Source: Hyunsoonleella pacifica
Lineage (GTDB): Bacteria; Bacteroidota; Bacteroidia; Flavobacteriales; Flavobacteriaceae
Assembly: GCF_004310335.1 (NCBI RefSeq)
Contig: NZ_SIRS01000001.1
Coordinates: 372,001 to 436,000, forward strand
Reading direction: 5' to 3'
DNA: 64,000 bases
The translations under genes and the position numbers were made by a program. Position 1 is the first letter of the stretch; each line of letters starts with the position of its first letter. The notes under the pieces were generated by a model. That model saw only the letters and a list, made by a program, of their open reading frames with translations, ran no database searches and was not told the origin of the DNA. This document shows, piece after piece, positions 1-64,000 of this stretch.

Positions 1-2463
1 GGTTTAGAGGTCAAAGCCATAGAATTGGGAAACGAACATTTTTGGCGCGGACAACGTAATTTGAGAACAGAAACGCCCGAAATGTATTTAGCCGCCGCTT
101 TAGAAGTTTCTAGTGCGTTAAAAGCAGAATTTCCTAATATTAAATTGTCTTTGCCCTTAAGTTGGAGAAATGGTATTGACAGTTCAATAGATCATACAAG
201 CTATAATAATACCATTATCGGGGATGGAAGTTTTTTTGATGCTATATCGTTACATAAATATATGGGAGCCGATCCTGATCAAGCAGCAGATAGTAATACT
301 GCATACGCACTATTGTTAACAGCAAAATTAGAACTAGAAGGTTCTGCAAACTGGGTAAGGAGCTTTGCACCAGGAAAACCTATTTGGTTAACCGAATGGG
401 GTGTTTCAGCAGGTGAAAATGTTCATGGAGGCGCCTGTTTAGGTATGGCAGATGTATTTATGTTTATGGCAGAAAACCAAGATATTTATGAACGTGCTAA
501 CTGGTTTATCTTTAATCGTGTTTTAAATGCTATGGTGGTGGTTGGGAGCAATAGAGAGCCTGTTTACCCACTACAAAAAAGGGGCTATTTATCTACTTAC
601 GAAATTATTCAAGATGTATTTAGAGATGCTACCCTGTTGAATGGTACAATAACGTCTTCGGCACAATTAACCGTTTCAAGAGGTTCTGTAAACGCCGTCA
701 ATGCCAGAGCAACTACCAATGAATTTGGTGAAACTAAAGTGGTAGCCGTAAATCTTACGGACAAACCTGTCGTCTTTGAATTAAAGTTTGATGATGTGGT
801 GTATTCCAGAAGTTTTAAGCACGAAGCACTGATATTCGATAATTTGGGTGAAGTAGATCCTATAGATTATTTTACGGATCCGTTACAATTGGTTAAGGAA
901 GGAACTAGTACAATTACTTTGCCACCATTGTCGGTTAGTAAAATTTCAGAAATTTATTTTGACGAGTCCATACATTTAATTGCCGGTACTGTTGAAGCCG
1001 AAGATTATAAAGATGGTGGAGAAGGCGTTGGCTTTTCAGATACAACAGCCGACAATACATTGAGTCCAGGCATCGATACCGATGGGGTAGATGTGGGGAC
1101 GGACGGCGGTATTACTTACGTTGGCGATACCCAAAATAGCGAATGGTTAAAATATGATGTCAATGTTTTAAACACAGATGATTACGATTTTGAGTTTGTT
1201 TATGCATCTGCAACTGCTGGAGCTTTGGTGCGTATAGAGATCGACGACGTTGTTGTTTTCGATAACTTTTCATTACCACAAACGGCCAGTGCTATCGATT
1301 TTCAGACCATTACAAAATTAACAGTCCCGTTAACGAAAGGGCTTCACGAGTTGAAACTCAATGTGCAGAAAGGGGGATTCAATTTAGATAAAATCAATGT
1401 GCTAGCGGTTCCAATTTTAGAAGCACCAATGTTCGTGACGCCAAATGATTTGGACAATATTGAACCAGGGAATTCTATTGAGGTTGAGGCCTCTACAACC
1501 AGCGCGCCCGAGAAAATTGCCAGTATGGAACTTTTTATAAATGACATTTTGGTGCGTAGTATTGCTTCTGCGCCCTACACATGGGGGTTTTCTGGGCAAA
1601 ATGATGCACTTCTTGAGAATATTGTAGAAGGCACCTATAATTTAAAACTGGTATTGACCGATCATAGGGGCAGAACTAAGGAGAGCACAATTATAGTGAC
1701 TAGTACAGATTATCCAACAAGGCCGTTTTCGGGAACAGCGCATATTGTTCCCGGGGTAATTCAAGTTGAGGATTATGATTTAGGAGGTTCAGGATTTGCA
1801 TTTTTAGATTCTTCTGTAGGCAATTCCGGGGGTGCCTATCGTAATGAAGTAGGTGATGACGTTGATGTTGCAGAAGGCGGTACAGGATTCGTAACAACAG
1901 GGCTCAGTGGGAACGAATATACAAGATATACCATAAACGTCACAGAAAGCGGACGCTTTGAAATGTTGGTAAATTATGCCACCTTTTCCAGTAATTCAAA
2001 ACCTTTTCAGGCCTACCTTTTGCAAAAAGATTTGTCATCATCGGAATTATTGTTTTCTGCCCCAAATGGATCAACAACCGATGGCATTATAAGAATTACC
2101 GGGGGTGGTAATTTTCAGGATTATGCATCAGATGAATTTGATTTGGAAGCAGGACTTTGGGTTTTGGAGTTAAAAATACCAAACGGCGGTGCTGGTCCAA
2201 AGTATGACTATGTTACACTAAATAGGGTAGGTAGTTTAAGTACTAATGAGTTTACAGTAAAAGATGATTTTAAAGTGTACCCCATACCAAGCAGTGATGG
2301 AAGATTTAATTTAAGTAAACCAAAAACGTGGGTAGTTTACTCTCTCTTGGGAAAAAGAATTACAGAAGGAAATGGAGATGTCGTAGATATCTCTCAGTAC
2401 TCAAAAGGGCTTTATTTTTTAAAGACAACCGAAGGAGTAGTGAAAAGACTTTTATTTAATTAA
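1..2463 (+). CDS. Secreted clan GH-A glycosidase (agarase/porphyranase-like), 5'-truncated, with two CBM6-like modules and T9SS tail
   Basis: The reading frame is open from the first base, so the N-terminus and part of the catalytic barrel lie outside the window. The visible part begins with an ELGNE motif (bases 22-36), the form of the acid/base glutamate of clan GH-A enzymes. About 120 residues later comes IWLTEWG, a plausible nucleophile strand. Two modules containing VEAEDYKDGG (from about base 990) and VEDYDLGGSG (from about base 1760) look like CBM6 folds, separated by an Ig-like segment. The last 75 residues (YPIPSSDGRFNLS through GLYFLKTTEGVVKRLLFN) form a T9SS sorting domain, so the enzyme should be exported to the cell surface or medium. 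The architecture recalls GH86 agarases/porphyranases or GH39-like enzymes; I cannot choose the family without the missing N-terminus. It probably belongs to a locus extending to the left. Confidence 0.6.
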   Translation, partial: GLEVKAIELGNEHFWRGQRNLRTETPEMYLAAALEVSSALKAEFPNIKLSLPLSWRNGIDSSIDHTSYNNTIIGDGSFFDAISLHKYMGADPDQAADSNTAYALLLTAKLELEGSANWVRSFAPGKPIWLTEWGVSAGENVHGGACLGMADVFMFMAENQDIYERANWFIFNRVLNAMVVVGSNREPVYPLQKRGYLSTYEIIQDVFRDATLLNGTITSSAQLTVSRGSVNAVNARATTNEFGETKVVAVNLTDKPVVFELKFDDVVYSRSFKHEALIFDNLGEVDPIDYFTDPLQLVKEGTSTITLPPLSVSKISEIYFDESIHLIAGTVEAEDYKDGGEGVGFSDTTADNTLSPGIDTDGVDVGTDGGITYVGDTQNSEWLKYDVNVLNTDDYDFEFVYASATAGALVRIEIDDVVVFDNFSLPQTASAIDFQTITKLTVPLTKGLHELKLNVQKGGFNLDKINVLAVPILEAPMFVTPNDLDNIEPGNSIEVEASTTSAPEKIASMELFINDILVRSIASAPYTWGFSGQNDALLENIVEGTYNLKLVLTDHRGRTKESTIIVTSTDYPTRPFSGTAHIVPGVIQVEDYDLGGSGFAFLDSSVGNSGGAYRNEVGDDVDVAEGGTGFVTTGLSGNEYTRYTINVTESGRFEMLVNYATFSSNSKPFQAYLLQKDLSSSELLFSAPNGSTTDGIIRITGGGNFQDYASDEFDLEAGLWVLELKIPNGGAGPKYDYVTLNRVGSLSTNEFTVKDDFKVYPIPSSDGRFNLSKPKTWVVYSLLGKRITEGNGDVVDISQYSKGLYFLKTTEGVVKRLLFN

Positions 2464-2483
2464 TACATATACAGTATTTACCA

Positions 2484-2900
2484 CTAGTTTTCAATTTCAG
2501 ATAAAATTAAAAAGGTATTAGTATCTCCAAATTGCATTAGCTTATCCAATAACTTTTGTAGTCCTACTTGATTTTCTACAACTATCTTCAAATGAATGTT
2601 TTGGTTACCAGTAATACGATGCGCTTGCACAACTTCTGGATATTTAGATACGGTTTTTATGGCATACTGTAACTTTCCTGGGAAAGCTTTAATTAATATA
2701 AAGGCCTCTAAGTCAAGACCTATTTTTTTATTGTTTATCTTGGTTATATAGCCTTCTATAATGCCCTCGTCTTCCATTTTTTGGACGCGTTCTCTAACTG
2801 AGGAAGGTGACAGGTTGATTTGCCTACCTAAATCAGCAAAAGATAGACGTGAATTTTTTTTAAGAAGCTCAATTAATTTTAAATCTACAGTATCTACCAT
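2484..2900 (-). CDS. Lrp/AsnC-family transcriptional regulator
   Basis: A 138-residue protein with the standard Lrp/AsnC layout. An N-terminal winged HTH (VDLKLIELLKKNSRLSFADL, then INLSPSSVRERVQKMEDEGII) is followed by an alpha/beta RAM-type effector domain from about residue 60 (EAFILIKAFPG, HRITGNQNIHLKIVV). Members of the family bind amino acids and act as leucine-responsive style regulators. It converges on the glycosidase gene with a 20-bp gap and is divergent from the cyanophycinase-like/aminotransferase/RidA operon across 134 bp. The divergent layout suggests it controls that operon in response to an amino acid. The effector cannot be read from the sequence. Confidence 0.9.
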   Translation of the reverse strand: MVDTVDLKLIELLKKNSRLSFADLGRQINLSPSSVRERVQKMEDEGIIEGYITKINNKKIGLDLEAFILIKAFPGKLQYAIKTVSKYPEVVQAHRITGNQNIHLKIVVENQVGLQKLLDKLMQFGDTNTFLILSEIEN

Positions 2901-2994
2901 TGAATCAATGTTTTTTTTGTTGTTTACAATACAAATTAAAGTAAAAACACGTTGAAAAACAATTAATCGATTTACTCAATATATCATTTACGCT

Positions 2995-3002
2995 TAACTT
3001 TG
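2995..3002 (+). promoter_or_regulatory. Bacteroidota -7 box of the cyanophycinase-like operon
   Basis: TAACTTTG is a perfect match to the TAnnTTTG -7 element of Bacteroidota sigma factor promoters. It lies 33 bp before the ATG at 3035, giving a short leader. No clear TTG is seen at the expected -33 position, so an activator such as the divergent Lrp-type regulator may be needed. Confidence 0.5.
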
Positions 3003-3034
3003 GATACTATACAAACGTTAATCTGGTATTTAGT

Positions 3035-4651
3035 ATGTGCAAAACATTACAATTCCAATTCCTTTTAAAGATTAGATGGTGTATTATCTTTTTTTTATTT
3101 AAAGTTATATTAGGATATACTCAGATATATAATAACAGCTTTAAAACCTTAAACGATAGTGTTACGGTTTCGCCTATCCATGGTGCTATAGTTTTATCTG
3201 GTGCGCATGGGCTGTCCGTTGCTCAAAATAAAGCTTTCATGTATTTGGGTAATGGTAAAGAAGGAAAATTAGTTGTTTTAAGTAACCAAAAGTTTAGCAA
3301 TACTAAATTGCTAGATACTTGGGAAAATACTTTTGAAGAAGTAATAATAGTAGAATTAGATAAAGAAGAAAAGTCCTTAAAAAAGGCACAACTTCATTTT
3401 GATACTGTAACTGCAATTTGGTTAGACGGAGATTTTTTATCATCCACAATTAAAACAGAGATAAAATTTATTATTGGAAAGATTTTAAAAAGCGATGGTG
3501 TTATTGGGGCAAAGGGTAAAACAGCAGAAAGCTTAGCTACTTTTTTACAAAAGGATGGTAAGATTGTAAGGGGGCTTGATATTCTGCCAAATTCAATGAT
3601 TTATACTAATAATAGTGATAAAGAATTTAATGAAATAATGCACACACTTCCTGGAATAGTTGGGTGGAACATTCCTGATAAATCGGCAGTTGCCATACAT
3701 GATGGCAGAAAAGTATCTGTGGTTGGATACGAAAAAATAACGTTAAAAGTAGCTGCAAATGGCGATTGGCCCGCTCGCGAAATTTTTATTGAACAGCCAG
3801 TTGCACTTCATTATGATACAGATTTGATTTCTTGGAATAGGTCTGCATTACAAAGAACCCAGACCATATTCCCGCCAAAAGTGGCACCAATTCCTAATGT
3901 AGAAAGTGGTGCGTTATTAATTATAGGTGGCAGCGGTTATCCTAAAGGCATGTGGGAAAGAGTTATTAAATATTCAGGAGGCACAAACGCTAATTATGTA
4001 TGTATATCGCAAAGTAAAGATTCTTATGGTGCAAAACAATTAAAAAAGTTGGGGTGTAAAAACGTTTCAGTTTATCATACCAAAACTGGAATTTCTGGTA
4101 TAAATCAAGGAGAAGATTTGGTATTAATAGAAGCTATTAAAAATGCTGATGCGGTGTATTTTGGAGGCGGGAGAACTTACAAATTTATGGATGCTTATTT
4201 AAATACTACTGTTAATGAAGAGTTGGATAACTTGTTAAAACGAGGAGGACTTATATTAGGTACGTCGGCTGGTGCCCAAATACAAGGCGATTTTTTGGTT
4301 AGAGGCGACCCAAGAACCAACAAAAATATATGGATGGAAGGTAATGATGTAGGCTTAGGGTTTTTAAAAGGTGTTGTAATAGACGCACATTTTAGGCAAC
4401 GGGGTAGAGAAAAAAAGTTACCTAGCTTATTAGTACAACACCCTCAAATGCTAGGAATAGGTATTGATGAGGCTACGGCTATATTTGTAAAAGGTACTAA
4501 AGCAGAGGTGTTAGGTGAAAATGCTGTTACTTTTTATAATCTAAAAAACTATAACGATAGTGGTAATCTAGCTATAGAAAAAATTGGTAACCCAGTGATA
4601 CTTAGAGACGGCGACATTTACAATTTAGAATTAAGAGAAAAAATAAATTAA
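3035..4651 (+). CDS. Cyanophycinase-like peptidase (S51 family), two-lobed
   Basis: A 538-residue protein with an N-terminal hydrophobic segment (about residues 14-28), suggesting export or anchoring. The C-terminal half carries the S51 signature: ALLIIGGSGYPKG near residue 290, the glycine-rich FGGGRTYKF strand, and GTSAGAQ with the predicted nucleophile Ser411. S51 enzymes include cyanophycinase, which releases beta-Asp-Arg from cyanophycin, and peptidase E. The first ~280 residues look like a degenerate copy of the same fold (HGAIVLSGAHG, IGAKGKTAESLA, LPNSMIY) with no visible GxSAG nucleophile. The protein is therefore roughly twice the length of a simple cyanophycinase. It is first in an operon with an aminotransferase (10-bp gap) and RidA. 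The true substrate may be a beta-aspartyl peptide rather than cyanophycin. Confidence 0.75.
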   Translation: MCKTLQFQFLLKIRWCIIFFLFKVILGYTQIYNNSFKTLNDSVTVSPIHGAIVLSGAHGLSVAQNKAFMYLGNGKEGKLVVLSNQKFSNTKLLDTWENTFEEVIIVELDKEEKSLKKAQLHFDTVTAIWLDGDFLSSTIKTEIKFIIGKILKSDGVIGAKGKTAESLATFLQKDGKIVRGLDILPNSMIYTNNSDKEFNEIMHTLPGIVGWNIPDKSAVAIHDGRKVSVVGYEKITLKVAANGDWPAREIFIEQPVALHYDTDLISWNRSALQRTQTIFPPKVAPIPNVESGALLIIGGSGYPKGMWERVIKYSGGTNANYVCISQSKDSYGAKQLKKLGCKNVSVYHTKTGISGINQGEDLVLIEAIKNADAVYFGGGRTYKFMDAYLNTTVNEELDNLLKRGGLILGTSAGAQIQGDFLVRGDPRTNKNIWMEGNDVGLGFLKGVVIDAHFRQRGREKKLPSLLVQHPQMLGIGIDEATAIFVKGTKAEVLGENAVTFYNLKNYNDSGNLAIEKIGNPVILRDGDIYNLELREKIN

Positions 4652-4661
4652 CAACCTTATT

Positions 4662-5876
4662 ATGTTAACATTAAACGATAAATTTAAAGCTCTTGAAGCT
4701 GATAATGCTCCTGGACAAGAAGTAAGGCAAGACGCAGGTAATATTGATGCTATAATGAAAGGCGAAACACTAGAAGGTGGGTTTGTTGATTTTTCTCATG
4801 GCGATATAGATGCCTTTACTCCAGTCCCAGAATCTGAAACGATTTGGATGCAAGGTTTTAAAAAAGGAGGTAAGCAAGCTTACACAGAGTATAGAGGCGA
4901 TTTAGATATTCGTAAAGGTTTAGCCAAACGCTTAGGAGAGTTTACTGGAAAGCCAATACTTCCTGACACTGAATTAATATTAACTCCAGGGACTCAAGGC
5001 GCATTATTTTTAGCCTTAGGTGCAACTGTGAGTATAGGTACTAAGGTTGCTGTTGTAGAACCTGATTATTTTGCTAATAGAAAATTGGTAAACTTTTTTA
5101 ATGGAGAGTTGGTGCCTATACCCTTACATTACCTCCAAGATTCTAATAACAATGGTCCAGATATAGAGGCTTTAGAAAAGGCCTTTAAAAATGGTGTTGA
5201 AGTATTTGTTTTTTCTACACCCAATAACCCTACTGGACTGGTATATTCAAAAAAAGCAATCCATAAAATAGCTGCTTTATCAAATAAATATGGTGTTACA
5301 TTAATTGTAGATCAATTGTATTCTAGAATGCTGTTTGAAGGAGAGACGTATACACATACCAGAGCCTGTGATAATGCTCCAGAACATATGATAACAATAA
5401 TGGGGCCATCTAAAACCGAATCTTTAAGTGGGTTTAGACTTGGGGTGGCCTTTGGTACACCAGTTTTAATAGATAGAATGGAACGACTACAAGCTATTGT
5501 TTCACTTAGAGCAGCAGGTTATAATCAATACGTGTTTAATACTTGGTTTAACGAGCCAGAAGGGTGGATGGAATCTCGAATAAAAGCACATCAAAAAATT
5601 AGAGATGGATTGTTGGAAATTTTTAGAACTGCAGGTTTTAAAGTAGCTACACCTCAAGCAGGTAGTTATCTGTTTCCCAAACTACCAGCTTTAAGTGTTG
5701 ATTTAAACACGTTTGTAAAATTATTAAGACACCAAGCAAATGTAATAGTAACACCAGCATCAGAGTTTGCACCACAATTAAATAATAGTATCAGGTTAAA
5801 TTTTTCACAAGATCATGATAATGCTATTGCGGCTGCAAAACGAATAGTAAAAATGATTGAAATATATAAAAAATGA
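4662..5876 (+). CDS. PLP-dependent class I/II aminotransferase
   Basis: A 404-residue fold-type I aminotransferase. Visible signatures are TPGTQGALFLAL (cofactor phosphate region), FSTPNNPTGLVYS near residue 190, DQLYSRM with the pyridine-nitrogen aspartate, and GPSKTESLSGFRLG, where Lys251 is the predicted Schiff-base lysine. A C-terminal arginine in SIRLNFSQ is placed to bind the substrate carboxylate. No signal peptide is seen, so it should be cytosolic. It starts 10 bp after the cyanophycinase-like gene and its TGA overlaps the ATG of the RidA gene (ATGA), indicating translational coupling. The context suggests it deaminates an amino acid released by the upstream peptidase; the substrate is unknown. 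Confidence 0.85.
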   Translation: MLTLNDKFKALEADNAPGQEVRQDAGNIDAIMKGETLEGGFVDFSHGDIDAFTPVPESETIWMQGFKKGGKQAYTEYRGDLDIRKGLAKRLGEFTGKPILPDTELILTPGTQGALFLALGATVSIGTKVAVVEPDYFANRKLVNFFNGELVPIPLHYLQDSNNNGPDIEALEKAFKNGVEVFVFSTPNNPTGLVYSKKAIHKIAALSNKYGVTLIVDQLYSRMLFEGETYTHTRACDNAPEHMITIMGPSKTESLSGFRLGVAFGTPVLIDRMERLQAIVSLRAAGYNQYVFNTWFNEPEGWMESRIKAHQKIRDGLLEIFRTAGFKVATPQAGSYLFPKLPALSVDLNTFVKLLRHQANVIVTPASEFAPQLNNSIRLNFSQDHDNAIAAAKRIVKMIEIYKK

Positions 5877-6301
5877 AGGGTGTAGATAAAAGGCCAATTC
5901 CTCAAGGAAAATATTTGGCAGCAGTAAGACATGAAAATATAATTTACACTTCTGGGATGACCCCACGTAAATCTGGTAAGTTACTATATTCTGGAAAAAT
6001 AAAAACAGATAGCGCATTAGAATCTCATAGAGATGCAATAGAATTAGCTGCTTTAAATGCTTTAGGAGCAGCACAAAATTGTTTAGAAGTTGGAGAAAAA
6101 ATTTCTGTGGTATTGCAAATGAGTGTGTTTTTAAATACAGAAGAAAATTTTTTACTACATGCTAAAGTTGCAGACTTTGCATCAGAAATCCTTATTGATT
6201 TTTTGGGGATAAAAAGTATAGGTACGAGAGCAGCTATTGGAGTAGCGTCTTTACCATCAAATGCACCAGTAGAAATTACTTTAGTTTGTAAAGTTGGTTG
6301 A
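5873..6301 (+). CDS. RidA/YjgF/YER057c-family protein
   Basis: A 142-residue single-domain protein. It has the family features: an N-terminal YLAAVRHENIIYTSGMTP strand and a C-terminal GTRAAIGVASLPSNAPVEI block holding the conserved arginine and glutamate that act on enamine/imine substrates. RidA proteins hydrolyse reactive 2-aminoacrylate and related imines made by PLP enzymes. The 4-bp overlap with the aminotransferase gene fits a partner role, cleaning up or completing its reaction. It is somewhat longer than E. coli RidA (~128 residues), and the extra residues form a loop in the first third. Confidence 0.85.
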   Translation: MKGVDKRPIPQGKYLAAVRHENIIYTSGMTPRKSGKLLYSGKIKTDSALESHRDAIELAALNALGAAQNCLEVGEKISVVLQMSVFLNTEENFLLHAKVADFASEILIDFLGIKSIGTRAAIGVASLPSNAPVEITLVCKVG

Positions 6302-6630
6302 TGATTTTTTGTAAAGAGGTAAAAAATCTAATGTGTTAAAACCTATAATTCAAATCATTACAATATTGCTTATAGCTTCAATTAACAACGTTTTAACAAA
6401 ACCATCGAATCTTCTTTAAAAGGCATTAAAAAAGTTGTTTCCACTAAAAAAAAGGAGTTTTACCAAAAAATCAACTTTTAAAATATTCTTAATAAAATTA
6501 ATTTTATAGTGAATAATTATAGTTATTATATCGATATGTGTGAGAAAAAATTATAAAAAAACTAAAATCTTTAAACTATTGTCAATAGCAACATAATTGT
6601 CATCTATTTTTTATCAAAAAACTAACATTT
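6302..6630 (+). promoter_or_regulatory. 329-bp intergenic region with weak candidate promoter for the first SusC operon
   Basis: No ORF or clear hairpin is seen in this AT-rich stretch. A possible promoter pairs TTG (6579-6581) with TATTTTTT (6605-6612), 26 bp apart as expected for Bacteroidota -33/-7 elements, although the -7 box lacks the final G. The ACAGGAY repeats found upstream of the right-hand locus are absent here, so this operon is probably controlled separately. Confidence 0.3.
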
Positions 6631-9600
6631 ATGAAAAATAAACTCAATCAAGTTTTATTAAAATTTGTAATCATGTTTGGTCTGTGTTTTACATCATTAC
6701 AAATTTATGGTTATGATGACTTTGTGGTATCTAATCATTTTAATGAAAGTTACAAAACTGATGATTCCCCACAACAACAAATCGAAGGAACTGTTTATGA
6801 CGATAAAGGAAACCCTTTAATAGGAGTAACTATTATCATAAAAGGTACCCAGAAAGGCGTATCTACTGATTTTGATGGTAAATTTAAAATGAATGCCTCA
6901 CAGGGAGACACATTAGTGTTCTCGTATTTAGGGTTTGCAAGTAAAGAACTTCTGTTAGGCACGGATACTAATTATACCATCACTATGATACCTTCTGTAG
7001 AACAATTGGAGGGTGTGGAGATTGTGTCTACTGGATATCAAAAAATTAGTAAAGAACGTGCAACAGGATCTTTTGCAGTAATAGATAGTAAGGTCTTAGA
7101 TCGTAAAATAGAACAAAATATAATTTCTAAAATAGCAGGGGAAGCGCCTGGGGTACAATTTGATCCTTTTATCCAAGAAAAAAATAGTATAGGTCTTGTT
7201 ATTAGAGGAAGAAGTTCTATCAATGCCACAACAGAGCCTCTGGTAGTTGTAGATGGTTTTGCTATACCAGGGGGCTTTAGTACGATAAACCCTAATGACG
7301 TAGAGACGATATCTATTTTAAAGGATGCTGCAGCATCATCCATTTGGGGTATTAGAGCAGCTAATGGCGTTATTGTTATTACTACAAAGAGTGGTTCTAG
7401 AAATAAAAAATTAGATATAAGTGTCTCGGTAAATACTGCGGTTACCTTAAAACAGGATATTTTTGACTCTCCCTTTGCAGATCCCAGTACCCAAGTAGAC
7501 TATCAAATTGAATTATTCAAATTTGAGCAATTCTCTCAGCAAAGAGATTTATTTAGTGGTTCTCTTAATGAGTTTTCGTTATTTCAAACAAATTCTGTTA
7601 GAGAAACATTACTACGTCTTAATAGAGGAGATATAGATATTGCAACTGCAGATGCTAGAATTAATGCGCTTAGAAATAATGATGGAAGAGAAGAATATTC
7701 AAGATTATTTTTAAGACAACAGCTATGGAATCAGTACAATTTAGGGATTTCAAGTGGTGGAGATAAATATAATTTTAATTCTTCTCTAGTCTATAATCTA
7801 AATAAGGGACCTATAGTTAACGATCGTACAGATCAATTTATTCTAAATCTTAATGCAAGTTATAATTTAACAGATAAATTAAAATTACGCTTTATAAGTA
7901 ATATAACGCAAACGAAAAATGAAGATGGTCTCGGTACGGGAGCTGTAGGTTATTTAAATAATTACCCATTATTTGAAAGAATTGTAGATGATAATGGTAA
8001 TTACCTCCCAATGTTTAATGGTGTTAATATTGAAAGTTCAGAATTAGCACAACAAAACGGATATCCGTATCCTTGGACCCTCAATTTAAAACAAGAGTCT
8101 GATAACGTTGACGATACATCTACATCTACCGATTTACGTTTGCAAACAGGTATAAACTATGAAATAACTAAAGGGCTCACGGTAGACTTAAGCTATCAAT
8201 ATCTATACAATGCTTTTTTTGGAAGAGATTTGTTTAACGAAAACAGGTTTTTTACAAGAAATACAGTAAACAGATTTGCACAATTAGATGAAAACGGACA
8301 AGTAGTGGATTTGCCAGTACCAGTAGGGTCTATATTAAACACGTCAACCAGAAGCTCTACAGATAACACGTTTAGAGCACAAATTAATTATTCTATAGAT
8401 TTTAAAGATCGCCTACATAATATAGATGCTATTGCTGGATATGAAGTGCGTAAACAAATATCAGAATTTAATAGAGATAGAAAATATGGTTATGATGATC
8501 AATCCCTAATCTTTACACAACCTAATTTAAATACATTATATGAAGATGCTATTTTTGGAGGGCAGCGCCTTATAAATGATGGAGAAACCATTATATTTAA
8601 TGAAAATAGATTTTTATCCTATTATGCCAATGCAGCGTATAATTATGATAATCGCTATACAGTTTCTGCAAGTGTACGTTTAGACGATACCAACCTGTTT
8701 GGTGCCTCAGAAGAGTTTAGAAATACACCACTTTTCTCGGCTGGTTTTAAATGGAATATTACTAACGAACCCTTTTTCAAATCAAAGTTTTTTGATAACC
8801 TTAATTTAAGAGGAACTTATGGAGCTGGTGGTAATGTAGATAGAAATACGTCTCCATTTCTTGTAGCAAGACAAGGTAGAGACGCAGGTAGCTTTTTAAA
8901 TAATTATTTAACTATATCTAACCCTCCAAATCCAACATTACGTTTAGAAAAAACCAAAATTTTAAATTTAGGTTTAGATTATTCTATGGCTAATAATAGA
9001 ATTTACGGAAGCATCGAATTTTATGATAGACGAAGTGAAGATTTATTGGCAAGAAGAAATCTAAGCCCTACTTATGGATTATCTTCTTCATTCTTAAATG
9101 TAGCAGAACTTTATAATAGGGGTTTTGATATTGATTTAGGATTACGCATCATTCAATCAAAAGATTTTAATTATGACATGCGTATTTTGTATAGTCAAAA
9201 TGAAAATAAGGTAACGAGTATTGATGAAAGTAACCCTGGAGAAATTTTCTTATGGACACAATACGATGCCAATGCTTTTGTTATAGGAGAACCAGTAGAT
9301 GCTTTCTTTAGTTTTAGATATGCAGGTTTAGATAGTAATGGAAACCCATCATTTTTTAATGAGAACAATGAAATTATTGAAGTAGGAGGAGATATTGGAG
9401 CTATTGAAGCTTTAAAAAGCGAAGGCTCTAGATCTCCAAATAGAACAGGGTCTGTAGTAAACACTATTAGTTATAAAAATTTGTCCTTACGTGTATTAAC
9501 CACTTACTCTGGGGGTAACAGGTTTAGATTTGAAAGAAATTACGATCCAAGATTTTTTAGGACTAATGTTTGGAGCGATTGGACAAGTAGATGGCAACAA

Positions 9601-9912
9601 CCAGGGGACGAACTATTAACAGATGTGCCTAGATTAACATCTCCCAATGAAACGGGTACACCATTGTATTTATATTTAGATGAATCTGATAGAAATACAG
9701 ATGATGCTACAACAATTAGGTTAGCACAGGTAAATCTTTCTTATCGTTTCCCAGATTACTTGGCAAATAAGCTAGCAATGCGCAATTTATCCGTGAGTAT
9801 TCAAGGAGATAACCTTAAGGTCTGGAATTTTAATAAATGGGATGTAGACCCTATAAGTAGAACAATTCCTATTCCACCAACATTTACTTTAAACGTAACA
9901 GCAAACTTCTAA
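6631..9912 (+). CDS. SusC-family TonB-dependent outer-membrane transporter (peptidase-associated locus)
   Basis: A 1093-residue protein with an N-terminal signal segment and a carboxypeptidase-D regulatory-like domain (IEGTVYDDKGNPLIGVTI, near residues 51-130). It continues with a plug (EGVEIVSTGYQKISKERATG, VVDGFAIPGG, ILKDAAASSIWG) and a long beta-barrel ending in TFTLNVTANF with a terminal Phe. This is the standard SusC/RagA layout. With the SusD-like protein 15 bp downstream it should form a pedal-bin importer. The following genes encode metallopeptidases and Ca-binding-repeat lipoproteins but no glycosidase, so I infer a peptide cargo, as for RagAB. Confidence 0.93.
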   Translation: MKNKLNQVLLKFVIMFGLCFTSLQIYGYDDFVVSNHFNESYKTDDSPQQQIEGTVYDDKGNPLIGVTIIIKGTQKGVSTDFDGKFKMNASQGDTLVFSYLGFASKELLLGTDTNYTITMIPSVEQLEGVEIVSTGYQKISKERATGSFAVIDSKVLDRKIEQNIISKIAGEAPGVQFDPFIQEKNSIGLVIRGRSSINATTEPLVVVDGFAIPGGFSTINPNDVETISILKDAAASSIWGIRAANGVIVITTKSGSRNKKLDISVSVNTAVTLKQDIFDSPFADPSTQVDYQIELFKFEQFSQQRDLFSGSLNEFSLFQTNSVRETLLRLNRGDIDIATADARINALRNNDGREEYSRLFLRQQLWNQYNLGISSGGDKYNFNSSLVYNLNKGPIVNDRTDQFILNLNASYNLTDKLKLRFISNITQTKNEDGLGTGAVGYLNNYPLFERIVDDNGNYLPMFNGVNIESSELAQQNGYPYPWTLNLKQESDNVDDTSTSTDLRLQTGINYEITKGLTVDLSYQYLYNAFFGRDLFNENRFFTRNTVNRFAQLDENGQVVDLPVPVGSILNTSTRSSTDNTFRAQINYSIDFKDRLHNIDAIAGYEVRKQISEFNRDRKYGYDDQSLIFTQPNLNTLYEDAIFGGQRLINDGETIIFNENRFLSYYANAAYNYDNRYTVSASVRLDDTNLFGASEEFRNTPLFSAGFKWNITNEPFFKSKFFDNLNLRGTYGAGGNVDRNTSPFLVARQGRDAGSFLNNYLTISNPPNPTLRLEKTKILNLGLDYSMANNRIYGSIEFYDRRSEDLLARRNLSPTYGLSSSFLNVAELYNRGFDIDLGLRIIQSKDFNYDMRILYSQNENKVTSIDESNPGEIFLWTQYDANAFVIGEPVDAFFSFRYAGLDSNGNPSFFNENNEIIEVGGDIGAIEALKSEGSRSPNRTGSVVNTISYKNLSLRVLTTYSGGNRFRFERNYDPRFFRTNVWSDWTSRWQQPGDELLTDVPRLTSPNETGTPLYLYLDESDRNTDDATTIRLAQVNLSYRFPDYLANKLAMRNLSVSIQGDNLKVWNFNKWDVDPISRTIPIPPTFTLNVTANF

Positions 9913-9927
9913 TTCATATAGAAACTT

Positions 9928-11337
9928 ATGAAATATTCAATATATATAATTTTAGTTTCAGCATTCCTTTTAACAGGTTGCACCAGAGATAACTTTTTAG
10001 ACTTTGAGCCTAAAGGACAAGTAATACCAACAAAGGTAGAAGAATTTAGGGCATTGTTAGATCAGGTAGAGCCAGATCCAAATATTAATTTCACACAAGG
10101 TTTTGGATCGCATCACGACTTTACCATTTTAGCCAGTGATAATTATTTCTTATCAGAACAAGTACGAGCAAATTTTGGAATAAGTCCAGAGCAAATCAAT
10201 ATGTATTTGTTTAGAGATCAAATTTCAACTGATAATGGCGATGACAATACATGGATATTATATTATAATCAAATATATGTAGCCAATGTGGTTTTAGAAG
10301 GTTTGAAAACTACTGAAAATGGCACTCCAGAACAAATAGCTGAATTAAGAGCAGATGCCTCGTTACAACGTGCATTTGCTTACTTTAATTTAGTAAATAT
10401 TTACAGTCTACACTATAATCCAGAAACAGCTAGTACTGATTTAGGTGTTCCGATAAGAGAAGGTATTGATTTAGAAGGTGCAGACTTTACAAGAGCATCT
10501 GTTCAGGATATTTACGATTTAATACTTTCAGATATTAATGATAATATTAATGCACTGCCAGATTTGCAACCAGCAAATTTAACATTCAGGCCATCTAAAG
10601 CAGGAGCCTATGCTTTTTTAGCACGTGTCTTGTTATTTCAAGGTAAATATCAAGAGGCGCTTGATGCTGCAAATAGTGGTTTAAGACTAAAAAATACCCT
10701 TAGAAACATTAATAGCGATCCAACCGATCCGAGAGATGCCAATGTGATATCTTTTCCATTGGCTCTTGAAGATCCACAATTAATTTGGTTCAAGGATTCA
10801 GGAGGTTTTACTATAGTATCAACACCAGAATTTTATGGGTTGTATGCCGATGATGATCTCAGAAAACGATGGTTTGCTGATGCCAATACGTATTTCTTTG
10901 CACCTATTGATAATCCTGTATTTGTAGCTCACAGGGCGAATAGTAACCCTAATGTATCTATAACCACTGCAGATTTATATTTAATACGAATGGAGTGTAA
11001 TGCTAGATTGGGTAATGTGTCTACAGCTAATAGTGATTTAAACCTCTTACGGAGTAATAGATATGCAACAGGAACATATAATCCAGTTAATATTACTAAC
11101 GAAGCAGATCTTTTAGCGTTTGTAAAAGACGAAATACGAAGAGAGAAAGCACCAAGTGTATTAAGAACTTTTGATATTAAACGCTATAACCGTTTTGATG
11201 AACAAAAAATAACAGTAACACACACATTTGATGGAGAAACTGTATCTATCGAGCCAAATAGTTTAAACTGGGCTTTCCCAATTGCTAATAACTACATTGT
11301 TGCAAACCCTGAAATAGAACAAAACCCAAGACAGTAA
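9928..11337 (+). CDS. SusD/RagB-family outer-membrane lipoprotein
   Basis: A 469-residue lipoprotein: the signal ends in LLTGC, and the cysteine is followed by the TRDNFLDFEPKG stretch typical of mature SusD proteins. Alpha-helical TPR-like segments such as LQRAFAYFNLVNIYSLHY and GAYAFLARVLLFQGKYQEAL match the SusD fold. The C-terminal RREKAPSVLRTFDIKRYNRF corresponds to the conserved RRYELAxEGxRxxDLxR region. It forms the lid of the importer encoded just upstream. Given its neighbours it more likely binds peptides than glycans, although the sequence alone does not show the ligand. Confidence 0.92.
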   Translation: MKYSIYIILVSAFLLTGCTRDNFLDFEPKGQVIPTKVEEFRALLDQVEPDPNINFTQGFGSHHDFTILASDNYFLSEQVRANFGISPEQINMYLFRDQISTDNGDDNTWILYYNQIYVANVVLEGLKTTENGTPEQIAELRADASLQRAFAYFNLVNIYSLHYNPETASTDLGVPIREGIDLEGADFTRASVQDIYDLILSDINDNINALPDLQPANLTFRPSKAGAYAFLARVLLFQGKYQEALDAANSGLRLKNTLRNINSDPTDPRDANVISFPLALEDPQLIWFKDSGGFTIVSTPEFYGLYADDDLRKRWFADANTYFFAPIDNPVFVAHRANSNPNVSITTADLYLIRMECNARLGNVSTANSDLNLLRSNRYATGTYNPVNITNEADLLAFVKDEIRREKAPSVLRTFDIKRYNRFDEQKITVTHTFDGETVSIEPNSLNWAFPIANNYIVANPEIEQNPRQ

Positions 11338-11356
11338 ATATTAAATAGAATCGATT

Positions 11357-12550
11357 ATGAAAATAGTATATAAATATTTAGCGAGCTTACTAGTTATAGT
11401 AATGTATGTGTCATGTAACGAATCTGATGATAGTGTTTCTGGAGTTACCGTTAATACAGAAGATTTTACAATTACAGCACCAGTAGTGGTACAGCAATTA
11501 GATACTCTAGGGTTTTCAAGGGGTACTTCTAATAGTGGAGAAGTAACATTTACATTACTATCTCAAAACCCAGAAAATAGTGTTGTTTTAGGGGTGCGTT
11601 TTGGGGAAATTATAGCAGCCACTCCAGAGGTTTTTAATTCTGGTAATGTAAACGAAATCACTTTACAAGTACAAGTAAGAAAAAAGGATGTTTCTAAAAT
11701 ATCCAATATAACCATACTGAGAAATTTAAATGATCCGGATGGCGATGGAGTTGAAAACAGTAGAGATTCTGATCCTAATAATCCATGTTTGCCATTACAA
11801 GACCTAACGTACACAGGTTTCAACCCATTTAACAGTATTTGGGGTGATGCAGACTGTGATGAAGATGGCATGTCTAATGCAGACGAAGTAAACAATGGTA
11901 GAAACCCTTACATAGACGAATCTACAATAGGAGATGCAGATGGAGATGGTGTGCGTGATGATGTAGACCCGGAGCCTAACAATCCATGTTTGCCAGAGCA
12001 GTTTTCAGGTTATCAAGACTTCAATCCTGATAATGAAGTATGGGCTATGGGAGATTGTGATGACGACGGTATTACAAATGCAGATGAACTAGCAAATGGA
12101 GATTCGCCATATCCGCTTCCCGATTTACCCTGTAATGAAATATTAAATTTTGATTTAGGTAATTATGAAAGAGAACTAAGAACAGTAGATTCTAATAATG
12201 GAGAAGGCGTAACGATAGGAGTTCTTGGAGAAGAATGTGGTACGTTTTTATTTACTGGAGGTAGTTTGTTTAATCAAGGATGTTTTAATGACGATTTAGT
12301 TGTGCCATTCTTTTTTACTCCAAATGATCCCACATCGTCAAACGGTAGCATAGTAGTAGATTTAACAGAATATTCTTGCTTGTCAGAGGATAGAGTTTCT
12401 ACTAGAGAGTTTACAGTAGAAGGGTTTGGTACCTATGCAGGGGCTTCCAGTACGGTAGAATTTACGTATACCATAACACAACTGGGAGATGATATACCAG
12501 ATGAAGAAAGAGTGACAACAGGAACTCTAATTATAAGACCATTGTCTTAA
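11357..12550 (+). CDS. Lipoprotein with thrombospondin type-3 repeats and one novel Cys-containing domain
   Basis: A 397-residue lipoprotein (signal ending MYVSC). Residues ~30-120 form an Ig-like region. Residues ~126-255 hold thrombospondin type-3/EF-like calcium repeats (DPDGDGVENSRDSDPNNPC and DADGDGVRDDVDPEPNNPC), each followed by an NPCLP cysteine motif. The C-terminal ~140 residues form a domain with regularly placed cysteines (NYERELRTVDSNNGEG, FNQGCFND, YSCLSED) that I do not recognise. The same domain occurs three times in the next gene. It lies 19 bp after the SusD gene, so it is probably a surface-exposed accessory binding protein of this importer. Function unknown. Confidence 0.75.
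   Translation: MKIVYKYLASLLVIVMYVSCNESDDSVSGVTVNTEDFTITAPVVVQQLDTLGFSRGTSNSGEVTFTLLSQNPENSVVLGVRFGEIIAATPEVFNSGNVNEITLQVQVRKKDVSKISNITILRNLNDPDGDGVENSRDSDPNNPCLPLQDLTYTGFNPFNSIWGDADCDEDGMSNADEVNNGRNPYIDESTIGDADGDGVRDDVDPEPNNPCLPEQFSGYQDFNPDNEVWAMGDCDDDGITNADELANGDSPYPLPDLPCNEILNFDLGNYERELRTVDSNNGEGVTIGVLGEECGTFLFTGGSLFNQGCFNDDLVVPFFFTPNDPTSSNGSIVVDLTEYSCLSEDRVSTREFTVEGFGTYAGASSTVEFTYTITQLGDDIPDEERVTTGTLIIRPLS
12169..12213 (+). repeat. 45-bp exact direct repeat, copy 1
   Basis: This 45-bp stretch encoding RELRTVDSNNGEGV is identical, including synonymous positions, to bases 13118-13162 in the next gene. Flanking sequence has diverged. This indicates recent duplication or gene conversion between the two lipoprotein genes. 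Confidence 0.9.
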
Positions 12551-12587
12551 ATAAGAAAAAGCTTTAATAAATTATAAAATAGAGATT

Positions 12588-14288
12588 ATGAAATACACAT
12601 TAAATATAAAATGGTTTCATGTAATAGCAGCTATAATGTTGTCTTTAGTAATAGTGTCTTGTGAAGAAAATGTTGAGGCTTTTGCTAGTGCTGCAACTGA
12701 TTCAGATGGAGATGGTATTTTAAATAGTTTAGATGAATCACCAGACGATCCGTGTTTACCAGCGCAGCAAATGGCTTATATAGGTTTTGATGTGTTTAAT
12801 GAAACTTGGCAAAATGCAGATTGTGATGGAGATGGTGTATCGAACGCAGATGAGTTTGAAGATCAATCTAGAAATCCATACCTAGATGAAAATACAGTTG
12901 ATACGGATGGAGATGGCGTTGCAGATTTTATAGACGAAGACCCTGATAATCCTTGCCTTCCAGAGCAACAAGAAGGATATGTTGGCTATAACTCTGATAA
13001 TACTATTTGGGGAAGTGCCGATTGTGATGGAGATCTTATTGCTAATATAGATGAATTTATTAATGGAACCGACCCTTATAGAGCTTGCAATCTTAATTTC
13101 GATTTATCCAATTACGTAAGAGAACTAAGAACAGTAGATTCTAATAATGGAGAAGGCGTAACAATAGGTAGATTGGGTGTTGAATGTGGAGAATATATTT
13201 TTACAGGAGGCGGTATTTTTAATCAAGGATGTTTTAACGAGGATGTAGAAATTTTATTTGTTTTCACACCAAACAGTCCTGAATCTTCTGAAGGTACTAT
13301 TACAGTACCCTCTACTACATATTCTTGTTTATCTGAAGATGGTAGTGAAATAAGAGAATTTACCGTCGAAGGAACAGGTATATACCAAGGAGAACTTACA
13401 AGGGCGGAATTAAACTATACCATGATTACTCCTGATGGAACCGAAACAGGAACTTTAAATATTAGACGTTTGGACGATCCTGGAGACGATAATGGTGGAG
13501 ATTGTAACCTAGATTTCGATTTTTCAAATTTTGAAGGAGAACTTTTAGCCAGCGATTCTAATAATGGAGAAAATATTATTACATCGTCACTATTAGAAAG
13601 TTGTAATGAGATATCGATTAGTGGCGACTTTTTAAATTTAGGTTGCACCAATAATGATATTGAGTTCTTAATGTTCCTAGAGCCTTTTGTGGAAGGTGGA
13701 AATGAAGGTAATGCTATCATTGAAAACGCCACATTTAGTTGTACAAATGAAGGAGGAGAAACAATAGACTATACATTTAATGCTTCAGGTTTCTTTAGTG
13801 GTAATGATGGATTTATGGAGTTTTTTGGTTATGAGCTCATTGGTGGTGGAGAAACAATAACAGGTAACTTGTTTATTGAACAATCTGGAGATGGCGGCGG
13901 CGGAGATGAACGCGATAGATGCAGTTTTGAAGGCGAATATAATAGTATAGTAAATATTGATGGAAATGAGAGTTTTGGTATAGGTATATTTAGTCAAAAT
14001 CCAGATAACTGTAATGAATACATTTTATCTGGAGATTTTCTTGGACTAGGATGTAACAATGATTTAGTTCAGCTTGGCGTTTTCTTTGGAGAAGAAGAAG
14101 GTGGATCTGAAGTGATTATAGGTGAAGCAACTTTTACTTGTGAAATATCTGGAGATACAGCAGAATATACATTCAGGGGCTTTGGTGGGTATTCAAACGC
14201 AGAAGGATTTATAGAATTAAGTGAGTTTACTTTAACCGATCCTGATGGTATACAAACCAATGGGACTATATTTTTTGAACCACTTTAG
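12588..14288 (+). CDS. Lipoprotein with thrombospondin type-3 repeats and three tandem copies of the novel Cys-containing domain
   Basis: A 566-residue lipoprotein (signal ending LVIVSC). Residues ~35-165 carry calcium-binding type-3 repeats (TDSDGDGILNSLDESPDDPC, DTDGDGVADFIDEDPDNPC). Three tandem ~125-residue domains follow, starting near residues 167, 305 and 444. They are aligned by CNLNFDLSNY / CNLDFDFSNF / CSFEGEYNS openings, FNQGC / LNLGC / LGLGC centres, and SCLSEDGSE / SCTNEGGET / TCEISGDTA later cysteines. Copy 1 is almost the same as the single domain of the preceding gene. The protein is very acidic. The repeat layout suggests a surface-exposed binding protein for the SusCD pair; I do not recognise the domain. 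Confidence 0.75.
   Translation: MKYTLNIKWFHVIAAIMLSLVIVSCEENVEAFASAATDSDGDGILNSLDESPDDPCLPAQQMAYIGFDVFNETWQNADCDGDGVSNADEFEDQSRNPYLDENTVDTDGDGVADFIDEDPDNPCLPEQQEGYVGYNSDNTIWGSADCDGDLIANIDEFINGTDPYRACNLNFDLSNYVRELRTVDSNNGEGVTIGRLGVECGEYIFTGGGIFNQGCFNEDVEILFVFTPNSPESSEGTITVPSTTYSCLSEDGSEIREFTVEGTGIYQGELTRAELNYTMITPDGTETGTLNIRRLDDPGDDNGGDCNLDFDFSNFEGELLASDSNNGENIITSSLLESCNEISISGDFLNLGCTNNDIEFLMFLEPFVEGGNEGNAIIENATFSCTNEGGETIDYTFNASGFFSGNDGFMEFFGYELIGGGETITGNLFIEQSGDGGGGDERDRCSFEGEYNSIVNIDGNESFGIGIFSQNPDNCNEYILSGDFLGLGCNNDLVQLGVFFGEEEGGSEVIIGEATFTCEISGDTAEYTFRGFGGYSNAEGFIELSEFTLTDPDGIQTNGTIFFEPL
13118..13162 (+). repeat. 45-bp exact direct repeat, copy 2
   Basis: Identical to 12169-12213; both copies encode the same segment of the Cys-containing domain in adjacent paralogous genes. 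Confidence 0.9.
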
Positions 14289-14358
14289 ACAAAAGCAGTG
14301 AAAAAGAATTTCTTTTTAATAAGTATGATTGGTATTAGCTTTAAAAGTGAAATTTAAG

Positions 14359-15159
14359 ATGAGAAAACTAAGTATTTGTTTTATTGTACTAATTCTAATT
14401 TACGGTTGTAAAGGAAATAGAATTAAAGCGTTAAATGAGAATAATAAAGAAACTCAACTTACAGAGAATATTGAAGAGGATGAGAAATCTCCTTTATTTA
14501 AAAACTCTATAGTATCAACCGATATAGATTTTATAAAAACTACAGATCCAGATGCATTTTTAAGTATGAGTTATGTAGGTCAAGCAGCAAAAGAAATGCC
14601 TGGTGGAAAGACTGATGAATTATTTGATGAAAACACTTATGTTTTTAAAGCTACGTTTAAAAACAATAAAAAAGTTGAAATATGGGCTCATAGTGATTTT
14701 GGTAGTAAAGAAGCAGCAAAAATATATGCTGATAAACTCAGTAGTAAATTAGGAAAGCTGCCAAACTTTATGAGAGATGTGCTCGACCATGTTGTAATAC
14801 ATAAAGGAGATGCAACTGCGTTTGCAGAAGATGCTGGTAGGTTTTTTGTGTTGTATTCTGATAATATGGACACTAGAATTAGTAATAATGATTTAGAAGA
14901 AACCGTTTTTCATGAAACAGCACATGTAACTTTTGATTTGAAATATGCTAAAAGCAAGGTTTGGAAGGAAATTCAGATTGCTGATAAAACGTTTATCACA
15001 GAATATGCAGAAAGCAAACCATACCAAGAAGATATTTCTGAAACAGCACTATTTGTGTATACCATGAAAACATACCCAAACAGACTGTCGCCCGAAATAG
15101 AACAATGGATAAAAATAAACATTCCTAAGCGGTATGAATTTTTAGAAAAGTTCTTTTAG
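14359..15159 (+). CDS. Putative HExxH metallopeptidase lipoprotein (paralogue 1)
   Basis: A 266-residue lipoprotein (signal ending LIYGC). I place the start at ATG 14359, because the longer TTG start at 14329 would put 10 charged/hydrophobic residues in front of a complete lipoprotein signal. A zinc-peptidase-like HETAH motif occupies residues 185-189 (VFHETAHVTFD), followed ~35 residues later by EDISETALFVYTM, which may supply another metal ligand. It is clearly paralogous to the next gene (DIDFIKTTDPDAFLSM / GIDFIKATDPDTFISI, KLGKLPNFMRD / KLGKLPVFMRD). I do not recognise an established peptidase family; hydrolase activity is inferred from HExxH and from the peptidase-rich operon. Confidence 0.65.
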   Translation: MRKLSICFIVLILIYGCKGNRIKALNENNKETQLTENIEEDEKSPLFKNSIVSTDIDFIKTTDPDAFLSMSYVGQAAKEMPGGKTDELFDENTYVFKATFKNNKKVEIWAHSDFGSKEAAKIYADKLSSKLGKLPNFMRDVLDHVVIHKGDATAFAEDAGRFFVLYSDNMDTRISNNDLEETVFHETAHVTFDLKYAKSKVWKEIQIADKTFITEYAESKPYQEDISETALFVYTMKTYPNRLSPEIEQWIKINIPKRYEFLEKFF

Positions 15160-15185
15160 AGAGCAAATAAATTAAAAAATAAGTT

Positions 15186-16010
15186 ATGAAATTAAAGAGT
15201 TTGTTTAATATTTTAAACCTGTCAATACTATTGGTTTTGACTAATTGTACTACAGATAAAGATGTTGTTATTAGAGAAGATCTTATAGATCAAGAAGATG
15301 ATAATGATGATGTAAATACAAATAATGATAATGAACCTTTATTTGAGTTTTCGATTGATGGTACAGGTATAGATTTTATAAAAGCTACAGATCCGGATAC
15401 ATTTATAAGTATCGAATACTTGGGACAATTTAATAGAGAAATCCCCTCAAAAGGACAATTTGAGTTAAATGATCCAAACGCTTATGTTTTTGAAGCTACT
15501 TTTACTGGCGGTAAAAAAATAGGTATTTGGTGTCGTAGTAATTTTGGAAGCGTAGAACGCGCTACGGAGTATGCCAATAAATTGACGGATAAACTTGGCA
15601 AGTTACCTGTTTTTATGAGAGATGATTTAAACCATGTTGCCGTGATTGATGGTACAGGTGGGGCTAGTGCAGAACCTGATGGTAAATTTTTCTTTATATT
15701 CTCCGAACGGATTGATGAAAGAATTGCAGGTAATCAATTAGAAGCCACTGTTTTTCATGAAACAGCTCATGTTTATTTTGAAAAAAGATACGGAGCGAGT
15801 ACAGAATGGTTAAATGCAAGACAAAAAGACGGTGTTTATATGACAGAATATGCGCAGCGTATACCTGATAAAGAAGATATACCTGAAACCGCCATATTTG
15901 TATATACCATGGTAAAATATCCAGGTAGATTATCTCAAAGTATTGAAGATTGGGTAAGGAATAGTATACCTAATCGATACGAGTTTTTAGAGCCATTTTT
16001 TAAAGATTAA
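15186..16010 (+). CDS. Putative HExxH metallopeptidase lipoprotein (paralogue 2)
   Basis: A 274-residue lipoprotein (signal ending VLTNC) with an acidic, Asn/Asp-rich linker (about residues 30-55) that probably holds the enzyme away from the membrane. HETAH lies at residues 191-195 in TVFHETAHVYFEKRYG, and EDIPETAIFVYTMVKYPGR follows about 35 residues later, conserved with paralogue 1. The two genes are adjacent (26-bp gap), similar in length and collinear, so they arose by tandem duplication. The role is inferred to be surface proteolysis ahead of SusCD import. No characterised family is recognised. Confidence 0.65.
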   Translation: MKLKSLFNILNLSILLVLTNCTTDKDVVIREDLIDQEDDNDDVNTNNDNEPLFEFSIDGTGIDFIKATDPDTFISIEYLGQFNREIPSKGQFELNDPNAYVFEATFTGGKKIGIWCRSNFGSVERATEYANKLTDKLGKLPVFMRDDLNHVAVIDGTGGASAEPDGKFFFIFSERIDERIAGNQLEATVFHETAHVYFEKRYGASTEWLNARQKDGVYMTEYAQRIPDKEDIPETAIFVYTMVKYPGRLSQSIEDWVRNSIPNRYEFLEPFFKD

Positions 16011-16040
16011 AATATAAATGTATTAGTTACTTTTACTTCT

Positions 16041-16967
16041 ATGAAAAAAAATGAAAAAGAGAAAAATATAAAACACATCGTTTTTATCACGTTAAATGCG
16101 TTTCTGATATTATTCTTGCTAAATTGTAATAACGGCAACGATCCTGTTATACGTCAAGACCTAATTGAAGAAGAAATGCCCGATGATAATCCAAATGGGA
16201 TTATATCTGGAGATACGCTAAGGGTTCCAGTGGTACATCATATTTCTAGGCGAGACAATGCAACAAATCCTGCAGTTACAGGAGGGCGTATTACTAAAAT
16301 AATGGGAGATATTAATTCAAATTTTAAATCTGCCAAAATTCAATTTGTAACAAAGGACATCAAATTTGTAGATAATACACAATGGAATACCCAATTTATA
16401 AAACAAGACGATTTTATTAGTAATAAAGTACTTTCCTCTTTTGAGGATCCAGACGCATTAAATATATTTTACTTTATCACTTTGCTTAATAGGAGAAATG
16501 GTCAAATTACAGGAGAACTGGGAGCAACAGCCTTATTTCCTGACCAGGGAAATAATTTGAAATTGAGTGCTTCATCGGTAGAGATTCAAAATACGGCAAC
16601 AGCAACTCATGAAATAGGGCATTATCTAGGATTGTATCACACTGATGATGATTTTAGAGATAGTCAAGGAAGACTTGAGTTAGTCGATGGGTCTAATTGT
16701 GCTGAAGCAGGTGATAAAATTTGTGATACACCTGCTTCGCCAGACCTTAATGATAGTAATATTGATGAACCTACCTGTAATTATATTGGTACAGAAACAG
16801 ACCAGAATGGCATGCGTTATAATCCAGACACCTTAAATTTTATGACGCAGTGGGCGGGTTCAGACCCAGATGGAAGTTTATGTAGAAGACGTTTTAGCCA
16901 GGGGCAAATAGATAAAATGATTTCTGTGCTTAATAATGAGCGCTCTTATTTGATTACAAGAGAGTAG
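16041..16967 (+). CDS. Pappalysin-like (M43) zinc metalloprotease lipoprotein
   Basis: A 308-residue lipoprotein (signal ending FLLNC). The catalytic signature HEIGHYLGLYH (residues 190-200) is the metzincin form HExxHxxGxxH. It is followed by an M43-like GDKICDTPASPDLN segment with a cysteine, then TLNFMTQW as the Met-turn region and CRRRFSQGQIDKM at the C-terminus. Members of M43 are secreted endopeptidases. The lipobox plus a short acidic linker (EEEMPDDNPNG) suggest display on the outer membrane. Its early VIRQDLIEEE segment resembles VIREDLIDQE of the preceding HETAH protein, suggesting exchange of N-terminal anchors within the operon. Confidence 0.85.
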   Translation: MKKNEKEKNIKHIVFITLNAFLILFLLNCNNGNDPVIRQDLIEEEMPDDNPNGIISGDTLRVPVVHHISRRDNATNPAVTGGRITKIMGDINSNFKSAKIQFVTKDIKFVDNTQWNTQFIKQDDFISNKVLSSFEDPDALNIFYFITLLNRRNGQITGELGATALFPDQGNNLKLSASSVEIQNTATATHEIGHYLGLYHTDDDFRDSQGRLELVDGSNCAEAGDKICDTPASPDLNDSNIDEPTCNYIGTETDQNGMRYNPDTLNFMTQWAGSDPDGSLCRRRFSQGQIDKMISVLNNERSYLITRE

Positions 16968-16996
16968 TTAGAATACAAATATTTTAGGTCATTTCA

Positions 16997-18928
16997 ATGA
17001 AGTCAATACTGTCAATTGTTTTTTGTTTCTTTTTTATTCTAATCGAAGCTCAAGAAGCTTTGTATATGCCAAGAGAGTTTCAAAAAGCATATCAAAATGA
17101 TACAAGGTCACTTAATGGAAAACCTGGAAAAAACTACTGGCAAAACCAATGTACATACTCAATTGATGTTGAAGTAATCCCAGGTACATGGAAAGTTATC
17201 GGTAGCCAAACAATAACCTACAAAAATAATAGTCCAGATAGTCTATATAAAGTATATATAAAAATGCATCCTAATCACTATAAGAGAGGAGCATTACGGG
17301 CAAATGAAATTCCAGTAGAAAATTTAACAAACGGGATGCAAATTAGTTCCTTAGTTGTTAATGGTAAAAAAGTTCCATTCAAAAATACTAATAAGTCTAC
17401 AAATCTTGCTCCCGAAAATGTAGATAATATAAATTACTCTAGTAACATTTCTGTAACGGAGCGTTCATCATTCATAAGGTTAAACTTAAAATCTCCTATA
17501 CCACCTAACTCTACTTTCAATATCACTATAGATTGGATAACGAGTATGCCATCTACTTATGTAAATAGAATTGGAGCTTACGATGATAATAGTGCTTTTG
17601 TAGGCTATTGGTATCCGCAAATAGCTGTTTATGATGATATTGATGGTTGGGACGATAGTGAATATACGGGTGCACATGAGTATTATTTAGATTATTCTAA
17701 TTACGAGGTAAATATTACAGTACCTAAAAATTATAAAATAGCAGCAACAGGACAACTTTTAAATCCAGAAGAAGTTTTAGAACCTGCGGAATTTAAAAAT
17801 TATCAAGTAGCTAAAAGTGCATTTAAACCTGTTATTATTACAGAAGGTAAGGATGTTAAAAGTGATGAAGCTAAAAATACATGGAAGTTTAAAGCAACTA
17901 ATGTAAGAGATTTTGCCTTTGGGTTAAGTGATAATTTTAAGTGGGTTGGCCAGAGTGTTAAGTTGAAATCTAAGATAGTATCATCAAATATTATTTATAA
18001 CCTAAAAGATGAAAAGTATGCTGAAAATGTTTTAGCAATTCAGAACAAAAGTTTGGTTTTTTTATCTGAAGATTACCCTGGGATACCTTTTCCTTATGAC
18101 ACATTTACCACTTATATAGGTGTCCCAGAGTTTGATGGAATGGAATTTCCAATGATGGCAAATAATGGTTTTAGCAAAAATGTAAAAAGCAATACATATA
18201 TGACGTTTCATGAAGCATCTCATACATACTTTCCTCACTATGTTGGTGTTAATGAAATAAAATACTCATGGATGGAAGAGGGATGGGCTACTTTTTTTAC
18301 GATAAAGTTTATCCAAGACCTTTACAAAGGGACAGAAGATGAAGACAGACAATTGAAAAAAACAATACGTGGTTATTTGGTGAATGCTGGTAAACAATGG
18401 GAGTCTCCGCTAATAGCACCAACAAATCATTTAACAATACGAAAAGGGCATTTTCAATTATCTTATAGAAAGCCTGCTTTTATGCTTCTAGCTTTAGAAA
18501 GTTTAATAGGAGAATCAGTTTTTAAATCATGCCTCAAAGAATATATAAATAGATGGAAAGGGAAGCATCCTACACCTTATGATTTTATGTTTACATTTAA
18601 TGATGTGAGTAGAAAAAACTTAAATTGGTTTTGGAATAAATGGGTATTTCAATACGGCTATGCAGATTTAGCTTTAAAAGAAGTAAGTAAATTAGGAATA
18701 ATTATAGATAATAAAGGAGGATTGCCGGTGCCCATAAAATTACAACTTATTGATACTGATGGTAAAGTGGTAATTATTGAAAAGACACCAGAGATTTGGA
18801 GTAGCAACTCTAATACAATTATTATTAAGAATATAGAAATTGATAAACTTACATCAGTTGAGTTACTGTCCGATGCTTTTCCAGATACTAATACTAAAGA
18901 TAATTTGTTAGTCTTAAAAAACAAATAA
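16997..18928 (+). CDS. M1-like gluzincin metallopeptidase
   Basis: A 643-residue protein with an N-terminal cleavable signal (FFILIEAQEA). An N-terminal beta-sandwich (SIDVEVIPGTWKVIGSQTIT) typical of the M1 aminopeptidase saddle domain precedes the catalytic domain. HEASH (residues 405-409) and Glu428 in MEEGWATFF give the HExxH-x18-E zinc site. The exopeptidase GxMEN loop appears as FDGMEFP, so N-terminal amine recognition may differ from classical aminopeptidases. It is the last gene of the SusCD-peptidase run, 29 bp after the M43-like gene. It probably acts in the periplasm on peptides made by the surface proteases. Confidence 0.85.
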   Translation: MKSILSIVFCFFFILIEAQEALYMPREFQKAYQNDTRSLNGKPGKNYWQNQCTYSIDVEVIPGTWKVIGSQTITYKNNSPDSLYKVYIKMHPNHYKRGALRANEIPVENLTNGMQISSLVVNGKKVPFKNTNKSTNLAPENVDNINYSSNISVTERSSFIRLNLKSPIPPNSTFNITIDWITSMPSTYVNRIGAYDDNSAFVGYWYPQIAVYDDIDGWDDSEYTGAHEYYLDYSNYEVNITVPKNYKIAATGQLLNPEEVLEPAEFKNYQVAKSAFKPVIITEGKDVKSDEAKNTWKFKATNVRDFAFGLSDNFKWVGQSVKLKSKIVSSNIIYNLKDEKYAENVLAIQNKSLVFLSEDYPGIPFPYDTFTTYIGVPEFDGMEFPMMANNGFSKNVKSNTYMTFHEASHTYFPHYVGVNEIKYSWMEEGWATFFTIKFIQDLYKGTEDEDRQLKKTIRGYLVNAGKQWESPLIAPTNHLTIRKGHFQLSYRKPAFMLLALESLIGESVFKSCLKEYINRWKGKHPTPYDFMFTFNDVSRKNLNWFWNKWVFQYGYADLALKEVSKLGIIIDNKGGLPVPIKLQLIDTDGKVVIIEKTPEIWSSNSNTIIIKNIEIDKLTSVELLSDAFPDTNTKDNLLVLKNK

Positions 18929-19438
18929 TCACATAATTATCGAGCTAGATATATCCAATTGAATTTATTAGTTTCAAAATTATAACTGTTTTCAAAAAAT
19001 ATTATCTAAATATTTTATCTCTATATTCTTCCTTTAATATTGTCTTCAAGCAAATATCCTTTTTAAATTCTAGGCTCAAATAAAATGGCTTCAACTAAAT
19101 TCATTTTTTCACTTTTATCTTCTAAAAATGAATTGTCTTTATAATGCGTTAGGATAAATAAAACTAATAGATATTTCTGCATTTTTCTGAAAGTATTTAC
19201 CATCTAAAGCTTAAATAATTAAGATAATAGACGAGAAAGCAGCTCTGTTAAAAGCTATGTTTTTCACGTAATAAATTGATAATTGTTTTTGGATATGTGT
19301 GTTCTAATTTAATTTTTCAAGAACAATTCTTTTTAGCTTTTAATTACTAAACTTTTTAATACTATTTAATGAAATAGAAGAAACAGGCATGCGATTTATC
19401 TTATGAAGTAATTTACATAAAATTGTAGTACTAATTCT
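18929..19438. other. 510-bp AT-rich intergenic region between the peptidase and ulvan loci
   Basis: No convincing gene, RNA or hairpin terminator is visible. Short ORFs here lack codon character. The right end leads directly into the operator array at 19439. An isolated ACAGGCATGCG (near 19384) resembles the operator half-site but is not phased with the others. This region marks the boundary between two functionally distinct loci. Confidence 0.5.
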
Positions 19439-19489
19439 ACAGGATGGAGCGTAACAGGATGGAGCATAACGGGTAGTGCAGGACACTCC
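19439..19489 (+). promoter_or_regulatory. Candidate HTCS operator array upstream of the second susC
   Basis: ACAGGATGGAGC occurs at 19439-19450 and again at 19454-19465 (15-bp period). A weaker third copy starts at 19469 (ACGGGTAG), and GCAGGACACTCC lies at 19478-19489. The last copy begins 28 bp before a -7-like box at 19506, the same spacing seen at other transcription units of the locus. I infer a binding array for the locus HTCS. It is the densest such array in the window, fitting its place before the transporter genes. Confidence 0.6.
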
Positions 19490-19505
19490 ATTAATTTTTA
19501 AGAAA

Positions 19506-19513
19506 TATTTTAG
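19506..19513 (+). promoter_or_regulatory. -7-like box of the second susC operon
   Basis: TATTTTAG matches TAnnTTTG at seven of eight positions and lies 28 bp after the start of the proximal GCAGGAC half-site. It leaves a leader of about 25 bases before ATG 19545. The match is imperfect and was chosen after noting the spacing. Confidence 0.4.
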
Positions 19514-19544
19514 GACTCTAATAAACAAATTTAACTTGAAATTT

Positions 19545-22500
19545 ATGAAACTAAAAACTAAACTAAATGAGACACCTAATTTCAGAGGAATTAGGTTGTT
19601 TACCATTTTCTTGTTTTCATGTGTAGCAATGTCATTTGCTCAAACTGTCAAAGGAACAGTTGTTGCAGATGGTCAACCGCTACCTGGAGCCACGGTAGTG
19701 GTAAAAGGAACGACAACAGGAACAAGTACAGATTTCGATGGTAATTATACCATTAATGCGAGTCCAGAAAGTACACTTGTATTTTCTTATGTGGGCTATT
19801 CTACAAAAGAAGTAGTAGTAGGAAGCCAAACTACTATTGATGTAGTTCTAGAACAAGACAACGCACTAGATGAAGTAGTTGTTATTGGTTATGGTACCCA
19901 ACGAAAGTCAGATTTAACAGGATCTGTATCTTCTGTAAGTTCAGAGGATATAGCAGCAGTTCCAGTTGCTAGGGTAGACCAAGCCTTACAAGGTAGAGCT
20001 TCAGGTGTACAGGTAACTCAGGTTAACGGTGCTCCAGGTGCGGGTACTGTTATTAGAGTACGTGGTGGTAACTCGATAACAGGTAGTAATGAACCACTTT
20101 GGGTTATTGATGGTATTGTAGTTGGAACAAACTTTAACTTAAATAACATTAATAGTAATGATATCAAATCTATTGAGATTTTAAAAGATGCATCGTCTAT
20201 TGCTATATATGGTTCTAGGGGTGCGAATGGTGTTGTTTTAGTAACTACAAAAAATGGTGCTGGAGCAGGAACTGGAAAACCACAGATTAGTGTGAATCTT
20301 TACACTAGTTCACAAATGCTACCAGAATTACCAGATAGGTTAAGCCAAAGAGAGCAAATAGAATTTAACAACGAAAGTGCACGTTTTAGATCGGCTGCAG
20401 AACCATTTCCAAATGATCCATCAACATATCCTGATAACGATTGGGTAGATTTAGTATTAGGAACTGCTCCAATTTATAACGCAGATGTTTCTGTTTCTGG
20501 CGCATCTGATAATGTTAATTATTATACATCGTTAAATTATTTCAATCAAGAAGGTATTGTAAAGAGTTCTGGTATTGAAAAATATATTTTCAGAACAAAT
20601 TTAGATCTTAAAATAAGTGATAAAGTAAAAACAGGATTTAGATTAAATTATTCAAGACTAGAACAAGATAATGCACTTGCGAGTTTTGGACAGGCTGCTT
20701 TTGGTATTGTTCGTACTCAACCAGCTTTTAATGACGATGGGTCTTTCAATGGTTTCAATGAAATAGTTGGGTCGCCATTCAATAATCCTTTAGCTGCTAT
20801 AGCCTTAAATACAAATGAAACCTTCACTAATAACTTGTTAGCAACGGTTTATGTAGAGTATAGTCCAGCACCAAAGTGGACTATCCGTTCAACATTTAGT
20901 CCAGAATTTAACAACACGAAGCGAAACAGATTTAGTTCTAGTCAACTACCTGGTTTACTGGCAATAGGAGATACTGGACAAGGAAGTGCTAGCGTTCGCA
21001 CCGTAAATAGTAATGGTTGGAACAATGAAAATACGATACAATACCAATCAGATCTTGGTGAAGATCATAGCATAACTGCTCTTGCGGGTGCGTCTTTTCA
21101 GAAAGTATCAACAGAAATAGCAGAGGCTGAAGCTTTTGGTATTACCAGTGATGCTACAGGGTTTAATAATTTAGGTAATTCAGATCCTACAAGATCAGTA
21201 GTAAGTAGTGACTTTACAGGGTTTCAAATCGCATCATTTTTTGGAAGATTAAATTACTCTTATAAAGATAAATACCTTTTAACTTTAGTTGGGAGAACAG
21301 ATGGTAGTTCTCGTTTTGCAGAAGGTAATAAATATGCGTTTTTCCCTTCAATAGCAGGTGCTTGGAAAATATCTGAAGAAGATTTTATGCAAGATCAAGA
21401 TATATTTCAAGACTTAAAATTAAGAGCAAGTTGGGGTAAATCAGGAAATCAAGCCATTGATCCATACAGTACATTTGGACTATTAACAGGAGCTAATACA
21501 ACACTAAACGGCGTGGAAGTACCAGGTTTAACTTTAGGTAGACCGTCAAACCCAAATTTACAATGGGAAACTACAAGTTCATTTGATATTGCGTTAGAAG
21601 CTTCTTTATTTGGAGGTAGAATATTTACAGAATTTAACTATTACTATAAAGAAACACAAGACTTGTTATTGGATGTTACAATCCCAAGACAGACTGGTTT
21701 TAATAGCCAATTACAAAATATTGGAGCTTTAAAAAATACAGGGTGGGAGCTTTTAGTGAATTCAACAAACGTGAGTACATCTAACTTTAATTGGAATTCT
21801 ACCGTAACATTATCAGCTAATAAGAATGAAATTTTAGACCTAGGAGGTGTAGATTTTATTGATATTGTCGCAGATCCTATTTTAGGTTCAGGTAATACGC
21901 GTTTAATTGTGGGAGAATCTGTTCCTGCTTTTACTGGAGTTAGATACCTAGGGACATGGAAAAGTCAAGCAGAGATTGATGCATCAGGTAGAACAGACCC
22001 TCAGGTTGTAGGAGGTTCACATTTTGAAGACTTTAATGGAGATGGTATTGCATCAACTGAAGATGCCGTAGTGTTAGGTAGTCCGTTTCCAGATTTAATC
22101 TTTGGAATTGAAAACAATTTTTCATACAAGAATTGGGATTTTTCTTTCTACTTTCAAGGAACTCAAGGAAACGAAGTATATAATTTGAACATGAGAAATA
22201 ATTATTTCAATAGAGGTGAGACTGTGAAGTTTGGAGATTTACGTAACCGTTGGACGGAAGATAACCCAACGTCTAATATTCCTAGAGCAGGAGCGGATTC
22301 TGTAACTAATACGCTACCTAACTCTGAATATGTTGAAGATGGATCTCATATTCGTTTGAAAACTGTACGATTAGCTTATAATTTTGATGTTGATAAAATG
22401 GGACTAAAAGGTATTAAAAATGCAACCGTTTATTTTTCAGGAACTAATTTGTTATTATTTTCTAAAACGAGACTGATAGATCCAGAAGCAAGTAATTTTG

Positions 22501-22586
22501 GTCGTGATAATATTTTACAAGGATATATTAGTGCCCAATATCCTAACCCAAGAGTTATAACACTTGGTTTAAATGTAACTTTTTAA
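19545..22586 (+). CDS. SusC-family TonB-dependent oligosaccharide transporter of the ulvan-type locus
   Basis: A 1013-residue protein from ATG 19545. A longer GTG start at 19476 would overlap the operator array and is rejected. The signal ends AMSFAQ, followed by the CarboxypepD-like domain (VKGTVVADGQPLPGATVVVKG), a TonB-box-like DEVVVIGYGTQRKSDLTG, plug motifs (VIRVRGGNSITGSNEPLWV, ILKDASSIAIYGSRGANGVV) and a barrel ending in VITLGLNVTF. It imports oligosaccharides across the outer membrane with the SusD partner 10 bp downstream. Surrounding ulvan lyases and rhamnosidases point to ulvan oligomers as cargo. The gene is followed, after susD, by a strong terminator. Confidence 0.94.
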   Translation: MKLKTKLNETPNFRGIRLFTIFLFSCVAMSFAQTVKGTVVADGQPLPGATVVVKGTTTGTSTDFDGNYTINASPESTLVFSYVGYSTKEVVVGSQTTIDVVLEQDNALDEVVVIGYGTQRKSDLTGSVSSVSSEDIAAVPVARVDQALQGRASGVQVTQVNGAPGAGTVIRVRGGNSITGSNEPLWVIDGIVVGTNFNLNNINSNDIKSIEILKDASSIAIYGSRGANGVVLVTTKNGAGAGTGKPQISVNLYTSSQMLPELPDRLSQREQIEFNNESARFRSAAEPFPNDPSTYPDNDWVDLVLGTAPIYNADVSVSGASDNVNYYTSLNYFNQEGIVKSSGIEKYIFRTNLDLKISDKVKTGFRLNYSRLEQDNALASFGQAAFGIVRTQPAFNDDGSFNGFNEIVGSPFNNPLAAIALNTNETFTNNLLATVYVEYSPAPKWTIRSTFSPEFNNTKRNRFSSSQLPGLLAIGDTGQGSASVRTVNSNGWNNENTIQYQSDLGEDHSITALAGASFQKVSTEIAEAEAFGITSDATGFNNLGNSDPTRSVVSSDFTGFQIASFFGRLNYSYKDKYLLTLVGRTDGSSRFAEGNKYAFFPSIAGAWKISEEDFMQDQDIFQDLKLRASWGKSGNQAIDPYSTFGLLTGANTTLNGVEVPGLTLGRPSNPNLQWETTSSFDIALEASLFGGRIFTEFNYYYKETQDLLLDVTIPRQTGFNSQLQNIGALKNTGWELLVNSTNVSTSNFNWNSTVTLSANKNEILDLGGVDFIDIVADPILGSGNTRLIVGESVPAFTGVRYLGTWKSQAEIDASGRTDPQVVGGSHFEDFNGDGIASTEDAVVLGSPFPDLIFGIENNFSYKNWDFSFYFQGTQGNEVYNLNMRNNYFNRGETVKFGDLRNRWTEDNPTSNIPRAGADSVTNTLPNSEYVEDGSHIRLKTVRLAYNFDVDKMGLKGIKNATVYFSGTNLLLFSKTRLIDPEASNFGRDNILQGYISAQYPNPRVITLGLNVTF

Positions 22587-22596
22587 AAAAAATAAT

Positions 22597-24180
22597 ATGA
22601 AAACAAAAAATTTAATTTTATACGTCTTTATAGCTTTTGCATGCTTTAGTTGTGAAAGTTTCTTAGAAGAAGACCCAAAAGCGCTCATTTCGCCTGAAAC
22701 CTTTTTCGCTTCAGAGAATGACGCAAGACAAGCAGTTCAAGGTATGTACGCCATTTTAAAGAACAATTCGTTATATGGGCAGGTAGGTCTAGATCATTTT
22801 TATGATAACGGTTGTGATATTATTGAGCCCAATCGTGCTGCAAATTTTGTTCAGCCAATAGGAAATTACACATTGAATGAAGCAATTGCTGATATATCTG
22901 TTCAAAAAATGAGTGTTTCAGATACTTGGAAAGACCTTTATAGAACAATACTAAATGCTAATGTAATTATAGAACGAGTAACAGATAATGAAGCAGTAGG
23001 TAGTGCAGATGTACGAACCGACATCATTGCTGATGCCAGATTTATTAGAGGTTTATGTTATTGGCACGTAACCAATCTTTGGGGAGATGCGCCTTATTAC
23101 ACTGAGGTACTTACGCTTGAAGAAATTAGCTCATTAGGAAGAACTGATGAGGCTACTATAATTGCTGGAGTTTTAGAGGATTTACAGTTTGCTCAAGACA
23201 ATTTGCAAGACGTTTACACGGGAGATCAAAGCGGTAGAGCTTCAAGATGGGCTGCAGCAATAGTTATAGCTAAAATTTACATGAAGCAACAACAATGGCA
23301 ACAAGGTTTGGATAAGTGTTTGGAAATCATAAACCAATCGCCTCATAGATTATTGGATACATATAATGAAGTATTCGATCAATTTAATGAGTATAATGAT
23401 GAAATTATTTGGTCATTAGATTTTGCTAGAGATATTAATAGTCAATTTGACCCAGCATTCCCAGGTAGATCATTCGCAGGTAATAATAACTGGCGTCCAA
23501 GTATGTTCAATCCTCGTTTAAGAGATGAGCCAGCAAATACAGATGAAAGAAGTGCATTAGGAGATGCTTTAGCAGCGAGGGGAGAAGCTTTTAATGGTAC
23601 TGGATTACAGGTGGCTTCTAAAGATTTTGCTGAGAAGTTCCCAATGAACGATTTAAGAAGAGAGCTAAACATAGTTGATAACTATTTAGGTTTTGACTTA
23701 AATTTCCCTTACATGGCAAAATTCTGGAATTTGGAGTTGGATAGATCTCCTCGTTTTAATCACTCTGATAATAGAATGGTGTTCCGTTTAGCAGACGTTC
23801 ATTTAATGGCTGCAGAATGTGAGAACGAACGCCCAGGTGGAAATCCAAATGCAGCTTTTGAGTATATTAGACAGATAAGAGAGCGTGCTTTTGCAACTCA
23901 AGGAGAAGCTGAGGCTATTTTAGGTCTAAGTCAGCAAGCTTTTAGAGAAGCTATTTATGATGAGCGTAAGTGGGAGTTAGCTGCTGAAATGCATAGACGA
24001 TATGATTTGATACGATGGGGTATTTTACTAGATGTTGTTCAGGATCTTGAATTTAGATTTTGGACTCCTGCAGACAATATAAGACCATATCATGTTTTAT
24101 TACCAATTCCTTTACAAGAGTTGGAAAATAACCCAGCATTATTGGAATCAGATCCAACAAATAATGGTTATAGAAATTAG
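22597..24180 (+). CDS. SusD/RagB-family glycan-binding lipoprotein
   Basis: A 527-residue lipoprotein (signal ending FACFSC, then ESFLEEDPKALISPETFF, the usual mature SusD start). Features include ARFIRGLCYWHVTNLWGDAPYY, WAAAIVIAKIYMKQQQWQQG and a C-terminal EAIYDERKWELAAEMHRRYD followed by LIRWGIL, the conserved SusD end region. It forms the surface lid of the importer with the upstream SusC. A Rho-independent terminator lies 33 bp after the stop, so susCD form a bicistronic unit separate from the GH3 gene. Confidence 0.94.
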   Translation: MKTKNLILYVFIAFACFSCESFLEEDPKALISPETFFASENDARQAVQGMYAILKNNSLYGQVGLDHFYDNGCDIIEPNRAANFVQPIGNYTLNEAIADISVQKMSVSDTWKDLYRTILNANVIIERVTDNEAVGSADVRTDIIADARFIRGLCYWHVTNLWGDAPYYTEVLTLEEISSLGRTDEATIIAGVLEDLQFAQDNLQDVYTGDQSGRASRWAAAIVIAKIYMKQQQWQQGLDKCLEIINQSPHRLLDTYNEVFDQFNEYNDEIIWSLDFARDINSQFDPAFPGRSFAGNNNWRPSMFNPRLRDEPANTDERSALGDALAARGEAFNGTGLQVASKDFAEKFPMNDLRRELNIVDNYLGFDLNFPYMAKFWNLELDRSPRFNHSDNRMVFRLADVHLMAAECENERPGGNPNAAFEYIRQIRERAFATQGEAEAILGLSQQAFREAIYDERKWELAAEMHRRYDLIRWGILLDVVQDLEFRFWTPADNIRPYHVLLPIPLQELENNPALLESDPTNNGYRN

Positions 24181-24212
24181 TAAGCAATAAGTTTTATTAA
24201 TTGTTTAGTTTG

Positions 24213-24247
24213 AAAAGGCTAGAGAAATTTTTCTCTAGTCTTTTTTT
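24213..24247 (+). terminator. Rho-independent terminator after susCD
   Basis: A 14-bp stem (AAAGGCTAGAGAAA pairing with TTTCTCTAGTCTTT, one G-U) with a very short T loop runs into a T tract. It separates susCD from the GH3 gene. Confidence 0.85.
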
Positions 24248-24249
24248 AT

Positions 24250-24295
24250 ACAAGACAGTTCAGGATAGGTAAAGGGTAAATATCTTTTAGATTAG
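24250..24295 (+). promoter_or_regulatory. Candidate HTCS operator and -7 box of the GH3 gene
   Basis: Two half-sites with a 10-bp period, ACAAGACAGT (24250) and TCAGGATAGG (24260), resemble the ACAGGAY repeat. TAGATTAG (24288-24295) lies exactly 28 bp after the second half-site and matches the -7 consensus at seven of eight positions. Confidence 0.5.
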
Positions 24296-24318
24296 TGGCC
24301 AAATACAAATTAAATCGA

Positions 24319-26496
24319 ATGAAGAATTCTGTTATTGCACTAGTTTTAATTAGTTTCTTATTTAAAAGTTGTCAATCCGAGACATCAACTTTAAAAGGAA
24401 AAGATAAAGATCAAGAAATAAATAAAAAAGTAGAAGCGCTATTAAGTCAAATGACCTTAGACGAAAAAATAGCAGAATTAACACAAGATGCACCTGCCAA
24501 TGAAAGATTAGGTATTCCATTTATGAAATATGGAGAAGCATTACATGGTTTATGGCTTGTTCTTGACTATTATGGCAATACAACTGTTTACCCACAAGCG
24601 GTGGCCTGTGCCTCAACTTGGGAACCAGAACTTATTAAAAAAATGGCGTCCCAAACAGCACTAGAAGCCCGGGCTTTGAATGTTACACATTGTTACTCTC
24701 CTAATTTAGATGTTTACGCAGGAGATGCCCGCTATGGTCGTGTTGAAGAATCCTATGGAGAGGATCCTTATTTGGTTTCGCGAATGGGTGTGGCATTTAT
24801 TCAAGGTTTACAAGGAACGGGTGATGAGCAATTTGATGAAAATCATGTGATTGCAACGGCCAAACATTTTGTTGGATACCCTGAAAATCGCCGTGGTATA
24901 AATGGTGGATTTAGCGATATGTCCGAACGTCGTTTGCGCGAGGTTTACCTTCCACCCTTCGAAGCTGCAGTAAAAGAAGCAGGGGTAGGTTGTGCTATGC
25001 CGGGACATCAAGATTTTAACGGGGTTCCATGTCACATGAATACTTGGTTGTTAAAGGATATCCTGCGAGATGAGCTAGGATTTGATGGTTTTATTGTTTC
25101 TGACAACAACGATGTGGGGAGATTAGAAACTATGCATTTTATTCCTGAAACCAGAACCGAAGCGGCTATTTTAGGTTTAAAAGCAGGTGTTGATATGGAC
25201 TTGGTAATAGGGAAGAATATTGATCTAGCAACCTATCATACTAATATTTTGAAGGATACAGTAATGCAGGATCCTGCATTGATGAAATATATAGACAAAG
25301 CCACATCACGTGTTTTAACCGCTAAATATAAATTAGGATTATTTGATTCAGAACCAAAAGAAATTGATGAAGAAACTGTAGAAGCTGGCACTGATGAGCA
25401 TCGTGAGTTTGCATTAGAAATTGCTGAAAAATCTGTTATCATGCTAAAAAATGATAATAAACTCTTACCTCTTGATGTATCAAAAATAAAATCCTTAGCT
25501 GTCATTGGCCCTAATGCACACGAAGAAAAACCTAAAAAAGGAACATATAAGTTGTTGGGGGGATATTCAGGATTACCACCATACTATGTTTCTGTCTTAG
25601 ATGGTTTAAAGAAAAAAGTAGGTAATAATGTAAAAATAAATTACGCTAAAGGTTGCGATATAGATAATTTTTCAAAAGACGGATTTCCCGAGGCTATAGC
25701 TGCAGCAAAAAAATCGGATGCTGTTGTTTTAGTTGTGGGTAGCTCTCATAAAACATGTGGTGAAGGTGGAGACCGTTCTAATCTTGATTTGTATGGCGTC
25801 CAAAAAGAACTAGTGGAGCTAATTTATAAAACAGGAAAACCTGTTATTGTTGTTCTAATTAACGGTCGTCCATTGAGTATAAACTATATAGCCGAAAATA
25901 TACCATCTGTACTAGAAACTTGGTATGGAGGCATGAGAGCAGGAGATGCTGTTGCAAACGTGATTTTTGGTGATATTAACCCAGGAGGTAAATTAACTAT
26001 GTCTTTTCCACGCTCTGTTGGGCAAGTTCCTGTAACTTATCTGGAGCGTCCTGACTTTATTGGATCTGGAAAAGGAAAGTATCGTTTTACTGATAAATCG
26101 CCCTTATTTCCATTTGGATACGGTTTAAGTTATACAACTTTTAAATATGGTGCCCCAAAGCTTGAAAAAGAAGCAATTCCAGTAGATAGTTCTACAACTA
26201 TTTCAGTGAACGTTACTAATACTGGAGATAGAGAGGGCGATGAGGTTGTGCAAATGTATGTTAGGGACGATTATGCATCTGTTGGTCGCTATCTAAAAAT
26301 GTTAAAAGGATTTGAGCGTATCACTTTAAAGCCGGGAGAAACTAAAAAAGTTACATTTAAAATAGGTTTTAACGAATTAAATTTATTAAACAGTGATATG
26401 CAAAAAGTTGTAGAGCCTGGAACTTTTACCATATCAGTAGGGGCTTCTTCCCTAGAAGAAGATTTACAAAAAGTAACATTAACAGTAAAAAGGTAA
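24319..26496 (+). CDS. GH3-family beta-glycosidase lipoprotein (likely beta-xylosidase or beta-glucosidase)
   Basis: A 725-residue lipoprotein (signal ending FLFKSC) from ATG 24319; a longer GTG start at 24295 would begin inside the predicted -7 box. The N-terminal barrel contains KHFVGYPENRRGINGG and the nucleophile loop GFDGFIVSDNNDV with predicted nucleophile Asp262. The (alpha/beta)6 domain (KSVIMLKNDNKLLPLD, VVVLVVGSSHKTCGEGGDR) and a C-terminal fibronectin-like domain (VNVTNTGDREGDEVVQMYVRD) complete the three-domain GH3 layout. Ulvan contains xylose, so beta-xylosidase activity is a reasonable inference, but GH3 specificity cannot be fixed by eye. It is monocistronic, between the susCD terminator and the next promoter. 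Confidence 0.9.
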   Translation: MKNSVIALVLISFLFKSCQSETSTLKGKDKDQEINKKVEALLSQMTLDEKIAELTQDAPANERLGIPFMKYGEALHGLWLVLDYYGNTTVYPQAVACASTWEPELIKKMASQTALEARALNVTHCYSPNLDVYAGDARYGRVEESYGEDPYLVSRMGVAFIQGLQGTGDEQFDENHVIATAKHFVGYPENRRGINGGFSDMSERRLREVYLPPFEAAVKEAGVGCAMPGHQDFNGVPCHMNTWLLKDILRDELGFDGFIVSDNNDVGRLETMHFIPETRTEAAILGLKAGVDMDLVIGKNIDLATYHTNILKDTVMQDPALMKYIDKATSRVLTAKYKLGLFDSEPKEIDEETVEAGTDEHREFALEIAEKSVIMLKNDNKLLPLDVSKIKSLAVIGPNAHEEKPKKGTYKLLGGYSGLPPYYVSVLDGLKKKVGNNVKINYAKGCDIDNFSKDGFPEAIAAAKKSDAVVLVVGSSHKTCGEGGDRSNLDLYGVQKELVELIYKTGKPVIVVLINGRPLSINYIAENIPSVLETWYGGMRAGDAVANVIFGDINPGGKLTMSFPRSVGQVPVTYLERPDFIGSGKGKYRFTDKSPLFPFGYGLSYTTFKYGAPKLEKEAIPVDSSTTISVNVTNTGDREGDEVVQMYVRDDYASVGRYLKMLKGFERITLKPGETKKVTFKIGFNELNLLNSDMQKVVEPGTFTISVGASSLEEDLQKVTLTVKR

Positions 26497-26522
26497 GAAA
26501 ATAAATTTTATTTTTTTAATAT

Positions 26523-26567
26523 ACAGGTTAGTACAGGACAGTCTACTTACTCAATTTTTATAATTTG
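26523..26567 (+). promoter_or_regulatory. Candidate HTCS operator and -7 box of the small T9SS protein gene
   Basis: ACAGGTTAGT (26523) and ACAGGACAGT (26533) form a clean 10-bp direct repeat. TAATTTG begins at 26561, 28 bp after the second half-site, resembling the -7 element with one spacer base missing. Confidence 0.55.
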
Positions 26568-26629
26568 TACAATAATTAGTCAATAATTGGCTAACTAAAA
26601 CTAAATATTAACGATTAAAACTAAAATTT

Positions 26630-27499
26630 ATGAAGAAAATTACTTTAAAAATTAGTGCATTTTTATTATTTGCTATGTTAGCGCTTCAAGTACACGCTCA
26701 ACCATGTCCTGAACTATGGAATGAGGCAGGTTCTTATAAGATTGCAGTATGTACTGATGGTGCTGATGCGTCAACCGAGCTTTATATGACCGTTAATGGC
26801 ACAACTGGTGACTTAGAATGGGCAGCGTTGTTACCGGGAGATGATCCAACACAAGTTTGGACAGTAAAAGATCATAGAGAGCCAGCTTCTAGTGGGTATG
26901 TCGAAATTTGGGCAACGGTTCCTGGTGTTGGAGATTTTACCATTGCTGTAGATCCATCAACTTTAGATGGATCTGGATCAGATACTGAAATCAAGCTTAC
27001 TCTTGTGCCTGGTCAGCCTGTAGGAGATAACACTGATCCGAACTATGGTTGGGACCAGTTTCAAAGAAGAAAATCGACAGGTTGGACCGGTTCTGGAAAC
27101 AATGCATTGTTTGCTAAACCTTCAAATTCACCTGGACAACAAGGAAACTTAAGATATAGAGACGCTCCATCTGCAGCAGGTGACCCAGTACTGTTTCAAA
27201 GTGGGGGGGCAATTAGCGCACTTCGATTCATTCTCGTATCTCCATTGAGCAACGAAGAATTTGATACAAGCTCAATCTTTATATCTAATCCAGTTAACAA
27301 CGAAATCAATATTAAAGGGCTTACTTCAAATGTTAAAGAAGTAATTGTGTACTCACTACTTGGACAAAAAGTATTGACTAAAGAAGTAAATACTCAATCA
27401 TCTCTTAGTTTAGATGCGAGTGCTTTAACAAGCGGTATGTATCTTGTAGAAATGAAAGGAGATAAAGGTTCATTTACTAAAAAGATTGTAAAGCAATAA
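26630..27499 (+). CDS. Small T9SS-secreted protein, candidate ulvan-binding module
   Basis: A 289-residue protein with a signal peptide ending QVHAQ, a ~190-residue Trp/Gly-rich domain (QVWTVKDHREPASSGYVEIW, LTLVPGQPVGDNTDPNYGWD, GNNALFAKPSN) and a 75-residue T9SS sorting domain (SIFISNPVNNEINIKGL to GSFTKKIVKQ). I find no catalytic signature and do not recognise the family. Its own operator/promoter, its terminator and its place just before the extracellular PL24-type lyase suggest abundant, co-induced secretion. A stand-alone carbohydrate-binding protein or a binding module separated from a lyase is plausible. A small lyase such as PL28 is possible but not supported by any residue I can point to. 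Confidence 0.6.
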   Translation: MKKITLKISAFLLFAMLALQVHAQPCPELWNEAGSYKIAVCTDGADASTELYMTVNGTTGDLEWAALLPGDDPTQVWTVKDHREPASSGYVEIWATVPGVGDFTIAVDPSTLDGSGSDTEIKLTLVPGQPVGDNTDPNYGWDQFQRRKSTGWTGSGNNALFAKPSNSPGQQGNLRYRDAPSAAGDPVLFQSGGAISALRFILVSPLSNEEFDTSSIFISNPVNNEINIKGLTSNVKEVIVYSLLGQKVLTKEVNTQSSLSLDASALTSGMYLVEMKGDKGSFTKKIVKQ

Positions 27500-27531
27500 T
27501 ATACAATACTTTTTTTAAATATTTTTTATTT

Positions 27532-27569
27532 AAAACATCCTATCTTTAATAAAGATAGGATGTTTTTTT
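27532..27569 (+). terminator. Rho-independent terminator, 16-bp perfect stem
   Basis: AAAACATCCTATCTTT (27532-27547) pairs perfectly with 27551-27566 across a 3-base loop and runs into a T tract. It ends the small T9SS protein unit. Confidence 0.92.
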
Positions 27570-27622
27570 ATCACTATTTACAAATGATTTTTCTAAACTA
27601 GAAACTAAAAAGTTATCATATT

Positions 27623-27937
27623 ATGAAAAGATTAGCTTTTAAAATGACATTAAATAAAGGTCAAAAAGAAGCCTATAAGAAGCGCCATGACGAATTATGG
27701 CCAGAGCTAAAGCAATTATTAAAAGATAATGGAGTAAGCGAATATTCCATTTTTTTAGATGAAGAAACCAGTACTTTATTTGCGTTTCAAAAAGTGAATG
27801 GTGAAGGAGGATCTCAAGACTTGGCTGATAATCCAATTGTGAAGAAATGGTGGGATTTTATGGCAGATATTATGAAGGTTAATCCAGATAACTCACCGGT
27901 TTCAACCCCATTAGAGGAAATATTTTTTCTAGAATAA
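27623..27937 (+). CDS. rhaM: L-rhamnose mutarotase
   Basis: A 104-residue cytosolic protein matching the family in length and motifs: KKRHDELWPELKQLLKDNG near residue 22, YSIFLDEETSTLFAF near residue 47, and the C-terminal KKWWDFMADIM. RhaM interconverts the alpha and beta anomers of L-rhamnose so that rhamnose isomerase can use it. Its presence among rhamnosidases shows that free rhamnose is an end product of this locus. It lies after a strong terminator and before the PL24 promoter, so it is transcribed alone; no ACAGGAY repeat or clear -7 box was found in the 53 bp before it. No rhamnose isomerase, kinase or aldolase genes are in the window. Confidence 0.93.
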   Translation: MKRLAFKMTLNKGQKEAYKKRHDELWPELKQLLKDNGVSEYSIFLDEETSTLFAFQKVNGEGGSQDLADNPIVKKWWDFMADIMKVNPDNSPVSTPLEEIFFLE

Positions 27938-27969
27938 TTACTTGTAAAAAGACAATTCTTAAAACGTCG

Positions 27970-28014
27970 TCAGCATACTACAGGATGCTTTTTTACTGAA
28001 ATTATATAAATTTG
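27970..28014 (+). promoter_or_regulatory. Candidate HTCS operator and perfect -7 box of the PL24-type lyase gene
   Basis: TCAGCATACT (27970) and ACAGGATGCT (27980) are in 10-bp register. TAAATTTG (28007-28014), a perfect TAnnTTTG, begins 27 bp after the second half-site. The TTG at 28012 lies inside this -7 box, so translation must start at ATG 28057. Confidence 0.6.
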
Positions 28015-28056
28015 TATATAGAAACACCTCTAAATAAGGTACTAAAAAGAAAAGCT

Positions 28057-30243
28057 ATGAAAAAAAAATACTCTCGAAAAAGGAGTTTATATAACTATGT
28101 ATTAATAGTTTTAGTGTTAACGTTTTCAGTTACTTTAAACGCTCAAGTTGTTTTAGAAACCGAAGTCAAGATTACAGATTTAGGTTTACATTTTAATGGT
28201 AGTAAGGTTGCAAATGGTACTTCAAATACTGGAGATGATGCAGCTTATGATTTTTTCTTTGGACGTAATATATCGGCACACGGTGATGCCATAAAAACCT
28301 ATGGTAATTATGTTTTTATGACTTGGTATCGTGGAGGTAAAGCAGACCGTCATGTTATGCTTACCCGTTACAATACAGTAACCGGTACAATGGCAACTAT
28401 AGAGTTTCCTCATAGGCATACAGGTTATCTAAATCAATACTGGATAGGAGAATCTCATAATACCATAGCTGTCGGTATAAGTCCTTTAGACGGAACAATT
28501 CATTTGTTGTACGATATGCATGCTTACAGTGCTTCAAGACCATCTAATGGAAGTCTAGCTAATGATTATTTTAGATATTCATATTCAGTTAAAGATGCAG
28601 CTTCGTTACCAGATGCTGATTTTACTTTGGATAAGTTTGTTCCAAATGGAACAGGAGGATATAAACATTTAAGAATGCCGGGAACTGCTGCTCAATCAGA
28701 ATTCGTATCATTAACCTACCCAAGATTCTTCCAAAATGATGGTGGAGAGATTTTTATGCTTATGCGTGAAGGTGGAAATAACAATGGTATGTATAAGTTT
28801 GTAAAATATGATGCCAATACAGGTGAGTGGGGTAACTTCATAGATTTTAATAGATTAAATGCAAGAAGTCAACCAGGGATTGATTATAATTGGGGACTTT
28901 ACGGTGATATGAAATACGTAAACGGTAAGTTTCGTATTGGTTTTCAACGTAGGTCTCAAAATAATGATGATAAATATCTTTACCAAAACGGAGTATATTA
29001 TGCCTATTCAGATGATCAAACGGCTGCCACGGGTTGGAAGAATTATAAAGGAGAATCTTTTAGTCTTCCATTATGGGATGCTGATTTTATAAAAGTCATG
29101 GAACCTGGAGATTACGTGGAGACAACAAATCCAAATAGAGTACATATTGTTGGTGGATTTGATTGGACGGTAACCGCCAATGGTGATGTACACATTAAGA
29201 GTCAGGTACGAGATTTAGATAGTAACGTAACTAAAAGCTTACACACCTACAAACCGGCAGGTGCTACAGAGTTTATAACTACAGAAAAATCTATAGCAGG
29301 TTCGTTTTACACATCAGGGGCTAATGTTTATGTAGTAGGCTTAAATAACGGTCGAGTTGTTGTAGACAAAGCTGAAGGTGGAACTGATAATTTTGAGAGG
29401 GTTTATGAGGCTACCAGTGGTAGACAGTATGATCACGGCGTTGTTCATATAGAAAATGGAAAAGCTTACTATTATTTGATGGAAGATAGTTCTGGTAATG
29501 CGCAGCCATTATATCTACAAGTCATAGATTTAGATATAGATCCAGTTGATCCTACGCTGCCAAATAATTTTACCATCCAAACCATTAGTGAGACATGTGT
29601 AGGTAAAAATAATGGTAAACTGGTTATTAATGCAGGGGCAGTTCATGATTATGCTACAACTATTAATGGTGTTGATTACAACTTTACTAAAGATGCCACG
29701 ATTGAAGGTTTGAGTCCAGGAACCTACGATTTTTGTATTGAAGTAGTAGGAGAAAATTATAATCATTGCTATGAAGTAGTAATTGATGGAGGAATTAATT
29801 TATCTGGTAAGATGCAAGTTGTTAAACAATCTTTAGAGGTATCTGTTGATGAGGGGGCTCCTCCTTACACGGTTTACAAAAATGGTACTCAAATTATGGA
29901 AACATATCAGTCCAAATTCTATGTGCAAGTAAACCATGGAGATAACCTAGTTGTAAAAAGTAAAGATGCGTGTCAAGGAGAAATGGTAAAAAATGTAAAT
30001 CTTCTTGAGGATATTAAGGCTTATCCAAACCCTTCTGATGGTGTATTTGAGATTTTTATGCCAAATAATTTAGATGCAGTAGATGTAGAAATATATAATA
30101 TCCATTCTCAGTTAATCGATGTGAAGAAATATCAGGCAAACTCTAGGAAAATGATATTGAATATAGAAGATAAACCTAACGGTATTTATTTTGTAAAAAT
30201 AAATGTAGAAAAGCCAGTATTTATTAAGTTAATAAAAAATTAA
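28057..30243 (+). CDS. PL24-type ulvan lyase, secreted by T9SS
   Basis: A 728-residue protein from ATG 28057 with a signal peptide ending TLNAQ. The ~500-residue N-terminal part is a BNR-type beta-propeller. In mature-start numbering, His134 (GESHNT) and His155 (DMHAYS) are 21 residues apart, and Tyr221 (LTYPRF) and Arg237 (LMREGG) are 16 apart. As I recall, these are the same spacings as His146/His167 and Tyr243/Arg259 of the PL24 ulvan lyase LOR_107. Ulvan lyases cleave the rhamnose-3-sulfate to uronate bond by beta-elimination. A ~130-residue linker/binding region follows, then a T9SS sorting domain (IKAYPNPSDGVFEIFM to VFIKLIKN), so this is the likely first, extracellular enzyme of the pathway. 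The next lipoprotein gene begins 1 bp after its stop. Confidence 0.85.
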   Translation: MKKKYSRKRSLYNYVLIVLVLTFSVTLNAQVVLETEVKITDLGLHFNGSKVANGTSNTGDDAAYDFFFGRNISAHGDAIKTYGNYVFMTWYRGGKADRHVMLTRYNTVTGTMATIEFPHRHTGYLNQYWIGESHNTIAVGISPLDGTIHLLYDMHAYSASRPSNGSLANDYFRYSYSVKDAASLPDADFTLDKFVPNGTGGYKHLRMPGTAAQSEFVSLTYPRFFQNDGGEIFMLMREGGNNNGMYKFVKYDANTGEWGNFIDFNRLNARSQPGIDYNWGLYGDMKYVNGKFRIGFQRRSQNNDDKYLYQNGVYYAYSDDQTAATGWKNYKGESFSLPLWDADFIKVMEPGDYVETTNPNRVHIVGGFDWTVTANGDVHIKSQVRDLDSNVTKSLHTYKPAGATEFITTEKSIAGSFYTSGANVYVVGLNNGRVVVDKAEGGTDNFERVYEATSGRQYDHGVVHIENGKAYYYLMEDSSGNAQPLYLQVIDLDIDPVDPTLPNNFTIQTISETCVGKNNGKLVINAGAVHDYATTINGVDYNFTKDATIEGLSPGTYDFCIEVVGENYNHCYEVVIDGGINLSGKMQVVKQSLEVSVDEGAPPYTVYKNGTQIMETYQSKFYVQVNHGDNLVVKSKDACQGEMVKNVNLLEDIKAYPNPSDGVFEIFMPNNLDAVDVEIYNIHSQLIDVKKYQANSRKMILNIEDKPNGIYFVKINVEKPVFIKLIKN

Positions 30244-30244
30244 A

Positions 30245-30946
30245 ATGAAAAAGTCATATATATATTTAGTAGCTCTCGCAAGTATTATCTTGTCATGCAG
30301 TAGTGGTGGGGATGATAGTACACCAGAACCAGATCCAGTAAACACAGCACCTACTGTTCCTGTTCAGGTTTATCCATTAAGCAATACGTTGTGTATTGAT
30401 AATAACGTAATTTTTGAATGGAATGCTTCTACAGATAACGAAGGAAATACGATAACTTATAGAGTTGAAGTATCTGAACAAAGTGACTTCTCTTCGTTAG
30501 CATATGATGTTTCAAGTTCGTCAACGTCTAGAATTATTAGCTTAGAGAAAGGAAAATCGTATTATTGGCGGTTAAAATCCAGAGATAGTAAGGGAGAGGA
30601 AAGTGCCTATTCTTCTGTTAGTCAATTTTTGGTTGAAGGTGATGGTGTTTCTAACCATTTACCATTTGCACCTAGCCTTGTTGAACCTGCATTAAACTCT
30701 GAAATAGACGCTACTAGTACAACACTAAGTTGGACAGCTAGTGATGTGGATAACGATAGTTTAACTTACGATGTATATTTAGATACAGATAGCAATCCAA
30801 CAACAAAAGTTTCAGAAAATCAATCAGAAACAACATATAATGCTACTAGTTTAACAGCAGCTTCAACTTACTATTTTAAAATAGTTGTAAAAGATGGAAA
30901 TGGAGGAACTACTATAGGTCAAATTTGGAGTTTTACTACCAGATAA
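30245..30946 (+). CDS. Lipoprotein with two fibronectin type III-like domains (candidate surface glycan-binding protein)
   Basis: A 233-residue lipoprotein (signal ending IILSC, followed by acidic SSGGDDSTPEPD). Two ~95-residue FN3-like domains follow, recognised by VIFEWNASTDNEGNTITYRV / KSYYWRLKSRDSKGE and TLSWTASDVDNDSLTYDVYL / STYYFKIVVKDGNGG. No catalytic site is visible. It is translationally adjacent to the extracellular PL24-type lyase (stop at 30243, ATG at 30245). Such proteins often display or assist surface glycan capture in polysaccharide loci, so I infer a surface glycan-binding or scaffolding role. A terminator lies ~115 bp downstream. Confidence 0.75.
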   Translation: MKKSYIYLVALASIILSCSSGGDDSTPEPDPVNTAPTVPVQVYPLSNTLCIDNNVIFEWNASTDNEGNTITYRVEVSEQSDFSSLAYDVSSSSTSRIISLEKGKSYYWRLKSRDSKGEESAYSSVSQFLVEGDGVSNHLPFAPSLVEPALNSEIDATSTTLSWTASDVDNDSLTYDVYLDTDSNPTTKVSENQSETTYNATSLTAASTYYFKIVVKDGNGGTTIGQIWSFTTR

Positions 30947-31062
30947 TTATTATATATCAAAAGAAACTTGTTATGTTGAAAGTAATAAATCAAGCTAATA
31001 ATAGATAATTATTTTTTAATTGATTCTTATTTAGAATCCACAACATAATAGATATAAAAATA

Positions 31063-31096
31063 AAAAAACCAGAAAGTTTAACTTTCTGGTTTTTTG
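31063..31096 (+). terminator. Rho-independent terminator after the PL24/FN3 unit
   Basis: AAAAAACCAGAAAG and CTTTCTGGTTTTTT form a perfect stem around a short TTTAA loop, flanked by A and T tracts. It could act in both directions. Confidence 0.88.
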
Positions 31097-31267
31097 TTAG
31101 CATGTTTTTAACATAACTAAAAGCCTGAATGCATGATAAAAGGATGAAATAAGAATAAGGTTTTAATCAAGTTCCAGGCATGGAGTACTGCTGTTACTAA
31201 TATCTTTTCCAGAAAATGCCACAGAAATTTCTTGTTCTATTGAAGTAAGTTAAAAAAACTTATAAAA

Positions 31268-31314
31268 TCGAGATACAGCAGGATACTTTTGTTTGAAAAA
31301 TTGAAGTAATTGCA
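31268..31314 (+). promoter_or_regulatory. Weak candidate HTCS operator and -7-like box of the GH78 operon
   Basis: GCAGGATACT (31278) matches the half-site core; the upstream 10-bp register (TCGAGATACA, 31268) matches only partly. TAATTGCA begins at 31307, 29 bp downstream, and is a poor -7 match. This is the weakest of the six sites. Confidence 0.35.
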
Positions 31315-31357
31315 TAATTACAAATTAACCAAACTATCTTAAATAAATTACTACTAC

Positions 31358-34147
31358 ATGATACAAAAATCTATTCTTTTTAATTTTTGCGTTGTTGTTT
31401 TTCTAGTTACAATTCTATCTTGTGCTCAAGAAATAGTAGAAAAACCACAGGAACTTACACTTTCCGAAGGCTTTAAAAATCCAACAGGATTTTATAATGC
31501 AAAACCAACGTTTTCATGGAAACTACCTGTTTCAGAACAAATTAAATCGCAATCTGCTTATCAAATAGTTGTAGCATCATCAAAAGAACTATTACCAGAT
31601 AATGCTGATTTATGGGATTCTAAAAAGCAAAAAAGTACGCAATCTACTTTTGTAAAGTATCAAGGAAAAGCATTAAAATCAAGACAAAAAGTATATTGGC
31701 AAGTAAGGTATTGGAACCAAGATGAAAAGGCTTCAGATTGGAGCGAAACCAATTATTTTGAGTTGGGACTATTAAATAATTCCGATTGGCAAGCCCAATG
31801 GACAGGATTAGATACTGCAAAAGATAGCATTAAAGGCGTTCGTAAATTTTTAATGCACAGGCCACAATATTTAAGAAAAGGTTTTGAGTTAGCTTCTGAT
31901 GTTGTTTCAGCAAGACTATATATTACAGCAAAAGGTGTTTTTGATGTGCATTTAAATGGAAAAGATGTTAGTGATGATGTTATGACTCCGGGTTGGACAC
32001 CATATAATCATCGTATAGAAACATTGACTTATGATGTTACTGAACTTTTACAAGCAGGTAAAAACGCTTTAGCGGTTGAGTTAGCTTCAGGATGGCATTC
32101 AGGAAGAATTAGTAGAGGTAGAGCGTTATATGAAAATTTTGCATCACCAAAAATTCTATGTCAGTTAGAAGTTGTGCTGAAAGATGGATCAAAACAAACC
32201 ATTGTTTCTGATGAATCTTGGAGAGGAACAACCAACGGACCAATACGTTTAGCAAGTGTTTACGATGGCGAAGTATATGATGCAAATTTTGAAATACCAA
32301 ATTGGAACACTGCTGCTTTTGACGACTCTAACTGGAAATCGGTTGAAGTTGAGGCAATTGCTAAGGATGTTAAACTAGCTCAAAAAAGACATCATATCGT
32401 AAAAAATCAAATCGTTTTAAACGATGTAGAAATTGTTTCGGTTAAAGAAAATACATCGGTTTTTAATATGAAACAAAATATGGTAGGTGTGCCAAGAGTA
32501 AAAGTACCCATGAAAAAAGGAGATACTTTAAAAATACGTTTTTCTGAAATGTTGCTGAAAGACAATACCTTTTATACTAAAAACTACCGTTCTGCAAAGT
32601 CAACAGATTATTACGTAGCAGCTAAAGATGGTGTTGTAGAATATGTTCCAAAATTTACGTTTCACGGATTTCAATTTTTAGAATTAAGTGGTTACGATAA
32701 AAATGCGAAACCAGAAGCTTCTTGGGTGCAAGGTATAGTACAACATTCCAATTTTGAGAAAAACGGAACGTTTACATCATCTCACGATAAGTTAAATCAA
32801 TTACAAAGTAATATTACTTGGGGGTTACGAGATAACTTTTTTGATGTGCCTACAGACTGTCCGCAACGTGACGAACGCTTGGGTTGGACAGGAGATGCAC
32901 AAGTAATTGCACCAACAGCATTGTTCAATTATAGTACTCACGCTTTTTGGACGGCTTGGTTGCAAAGTTTAAGAGAAAATCAGTCTGAACACAAAAATGG
33001 TTTAGTGCCTTTTATAGTGCCCGATGTACTGCAAAACAAAAACGGTGGTTCTGGTTGGGGCGATGCCTGCGTTATTGTTCCTTGGGATATTTATAACATC
33101 ACAGGAGATGTTACTGTACTCGAAGATAGTTATGAATCTGCAAAAAAATGGGTTGGATACTACCAATCTAAAGTTAGAAAAAAACCTTATATCCCGATAA
33201 TGCATTCTTTTGGAGATTGGTTGCAGCCATATCCTTCTAAAAGTTTAAAAAAGGGAAATAGAGGAGATACACCAAAAGAGTTGATTAACACCGCTTATTT
33301 TGCGCATTCCGCACATTTAATATCTAAAATTGCTGGTGTTTTAGGTAAAACAGACGATGAAAAAAAATATGCAGCTTTATACAAAGCTGTTGCCAACGCT
33401 TTTGAAAATGAATTTTTTGATGAAAACGGAAAGTTTAAACAAGAAAGACAAACGCAAACAAGTTATTTACTAGGTATATATTTAGAATTATTTCAACCAG
33501 AAACCAAACTAAAAGCACAAAATCACTTGCTTGAAGAAATTAAGAATGCCGATTATCATTTAGGAACAGGATTTTTAGGAACACCTATTCTACCAAAGGT
33601 TTTAGATGATATGGGAGAAATCGATTTGATGTATAAAATTTTGTTTAAAGAAACCTATCCATCTTGGTTTTATTCTATAAACCAAGGGGCAACCACTATG
33701 TGGGAACGTTGGAACAGCTTTAGTAAAGAAGGTGGTTACAATTCACAAAGTATGAATAGTCTAAATCATTATGCATACGGAGCTATTGGGCAATGGATGT
33801 ACGAGCGTATCGCAGGTTTAGCATCGTTAGCACCAGGATATCAGAAAATTAGAATTGCACCTTTACCAAATACCGAGTTTTTAACGTCAGCTTCAGCAAG
33901 TGTAAAAACACCTTATGGAAAAGCGTCATCATCTTGGAAAATTGAGAATGATTCTTTTAAACTTGATGTTGTTATTCCACCTGGCACATCTGCAGAAGTG
34001 CATATTCCTTATGGAAATAAAGATAATTTATTAGAAAATGGAAGTATTTTTACAGAGAATTCAAATTTAAAATTAATGAGTTCTGATGATAATTCAGTAA
34101 TAATTTTAGCAGAACCAGGAACTTATAACTTTCAAACTAAACTTTAA
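31358..34147 (+). CDS. GH78 alpha-L-rhamnosidase lipoprotein (copy 1)
   Basis: A 929-residue lipoprotein (signal ending TILSC). Domain order follows GH78: an N-terminal FN3-like region (KPTFSWKLPVSEQIKSQSAY), a carbohydrate-binding beta-sandwich (RKGFELASDVVSARLYITAK), a second sandwich, the (alpha/alpha)6 barrel and a C-terminal beta domain. The barrel signature DCPQRDERLGWTGDAQ carries Glu506, a likely general acid. GH78 enzymes release terminal alpha-L-rhamnose by inversion. It is first in an operon with a second GH78 (3-bp gap), GH43 and two sulfatases. In ulvan loci such enzymes act on oligomers after lyase and sulfatase action. It is strongly paralogous to the next gene. Confidence 0.93.
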   Translation: MIQKSILFNFCVVVFLVTILSCAQEIVEKPQELTLSEGFKNPTGFYNAKPTFSWKLPVSEQIKSQSAYQIVVASSKELLPDNADLWDSKKQKSTQSTFVKYQGKALKSRQKVYWQVRYWNQDEKASDWSETNYFELGLLNNSDWQAQWTGLDTAKDSIKGVRKFLMHRPQYLRKGFELASDVVSARLYITAKGVFDVHLNGKDVSDDVMTPGWTPYNHRIETLTYDVTELLQAGKNALAVELASGWHSGRISRGRALYENFASPKILCQLEVVLKDGSKQTIVSDESWRGTTNGPIRLASVYDGEVYDANFEIPNWNTAAFDDSNWKSVEVEAIAKDVKLAQKRHHIVKNQIVLNDVEIVSVKENTSVFNMKQNMVGVPRVKVPMKKGDTLKIRFSEMLLKDNTFYTKNYRSAKSTDYYVAAKDGVVEYVPKFTFHGFQFLELSGYDKNAKPEASWVQGIVQHSNFEKNGTFTSSHDKLNQLQSNITWGLRDNFFDVPTDCPQRDERLGWTGDAQVIAPTALFNYSTHAFWTAWLQSLRENQSEHKNGLVPFIVPDVLQNKNGGSGWGDACVIVPWDIYNITGDVTVLEDSYESAKKWVGYYQSKVRKKPYIPIMHSFGDWLQPYPSKSLKKGNRGDTPKELINTAYFAHSAHLISKIAGVLGKTDDEKKYAALYKAVANAFENEFFDENGKFKQERQTQTSYLLGIYLELFQPETKLKAQNHLLEEIKNADYHLGTGFLGTPILPKVLDDMGEIDLMYKILFKETYPSWFYSINQGATTMWERWNSFSKEGGYNSQSMNSLNHYAYGAIGQWMYERIAGLASLAPGYQKIRIAPLPNTEFLTSASASVKTPYGKASSSWKIENDSFKLDVVIPPGTSAEVHIPYGNKDNLLENGSIFTENSNLKLMSSDDNSVIILAEPGTYNFQTKL

Positions 34148-34150
34148 ATC

Positions 34151-36922
34151 ATGTTAAAAAAAATGAACTTAAAATATTTTGGATGTGCTTTGTTTGCTTG
34201 TGTGTTTTTGAGCTTTACGGCATGTAAAGAACAGGTAACTATAGCAGAAGCTCAAAAATTAACCATTTCAGAAGGGTTTGAAAATCCGTTAGGGTTTTAT
34301 GATAAAACACCTAGTTTTTCATGGCAATTGCCAGTTTTAGAAGGCGTTTTAAGTCAATCAGCATATCAAATAGTAGTGGCTAGTACCCCAGATTTATTAC
34401 CTGATAATGCAGATTTATGGGATTCTGGAAAGCAAATGACTGACCAATCTGTTTGGGTAAAATACGAGGGTAAACCTCTAGAGTCTCGCCAAAAAGTATA
34501 CTGGCAGGTAAAATATTGGAATCAAGATGAAGACGTCTCTCAATGGAGTACTGTAAATCATTTTGAATTGGGCTTGTTAAGCAATAGCGATTGGAAGGCA
34601 AAGTGGATTGGCTTAGATACCAAAAAAGAAAAGCTTTTAGGAAGTCAAGAAAATATCATTCACAGACCACAATACTTAAGAAAAGGTTTCGAATTGTCTA
34701 ATGATGTAGCATCAGCAAGATTATATATTACAGCAAAAGGAGTATTTGATGTGTCTATAAATGGAGAAGATGTTAGTGATGATGTAATGCCTCCCGGATA
34801 TACGCCTTATAAAGAACGTATTGAAACAATTACCTACGATGTTACCGATTTAATAGAATCTGGACAAAATACCATAGGTGTTGAGCTTGCTGCAGGATGG
34901 CATTCAGGACGTTTAGGTTGGAAAAAAGAGTTGTGGGTTGATACAGAAACGCCTAAAATGATATTTCAATTAGAATTAACGATGAAAGATGGTTCTACAG
35001 AAATGATTTTATCTGATGATACTTGGAAAGGTACAACAAACGGACCAACTAGAATATCAGAGATTTACGATGGAGAAACCTATGATGCCAATTTAGAAAT
35101 GCCAAATTGGACTACAAATAATTTTGATGATAAAACATGGGAGTCTATAAATACGTTTCCTGTAACGAATGACATCCGTTTAGAGCCAAAAAGACATACC
35201 ACTGTTAAAACTAAAATTGAATTAGCAACACAAGAAGTTGTAGAAAAAGGTGGCGTAGCTGTTTTTGATTTTCAACAAAATATGGTAGGTGTGCCGTTAC
35301 TTAAAGTACCTATGAAAAAAGGGCAAACGCTAAAAATTCGATTTGCTGAAAAGTTATCTCCAGATGGTACGTTTTATATCGAAAATTATAGAAGTGCGCA
35401 GTCAACAAATTACTATACAGCTTCAAAAGATGGTGTTATAGAATGGATGCCAAAATTTACATTTCACGGATTTCAGTATGTAGAATTAAGTGGATATGAC
35501 ACTTCAAAAACTCCATCAAAAGATTGGGTAACAGGATTAGTGCAATATTCAGATTTTGAAGAAAACGGAACATTTACATCATCTCACGAAAAGTTAAATC
35601 AGTTGCAAAGTAACATTGTTTGGGGGTTAAGAGGTAACTTTTTTGATATCCCAACCGATTGTCCGCAACGTGATGAACGTATGGGATGGACAGCAGATGC
35701 ACAGGTATTTGCACCAGCATCTATGTTTAATGCCGATGTATATAAATTTTGGGCAAGTTGGATGCAAAGTGTTGGCGAGTCGCAATATGATAATGGAGCT
35801 GTGCCATGGGTAGTGCCAGATGTGTTATTTAATAATAAAGTAAGTGCAGGTTGGGGAGATGCATGTACCATTATTCCTTGGAAGATTTACTTAAGAATAG
35901 GTGATAAAAAAATCTTAGAAGAGAATTTTGAAACCATGAAAGGTTGGGTAAAATACCATGAAAGTGTTACTAAAAATTACATTTCTAAGATGGGCTTTTT
36001 TGCAGACTGGTTGCAACCGCTTCCTGAAAATGGAGATAATAGAGGAGATACCTCTAAAAGCTTAATAGGAACTGCATTTTTTGCACATTCTGCAAACTTA
36101 ACAGCAAAAACAGCGAAAGCTTTAGGTAAAACCGAAGCGTTTGAAAAATACAACGCGATTTACAAAACTGTTGCAAATGCTTTTGAGAATAAGTTTTTTG
36201 AAAACGGAAAAGTAAAAGGTGTTGCAGAAACACAAACCTCTTATTTATTGGCTTTAGCTTTTGGTTTACTTTCTGAAGAGCATAAAGCAAATGCTAAACA
36301 ACATCTATTAGAAAAAATAGCAGAAGCTGATAATCATTTACGAACTGGGTTTTTAGGAACCCCATTATTATCAGAAGTTTTAGACAGTACAGGAGAAATA
36401 GATTTGATGTATAAAATTCTATTTAATGAAACGTATCCGTCTTGGTTTTATTCTATAAATCAAGGAGCAACCACTATCTGGGAACGTTGGAATAGTTATA
36501 GCAAAAAAGATGGTTTCAATCCGCAAAACATGAATAGCTTAAACCATTACGCTTATGGTGCCATTGGCGAATGGATGTATGAGCGTATTGCAGGAATAGC
36601 GCCTTTAGAGGCGGGTTATAAAACCATTAGAATAGCGCCTGTACCAAAAGAACCATTAACATCTGCGGCAGCTAGTTTAAATACGCCTTACGGAAAAGTA
36701 GTTTCTTCTTGGGAAATAAAAGGAAGTAAATTTGAATTACATGTAGTAGTTCCTCCAAATACAACGGCAAAAGTTACTATTCCTGCTAATACAGCAAAAG
36801 ATTTGGTGTTAAATGGAGAAGCATTTAAAGGAGATAATAGAGCAGAGCTACTTAATAGTTCAGCATCTGGTTTTGAATTGTTAGTTCAACCTGGAGATTA
36901 TAAATTCACGTCTCAACTTTAA
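34151..36922 (+). CDS. GH78 alpha-L-rhamnosidase lipoprotein (copy 2)
   Basis: A 923-residue lipoprotein (signal ending LSFTAC) collinear with the preceding GH78 over its whole length. Shared stretches include LRKGFELS-DVASARLYITA, FHGFQYVELSGYD and DCPQRDERMGWTADAQ (Glu509). The pair is a tandem duplication, diverged enough in the barrel (for example VWGLRGNFFDIPT versus TWGLRDNFFDVPT, and a different loop after GDACTIIPW) to allow different substrates. The start is 3 bp after the previous stop. Periplasmic or outer-membrane location follows from the lipobox. Whether both prefer unsulfated rhamnose cannot be seen. Confidence 0.93.
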   Translation: MLKKMNLKYFGCALFACVFLSFTACKEQVTIAEAQKLTISEGFENPLGFYDKTPSFSWQLPVLEGVLSQSAYQIVVASTPDLLPDNADLWDSGKQMTDQSVWVKYEGKPLESRQKVYWQVKYWNQDEDVSQWSTVNHFELGLLSNSDWKAKWIGLDTKKEKLLGSQENIIHRPQYLRKGFELSNDVASARLYITAKGVFDVSINGEDVSDDVMPPGYTPYKERIETITYDVTDLIESGQNTIGVELAAGWHSGRLGWKKELWVDTETPKMIFQLELTMKDGSTEMILSDDTWKGTTNGPTRISEIYDGETYDANLEMPNWTTNNFDDKTWESINTFPVTNDIRLEPKRHTTVKTKIELATQEVVEKGGVAVFDFQQNMVGVPLLKVPMKKGQTLKIRFAEKLSPDGTFYIENYRSAQSTNYYTASKDGVIEWMPKFTFHGFQYVELSGYDTSKTPSKDWVTGLVQYSDFEENGTFTSSHEKLNQLQSNIVWGLRGNFFDIPTDCPQRDERMGWTADAQVFAPASMFNADVYKFWASWMQSVGESQYDNGAVPWVVPDVLFNNKVSAGWGDACTIIPWKIYLRIGDKKILEENFETMKGWVKYHESVTKNYISKMGFFADWLQPLPENGDNRGDTSKSLIGTAFFAHSANLTAKTAKALGKTEAFEKYNAIYKTVANAFENKFFENGKVKGVAETQTSYLLALAFGLLSEEHKANAKQHLLEKIAEADNHLRTGFLGTPLLSEVLDSTGEIDLMYKILFNETYPSWFYSINQGATTIWERWNSYSKKDGFNPQNMNSLNHYAYGAIGEWMYERIAGIAPLEAGYKTIRIAPVPKEPLTSAAASLNTPYGKVVSSWEIKGSKFELHVVVPPNTTAKVTIPANTAKDLVLNGEAFKGDNRAELLNSSASGFELLVQPGDYKFTSQL

Positions 36923-36926
36923 TTTG

Positions 36927-37892
36927 ATGAAATTTAAAATTTCACTTCTTTTTTTTGTGATTACTTTGGTAAGTTGTAAAAATCAGAAAAACCAAACAAA
37001 AGAGAAACAGGCTGAAAAACTTGAAGTATCAGTACAAAAACAGGAGAACAATCCTGTAATTCGTCATATTCGAACTGCTGATCCGTCTGCCCATGTTTGG
37101 GAAGACGGGAAAGTATGGATGTATACTTCTCGTGATGCAGAAGATGCGGTTAATTATAATTCTATGGATGGATATCGCGCTTTTTCATCAACAGATATGG
37201 TAAATTGGACAGACCATGGCGAGGTATTACATTCTAAGAATATCCCTTGGGGAGCAAAAGGATGGATGTGGGCGCCAACAGCCATTTATAAAAATAACAA
37301 GTACTATTTATTGTATCCGCATTCTGTAAAAGGTTCAAAAGACGATATGCGTTGTGGAGTAGCAGTTAGTGATGTACCTCAAGGACCATTTAAAGACATC
37401 GGTTGGATAAAAGGTGTTGAAGGACAATGGTTAGATCCTTGCGTTTTTACAGATGATGATGGGAAAACGTATTTGTACTGGGGTGTTAGAGAGCCAAAAA
37501 TGGCTTTGTTAAAAGATAATTTATTGGAGTTGGCAGAAAAGCCAAGAACAATTGATTATGGTTATAAAAACTTTTTTGAAGCCAGTTATATGCACAAACG
37601 AAATGGAATTTACTATTTCTCATACAATGCTGGTTTAGGCGGTTTTTATGCAATGGGAGACAATCCTTATGGTCCGTTTGAATACAAAGGAGGTTTAAAC
37701 CCTAAACAAAGACAAGATCATCACTCTATCATCGATTATAAAGGACAAGATTATTTCTTTTACCATTGGCAAGGATGGAATGAGGGGTCAAAATTTAGAA
37801 GAAACACGGCTATAGAGTATTTGTACTATAATAAAGATGGTACAATAAAAGAAATATATGCTACAAAAGAAGGCGTAAAACAAGTACAATAA
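36927..37892 (+). CDS. GH43-family glycosidase lipoprotein
   Basis: A 321-residue lipoprotein (signal ending ITLVSC) from ATG 36927; a TTG directly before it is not needed. It is a single five-bladed propeller with the three GH43 acids in order: base Asp in RTADPSAHVW near residue 52, pKa-modulating Asp in QWLDPCVFTDD near residue 172, and acid Glu in NFFEASYMHKRNG near residue 215. GH43 enzymes are mostly beta-xylosidases and alpha-L-arabinofuranosidases acting by inversion. Xylose is an ulvan constituent, so beta-xylosidase is the leading guess. It follows the second GH78 by 4 bp in the same operon. Confidence 0.9.
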   Translation: MKFKISLLFFVITLVSCKNQKNQTKEKQAEKLEVSVQKQENNPVIRHIRTADPSAHVWEDGKVWMYTSRDAEDAVNYNSMDGYRAFSSTDMVNWTDHGEVLHSKNIPWGAKGWMWAPTAIYKNNKYYLLYPHSVKGSKDDMRCGVAVSDVPQGPFKDIGWIKGVEGQWLDPCVFTDDDGKTYLYWGVREPKMALLKDNLLELAEKPRTIDYGYKNFFEASYMHKRNGIYYFSYNAGLGGFYAMGDNPYGPFEYKGGLNPKQRQDHHSIIDYKGQDYFFYHWQGWNEGSKFRRNTAIEYLYYNKDGTIKEIYATKEGVKQVQ

Positions 37893-37911
37893 AAAGTATC
37901 AAATTAGAAAG

Positions 37912-39405
37912 ATGAAAAGAGTACTAGACTTTAGTAAAATTTATTTAGTAATACTACTAATAGTAGGTTGTAAAGACACTGGAAAACAAGTAAAAGAAAC
38001 TACAGATTTAAAAACTAAGAAGCCCAATATTGTATACATTTTAACCGATCAATGGAGAGGGTCTGCTTTAGGATATGCAGGAAACGTAGATGTAAAAACA
38101 CCAAATTTAGATGCATTTGCTAAAGAGTCGGTTAATTTTACAAATGCCGTATCTGTAATGCCAGTTTGTACACCGCACAGAGCTGCATTATTAACAGGTA
38201 AGTTTCCAACAACAACAGGTATGTTTGTTAATGACTTGTATTTGCCACCTGAAGAGTTAACAATGGCAGAAATTTATAAAGAAGCAGGTTATAACACTGC
38301 TTATTGGGGCAAATGGCATTTAGATGGTCATGGACGATTAAATTACACTCCAAAAGAAAGACGCCAAGGTTTTGACTATTGGAAGGCTCTAGAGTGCTCG
38401 CATAATTACACCAAAATGCCATATTATGATAATGATAATCCTGAGATAAAATACTGGAATGAGTATTCACCATTCGCAATTGTTAAAGATGCCAATAATT
38501 ATATAACTGAAAATGCCAAGGACGACAAACCGTTTTTAGCATTCATTTCAATTGCAACACCGCATTTTCCGCACCATAATGCGCCTAAGAAGTATAAGGA
38601 TATGTATCCACCAGAATCTTTAACCTTAAACCCAAATGTTGCTGAGAAGTTTAAAGATAGAAGTCGTGAAGAATTGCAAGGATACTATGCACATGCAACC
38701 GCAACCGATGAAGCCATCGGAACCGTTTTAGATAAATTGAAAGAGCTTGACTTATTAAATAATACTATCGTTGTATTTTCGGCCGACCATGGAGAAATGA
38801 TGGGAGCACATGATGTTAGACCTTTTCAGAAACAGCTGGCATGGGATGAATCTATTAGGGTCCCGTTTTTAATTAGTTATCCGGGAATAGATAAACAAAA
38901 AGGAGCGGTTGTAAATGCGCCTATAAACACGCCTGATATTTTGCCTTCGTTATTAGGGTTGTCCAATATAGAAATCCCAGAAGATATAGAAGGAGAAAAT
39001 TTAACAACACTGATAAAGAATCCTGATTCTAATACAGATAGGGCAGCATTAGTAATGAGTGTTGCTCCATTTGCAGGAAGTTATAATAATCCACCATATC
39101 GTGCCATAAGAACCAAGCAATATACCTATGCAAGAACACCTGATGGCGCAAGTATGTTTTTTGATAATGTTACAGATCCATTTCAAATGAACAACTTGTT
39201 AGGTAAACCTGAGTTCAAAACAATTCAAACACAATTAGATAATAAATTGAATGAGAAATTAGCTCAAATAAAAGATGAGTTTAAACCAAGAGATTATTAT
39301 CTCAAAAAATACAATTACACATTTGATAAGAAAAAGCCGGCTGTTCCTCATTGGGAATTTGAAGAAGGTAAGGGTATTGTACAATCACCAAAACCAGTTC
39401 AGTAA
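37912..39405 (+). CDS. S1-family sulfatase lipoprotein (CTPHR type)
   Basis: A 497-residue lipoprotein (signal ending LIVGC). The FGly motif is CTPHRAALLTG with Cys86, which fits CxPxR although His replaces the usual Ser. Metal-binding and active-site elements include YILTDQWRGSALG, KWHLDGHG and FSADHGEMMGAH. S1 sulfatases need maturation by a formylglycine-generating enzyme, not encoded in the window. It is 19 bp after GH43 and 10 bp before another sulfatase. Ulvan carries sulfate mainly on rhamnose, so desulfation of Rha3S oligomers is expected; the subfamily was not assigned. Confidence 0.9.
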   Translation: MKRVLDFSKIYLVILLIVGCKDTGKQVKETTDLKTKKPNIVYILTDQWRGSALGYAGNVDVKTPNLDAFAKESVNFTNAVSVMPVCTPHRAALLTGKFPTTTGMFVNDLYLPPEELTMAEIYKEAGYNTAYWGKWHLDGHGRLNYTPKERRQGFDYWKALECSHNYTKMPYYDNDNPEIKYWNEYSPFAIVKDANNYITENAKDDKPFLAFISIATPHFPHHNAPKKYKDMYPPESLTLNPNVAEKFKDRSREELQGYYAHATATDEAIGTVLDKLKELDLLNNTIVVFSADHGEMMGAHDVRPFQKQLAWDESIRVPFLISYPGIDKQKGAVVNAPINTPDILPSLLGLSNIEIPEDIEGENLTTLIKNPDSNTDRAALVMSVAPFAGSYNNPPYRAIRTKQYTYARTPDGASMFFDNVTDPFQMNNLLGKPEFKTIQTQLDNKLNEKLAQIKDEFKPRDYYLKKYNYTFDKKKPAVPHWEFEEGKGIVQSPKPVQ

Positions 39406-39415
39406 AAAAAATTAA

Positions 39416-40873
39416 ATGAAAAAAATAATACTATTATGTTGCTTTACAATTGCTAGTGTTAGCAATATATATTCTCAAAAAAAAGAAACACCTAATATCT
39501 TAGTGTTCTACATAGACGATTTAAGAGCAGAACTTGGATGTTACGGCAGTAAAACCGCTATAACACCAAACATAGATAAACTAGCTTCTGAAGGTGTTAT
39601 GTTTAACAAAGCTTATACACAAGAAGCCATTTGTGCTCCTTCTAGAATGAGTACATTAACAGGTTTACGACCAGAAACTTTAGGGATTTATAGCATTTTT
39701 ACCCCATTACGTAAGGTGCATAAAGATGTAGTTACATTGCCTCAACTATTCAAACAAAATGGTTATAAAACCATTAGTACAGGTAAAGTGTATCATCATA
39801 ATGTAGATGATAAAGAAAGTTGGACGCATCTTTACAAAAAACCTTCAAAAAGGTATTTAAAATCAGAAAGTTTAGCCGCTATAGAAACATTAAAAGCCCA
39901 AGGCAAAAAACCATTAAAAGGTCCCGCTTATGAAGATGCTGATGTAGCCGATGAAGCCTATGTAGATGGACAAATTGCCAATGAGGCTATAGAGGTGTTA
40001 CATGAAGTTAAAAATGATAAATTCCTACTATTTGTAGGCTTAACAAAACCGCACTTACCTTTCATTGCGCCCAAAAAATACTGGGACATGCATGATAAGA
40101 GTAAATTTGAAATACCTTCGAAAGAAAAACCAGAAGGGATGTATCGTTTGGCTTTAAGTAAATGGGGAGAATTAAAAGGGTATCATGGTATACCAAAAGA
40201 AGATCCATTAAACGATGATATTACAAGAACCTTAATTCATGGGTATCACGCTTGTGTAAGTTATATGGATGCGCAAGTTGGTAAAGTAATGCAAACTTTG
40301 GAGGATTTAGATTTACATAAAAATACCATGGTAGTTTTTATGAGTGATCATGGTTATAAAATAGGAGAGTATGGTGCTTGGTGTAAACATTCCAATGTAG
40401 AAATCGATGTTCGCGTACCATTAATTATAAGTAGAGAAGGGAATTATAAAAAGAGAAATGCAGGTAAGGTATCTAATGCATTGGTAGAAAATGTAGATAT
40501 ATTTTCTACACTAACAGAAATATGTGATTTAGAAAATCCAAAATCTGATGGTAAAAGTTTAGTACCTGTTTTAGATAAACCGAAGAAAAAGTGGGATAAA
40601 GTAGCAACTAGTGTGTTTGCACGAGGTAAAAATATTATGGGTTGTACGGCAACCGATGGTAAATGGAGGTACACAGAATGGCGAGATTCTGTTACGCACG
40701 AAATATTAGGAGCAGAGCTGTATGAACACAAGAATAGTTTGTTATCTTTTGTTAATCTATCAGGAAATGAAGCTTACAAGAATGTTGAAAAACGAATGAA
40801 GGCTCTTTTAGAGTCTCAATTTCCTAGGGATGCAAAACCTTTTTTGCAGAATGATATTCCCAGAAAAGGCTAG
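39416..40873 (+). CDS. S1-family sulfatase, iduronate-2-sulfatase-like (S1_7-like)
   Basis: A 485-residue protein with a cleavable signal (VSNIYSQ) rather than a lipobox, so probably soluble in the periplasm. FGly motif [11 protein letters not shown] with Cys73. [48 protein letters not shown] and [17 protein letters not shown] are characteristic of the iduronate-2-sulfatase-like group. Formosa agariphila uses an S1_7 enzyme in ulvan desulfation, which fits the context. It is the last gene of the GH78 operon; a GntR-type regulator follows after 114 bp. Confidence 0.9.
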
Positions 40874-40987
40874 TATACATTAAGAAAGAGGACTGTAATT
40901 ATGTTAAAAAATTTTTAGTTACCCTATTTGAGATTTTTAGTTTAATCAGGCTTAATATTTTTATACCTAGAAATAAAAAACTAAGCT

Positions 40988-42028
40988 ATGATAGACCATA
41001 TAAAATTAGATGCAAATTCTATGGTGCCCAAATATTTGCAGATTATAAATTCTATAGTCTACAATATTTCTAATGGCAATGCCAAAATTGGAGATAAAGT
41101 ACCTTCAATAAATAAATTAAGTCAAGAGTTTTATTTGTCTCGAGATACAGTTGAACGAGCCTATAGAGTTTTAAGAAAACGTAAAATTATAGTTTCTGTA
41201 CAAGGTAAAGGAACTTACATTGCTAATACAGAGTTAATTTCAAAACTGAATGTTTTATTTTTTGTTAATAAATTGAGTCCATACAAAATGATGATTTATA
41301 ACTCATTTTTAAAAGAAATGGGAGATACATGTCATGTTGATTTACATAGCTATCATTGCGATGAAACACTGTTTTTGGAATTAATGACAAAGTATAAGAA
41401 CGATTATGATTATTATGTAATTGTACCACACTTTAGAACAGAAAATTTGTCTTACACAAATTTTACTAGTAAAGTGAGCGAAGCAATAAATGAGATACCA
41501 AAAGAAAGTTTAGTTCTATTGGATAGTAATAGTCATCAAATAGAAGGAGATTTTATAGAAGTATTTCAAGATTTTGAAAATGACATATTTACGGCGCTTG
41601 AAAAAGGCAAAGAGAAAATAGATAAATATAATAAGCTTACACTTGTTTATCCAAAAACATCATTTTATCCATATCCTAGAGAGATTTTAAATGGTTTCAG
41701 GAAATATTGTGCTAATTATAATTTTGATTTTGAAATAATTGAAGAGATTTCTAATGAATGTGTATTAGAAAAGAAGACCTTATACATTACTATAGAAGAT
41801 GATGATTTGGTACGTGTGATGCACCAAATTAAAGAAAGTAATTTTACATTAGGCAGAGATATCGGTGTTATATCTTATAATGATGCTCCCTTAAAACAAA
41901 TACTAGGAATTACTGTTATTTCTATTGATTTTAATGATATGGGGATACAGACAGCAAAAATGATTACTGAAAATAAAAAAGAAAAAGTGAAGGCACCTTT
42001 CTATTTTATGGATAGAGGTTCTGTTTAA
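40988..42028 (+). CDS. GntR-type HTH regulator with periplasmic-binding-protein-like sensor domain
   Basis: A 346-residue cytosolic protein. Residues ~8-75 form a GntR winged HTH (VPKYLQIINSIVYNI, DKVPSINKLSQEFYLSRDTV, IVSVQGKGTYIA). The remaining ~260 residues resemble a LacI/PBP-type ligand domain (TLVYPKTSFYPYPREILNGF, GRDIGVISYNDAPLKQILGI, VISIDFNDMGIQTAKMITEN). This combination is used by Bacteroidota sugar-responsive regulators. Its place in the locus, next to the HTCS, suggests it senses a monosaccharide product, perhaps rhamnose or xylose, while the HTCS senses an oligosaccharide. A terminator follows directly, so it is monocistronic. Confidence 0.88.
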   Translation: MIDHIKLDANSMVPKYLQIINSIVYNISNGNAKIGDKVPSINKLSQEFYLSRDTVERAYRVLRKRKIIVSVQGKGTYIANTELISKLNVLFFVNKLSPYKMMIYNSFLKEMGDTCHVDLHSYHCDETLFLELMTKYKNDYDYYVIVPHFRTENLSYTNFTSKVSEAINEIPKESLVLLDSNSHQIEGDFIEVFQDFENDIFTALEKGKEKIDKYNKLTLVYPKTSFYPYPREILNGFRKYCANYNFDFEIIEEISNECVLEKKTLYITIEDDDLVRVMHQIKESNFTLGRDIGVISYNDAPLKQILGITVISIDFNDMGIQTAKMITENKKEKVKAPFYFMDRGSV

Positions 42029-42056
42029 ACAAAATAGATTTGTCGTTATATAAGTT

Positions 42057-42089
42057 AAAGGAGGTCTGGGCTAAAGACTTCCTTTTTTT
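42057..42089 (+). terminator. Rho-independent terminator after the GntR-type gene
   Basis: AAAGGAGGTCT (42057-42067) pairs with AGACTTCCTTT (42075-42085, one G-U) around a 7-base loop, followed by a T tract. Confidence 0.88.
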
Positions 42090-42237
42090 GTTTATAACAA
42101 CATAAAATGCCTATATTAATTATTTTTGATAGATGAATTTAACATTTATTAGTAGCCAAAAAGGGAGTATGTTTTTATATTGCTTTCTCATTTAAATGTA
42201 AAATTTAACTATTCACTTCATAATCAAACTATACCCA

Positions 42238-45200
42238 ATGAATTTTAGGTTGTTTTCTTTATTTTTCTTGGTTCATATTAGCGTATTATTTGCCCAGTTT
42301 GATAAATATAATTTTAGGACTATAAATATATCAGAAGGTCTGTCCAATAATACTGTTTCATCTATAGCACAAGATAAATTCGGTCAGTTGTGGTTTGGAA
42401 CAAGCAATGGTTTAAATAAGTATAACGGACAAGAATTTAAGGTCTACAGAAACATTTCTAGAGATAGGTATAGTATAAGTAATAGTGAAATATATGATGT
42501 TCTTGTGGATAAACAAGGTAATGTTTGGGCGGGTACTTTTAACGGCTTAAATAAGTTTAATCCAAAAACTAACACGTTTAGAAGGTATTATAGAAGAGCT
42601 ACAAATAAATTTTCTTTAAGCAATAGTTTAATCTTATGTAGTTTAGAGATGCCTAATGGTAGTATTTGGTTTGGAACTGGAAATGGAGTGTCTATTTATG
42701 ACCATAAGAAAGATAGGTTTAAACGTTTTTTACAAGGAGACTTTAAAAAAGGAATAATATCTATACATGATATTTATCGCGATAATGAACATAGAATTTG
42801 GCTAGCTACTAGTAATGGTATTGTAAAAGTAGATAGAGATGAAAATAAAAAGTTTGTTATTAAAAAATACACGATTGATACTAAAAATATAGATTTTACT
42901 GTAAATAGTATTTTAGAAGTATCCCCAGGAATTATTGGAGTAGGAACTCGATATAACGGATACTTTTACTTTGATATCAAAACCGAAAAGTTTACACGCT
43001 CAAAAGAAATTGATATACCCAACCTAGATGTAAGAGATCTTGAGTTAGATAATGATAAAAATTTATGGTTAGCTACTACTAGTGGGATTTTTATAATTAC
43101 TCCAGAAAAAGAGACTATACATATTAAAGAAAATAATGTTGAAAATTATGGTACAATTCAAAATTTTATTAAGAGTATTTACAAAGACAAAAATGGTTTT
43201 ATTTGGTTAGGTACTCAAAATGGAGGAATTATTACTTGGGATAAATCATACCAAAATTTTTTACACTTTAGCAATAATAATTTATCCAACAATATTACAA
43301 ATAGTATTGTGTCAGATAAAAAAGGCAATATTTACTTTGCAACAGAAGAAGGAGTAATAAACATAATAAATAAAAAGGGCAACGTTTCTGAAATATTTAA
43401 AATCCAGAGTTCAGAAAAAAATATTAAGTACCCTATAAAGTCATTATTTTTTAACACACCAGATAACTTATTATTTATTGGTACACAAAATAAAGGAGTC
43501 ATTGTTTTTGATGTAGAATCAAAAGAAATTCGTAAAGACCTTATCACAAAAGAGTTACAAAGTTTATTAGAAAATTCTATTGTATTAGATATAAAAAAAG
43601 ACTCAAAAAATAATTTACTTATAGGAACTTTAGGTCAAGGCCTTCTTCGTTATAGCTGTGAAACAAAAAAATTAAGAATATTTGCTAGAAACAGAATAGC
43701 AACAAATATTGTGAAAAGCATTTTTATAGACGAAAATGATGAGATACTAATTGGAGGCACTGGAGGAGCTTCAACAATAAAAATTAACGAGAAAGGAGTA
43801 GCTGATATAAAAAATTACTTTAAAGATAAACCACTAACCACATATAAAGTTAATGCAGTATTAAAAGATTCTAACGGAGTAATTTGGGCAGGAACTAAAA
43901 CAAGGGGATTATATAGCATTGAAGAAGGAAGAACAAAATCGATAACATTTGTTACTAGAAATAAGTTTTCTACAGTAAATTCAATATTAGAGGGAGAAAA
44001 AGGAGTTTTATGGTTAAGTACAGATAAGGGAATTATAAAATACAATTCCAATACAAATAAAAGTTCTTCTTACAACGATAACTTTACGAGAGTTAATAAT
44101 AATTTTACAGAAAATTCAGCTTTAAAAATTGAAAATCAGTTTTATTTTGGAGACTTATATGGAGTTACCACTTTTAATCAAAAAAAAATTATTAGAACTA
44201 AAGATGTACCCCAAGTAGTTTTGTCTGAATTAAAAATTAAAAATGAAGTAGTAGAAATAGAAGGAAATGATGGGGTATTATCTAAAAGTTTAAATTATAC
44301 AGATAAGTTAGAGTTAGATTATAGTAATTCTAATTTTTCTATAACTTATGCCTTGCCAAATTATATCAATTCAAAAAAGAATAAGTATGCATATCGTTTA
44401 AAAGGTTTAGATGATTCTTGGACATTTACAAAGCAAACGGAAGCATTTTTTACACTCCAAGACGCAGGTGAGTATACTTTTCAAGTAAGAGCAGCTAATC
44501 ATGATAATATTTGGGGAAGACGAATTACTAATCTTACAATTGTGGTGCATCCTGCGCCTTGGAAAACCTGGTGGGCATATACGATTTATTTTCTGTTTGC
44601 TTTTGGTATTCTATATGGTATTACTTGGATGCTTCAATCCAAATCAAGACTAAAAAATAGACTAGAATTAGAGTCTCTGGAAAAAACGAGAAATATTGAA
44701 TTAAATAAGACTAAACTTCAGTTCTTTACAAATATTTCTCATGAATTTAAAACACCTTTAACCTTAATTTTAGGTCCAATTCAAAATATTTTAGAGAATT
44801 ATTCAGGATCTAACACAACTTACAAACAACTTAAAGTTGTAGAAAGTAATGCAAATAGGTTGTTAAGGCTCATAAATAGATTAATGGATTTTAGGAAATT
44901 GGAAAGTAATCAATTAAAACTATCCGCAGCAGAGGGAAATATTGTTAAATTTTTACAAGAAATCTTCTTGTCTTTTACAGAACATGCTAAAAATGGTAAA
45001 TATAATTATGAGTTTTATAGCACAGATGATGAAATTCTTGTTTACTACGATAGATATAAATTAGAAAGGGTTTTCTATAATTTAATATCAAACGCTTTTA
45101 AATACACAAATAAAGGAGAAGACATTAGTGTAAATATTTACAAGGAAGAACATAATCTTGTAGTCGAGGTAAAAGACTCAGGGGATGGTATTCCAGAGGA

Positions 45201-46290
45201 ATATTTAGATAAGATTTTTGATCGTTTTTTTGAAATACCAATAACCAATGATACAGAAGAGGAGTATAGAAAAGGAACGGGAATTGGTTTATCCATAGCA
45301 AGTAATATAGTTAAGTTACACCACGGTGAGATATTTGCCAATAATTTAAAACCAAATGGCTCAATTTTTACCGTAAAATTAAAATTAGGAAAGGCGCATT
45401 TATCAGAAAATGAGATACTGGAGAATTTTAAAATGAGTGATGATGTATCTCAATATGTTTCACAAATTAATGTAAAGGATTTAAAACTACCAAGTGCTCC
45501 TGAGGATTTACTTTTGGAAAATAAAAAATATACTATTCTTGTTGTTGAAGATAATGCTGTACTAAGATCATTTATTAAGGAAATATTGAGGACAAACTAT
45601 AACGTTATTCAAGCAGAAAATGGAAAAGTAGCGTTTGAAAAAGCTTTAAAGTATTTACCTGATTTAATTATTAGTGATGTGATAATGCCAAAGATGGTAG
45701 GGACTGAACTTTGCTCTAAAATAAAGACAACCTTGGCAACAAGCCATATACCAGTTATTCTTTTAACATCTAGATCTTCATTGATTTATAAATTTGAAGG
45801 GTTAGAAAGTGGTGCAGACGATTATATTAGTAAGCCTTTTAATTTAAAAGAATTCAGTCTTAAAATTCATAATTTACTAGAATCTAAACAACGGCTCAAA
45901 GATAAGTTTGCTTCTAATGAAAATTTTTCTTCAGTAGATGTATCCTTAACATCACTTGATGAACAATTATTAAAAAAGGCTTTTAAAATTGTAAAGGATA
46001 ACATATCAAATCAGGATTTTAATGTCGCTCATTTTTCAGAGGAATTGGGAGTAAGTCGATCTATGCTTTTTACAAAAATAAAAGCTTGGACAAATTCTAC
46101 TCCTAATGATTTTATTCAAGAAGTAAGGTTAAACCGTGCAGCTAAATTATTAGAGCTGAATAAACTTAATATATCTGAGGTTTCTTATGAGGTAGGGTTT
46201 AAAAGACCAAAATATTTTAGCCAATGTTTCCTGAAAAAATATGGAATGACACCATCAGAATTTTTAAAAAAAATCAAGAGTGTTGACTAA
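42238..46290 (+). CDS. Hybrid two-component system (HTCS) sensor/regulator
   Basis: A 1350-residue single-chain system. Order: signal peptide (LFAQ); two beta-propellers of ligand-binding repeats (QDKFGQLWFGTSNGLNKYNG and many copies, residues ~25-690); a Y_Y_Y-type domain (~700-770); one membrane span (~777-800, WWAYTIYFLFAFGILYGITW); HisKA with His835 in FTNISHEFKTPLTL; HATPase (DSGDGIPEEYLDKIFDRFFE, GTGIGLSIA); receiver domain with phospho-acceptor Asp1147 (LIISDVIMPK); and a C-terminal AraC-type HTH (~1250-1345). HTCS proteins bind an oligosaccharide in the periplasm and activate the cognate locus. Its AraC domain should contact two half-sites about one helical turn apart, matching the 10-bp ACAGGAY repeats nearby. 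Confidence 0.96.
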   Translation: MNFRLFSLFFLVHISVLFAQFDKYNFRTINISEGLSNNTVSSIAQDKFGQLWFGTSNGLNKYNGQEFKVYRNISRDRYSISNSEIYDVLVDKQGNVWAGTFNGLNKFNPKTNTFRRYYRRATNKFSLSNSLILCSLEMPNGSIWFGTGNGVSIYDHKKDRFKRFLQGDFKKGIISIHDIYRDNEHRIWLATSNGIVKVDRDENKKFVIKKYTIDTKNIDFTVNSILEVSPGIIGVGTRYNGYFYFDIKTEKFTRSKEIDIPNLDVRDLELDNDKNLWLATTSGIFIITPEKETIHIKENNVENYGTIQNFIKSIYKDKNGFIWLGTQNGGIITWDKSYQNFLHFSNNNLSNNITNSIVSDKKGNIYFATEEGVINIINKKGNVSEIFKIQSSEKNIKYPIKSLFFNTPDNLLFIGTQNKGVIVFDVESKEIRKDLITKELQSLLENSIVLDIKKDSKNNLLIGTLGQGLLRYSCETKKLRIFARNRIATNIVKSIFIDENDEILIGGTGGASTIKINEKGVADIKNYFKDKPLTTYKVNAVLKDSNGVIWAGTKTRGLYSIEEGRTKSITFVTRNKFSTVNSILEGEKGVLWLSTDKGIIKYNSNTNKSSSYNDNFTRVNNNFTENSALKIENQFYFGDLYGVTTFNQKKIIRTKDVPQVVLSELKIKNEVVEIEGNDGVLSKSLNYTDKLELDYSNSNFSITYALPNYINSKKNKYAYRLKGLDDSWTFTKQTEAFFTLQDAGEYTFQVRAANHDNIWGRRITNLTIVVHPAPWKTWWAYTIYFLFAFGILYGITWMLQSKSRLKNRLELESLEKTRNIELNKTKLQFFTNISHEFKTPLTLILGPIQNILENYSGSNTTYKQLKVVESNANRLLRLINRLMDFRKLESNQLKLSAAEGNIVKFLQEIFLSFTEHAKNGKYNYEFYSTDDEILVYYDRYKLERVFYNLISNAFKYTNKGEDISVNIYKEEHNLVVEVKDSGDGIPEEYLDKIFDRFFEIPITNDTEEEYRKGTGIGLSIASNIVKLHHGEIFANNLKPNGSIFTVKLKLGKAHLSENEILENFKMSDDVSQYVSQINVKDLKLPSAPEDLLLENKKYTILVVEDNAVLRSFIKEILRTNYNVIQAENGKVAFEKALKYLPDLIISDVIMPKMVGTELCSKIKTTLATSHIPVILLTSRSSLIYKFEGLESGADDYISKPFNLKEFSLKIHNLLESKQRLKDKFASNENFSSVDVSLTSLDEQLLKKAFKIVKDNISNQDFNVAHFSEELGVSRSMLFTKIKAWTNSTPNDFIQEVRLNRAAKLLELNKLNISEVSYEVGFKRPKYFSQCFLKKYGMTPSEFLKKIKSVD

Positions 46291-46379
46291 TTAAAGCATT
46301 TTTATATTTAGGATTACAAATTTGTGTATTAAGCCTTTTTAATCAAATGGTTCTAGTTTTATATACCATATAGTATGGC

Positions 46380-46425
46380 ACAGGACACAACAGGATTATT
46401 TATAGAGTTTTAAAAGTTAAGTTTG
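46380..46425 (+). promoter_or_regulatory. Candidate HTCS operator and perfect -7 box of the GH2 operon
   Basis: ACAGGACACA (46380) and ACAGGATTAT (46390) form the best 10-bp direct repeat in the window. TAAGTTTG (46418-46425), a perfect TAnnTTTG, begins 28 bp after the second half-site and 28 bp before ATG 46446. The operator thus occupies the -33 region, as expected for an activator-dependent promoter. It probably drives the whole run from GH2 to the right edge. Confidence 0.65.
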
Positions 46426-46445
46426 TTTCACTACAAAACAAACTA

Positions 46446-49400
46446 ATGAAAAACACCCTAACAATACTATTTTTAGTCCTTACCATTTCTTTTAGTTATT
46501 CACAAAGGCATATATCCAACTTTAATAATAATTGGAAATTTATTTTAGAAGACAATTCAACATTTTCAAAAGAAAAGATAGATGATACTTCTTGGCAAAC
46601 TTTAAATGTACCACATGATTGGTCTTTTGAAAAAGGAGTACGTAAAGGAGGAGATCAAGGTCAAGGAGGAGGTTATCATGATGGTGGTATAGGTTGGTAC
46701 CGTAAAAATTTTGAAGTAAGCAAAGAAAGTCTTTCTAAAACTACTTACATCAATTTTGACGGAGTATACATGAATAGCGAAGTTTGGATTAACGGTAACT
46801 ATATTGCTAAAAGACCTTATGGCTATATCAGTTTTAGATATAATATCTCAAAGTATTTAAAAGAAGGTAAAAATACTATAGCAGTGAGAGTAGATAACAG
46901 CTTAGAGCCTTCTGCACGTTGGTATCATCCATGTGGAATCTATGCACCTGTAAAATTAATTGAGGTAAATCCCACGCACTTTGCTCCAAATAGTATTTTT
47001 GTTAAGACGCCTTCTATCACTAAAGATGAAGCAAAGGTTGTTATTGATGCAGTAATCAATGGGCAAATAGAAAAGCTAAAATACAAGGTAAAACTATTCT
47101 CTCCAGAAGGAAAAGAGTTAACTAATACTATTGGAACATTAGAAAGTTCAGACTCTAAGTATCAACTAAAACTTGAAAGTTTACAATTTGAGATTAAAAA
47201 CCCAAAACTATGGAGCCCAGAAAGTCCAACGTTATATAAAGCAGTTACCCAAATTTTAGATGGAAGAGAGGTTATTGATGAAGTAGAAACTATATTTGGA
47301 TTTAAAACTGTGGAATGGAAAACAGAAACGGGCTTTTGGTTAAATGGAAAAAATATAAAATTAAAAGGTGTTTGTGAACATTGGGAGGGGGGGCCTATTG
47401 GCGGTGCTTGGACAAAACCTATGTTACGTTGGAAGTTACAGAGTTTAAAAGATATGGGTATTAATGCCATTCGACCTTCTCATAACCCTACACCACCTAT
47501 GTTTTATGATATATGTGATGAAATTGGTTTGTTAGTAATGGATGAAATTTTTGATGGCTGGCATAAGAAGGCTCCTCAAGATTATGGAAAACAAGCCTTT
47601 GATGAATGGTGGCAACGTGATGTAAAAGAATGGATAACTAGAGATAGAAATCATCCAAGTATTTTTGTATGGAGCTTAGGGAATGAAACCCATAGTGATG
47701 TAGCACCAGAAATGGTAAAATTTGGCAGAAATTTAGACCCAACTAGATTATTCACTTCAGGAGCAGGTAATCCTGAAGATATGGATATTCAAGGTGTTAA
47801 TGGTGGCTCAGAGACAAAGTCTTTTATAGAGAATAAACGCTTCGAGAAACCATTTATTTCTACAGAAGCTCCGCATACATGGCAAACAAGAGGCTATTAC
47901 AGAACGCAAACGTGGTGGAGAGATAACGAATTACCAGGTACTTATGAGCTGCCTAATTTAACTGAAAAAGAAATTTTCTTTTATGAAGGGTTAAATCCAA
48001 AAGATTGGAGAAATAGAAAGCAACGTTTTAATTCTTCTTATGATAATGCTACAGTACGTGTTTCAGCTAGAAAATATTGGGAAGTAATGCGTGATACGCC
48101 ATGGCACAGTGGTCATTTTCGCTGGACAGGTTTCGACTATTATGGAGAAGCAGGTTTAGTTCATGGAGGGTTACCATTTAATTTATTTATGGGAGGCGCA
48201 TTAGATGTTGCTGGATTTAAAAAGGATTTGTTTTACTTCTACAAAAGCCAATGGACTGATGAGCCTATGATTCATATATTACCACATTGGACGCATCCAA
48301 GAATGGAAAAAGGAACTGTTATTCCAGTTTGGGTATATTCTAATGCAGATGAGGTTGAGCTATTTTTAAATGGAAAATCCTTGGGTAAAGACACACCAGG
48401 AAAAGTTTGGAATGAAATGCAGTGTGATTGGATGGTACCTTATGAAGAAGGTAAACTAGAAGCTGTAGCATACATTGATGACAAAGAAGTTAAAAGAACA
48501 AGTTTTAGTACAAGTAAGCAACCATCAAAATTAAGAACAAGTATAGAAAAGCTATCTGCTGAAGATGGTTTTCCTGCGAATTTTATAGTTACATCTCAAG
48601 GTTTAGATAATTCGAATAATCTTTTTCCTTATGCAGAAAATAGAGTGTATTATAAAGTAAATGGAGATTTAACTAAGGTTTCTATGGAGAATGGAGACCC
48701 TATAGACCCTACTAGTCGTACAAAATCAGATTTTAGAAAAATGTTCTTCGGAAAAACGCGATTATTTTTAAAAGAACAGCCTAATGCACAACAAGCTTCT
48801 ATTATTACTGGAGCCATTTTAGGAGATAAAAGTTTATATGTTTCTAATTTAATAAGTATAGAAGCTGAGCAAATAACTCTTATCGGAAATTCAAAGTCTT
48901 CAGAATTAGAAATCCTTTATACAACAAATGGAAGTAATCCTTTAACCAATGGACAGCTATATTCTAAACCATTTAGTATTATAGATGGTACGGTAGTTAA
49001 GGCGGTGGTAAAACAAAAAGGAATAACTGTGTTAGAGATGCAAGAAATTTTTGGGGCTAATGAAGGATTATTTTGGGGCAATGAACATTCTGCAGATATG
49101 TGGATAGGTAGAGGTGTTAATATTTCTGCCGAAGAGGGCAACCTTGAAGGAACAGCAAAAGCAAGTTCAAAGGCACGTCGTTATAAGGGAAGTGGATTTG
49201 TTGAATTTGAAAATGGAGAAGGTGCTATTACTTGGTACCAAGAAAATGATGGAGAACAAGGCGATTATAGTATACGCTTTAGATACATGCATAATAATCA
49301 AGGTGAGCTACACCCTATGAAACTTTATGTTAATGATGAGTATATAAGAACATTAGAGTTTAAACCAACAGGCGGTTGGGAGAAGGAATGGAAATTTGTA

Positions 49401-49496
49401 CCCACTATTATTACCTTAAAAGCAGGGGCCAATAATATAAAACTTGAAACAGCAGGGAAGAGTGGGCCATATATAGATGAGCTATTTATAGATTAG
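46446..49496 (+). CDS. GH2-family beta-glycosidase with C-terminal carbohydrate-binding-like module
   Basis: A 1016-residue protein with a cleavable signal (SFSYSQ). GH2 layout: sugar-binding domain (NFNNNWKFILEDNS, HDWSFEKG), Ig-like domain, and TIM barrel with GVCEHWEGGP and the acid/base Glu414 in SLGNETHSD. The nucleophile is probably Glu474 in STEAPHTW. After the barrel come Ig-like domains (EVELFLNGKSLGKDTPG, KLRTSIEKLSAEDGFPANF), a chitobiase-C-like segment (YTTNGSNPLTNGQLYSKP) and a terminal beta-sandwich (~890-1016) resembling CBM35/CBM6. GH2 members of ulvan loci include beta-galactosidase- and beta-glucuronidase-type enzymes; specificity is unresolved. It heads the second catabolic operon. 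Confidence 0.9.
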   Translation: MKNTLTILFLVLTISFSYSQRHISNFNNNWKFILEDNSTFSKEKIDDTSWQTLNVPHDWSFEKGVRKGGDQGQGGGYHDGGIGWYRKNFEVSKESLSKTTYINFDGVYMNSEVWINGNYIAKRPYGYISFRYNISKYLKEGKNTIAVRVDNSLEPSARWYHPCGIYAPVKLIEVNPTHFAPNSIFVKTPSITKDEAKVVIDAVINGQIEKLKYKVKLFSPEGKELTNTIGTLESSDSKYQLKLESLQFEIKNPKLWSPESPTLYKAVTQILDGREVIDEVETIFGFKTVEWKTETGFWLNGKNIKLKGVCEHWEGGPIGGAWTKPMLRWKLQSLKDMGINAIRPSHNPTPPMFYDICDEIGLLVMDEIFDGWHKKAPQDYGKQAFDEWWQRDVKEWITRDRNHPSIFVWSLGNETHSDVAPEMVKFGRNLDPTRLFTSGAGNPEDMDIQGVNGGSETKSFIENKRFEKPFISTEAPHTWQTRGYYRTQTWWRDNELPGTYELPNLTEKEIFFYEGLNPKDWRNRKQRFNSSYDNATVRVSARKYWEVMRDTPWHSGHFRWTGFDYYGEAGLVHGGLPFNLFMGGALDVAGFKKDLFYFYKSQWTDEPMIHILPHWTHPRMEKGTVIPVWVYSNADEVELFLNGKSLGKDTPGKVWNEMQCDWMVPYEEGKLEAVAYIDDKEVKRTSFSTSKQPSKLRTSIEKLSAEDGFPANFIVTSQGLDNSNNLFPYAENRVYYKVNGDLTKVSMENGDPIDPTSRTKSDFRKMFFGKTRLFLKEQPNAQQASIITGAILGDKSLYVSNLISIEAEQITLIGNSKSSELEILYTTNGSNPLTNGQLYSKPFSIIDGTVVKAVVKQKGITVLEMQEIFGANEGLFWGNEHSADMWIGRGVNISAEEGNLEGTAKASSKARRYKGSGFVEFENGEGAITWYQENDGEQGDYSIRFRYMHNNQGELHPMKLYVNDEYIRTLEFKPTGGWEKEWKFVPTIITLKAGANNIKLETAGKSGPYIDELFID

Positions 49497-49613
49497 ATAA
49501 AATTTGATGACAGTTGTATACATAATAGGTGTTTTACTTGTGCTAAATGTTTTACTATTCAAGTTTAGTAGTAATAATGATAGTAAGTAATAAGGTATTT
49601 ATTTAAGAGAACA

Positions 49614-50786
49614 GTGATACGTATTCTAGCATTTGTTGGTACTTACCTTTTTTGTTCATTATTATTAATTGCTCAAAAGCAAAATCAAAAAGTCTACGTT
49701 ACTGCATTTGATAAGTTAGAAGCACAACAAGCATCGATAACCAAAAGAGAGTATAAAGCATTAATCAAACAGGCAAATAAATTATTAAGTAGAGATGTGT
49801 TTTCTGTAGTGCATAAAACAGGTGTTCCACCCAGTAAAACCAAACATGATTACATGAGTATTGGGCCTTATTGGTGGCCAAATCCAAATACAAAAGATGG
49901 ATTGCCTTATCTTAGAAAAGATGGGGAAATAAATCCAGAAACTCGAAATAGTTACACAGATATTGTAGAAAAAAGCAATTTTATTTCGGCGGTAAAAACG
50001 CTTACTAGAGCTTATTTTTTTAGTGCTGATGAAAAGTATGCTGAAAAAAATATAGCATTTATTAAGGCTTGGTTTGTAAATGATAATACAAAAATGAACC
50101 CTAATCTTAAATATGGACAAAGTGTTCCTGGTCGTTATGAAGGCAGATGTTTTGGCATCATAGAATTTGGAGATATCGTTGAAGTGATAAAATTTTTAGA
50201 AATCGCTAAATGTAAAGGAATTCTTGATTCTAAAACTGAACAAGCGATGGTTAGCTGGTTTACAGCATATAGCTCTTGGTTGCAAAATAGTGAATTAGGA
50301 AAAGAAGAAGCCACTAGAAAAAATAATCATGGAACGCATTACGATGCTCAATTGCTTAACATTCTAATTTATTTAAACCGAATAGAAGAGGTTAAAACAT
50401 ATCTTTCAACAATAACGAAAGCTAGAATTTTTAGTCAAATAGAACCAAATGGCAGTCAACCATTAGAATTGGCAAGAACAAAATCATTTTCATATTCAGC
50501 CATGAATTTACATGGATTTTTAGAGTTGGCAGTTATTAGTAAAAAGGTAGGTGTAAATCTTTGGGAAATGTCTTCTGAAGATGGTAGAAGTATAAAGGCA
50601 GGCTATCAGTATATGATTCCATACCTAACTAATAAGAAAAAATGGGAGCATAAACAAATTAAAAGTAGAAAGCATGCAGAAGAAAAATTAGTAGCAGATT
50701 TGAAATACATTAAAAAATATTTTAAAGAGCATGCTTTTGATGATACACTCAAGCAAATAAATCAAAAAAATAAAATTAAAGATTAG
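49614..50786 (+). CDS. Alginate-lyase-superfamily polysaccharide lyase (PL38-like, PL5 fold)
   Basis: A 390-residue protein with a signal peptide (TYLFCSLLLIAQ). The only start that keeps the signal is GTG 49614; the first in-frame ATG is near residue 80, inside the mature domain. Signature blocks are YMSIGPYWWPNPNTKDGLPY, LKYGQSVPGRYEGRCFGIIE and KNNHGTHYDAQLLNILIYL, typical of the PF05426 alpha/alpha toroid lyases. PL38 includes glucuronan lyases, so cleavage at glucuronic acid in debranched ulvan fragments is plausible; alginate is less likely in this context. It lies between GH2 and GH106, 10 bp before the latter. Confidence 0.8.
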   Translation: MIRILAFVGTYLFCSLLLIAQKQNQKVYVTAFDKLEAQQASITKREYKALIKQANKLLSRDVFSVVHKTGVPPSKTKHDYMSIGPYWWPNPNTKDGLPYLRKDGEINPETRNSYTDIVEKSNFISAVKTLTRAYFFSADEKYAEKNIAFIKAWFVNDNTKMNPNLKYGQSVPGRYEGRCFGIIEFGDIVEVIKFLEIAKCKGILDSKTEQAMVSWFTAYSSWLQNSELGKEEATRKNNHGTHYDAQLLNILIYLNRIEEVKTYLSTITKARIFSQIEPNGSQPLELARTKSFSYSAMNLHGFLELAVISKKVGVNLWEMSSEDGRSIKAGYQYMIPYLTNKKKWEHKQIKSRKHAEEKLVADLKYIKKYFKEHAFDDTLKQINQKNKIKD

Positions 50787-50796
50787 GGATATAGAT

Positions 50797-53700
50797 ATGA
50801 GATATATAGTAACTTTTTTTTTGTATGTTTTCTTATTGGTATTGTCTTGTGGTAAGAAAGTTTCAGCACAGCATAAAAATATAAATGCAACAACGCTAGA
50901 AGCAGGCTTTAAAAACCCGCCACAAGCCTCCAAACCTAGAACATGGTACCATATTAACAGTGGCAATGCCTCAAAAGAAGGGTTTACTAAAGATTTAAAA
51001 GCGATAAAAGAAGCTGGTATAGGTGGTGTATTAGTGTTTAATGTAACGATGGGCTTGCCAGAAGGTGACGTAAAATACAATTCGCAAGAACATCGAGATA
51101 TTTTAGCACATGGGGCAAAAGAATGCGAACAGCTTGGATTGAGTTTTGGGGTGCATAATTGTGATGGTTGGACCTCTAGTGGAGGACCTTGGGTAACTCC
51201 AGAAAATGCCATGAAAGTTGTAGTAAATAGTCAACTGATTGTAGAAGGAGGAAAAAAAGTAAAACTAACCTTACCAAAACCACCAGCAAGACACAATTAC
51301 TATAAAGATATTGCTGTTTTAGCTTACCCATCTTTAGAAACGGAATTAATTGATGAAAATGTAAATCCAATAATTACTTCTTCTGGAGAAACATTTGAAA
51401 TAGCTTTGGCAACAGACAAACAAACAAATGCTTATACGAATTTAAAAGCAAAAGAATGGGTGCAATACGATTATGGTAAAGCCCATACCATCCGTTCTAT
51501 GTCTGTTTTTATTGGCAATCGAAAAGGGAAGATTAGACTTTTAAAGTCAAATGATGGTGTCGATTTTACTTTAGTAAATACACCAAAAGCAGAACGTATT
51601 GGTAAAGACGAATGTTATTTCTATGAAAATTTAAAACCTGTAACAGCACGTTATTTCAGAATTGTGACGGATATGAACACTCATATTTATGAGATGTCTT
51701 TATCAGCAAATGAAACACTAGATAATATGCTAGAGTACACATCTTATAGAAGACATAGAAGAGCACTAAAAAATGCGGATTCAAAATCATATATCAAAAA
51801 AGAAGACATCCTTGTGTTAAGTGGTAAAATGGATGAATCAGGTGTTTTAAAAACAAAATTACCAAAGGGTAATTGGACTATCATGCGTTTTGGATATACA
51901 GCTTCAGGAGCAACAAACGAACCTGCATCTGATGAAGGAACAGGTCTAGAAGTAGATAAATTCAGTAAAAAAGCACTAAAAGTACATTACGATGCCTTTG
52001 TAGGTAAATTAATAAAAGAAGCCAAGGTAGATGCCCCAAATGCATTGCAGTATGTAGAGATAGACAGTTACGAAGTAGGGCCACAAAATTGGACAGATAA
52101 CATGGAGCAATTGTTCAAAAAACGATTTGGCTATGATTTTACTCCCTTTTTATTAATGTATGCAGGTAAATATGTAGAAAATAACAGCACAATAGATGCC
52201 GTTTTTTGGGATATGAAACAATTGGCTAGCGATTTAATGGCTACCAATTATTTTGATTATTTTACAGAACTATGCCATCAAGATGGATTAATTTCTTATG
52301 TAGAACCATACGGGTTTATTGGACCTTTTAATAGTTTAGATGCAGGTAGAAGTGCAGATATTCCTATGGGAGAATTTTGGTTAGGGAAAACAAATTATCA
52401 TAAACGTGCTGCAGTATCATCAGGTCATATTTATGGTAAAAATGTAATTTCTGCGGAAGCTTTTACGAGTACAAAATTAAATTGGAGTTTTCATCCGGCT
52501 TTAGCTAAACAAAAAGGGGATTACGAGTGGACAAATGGGATTAATGAATATATGTTTCATCGTTTTGCACACCAATCCAATACCCATGTAAAACCTGGGA
52601 TGAGCATGAGTTTTGTAGGGTCACATATAGATCGTACACAAACTTGGTGGGATAATGCTGGTCATGAATGGTTTGATTATCTGGCAAGAGGATCCTACAT
52701 GTTACGTCAAGGAAATCCCGTATTAGATGTATTGGTTTTTGTGGGAGATAGAGCGCCAAGTCATGTGATTCATGCTAAACAAATGCGTCCTAAATTACCA
52801 GCGTCGTACAAATACGATTGTGTAAATTCAGATGTGATTATCAACCATTTAAAAGTAGAAAACGGAAAATTAAAATTGCCTAACGGAATTACGTATAACG
52901 CTCTATCGTTACAAAAAAGTGAGATCATTAACTTAGAAACCTTAAGAGGTTTGCATAAACTATCTCAACAAGGAGCTTTAATTGTTGGTAGAAAACCCAA
53001 AAAGTTAGGAGGATATTTGGTAACAGAAGCCATGCAAGCTGAATTTAAAACATTGGTCAGTGCTATTTGGTCAAACAAAAAAACTTACAATACAGGAGAG
53101 TGGGAGCAAATTCTTAAAGAAAACAACATTCAAAAAGATTTGATTGTTGAAGGGCAACCAGATTTTAATTTCTATCACAGACGAACTGAAAAAGAAGATA
53201 TCTATTTTGTGTATAATCATAATTTAAAAGAATCTGAAACGCTAAAATGTAGCTTTTTGGTAGATGGAAAAGTACCAGAACTTTGGAATGCAGAAACAAG
53301 CGAGATTACAAAATTAGTTGAGTACAGCAATATCAATGGAAGAACAGATATTTCCATAAAAATGAACCCACAAGAATCGGTTTTTGTTGTATTTAGAGAA
53401 GCAAAGACAAAACGTCCTAAAATTACTTACGCTTCGTCTAACACCTTACCAAAACCTTTATTCAGTTTAGATGATAAAGGTAATTTACAAATGCAAGCGT
53501 ACACAAATGGGAATTACAATGCATTACTAGATGGTTCTGAAAATTGGAATGTAAACGTGAATGATATTCCAAATCCTATTGAAATAAAAGGCAGTTGGCA
53601 AATCAATTTTAGAGAAGAAGATAATTATAAAGTAACTTTAAAAACAGATGAATTGTTTGATTGGACAACTCATGCAGAAGAAAAAATAAAACATTATTCT

Positions 53701-54192
53701 GGAACAGCCATTTACAAGACGGCCTTCAACATAGAAGATGGTATGTTAAAATCAAACAGGCAGTTTGAGTTAAATTTAGGCAAAGTAAATGTGATTGCTA
53801 AAGTACTTGTAAACGGAAACGATATTGGTGTCAGTTGGATAGCACCTTACACCTTAAATGTTACTGATGCTTTAAAAGAGGGCGAAAATTCATTAGAAAT
53901 ACAAGTAACTAACCAATGGACAAACCGTTTAATTGGAGATGAAAAATTACCAAACCAAACAGGGTATGATGTAAGAAGAACTAAAAGAGGATTTGGAGAT
54001 GAAGATTATAGAGGTAAATTTAAAAAAATGCCAGATTGGTATAGAAACGATCAACCACTTCCAGATGGCCCAAGAACAACATTTAGTGCTTATTCGTTTC
54101 AAAAGTCAACAGATAAATTATTGCCTTCTGGATTAATTGGTCCAGTTACTATTTCAACTTCAAAAATTATAAAAAAGAACAGCACTAAATAA
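50797..54192 (+). CDS. GH106-type alpha-L-rhamnosidase lipoprotein with F5/8-type insertion
   Basis: A 1131-residue lipoprotein (signal ending LVLSC). GH106 signatures: FKNPPQASKPRTWYHINSGN near residue 35, FGVHNCDGWTSSGGPWVTPE near residue 112, VEIDSYEVGPQNWTD near residue 420, and AEAFTSTKLNWSFHPA. Residues ~215-308 (YDYGKAHTIRSMSVFIGNRK to RYFRIVTDMN) form a discoidin/F5-8-like sandwich that the next GH106 lacks. The C-terminus is a galactose-binding-like domain (NVIAKVLVNGNDIGVSWIAP, NQWTNRLIGDEKL). GH106 releases alpha-L-rhamnose from complex glycans. Its stop overlaps the next start by one base (TAATG). Confidence 0.88.
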   Translation: MRYIVTFFLYVFLLVLSCGKKVSAQHKNINATTLEAGFKNPPQASKPRTWYHINSGNASKEGFTKDLKAIKEAGIGGVLVFNVTMGLPEGDVKYNSQEHRDILAHGAKECEQLGLSFGVHNCDGWTSSGGPWVTPENAMKVVVNSQLIVEGGKKVKLTLPKPPARHNYYKDIAVLAYPSLETELIDENVNPIITSSGETFEIALATDKQTNAYTNLKAKEWVQYDYGKAHTIRSMSVFIGNRKGKIRLLKSNDGVDFTLVNTPKAERIGKDECYFYENLKPVTARYFRIVTDMNTHIYEMSLSANETLDNMLEYTSYRRHRRALKNADSKSYIKKEDILVLSGKMDESGVLKTKLPKGNWTIMRFGYTASGATNEPASDEGTGLEVDKFSKKALKVHYDAFVGKLIKEAKVDAPNALQYVEIDSYEVGPQNWTDNMEQLFKKRFGYDFTPFLLMYAGKYVENNSTIDAVFWDMKQLASDLMATNYFDYFTELCHQDGLISYVEPYGFIGPFNSLDAGRSADIPMGEFWLGKTNYHKRAAVSSGHIYGKNVISAEAFTSTKLNWSFHPALAKQKGDYEWTNGINEYMFHRFAHQSNTHVKPGMSMSFVGSHIDRTQTWWDNAGHEWFDYLARGSYMLRQGNPVLDVLVFVGDRAPSHVIHAKQMRPKLPASYKYDCVNSDVIINHLKVENGKLKLPNGITYNALSLQKSEIINLETLRGLHKLSQQGALIVGRKPKKLGGYLVTEAMQAEFKTLVSAIWSNKKTYNTGEWEQILKENNIQKDLIVEGQPDFNFYHRRTEKEDIYFVYNHNLKESETLKCSFLVDGKVPELWNAETSEITKLVEYSNINGRTDISIKMNPQESVFVVFREAKTKRPKITYASSNTLPKPLFSLDDKGNLQMQAYTNGNYNALLDGSENWNVNVNDIPNPIEIKGSWQINFREEDNYKVTLKTDELFDWTTHAEEKIKHYSGTAIYKTAFNIEDGMLKSNRQFELNLGKVNVIAKVLVNGNDIGVSWIAPYTLNVTDALKEGENSLEIQVTNQWTNRLIGDEKLPNQTGYDVRRTKRGFGDEDYRGKFKKMPDWYRNDQPLPDGPRTTFSAYSFQKSTDKLLPSGLIGPVTISTSKIIKKNSTK

Positions 54193-57100
54193 TGAAAAAT
54201 ACAAGCTTTATCCTTTTATTATTTCTGTGTTTCTGTTTTGTAAGTTGCACCGAAAATACTCCTAAAACTTCAACTTTAGAAAAAGGGTTTTACAATCCAC
54301 CAAAAGAAGCCAAAGCCAGAACATGGTGGCATTGGATTAGTGGAAATGTTTCTAAATCTGGAATTACCAAAGATTTAGAAGCCATGAAGCAAGTAGGCAT
54401 ACAAGAAGTGCAACTATTTAATGTACATCTCGGTTTTCCACAAGGACCTATTAAATATTTAAGTGAAGAATGGCTAGATTTATTTGAGTATTCTGCAAAA
54501 GAAGCCCAACGTTTAGATTTAGAAATGGCATTTCATAACAGCGCAGGTTGGTCGTCTTCTGGAGGCCCATGGGTTACCGAAGAAAATGCAATGCAAACGG
54601 TGGTGTCTAGTGAAATAGTAATTACAGGAAATCAAATATTTAAAAATAAGCTACCAAAACCGAAAATCAAATTTAATTACTATAAAGACATTGCAGTATT
54701 AGCTTTTCCAAAGCCTAAACAAAAGCTAAAAATTGATGGTTTGGACTATAAAATGCTTTCTGAGCGCATTCGAAATCATCTGTTACCAGATACAAAAACA
54801 ATTGCAAAAGAGGCTATTATCCAAAAAGAAGCCATTATCAATATAACTTCAAAGTTATCTGAAGATGGGGTTTTACATTGGGAAGTGCCTCAAGGCGATT
54901 GGGTTATTTTACGATTAGGGCATACACCAATTGGCACAACCAACAGGCCAGCACCACCAGAAGCGAAAGGTTTAGAGGTAGATAAAATGAGTAAAACAGC
55001 AGTAGGCGCCTATTGGAAAGCTGGCGTAAAACCGATTATTGACAAACTTGGCGATTTAGTAGGAACAACAGTTAATAATTGCCTAATTGATAGTTACGAA
55101 GTAGAAACTACCAATTGGACTGCTGGTTTTGATGCTCAGTTTGAAAGTTTAAGAGGCTATGATTTAACTTCATATTTACCAACTTTAGCAGGATATTATG
55201 TAGAAAGTGGAGAAGTTTCAGAACGATTTCTTTGGGATTTTAGAAGAACTATTGGCGACTTAATTGCAGAAAACTATTATGGACATTTTGGAGAATTATG
55301 CCATAAAAACAAGTTGAAATTTTCTGTTGAACCGTATTGGGGGCCTTTTGATAATATGCAAGTTGGTGCTCAAGGCGATATTGTGATGTGCGAATTTTGG
55401 AGTGGCGGTTATCCGTTTTTTGATTCGCCAAAATTTGTATCTTCCATAGCGCATTTAAATGGTAGTGCCATTGTAGGTGCAGAGTCATTTACAGGCATTG
55501 GTGGTTGGGACAAGCACCCAGCAAACCTAAAATCTATTGGAGACCGTGCTTGGGCAGAAGGGATTACACGATTTATTTTTCATACCTATGTGCATCAACC
55601 TTGGGATGTAGCACCTGGTTTGGCCTTAAGTTATCACGGTTTCGATTTTAATCGTTTAAACACTTGGTGGAAACAAAGTAAGGGTTATATGGATTATGTA
55701 GCACGTTCTCAGTATTTGTTACAACAAGGTAAAAATGTGGCTGATGTTTTAGTGTTTACAGGAGAATCATCGCCAAATACTGGCTTTATTAAACCAGAAG
55801 TTAAAGCCATGGGTTTTGATTATGATTTGATTGGAGCGAATAAATTAAAAGGCCTAACCGTTAAAAACGGAACGATTTATTCGGCTGTTGGTAATACGTA
55901 TAACCTCTTGGTATTACCAGAATCAGATTTTATCAAACCAGAAACACTTCAAAAAGTAAAAGAATTGGTCAATGGTGGCGCAAAGGTAATTGGAAAAAAA
56001 CCATTGCAATCGCCAAGTTTAAGCAATTATCCAAATTGTGATGAAGAAGTTACAACTTATGTTGATGAATTATGGTCAAAAGGGTTGGTAAAAGAATTGT
56101 CAATTGAAGAAGCCTTAAATGATAAAACACCAGATTTTAAGATTGAAAGTAGTGATAACACAGATTTGAGTTTTATTCATAGAAAGACAGCTGGCGCAGA
56201 TATCTATTTTATAGCGAATGCCAGAAAAGAAGCCAGAGAAATTATAGCACGTTTTCGAGTTGCAGGAAAGCAACCAGAAATCTGGAACTCAGAAAAAGGC
56301 ACAATAAAAGATGTTGCAGTTTTTAAAGAAAATGAAGATGGAACAACAACAGTTCCTTTATCCTTAGACATGGAAGAATCGGTTTTTATTGTCTTTAAAA
56401 AGCCTGTGAATCCAAATCATTTATTAGAAGTTTCAAAAGAGCTAGAACTTTCTCAAATAGAACCACTTTCTAATTTAGAAATTGTAAAAGCAGAATATGG
56501 TACTTTTTTACAAGAAGGTTTGGTAGATATTACAGATGAAGTAAATGATGCTATCAAAAACGGAACTTTAGATTTTAAAATGAATAGGGCTTTTTGTAAT
56601 TGTGACCCTGCAATGGGCTACAAAAAGGAGTTTCGAATGGAGTACCAAATTGGCGATACCAAAAAGCAGATTTATGCAGAAGAACGAGAACATATTACAA
56701 TTGATGCTGGTAATAAACCCCTTAAGATCTTAAAAGCTGTTTTTGGGAAATTTAAAGGGGAAACCCAAGGCATCCCAGAAGCTTATAAAACCTATGATGT
56801 TACCAATAAAATAAAAGCTTTAGTAAATTCAGGGATTTATGATATTATGGTATCTAACAAATTAATTGATAATAAAATTCCAGAAGGAAATAAACCCGTT
56901 TTAAAAATTGCGTATAAAACGGATGGAGAAGAACGTACGATGTTTATTCCGAAAGAACAACTTTTAAAATTGTCTAAAGACACATCAAAACCTGCATTAG
57001 AATTTAAAAATGATGCAATAAACTGGACAACGCCTTATGAAGGAAAGATAAATTACAAGGTAGCATCAGGAGAAACAAAAACGGCAGCAATCAAATCCGT

Positions 57101-57671
57101 TTTAAAACCTATGGAGTTATCAGGTGCTTGGGAAGTTTCTTTTCCTATGAATTCAGGAACTTCAAAAAAAGAAACGTTTCCTAATTTGATATCTTGGACA
57201 GATACTAAAGATGAAGCTATTCAACATTTTTCTGGAACAGCATCTTATAAGAAAGATTTTGTAGTGTCTGATGAAATGCTCCAATCGAATAAAAAGATAG
57301 CATTAGACTTAGGAAGTGTATCTGTTATTGCTGAAGTGATTGTTAACGGTAAAAATGCAGGTGTATTATGGAAAGCACCTTTTAGAATAAATATTGACGA
57401 ATTTGTAAAAGAAGGCAAGAATACCTTAGAAGTTAAAGTAACCAATTTATGGACTAATCGATTGATTGGAGATGAAAAATTGGAATTAGATTATCCAAGA
57501 AAAGGCAAACGTGCAAAACCACTTCCAGGCTGGTTAATAAACGAAACAGAACGTGCATCAAAAATAACAACATTTGTCAGTTGGAATCATTACAATAAAA
57601 ATGATGATTTATTAACTTCTGGATTGTTAGGTCCTGTAAAATTGATATTTTTTGAAACTGTAAAGCTCTAG
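54192..57671 (+). CDS. GH106-type alpha-L-rhamnosidase lipoprotein with duplicated insertion domain
   Basis: A 1159-residue lipoprotein (signal ending CFVSC). It shares the GH106 blocks of its neighbour: FYNPPKEAKARTWWHWISGN, FHNSAGWSSSGGPWVTEENA, CLIDSYEVETTNWT and GAESFTGIGGWDKHPA. Unlike its neighbour it carries two tandem ~80-residue repeats at ~760-925 (VKAEYGTFLQEGLVDITDEV and LKAVFGKFKGETQGIPEAYK), which resemble DUF3395-like modules and sit between the catalytic region and the C-terminal galactose-binding-like domain (VIAEVIVNGKNAGVLWKAP). The two GH106 genes are tandem paralogues with different accessory modules, so they probably remove rhamnose from different structures. Confidence 0.88.
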   Translation: MKNTSFILLLFLCFCFVSCTENTPKTSTLEKGFYNPPKEAKARTWWHWISGNVSKSGITKDLEAMKQVGIQEVQLFNVHLGFPQGPIKYLSEEWLDLFEYSAKEAQRLDLEMAFHNSAGWSSSGGPWVTEENAMQTVVSSEIVITGNQIFKNKLPKPKIKFNYYKDIAVLAFPKPKQKLKIDGLDYKMLSERIRNHLLPDTKTIAKEAIIQKEAIINITSKLSEDGVLHWEVPQGDWVILRLGHTPIGTTNRPAPPEAKGLEVDKMSKTAVGAYWKAGVKPIIDKLGDLVGTTVNNCLIDSYEVETTNWTAGFDAQFESLRGYDLTSYLPTLAGYYVESGEVSERFLWDFRRTIGDLIAENYYGHFGELCHKNKLKFSVEPYWGPFDNMQVGAQGDIVMCEFWSGGYPFFDSPKFVSSIAHLNGSAIVGAESFTGIGGWDKHPANLKSIGDRAWAEGITRFIFHTYVHQPWDVAPGLALSYHGFDFNRLNTWWKQSKGYMDYVARSQYLLQQGKNVADVLVFTGESSPNTGFIKPEVKAMGFDYDLIGANKLKGLTVKNGTIYSAVGNTYNLLVLPESDFIKPETLQKVKELVNGGAKVIGKKPLQSPSLSNYPNCDEEVTTYVDELWSKGLVKELSIEEALNDKTPDFKIESSDNTDLSFIHRKTAGADIYFIANARKEAREIIARFRVAGKQPEIWNSEKGTIKDVAVFKENEDGTTTVPLSLDMEESVFIVFKKPVNPNHLLEVSKELELSQIEPLSNLEIVKAEYGTFLQEGLVDITDEVNDAIKNGTLDFKMNRAFCNCDPAMGYKKEFRMEYQIGDTKKQIYAEEREHITIDAGNKPLKILKAVFGKFKGETQGIPEAYKTYDVTNKIKALVNSGIYDIMVSNKLIDNKIPEGNKPVLKIAYKTDGEERTMFIPKEQLLKLSKDTSKPALEFKNDAINWTTPYEGKINYKVASGETKTAAIKSVLKPMELSGAWEVSFPMNSGTSKKETFPNLISWTDTKDEAIQHFSGTASYKKDFVVSDEMLQSNKKIALDLGSVSVIAEVIVNGKNAGVLWKAPFRINIDEFVKEGKNTLEVKVTNLWTNRLIGDEKLELDYPRKGKRAKPLPGWLINETERASKITTFVSWNHYNKNDDLLTSGLLGPVKLIFFETVKL

Positions 57672-57678
57672 AGAACTA

Positions 57679-59100
57679 ATGACTAAATATATTTATATAA
57701 ACCTTTTTATATGTTTTTGTTTGCTGGGTTGTACAACTAAACCTAAAGCTAAACAAACAGGCGAAAAAGACAGTGAAATGGTAGATTACTTTGCCGATAA
57801 TGGTTTTGGTAATGCAGTGGCTATTGTTCAACATCCTTCTGGAGTTTATCATAAAGGTGTTACTTATATTGCTTATCAAGGTGCTTTAGAAGATCCTTAT
57901 GTGGCTTCTTATAACCATACTACTAAAGAATGGAAAGGCCCTTTTAAAGCGGGTATTAGTGAAATGGGGAAAGACCCTAATAGAAAGAAAAAAATAGACA
58001 ATCACGGTAAGCCAGCACTACTTATTGATGATGAAGGATATATTCATATTGCGTTTGGAGGTCATGGAGGAACACCAGATGATGGTAATAACCCATTAGG
58101 AAATCATCATTATGGAAAAAATTTACATGCAGTTTCTAAAAAACCATTAGACATTTCTGAGTGGGAAACATTAGATAACATTTCATTATTTGGAACCTAT
58201 AGTCAGTTTATAAAAATGGATAATGGAGACATGTATTTGTTTTATCGCCACGGTGCACATAGAAGCAATTGGGTGTATCAAAAATCAACCGATAATGGAA
58301 AAACATTTGAAGAGCCAGTTTCCTTTTTAAAGCATAAAAGAAGAACAGAAATAGAAGCTGAAGATTCATGGTATCCATGGCTTTCTAAAGGTAATGGAGA
58401 CGATATTATTGTAGCATTTGATTACCATGTTTGTAGAGATAGAAATAATCAGCAAGATGTAAGAGGTCATATTCCAGAACGGCATAATTTGTATTATATG
58501 GTTTTTGATACAAAAACAGCTGTCTGGAAAAATGTTAAAAATGAACATTTAGCAATGCCCTTAACTAAAGAAATGGCAGATGAAAAAACTCTGGTAAGTA
58601 TCATTGCAGAAGATTGGACATTTCAAGGAGTAACAGATGTAGACCCAAATGGAAATCCACATGTTGGTATCATGGTTGGGAAGGATGTAGGCGCAAAAAG
58701 GAGTGCTCCTAAGCACTTGCAACATTTTAGATGGGACGGAAAAGAATGGTTAAAAAACGAGAATTGGAATTTACCTAAAGGAGATGCAGATATTGAGGTG
58801 CATTCTGCTACTGAAGTAAGTTTGTATTTAGAAAGTCAATCCCAAAAAGATATTGGAGAAATTAGTAGATGGGATAGCTTTGATGGAGGAAAAACATTTA
58901 AAAAAAACACCATTTTTTTAAGTCGAAAACATTCTGGTTTTATTATATCTGCGCTTATCGATAATCCACATCCAGATGCTAGAATTATTGTAGCACAAAA
59001 AGAGGAAGGTTCAGATTTCAGAAAAATGTATTTGTTAGGAGATAATGGTCCAATACAACGTTCAAAAAAAGAAACAAAAATTTTAAAAAATAATAAATAA
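57679..59100 (+). CDS. PL25-type ulvan lyase lipoprotein
   Basis: A 473-residue lipoprotein (signal ending FCLLGC) forming one BNR-type seven-bladed propeller. His109 (DNHGKP), His129 (GGHGG), Tyr174 (GTYSQF), Arg190 (FYRHG) and Tyr232 (SWYPW) align with the PL25 catalytic residues I recall for PLSV_3936 (His123, His143, Tyr188, Arg204, Tyr246) with a constant offset of 14, which is strong support. PL25 cleaves ulvan by beta-elimination, with His/Tyr as base/acid and Arg neutralising the uronate. No T9SS tail is present, so it is probably periplasmic or membrane-bound and acts after the secreted PL24-type enzyme. It is 7 bp after GH106. Confidence 0.88.
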   Translation: MTKYIYINLFICFCLLGCTTKPKAKQTGEKDSEMVDYFADNGFGNAVAIVQHPSGVYHKGVTYIAYQGALEDPYVASYNHTTKEWKGPFKAGISEMGKDPNRKKKIDNHGKPALLIDDEGYIHIAFGGHGGTPDDGNNPLGNHHYGKNLHAVSKKPLDISEWETLDNISLFGTYSQFIKMDNGDMYLFYRHGAHRSNWVYQKSTDNGKTFEEPVSFLKHKRRTEIEAEDSWYPWLSKGNGDDIIVAFDYHVCRDRNNQQDVRGHIPERHNLYYMVFDTKTAVWKNVKNEHLAMPLTKEMADEKTLVSIIAEDWTFQGVTDVDPNGNPHVGIMVGKDVGAKRSAPKHLQHFRWDGKEWLKNENWNLPKGDADIEVHSATEVSLYLESQSQKDIGEISRWDSFDGGKTFKKNTIFLSRKHSGFIISALIDNPHPDARIIVAQKEEGSDFRKMYLLGDNGPIQRSKKETKILKNNK

Positions 59101-59121
59101 CAGAACAAATAAGTAACAACT

Positions 59122-60450
59122 ATGAACAAATTGAACAAACTAGGTTATATTGTATTATTAGTGATATGTTTTTCCTGTGGAAATAAAACCAAAACGTCAG
59201 AAGCAAAAGACCATGAGTCTGAAGCGGCAAATCAAACTCCGAACATAGTATTCATTCTTTCTGATGACCAGTCTTGGACGGATTATAGCTTCATGGGCGA
59301 TGAAAATATTGAAACCCCACGTATAGATCAATTTGCTTCAGAAAGTTTAGCCTTTACACAATCTTATGTGCCAACACCATTATGTTCGCCTTCTCTAGCA
59401 ACAATCATTACAGGCTTGTACCCTAAAGACCACGGAATTTTAGGAAATGATAAGGTCTATAATCGTGGTAATATCCGCGGAAAAGAAAGAGCAGAAGCCT
59501 ATAAGCCTGTTATTTCGGCATTCGAAAAGCAAACCACACTTCCAGATATGCTAAAGGAAAAAGGGTATTTGTCTTTTCAAACTGGAAAATGGTGGCATGG
59601 TAACCATAAAATTGGTGGCTTTGATTATGGTATGACACATGGAGATCCAACGCGCGGTGGGAGACATGGAGATTATGGATTGGAAATAGGAAGAAAAGGA
59701 TTAGATACGATTAATAGCTATGTAGATTTAGCATTAAAAGAAAAAAAGCCTTTCTTTTTATGGTATGCACCTTTTTTGCCTCACAGACCTCATAATCCTC
59801 CACAACGTTTATTCGAAAAGTATAAAAAGAAAACAGATTCAGAGCATTTAGCAAAGTATTGGGCAATGTGTGAGTGGTTTGATGAAACTTGTGGACAATT
59901 ATTCGATTTAATTGAAGATAAAGGTTTAACTGAAAACACATTATTCGTTTATGTATGTGATAATGGTTGGGCGCAAAACCCCGAGAAAAGTGGATACTTA
60001 AAGCATTCTAAACGCGCACCTTACGATATGGGTATTCGTACACCTATAATGTATAAATGGGCAGGGAAAATAACACCAAAAATGGATAAAAGTACAATAA
60101 CAAGTAGTATTGATATGTTACCAACAGTTCTTGATGTTTTAGGAATTGAAAAACCTGCAAATTTACCTGGACTTAGTGTATTAGATGAAGAAGCACTAGA
60201 TAAACGTAAAGGTGTTTTTGGAGAAGTATATGCTCACGATTTTGATACCATAGAAAATAGCATGTACTACAATATGGCTATTTTTCCTCCATATAAGATT
60301 ATTGTTCCAGACCCTGAAAGAAAGAAAAATGAAGTAATACAGCTGTTTAATATCAATGAAGATCCGTTTGAAAAGAATAATATTGCTGCAGAAAACCCAG
60401 AAATTGTAAAAGATTTGCAAGAAAAAATAGCAGCATTCAGAGCTAAATAG
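59122..60450 (+). CDS. S1-family sulfatase lipoprotein with atypical CSPSL motif
   Basis: A 442-residue lipoprotein (signal ending CFSC). The fold is clear: FILSDDQSWTDYSFMGDENI, TGKWWHGNHKIGGFDYG, FLPHRPHNPPQRLF and YVCDNGWAQNPEKSGYLKHS, resembling heparan-N-sulfatase-like S1_8 members. The maturation motif is Cys88-Ser-Pro-Ser-Leu92-Ala: the arginine of CxPSR is leucine (codon CTA at 59395-59397). That arginine contributes to the FGly site, so activity or maturation may differ. All other metal and substrate elements look intact, and the ORF is full-length, so this is not simple decay. It follows the PL25-type lyase by 21 bp. Confidence 0.85.
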   Translation: MNKLNKLGYIVLLVICFSCGNKTKTSEAKDHESEAANQTPNIVFILSDDQSWTDYSFMGDENIETPRIDQFASESLAFTQSYVPTPLCSPSLATIITGLYPKDHGILGNDKVYNRGNIRGKERAEAYKPVISAFEKQTTLPDMLKEKGYLSFQTGKWWHGNHKIGGFDYGMTHGDPTRGGRHGDYGLEIGRKGLDTINSYVDLALKEKKPFFLWYAPFLPHRPHNPPQRLFEKYKKKTDSEHLAKYWAMCEWFDETCGQLFDLIEDKGLTENTLFVYVCDNGWAQNPEKSGYLKHSKRAPYDMGIRTPIMYKWAGKITPKMDKSTITSSIDMLPTVLDVLGIEKPANLPGLSVLDEEALDKRKGVFGEVYAHDFDTIENSMYYNMAIFPPYKIIVPDPERKKNEVIQLFNINEDPFEKNNIAAENPEIVKDLQEKIAAFRAK

Positions 60451-60459
60451 TATAAAATT

Positions 60460-61947
60460 ATGAAGAGAAGTTTCGTATTACTAGTATTGTTGATCGTTTT
60501 ATTTTCGTGTAAACAAGAGAAAACCAATCAAAATACAGATTCAACGTCTAAACCCAACGTATTATTTATTGCAGTAGATGATTTAAACAATATGATTGGC
60601 CCCATAGATAACTTTTCAAATGTGCAAACTCCAAATTTTGATAGGTTGGCTAAAATGGGAGTAACATTTACAAATGCTCACGTTCAAGCGCCACTTTGTG
60701 GGCCATCTAGAGCATCTATTATGACTGGGTTGCGTCCATCAACTACTGGTATTTACGGCATGGCACCTGATAATAAAGTACGTCGAGATGGTAATCCAGC
60801 AACAAAAAATATTACGTTTCTTCCAGAATATTTTAAGAATAATGGCTATTACACTATGGGTATAGGGAAGTTGTTTCATATTCATGCACCAGATAGCGTA
60901 TTTAATGAATCTGGTGGTCGTGTAAAAGGATTTGGGCCATTACCTAAAAAGCGTTTTGTATGGGATGGTAGGGGTAAAGGTATTAAAGGAATTCATGGTA
61001 AAACAAGTACGGATTGGGGGGCTTTTCCAGAGAATGATAGCTTAATGCCAGATTATGCTTCTGCAAATTGGGCTATAGAACGCTTGCAAAGAGATTATAA
61101 TCAACCATTCTTTTTAGGAGTTGGATTTTTACGTGTGCACGTGCCATTATATGTACCACAAAAATGGTTCGATTTATACCCTTTAGAAGATATTCAAACA
61201 CCGCCATATAAATCCGATGATTTGACAGATATTCCTAATGTTGGTTTACAGATCAACGATTTACCAATGATGCCAACTACACAGTGGGCTCAAAAAACAG
61301 ACAATTGGAAAAAAATAGTACAAGCCTATTTAGCTTGTGTTAGTTTTGTAGATCATCAATTAGGTCGTGTTTTAGATGCTTTAGAAAGTAGTCAATATGC
61401 TAACAATACCGTAATTGTATTATGGTCTGACCACGGTTATCGTTTAGGAGAAAAAGAAACGTTTGCAAAACACGGTCTTTGGGAAACCGCAACAAAAGCA
61501 CCATTAATGTTTGCAGCACCAAACTTACCAAAAGGGAAAAAAATTGATGCGCCAGTAGAGTTCCTTTCTATTTATCCTACATTATTAGAATTAAGTGGAC
61601 TTTCTGCTTACAGTAGAAATGAAGGTAAAAGTTTAGTTTCAATAATGACTAACAATGAAGGTGTTGATGAGTCTTATGCTTTAACAACGTATGGAATGAA
61701 CAATCACGCAGTTAGAACAGATCAATACAGATACATTCAGTATGAAGACGGAAGCCAAGAGTTGTACGACCATAGCAAAGACCCAAATGAATGGACAAAC
61801 ATTGCTAGTAATGCTGAAAACAAAGCGCAAATAGAAAAAATGAAAGCGCTTTTACCTAAAGAAAATTCAAAATGGGATGCAGAGTCTAAATATACATTTC
61901 AGCCTTATTTTGTAGAGCAAAAAGCAAGAACTAGTGTTAATAAATAA
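60460..61947 (+). CDS. S1-family sulfatase lipoprotein, iduronate-2-sulfatase-like
   Basis: A 495-residue lipoprotein (signal ending VLFSC). FGly motif CGPSRASIMTG with Cys80. FIAVDDLNNMIGPIDNF, GIGKLFHIHAPDS, VGFLRVHVPLYVPQKWFDLY and WSDHGYRLGEKETFAKHGLW match the iduronate-2-sulfatase-like S1_7 group. The FLRVHVP block replaces the TKPHLPF seen in the other S1_7-like member at 39416, suggesting a different sulfate position or sugar. It starts 9 bp after the preceding sulfatase. Confidence 0.9.
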   Translation: MKRSFVLLVLLIVLFSCKQEKTNQNTDSTSKPNVLFIAVDDLNNMIGPIDNFSNVQTPNFDRLAKMGVTFTNAHVQAPLCGPSRASIMTGLRPSTTGIYGMAPDNKVRRDGNPATKNITFLPEYFKNNGYYTMGIGKLFHIHAPDSVFNESGGRVKGFGPLPKKRFVWDGRGKGIKGIHGKTSTDWGAFPENDSLMPDYASANWAIERLQRDYNQPFFLGVGFLRVHVPLYVPQKWFDLYPLEDIQTPPYKSDDLTDIPNVGLQINDLPMMPTTQWAQKTDNWKKIVQAYLACVSFVDHQLGRVLDALESSQYANNTVIVLWSDHGYRLGEKETFAKHGLWETATKAPLMFAAPNLPKGKKIDAPVEFLSIYPTLLELSGLSAYSRNEGKSLVSIMTNNEGVDESYALTTYGMNNHAVRTDQYRYIQYEDGSQELYDHSKDPNEWTNIASNAENKAQIEKMKALLPKENSKWDAESKYTFQPYFVEQKARTSVNK

Positions 61948-61991
61948 GAGCGAATAGCTAAACAACCAAATTTGAAATAGCAATCAAAAAA

Positions 61992-63410
61992 ATGAAAATT
62001 AAATTACAATATCTGCCGATTCTTTTATTAATACTTACCAGTTTTTCATTTGATCAAATAAAAGATAAAGATTCTCGCAAGAAACAGCCTCTAAAGAATA
62101 TACTATTTATTGCTGTTGATGATTTGCGACCTGAACTAAATTTTTACGGAGCGAATCATATTAAATCTCCAAATTTAGATAAACTTGCTGGCGAAAGTTT
62201 AGTGTTTAATCGTGCTTATTGTAATGTACCTGTTTGTGGTGCTTCAAGAGCAAGTTTAATGACTGGAGCTAGACCTACTAGAAAAAGATTTGTTAATGCG
62301 CATACAAAAAAAGATGTCGATTTTCCAGAAGCAACATCCTTACCAATGTTATTAAAACAAAATGGTTATGCTACAATTTCTAATGGTAAAATCTATCATT
62401 ATAATAAAGATGATAAAAAAGCATGGGACGAAATGTGGCAAGCAGATCGCTTGTGGAGCTATGCTTTATCAGAAAGCCAAGAAATAAGAAAAAACACAAA
62501 AAGAGGATTACCAATAGAAATGGCAGAGGTACATGATTCTGTTTATAGAGATGGTAAATTGGCGTTAAAGGTTATTAAAGATTTGCAAAAATTAAAGCAA
62601 AGTAAACAGCCCTTTTTTTTAACAATGGGTTTAATGAAACCTCATTTGCCTTTTACAGCTCCTAAAAAATATTGGGATTTATATGACAGAGAGAAAATAG
62701 AATTACCTAAAAGTTATATTCAACCAGAAAGTACACCTAAGAAAGCATTTCACAAATATGGTGAATTAAGAAACTATGAGAATATTCCTAAAAGTGGACA
62801 TTTGTCAGATGATTTAGCAAAAGAATTAATTCATGGTTATTATGCTTGTGTAAGCTATATAGATGCACAAATAGGGTTGGTTTTAGATGAATTAAAACGA
62901 TTAGGTTTAGAAGACGATACCATCGTAATTTTATGGGGAGATCATGGTTGGAATTTAGGAGATCACAAATTGTGGTGCAAGCATGTTACCTTTGAAACTG
63001 CGCTAAGAACACCTCTAATCATAAAAGTTCCTGGTAAAACAAGTGGGCAAAAAACAAATGCAATTACAGAATATATAGATATTTATCCCAGTTTAGCAGA
63101 ACTTTTGGAATTAGAAACTCCAAATACTGTTGATGGTAAAAGTTTTGTGCCAATTATAAACGGTAATAAATCAGATAAAGACTGGGCAGTATCAAAATTT
63201 AAAGATGCTGTTACTTTAATAAAAGGCGATTTATTTTACACAGAATGGATTAAAGATGATGGGATAGCCTATGCACGTATGTTATTCGACCATAAAACTG
63301 ATCCTTTAGAGCTAAATAATTTGGCCGAAAAACCAGAATATCAACAAAAAATAAAGGTTTTGGCGAAAGAATTAAGGGAGAAATGGGGAAAAGATTTCTT
63401 AAGTAACTAA
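61992..63410 (+). CDS. S1-family sulfatase, iduronate-2-sulfatase-like, CGASR motif
   Basis: A 472-residue protein with a signal peptide ([13 protein letters not shown]) and no lipobox. FGly motif Cys82-Gly-Ala-Ser-Arg: Ala replaces Pro, which some sulfatases accept (CxAxR). [49 protein letters not shown] and [20 protein letters not shown] place it in the iduronate-2-sulfatase-like group, close to the sulfatase at 39416. The gap to the previous gene is 44 bp with no terminator, so co-transcription is likely. Confidence 0.88.
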
Positions 63411-63412
63411 TA

Positions 63413-64000
63413 ATGATGAGGTCTTTTTTTGTTTTAATTTTTATTTGTTTTACTGCTTGTAAAACAAGTAAAACTACTCATTCATTAAATAAGAGAAACA
63501 CCCCAGATTGGTCTTTAGTATTTAATGATAGTTGTACCCAAGACTGGACAAAAAATTGGACTTTAGATGGTCTAATAGCAACAGTTGAGAATTCAAAAAA
63601 AGGAATGCATTTCAAAGCAGGTTCAGAGGCTTATAATGATGCACATCATGCTGTTTTATGGACAAAAAAATCATACAGTGGAGATGTGAAAATTGAATTT
63701 GATTATACCAAAACAGATGATGAAAATCGATTTGTAAACATCCTTTACATTCAAGCTACCGGAGATAAAGAAGGAATTCATGAAAAAGATATCTCAAAAT
63801 GGAATAAAAAGCGGGAAGTTCCTGCAATGAGAAAATATTTTGAAAACATGAACGTGTTTCATATCAGTTATGCTGCTTTTGGAAACAAAGGTGATGGTTT
63901 CTATTATGTAAGAGCAAGAAGGTACCCTAAACCAAATAATAAATCATTTAATTCAACTAGAATAGCACCTTCTTTTGATAAACAAGGTTTTTTTGAAAAA
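63413..64000 (+). CDS. YesU-like DUF1961 family lipoprotein, 3'-truncated by the window
   Basis: An open frame starts at ATG 63413 (or 63416), 2 bp after the sulfatase stop, and runs off the right edge after 196 codons. The signal ends FICFTAC, a lipobox. The visible part (WSLVFNDSCTQDWTKNWTLD, VKIEFDYTKTDDENRFVNIL, GDGFYYVRARRYPKP) has the concanavalin-like beta-sandwich character of DUF1961 proteins. The family includes Bacillus YesU of the rhamnogalacturonan-use region, which also handles rhamnose-uronate polymers. Function is not established to my knowledge; a glycan-binding or lyase/hydrolase role on unsaturated oligomers is conjecture. Confidence 0.75.
   Translation, partial: MMRSFFVLIFICFTACKTSKTTHSLNKRNTPDWSLVFNDSCTQDWTKNWTLDGLIATVENSKKGMHFKAGSEAYNDAHHAVLWTKKSYSGDVKIEFDYTKTDDENRFVNILYIQATGDKEGIHEKDISKWNKKREVPAMRKYFENMNVFHISYAAFGNKGDGFYYVRARRYPKPNNKSFNSTRIAPSFDKQGFFEK

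Follow-up and report, generated by a model that had tools for sequence, protein, structure and literature searches.

A 10-bp direct-repeat operator at fixed distance from -7-like boxes marks an ulvan regulon in Hyunsoonleella pacifica and its relatives, with a GntR-LacI chimera as candidate regulator

The ulvan locus of Hyunsoonleella pacifica carries, ahead of its genes, a genuine repeat that marks the members of a large regulon, both in this marine bacterium and in related ones. The operator consists of two 10-bp units, with the consensus CAGGAYAGT-ACAGGAYAG, is placed at rigid spacing to a -7-like box, and both co-occurs with and adjoins the gene of a rhamnose-locus regulator of the GntR family, here called GntR2. 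It is likely that a regulator of this rhamnose type activates the ulvan regulon through the head-to-tail repeats, where we infer binding, ligand and activation from sequence. The hybrid two-component system (HTCS) gene at 42238, proposed as the regulator in the initial annotation, is not required for operator persistence in relatives. Features of the window, i.e. the whole analysed stretch of 64,000 nucleotides (contig NZ_SIRS01000001.1, positions 372,001 to 436,000), and the related genes outside it are collected in Table 1.

Table 1. Operators, operator-led genes and regulator genes; positions are those of the window unless a contig (C) is given, and offsets are counted from the proximal unit.
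Feature	Position	Strand	Units, domains or evidence	-7-like box and offset (bp)
susC operator	19439..19486	+	CAGGAT at 19439 and 19454, ACGGGTA at 19469, proximal GCAGGAC at 19478	TATTTTAG, 19506-19513; 28
GH3 operator	24250..24268	+	ACAAGACAGT-TCAGGATAG; proximal TCAGGAT at 24260	TAGATTAG, 24288; 28
Small T9SS-sorted protein operator	26523..26541	+	ACAGGTTAGT-ACAGGACAG; proximal ACAGGAC at 26533	TAATTTG, shorter by one base; 28
BNR_4/PL24-type operator	27970..27988	+	TCAGCATACT-ACAGGATGC; proximal ACAGGAT at 27980	TAAATTTG, 28007; 27
GH78 operator	31268..31286	+	TCGAGATACA-GCAGGATAC; proximal GCAGGAT at 31278	TAATTG, weak; 29
GH2 operator	46380..46398	+	ACAGGACACA-ACAGGATTA; proximal ACAGGAT at 46390	TAAGTTTG, perfect, 46418-46425; 28
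susC/susD pair	19476..24180	+	headed by susC operator	
GH3, T9SS small protein, rhaM mutarotase, BNR_4/PL24-type, FN3 protein, GH78	24295..34147	+	operator-led and intervening genes	
GH2	46446..49496	+	headed by 46380 operator	
GntR1	40988..42028	+	GntR winged HTH and LacI/RbsR-like sugar domain (AraR-type chimera); Pfam, AlphaFold, Foldseek	
HTCS	42238..46290	+	Reg_prop, Y_Y_Y, HisKA, HATPase, REC, HTH_18; regulator proposed initially	
GntR2	G000:C1:443475-444533		beside rhamnose catabolic operon	
GntR3	C32:168675-169673		possible further paralogue	

All six ulvan-locus promoters were read directly from the sequence, and each has a unit with a -7-like box 27–29 bp 3′ of the proximal one, as the initial annotation had described for the six intergenic regions. 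The second half-site that it placed 10 bp upstream before GH2, the small T9SS gene, GH3 and the PL24-type gene was found with 5–6 of the 6 CAGGAY letters (6/6 in GH2, 5/6 in the others, including ACAAGAC of GH3), and the distal unit of GH78 matched at 4/6. Within the operator, a 21-bp repeat was considered and rejected, as conservation covers only -9 to +8 plus the -7 box. The susC site differs in that its upstream unit is 9 bp from the proximal one, vs 10 bp at the other sites, and it has two additional perfect copies 15 bp apart. The start assigned to susC by the ORF finder (GTG 19476) overlaps with the operator; translation likely starts at ATG 19545, and that of GH3 likely at ATG 24319. 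A scan gave no intergenic site in the peptidase locus (window positions 1–19 kb), as had been stated.

Operators are kept on homologous promoters of relatives. The core susC site is retained in G002, G005 and G007, which also have a near-identical pair ahead of GH3, the PL24-type operator is conserved in G002, and the GH78 proximal unit in G002, G008, G055, G005 and G056. Ahead of GH2, G002 and G008 keep both units and the box, as does G005, a genome without the HTCS clade; G010 and G055 keep the proximal unit together with the box.

In the window, nine CAGGAY copies were found across 6 of the nine intergenic regions, and at offset 27–29 a loose box (TA and TT with one or two bases between them) was likewise present in 6 of nine. 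Dinucleotide shuffles (n = 1000) gave means of 0.37 copies, 0.37 regions and 0.04 regions with box (maxima 4, 4 and 2), so that the repeat is enriched over shuffled intergenic DNA, a comparison which the initial annotation had called for. Its concern that weaker boxes had been chosen with the spacing in mind is answered, because in a set of 179 non-redundant operators from 15 genomes, collected without use of the box, 123 have TAnnTT at an offset of exactly 28 bp from the proximal unit. Offsets 27 and 29 accounted for 2 and 5 of the 179, respectively, and the other offsets for a mean of 3.4 and a maximum of 12; T is present at +28 in 154/179 sites and A at +29 in 160/179. Conversely, when sites were picked by proximal unit and box alone (n = 153), a distal unit with at least 5/6 letters was at spacing 10 in 105 (runner-up 18), spacing 20 was found in 4, and spacing 21 was absent from the eight commonest spacings. 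Multi-copy tandem operators also occur (C1:354044, L245).

The exact pair CAGGAY-N4-CAGGAY had 12 matches in the 4.13 Mb genome, at 10 places of which one is a tandem array, and all 12 are inside two ulvan-gene clusters (C1:285–436 kb and C32:115–169 kb); the reversed control gave 2. Across both clusters there are about 28 operator-bearing promoters, not six. The regulon claimed initially is supported, in enlarged form; the claim for the HTCS as its regulator is not supported. Operator targets include four PL28 and two GH106 genes, GH78, GH2, sulfatases, a sulfatase-GH78 fusion, a 3-keto-disaccharide hydrolase, rhaEW, and a mannonate oxidoreductase-type SDR adjoining KduI and UxuA. Isolated sites were identified ahead of PL28 genes, one exact (G009:C2:95586, gene C2:94604–95368) and one with a single mismatch (G000:C23:36668, gene C23:35700–36464). 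Relatives G005, G009, G056 and G081 have 9, 8, 6 and 12 exact operators, and 17 of the 26 operator-led genes of H. pacifica had an operator-bearing homologue (best hit, minimum identity 45%) in one or several of these four.

A GntR2 homologue of at least 74% identity was present in 13 of the 149 genomes, and these contained 112 exact operators (control 17). The remaining 136 genomes contained 124 (control 30), thus above control as well; G022 (7 operators) and G082 (6) have GntR2 at only 67% and 63% identity. Of 30 loci with a GntR2 homologue, 21 had an intergenic operator no more than 700 bp from that gene (1 in the reversed control), and of the nine loci without a strict site four have a relaxed one. 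In a named set the operator was within 700 bp of the GntR gene in 63 of 80 loci (reversed control 2/80), which are not independent because they are the best 80 of 436 relatives and many are similar Flavobacterium loci. Flavobacterium johnsoniae strain CI04 (L240) carries both GntR2 and the operator. Among 18 GntR2-type loci, the site was strict in 11 and weak in G001, and six (G147, G093, G013C30, G013C5, G008C1 and G008C15) had no site of that strength. The operator also stands on the rhamnose catabolic promoter itself, as 65 of 95 rhaEW promoters have unit and box no further than 200 bp away (control 3); the 30 misses are all Flavobacterium-type, and each of them has a site close to GntR, at -202 to -672. 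PL28 was found in all five operator-rich genomes searched and in none of 13 other genomes with a GntR2 homologue, although absence of PL28 leaves room for other ulvan lyases; in these 13, the operator beside GntR2 was strict in 12 and weak in G001. The GntR gene is the immediate neighbour of the site in most rhamnose loci examined, an adjacency that could reflect a shared target and not the binder, because GntR2 usually adjoins rhamnose genes.

The candidate binder within the window is GntR1, a paralogue of GntR2. Its Pfam matches are GntR (PF00392, 44.9 bits, cut-off 27) and Peripla_BP_3 (PF13377, 26.5 bits, at cut-off), the AlphaFold model (pLDDT 87.2, pTM 0.73) has RbsR/LacI as best Foldseek matches (best E 1.7e-13), and helix 52–64 retains SRDTVE of GntR2. 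No operator is present directly ahead of the GntR1 gene. In GntR2 the N-terminal GntR HTH is supported by alignment, with NCBIfam GntR models matching below their cut-offs, and the sugar domain by full-length alignment only. GntR3 has both PF00392 and PF13377 above cut-off, and it was rejected as universal binder with no match at E 1e-80 in operator-bearing G013 and G056. The operator found with these genes repeats directly at 10 bp, in place of a palindromic operator of the GntR family, which bears on the chimera only if association means binding. The TGGTNNACCA palindromes were also tried as a GntR site and rejected, with intergenic copies at a few promoters, e.g. susC beside HTCS paralogue B, and none in the examined stretches of G005, G009, G056 and G081.

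In the preferred explanation, a GntR-family regulator with a LacI-like sugar domain would bind 10-bp units arranged head to tail, in pairs or sometimes in arrays of three to five. The binder would be GntR1, GntR2 or possibly GntR3, each perhaps acting at promoters of its own. The proximal unit would occupy the place of the -33 element, with the midpoint of the operator pair about 28 bp upstream of the -7 box, which is presumably roughly -41 from the transcription start, if the usual Bacteroidetes spacing holds. From there, transcription may be activated in the presence of rhamnose or of a breakdown product. The ancestral target was likely rhaEW, and in ulvan degraders the same operator would have come to lead lyase, rhamnosidase, sulfatase, SusC/D and uronate genes as well. 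Most sugar-responsive GntR proteins are repressors, and a GntR activator on 10-bp direct repeats, if so, would be unusual.

Two alternatives are unlikely, to a similar degree. The GntR protein could be the ancient owner, joined by the HTCS in genomes with its clades A, B or C via extra sequence, e.g. the 15-bp spaced CAGGATGGAGC copies upstream of susC. The extra copies at 19439 and 19454, similar in G002, and HTCS genes embedded in or near operator clusters point this way, but a single extra copy is present in G007, whose only clade is B, and G005 (no clade) has the core site only, which is compatible with either view. Alternatively, an unlinked AraC, DeoR or OmpR/PhoB-type regulator encoded elsewhere could bind the repeat. 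An OmpR/PhoB dimer would fit two 7-bp boxes that are nearly identical and recur every 10 bp, and the repeat architecture would agree with such a regulator. However, OmpR-type genes (PF00486, Trans_reg_C) were outside the operator clusters in all six genomes searched, and this binder was rejected. An AraC gene is located between two operator sites (C1:292312) and HTH_18 matches lie near operators in G009 and G007, but HTH_18 gave no match in the clusters of G005, G056 and G081, on which the AraC gene was set aside as well. Rhamnose motifs of DeoR type are periodic at 10–11 bp in the part of the regulon study considered here (PMC3870299), which would suit an elsewhere-encoded regulator; against it, the GntR gene adjoins the site in most rhamnose loci examined.

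Even less probable is that the HTCS at 42238, together with its paralogues B and C on C32, binds the repeat such that two HTH motifs of one AraC-type domain touch both units. The HTCS is situated among operator-led genes, with its Reg_prop, HisKA, REC and HTH_18 domains encoded within the locus as in Bacteroides-type HTCS regulons, all genomes found with a clade A HTCS (G000, G002, G006, G008, G010, G011, G013, G022, G055 and G082) have exact operators, and paralogue C is inside the second operator cluster. Paralogue B is about 28 kb outside the exact operators of that cluster. Against this view, the susC directly beside paralogue B in H. pacifica has no CAGGAY operator, and when an extra conserved direct repeat was looked for in an alignment of susC promoters beside HTCS B, no CAGGAY pair was seen by eye. 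As sole binder the HTCS is rejected because G005, G009, G056 and G081 keep their 6–12 exact operators without clade A, B or C. No clade member was found in the stretches around their operator clusters; these genomes carry other HTCSs (one, 27% identical, at G009 C7:367133–371032), with no HTH match above 39% identity, vs 49–81% within the clade. Operators adjoin GntR2 also in genomes without PL28. HTCS motifs of Bacteroides, in the part of the source considered, are direct repeats with a mean centre-to-centre distance of 21 bp, which Ravcheev et al. (2013, PMC3878776) attribute to dimers of AraC-type HTCS; here spacing 10 dominates. That the repeats are chance or mobile sequence without regulatory role has a negligible probability, since despite tandem multi-copy forms it is contradicted by cluster-limited exact pairs, rigid -7 box spacing, intergenic placement, conservation in diverged promoters and the shuffle test.

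Bacteroidota polysaccharide loci are usually thought to be induced by outer signals via HTCS, SusR or sigma/anti-sigma systems. We consider it somewhat more probable than its opposite that the ulvan pathway of Flavobacteriaceae is controlled in its entirety, from surface lyases and SusC/D through to the catabolism of rhamnose and uronate, by a single operator code belonging to a cytoplasmic GntR-LacI chimera. The chimera would sense a monosaccharide end product (probably L-rhamnose) and activate via head-to-tail 10-bp repeats, and the HTCS would be a late addition or directed at another target instead of a master switch. If true, induction of ulvan degradation depends on released rhamnose, sensed inside the cell, and models of which organisms profit from enzymes secreted on green-algal blooms would change. 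The operator allows ulvan-pathway members to be predicted from sequence alone, among them genes without known function and lone lyase genes away from the clusters. It also supplies a candidate rhamnose-inducible promoter for use in marine and soil flavobacteria. Nearness alone is a poor guide for assigning an operator to an HTCS.

AraR binds palindromes. Like the Bacillus subtilis AraR (PDB 4egy and others), the chimera has a GntR winged HTH fused to a LacI/RbsR-like domain and sugar catabolic targets; unlike AraR, named a repressor in PDB, it is associated here with direct repeats at an activator-like position. GntR operators are mostly palindromes with direct repeats as known exceptions (Suvorova et al. 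2015, PMC4494728), and as in NagQ, NanR, FarR and the MocR-type GabR, TauR and PdxR, direct repeats replace the usual palindrome; those examples, as far as the considered part of the article goes, belong to other subfamilies with other sequences, none for rhamnose or ulvan, and its table contains one Bacteroidetes factor. For the Formosa agariphila ulvan loci, ulvan lyases including PL28 are named in the literature (PMC6168547, PMC8511951); the literature search found no operator or transcription factor for these loci, and the best matches in open-licence PMC literature included no report of the operator or of a GntR rhamnose or ulvan regulator. L-rhamnose regulons (Rodionova et al. 2013, PMC3870299), with Bacteroidales as the Bacteroidetes lineage covered, similarly have a rhaEW-containing catabolic operon with a local regulator, but in the considered part of that text the regulators are AraC, DeoR and LacI and 'GntR' occurs 0 times. 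Bacteroides HTCS regulons, as presented in the considered part of PMC3878776, resemble the present one in direct-repeat operators common to polysaccharide-locus promoters and an HTCS gene in the locus, and differ in the spacing, 10 bp here, and in that the present operator is kept in genomes lacking the HTCS clade.

The operator was recovered by sequence reading, at the positions given, in all six promoters named in the initial annotation (susC, GH3, the small T9SS gene, PL24-type, GH78 and GH2), each with a loose -7-like box 27-29 bp past the start of the proximal unit. In total, nine CAGGAY copies were present across six of the nine intergenic regions tested in the window, and the copies exceeded the maxima of 1000 dinucleotide shuffles (means 0.37 copies, 0.37 regions and 0.04 regions with a box; maxima 4, 4 and 2, respectively). 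The peptidase locus, described as lacking the repeat, indeed showed no intergenic site in the scan.

For operator anatomy, all intergenic NCAGGAY copies whose partner unit, 10 bp upstream, matched in 4 or more of its 6 letters were taken from 2.05 Mb of fetched loci. This gave 188 sites, or 179 from 15 genomes after removal of near-identical ones. The conserved block was CAGGAYAGT-ACAGGAYAG (positions -9 to +8), its six upstream letters being partly due to selection. Unselected conserved bases were T +28 (154 of 179), A +29 (160), T +32 (151) and T +33 (169), with G (78) or A (68) at +35, and no separate -33 element was apparent. TAnnTT began at offset 28 in 123 sites, at 27 in two and at 29 in five (mean of other offsets 3.4). 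Among 153 sites chosen by proximal unit and box alone, 105 had a distal unit of at least 5/6 letters at spacing 10.

The exact pattern CAGGAY-N4-CAGGAY had 12 matches at 10 places in the 4.13 Mb H. pacifica genome (three forming one tandem array; reversed control, 2), all within 285-436 kb of contig C1, which includes the window, and 115-169 kb of contig C32. With weaker pairs, 28 operator promoters were counted from 27 + 10 site rows of the two stretches, omitting overlapping array units (C1 354054, 354064, 355810, 418380, 436193; C32 168591) and three doubtful rows (C1 274901; C32 76523, 188537). The genes led by operators encode PL28 ulvan lyases (4), GH106 (2), GH78, GH2, sulfatases, a sulfatase-GH78 fusion, a 3-keto-disaccharide hydrolase, an SDR, an alpha/beta-hydrolase-like protein, the GntR-LacI chimera GntR3, a PSCyt1/PSCyt2/PSD1 protein, a SusC, proteins without Pfam match, and the rhamnose protein RhaEW.

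Coordinates of regulators, operators and neighbouring features (H. pacifica unless a relative's genome, G0xx, is named)
Feature	Location	Observation
GntR1	window 40988-42028	adjoins HTCS
HTCS, clade A	window 42238-46290
GntR2	C1:443475-444533	divergent from rhamnose operon
GntR3	C32:168675-169673	neighbours KduI, UxuA, mannonate oxidoreductase, TRAP transporter
One-mismatch operator	C23:36668	outside both clusters; ~200 bp upstream of PL28 C23:35700-36464
Exact operator, G009	C2:95586	precedes PL28 C2:94604-95368
PL28	C1:831994	no operator in genome-wide site list
Four tandem 10-bp units (CAGGATACTG)	C1:354038-354073 (L075)	ahead of PL28 protein
Operator	C1:334787 (L074)	ahead of gene with PSCyt1, PSCyt2, PSD1, DUF2231 domains
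~640-aa conserved proteins in ulvan clusters	C1:290399-292315 (L072); C32:116878-118800	the C1 protein operator-led, no Pfam match at 1e-5: candidate new ulvan enzyme
Extra CAGGATGGAGC copies, 15-bp spaced	window 19439-19468	upstream of susC operator; similar in G002, reduced in G005 and G007; possible second regulatory input
Alginate_lyase (PF05426) protein	window 49614-50786	within ulvan-type locus; no operator seen upstream; probably co-transcribed with GH2
susC beside HTCS B	C32:79294-82329	no CAGGAY in promoter
Two to three TGGTNNACCA palindromes, 13 bp apart	C32:82440-82453 (L032)	upstream of that susC, directly after TATATTTG; in H. pacifica, G007, G055, variant form in G008
Clade A HTCS, G022	C18:91022-95071 (L008)	one in-frame TAG; possibly broken
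Other HTCS, G009	C7:367133-371032	27% identical to HTCS

The two conserved genes next after the PSCyt1/PSCyt2/PSD1/DUF2231 gene had no NCBIfam match at 1e-10; since an operator leads that gene, all three may be ulvan pathway members. The TGGTNNACCA palindromes look like a separate GntR/LacI-type repressor site.

GntR2 lies beside a rhamnose operon in which rhaEW passed its NCBIfam cut-off and the matches to an isomerase and a kinase fell short of theirs. With an identity of at least 74% required, GntR2 was found in exactly 13 of 149 genomes (H. pacifica, G002, G005-G011, G013, G055, G056, G081), which held 112 exact operators (control 17) against 124 (control 30) in the other 136. The split is not clean, however, as G022 and G082, where GntR2 identity is just 67% and 63%, had 7 and 6 operators, and G106, G133 and G147 had 11, 8 and 6 matches scattered genome-wide. 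Among 18 GntR2-type loci, a strict site lay near GntR or rhaEW in 11, a weak one in G001, and six lacked a site of that strength (a nineteenth, in G082, contained a GntR3 relative). A broader sample of 397 genomes of the family yielded 79 with a GntR2 homologue, and the best 30 of these 79 loci had an intergenic operator within 700 bp in 21 cases (reversed control 1), with a relaxed site within 4 kb in four of the nine misses. Among the best 80 of 436 GTDB relatives, including Zobellia, Arenibacter, Maribacter and many Flavobacterium (the last mutually close and not independent), 63 had an operator within 700 bp of the homologue (control 2). In a Maribacter MAG (L245), the GntR2 homologue has some five units in its vicinity.

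PL28, the sole ulvan lyase family covered, was present in all five operator-rich genomes searched (H. pacifica 7; G005, G009, G056 and G081 2 each) and was found in none of the 13 further genomes searched that carry a GntR2 homologue (G060, G061, G012, G041, G086, G072, G001, G022, G191, G197, G305, G386, G325). Twelve of these 13 had a strict operator beside that homologue, and G001 a weak one; the GntR2-adjacent site is therefore independent of this lyase family. Of the PL28-less genomes, G022 does carry a clade A HTCS as well as several operators.

The HTCS had been favoured as the binder, which was not borne out. With four candidates scored per genome, its clade (45-68% identity) was found, besides its own genome, in 11 of the 149 searched (G001, G002, G006, G007, G008, G010, G011, G013, G022, G055, G082); G021 had a relative at 42%, and C32 two paralogues (47% and 42%). 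Exact operators numbered 9, 8, 6 and 12 in G005, G009, G056 and G081 (controls 2, 3, 1, 2), of which 9, 4, 5 and 11 lay inside the fetched clusters, and searches of the operator-cluster stretches of these genomes (140, 160, 180 and 180 kb) turned up no clade member. No HTH match anywhere in the four exceeded 39% identity, whereas clade members match one another at 49-81%; other HTCSs do exist in these genomes. The motif search in orthologous loci, proposed with the initial annotation, showed operators kept on homologous promoters: for 17 of 26 operator-led H. pacifica genes, one or more of the four genomes has a homologue that also bears an operator, and the G005 GH2 promoter retains both units and the TAAGTTTG box. 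The HTCS may still play a second role beside the main regulator.

GntR1, within the window, and GntR2 have an overall identity of 52%, rising to 59% across the DNA-binding domain, and both carry an SRDTVE stretch on helix three of the winged HTH (model residues 52-64). The GntR1 model (mean pLDDT 87.2, pTM 0.73) matches RbsR and LacI structures, and its N-terminal domain GntR structures, AraR among them. This likeness and the predicted fold make GntR1 a plausible candidate binder besides the HTCS.

We propose that a GntR chimera would bind the 10-bp units head to tail and activate transcription; the shared target rhaEW makes rhamnose or an intermediate the likely effector. Less probably, the binder could be a DeoR protein or some other factor encoded away from the operators. 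If transcription starts 12-14 bp past the -7 box, the rigid spacing would place the centre of the unit pair near -41, the class II activator position. A repressor, for which no constant distance would be required, accounts poorly for this arrangement.

Direct repeats are on record as exceptions in the GntR family (PMC4494728). The rhamnose regulators that PMC3870299 describes are AraC, DeoR or LacI proteins, in contrast to the GntR protein proposed here, and the Bacteroides HTCS operators (PMC3878776) have ca. 21-bp spacing, whereas the units here lie 10 bp apart.
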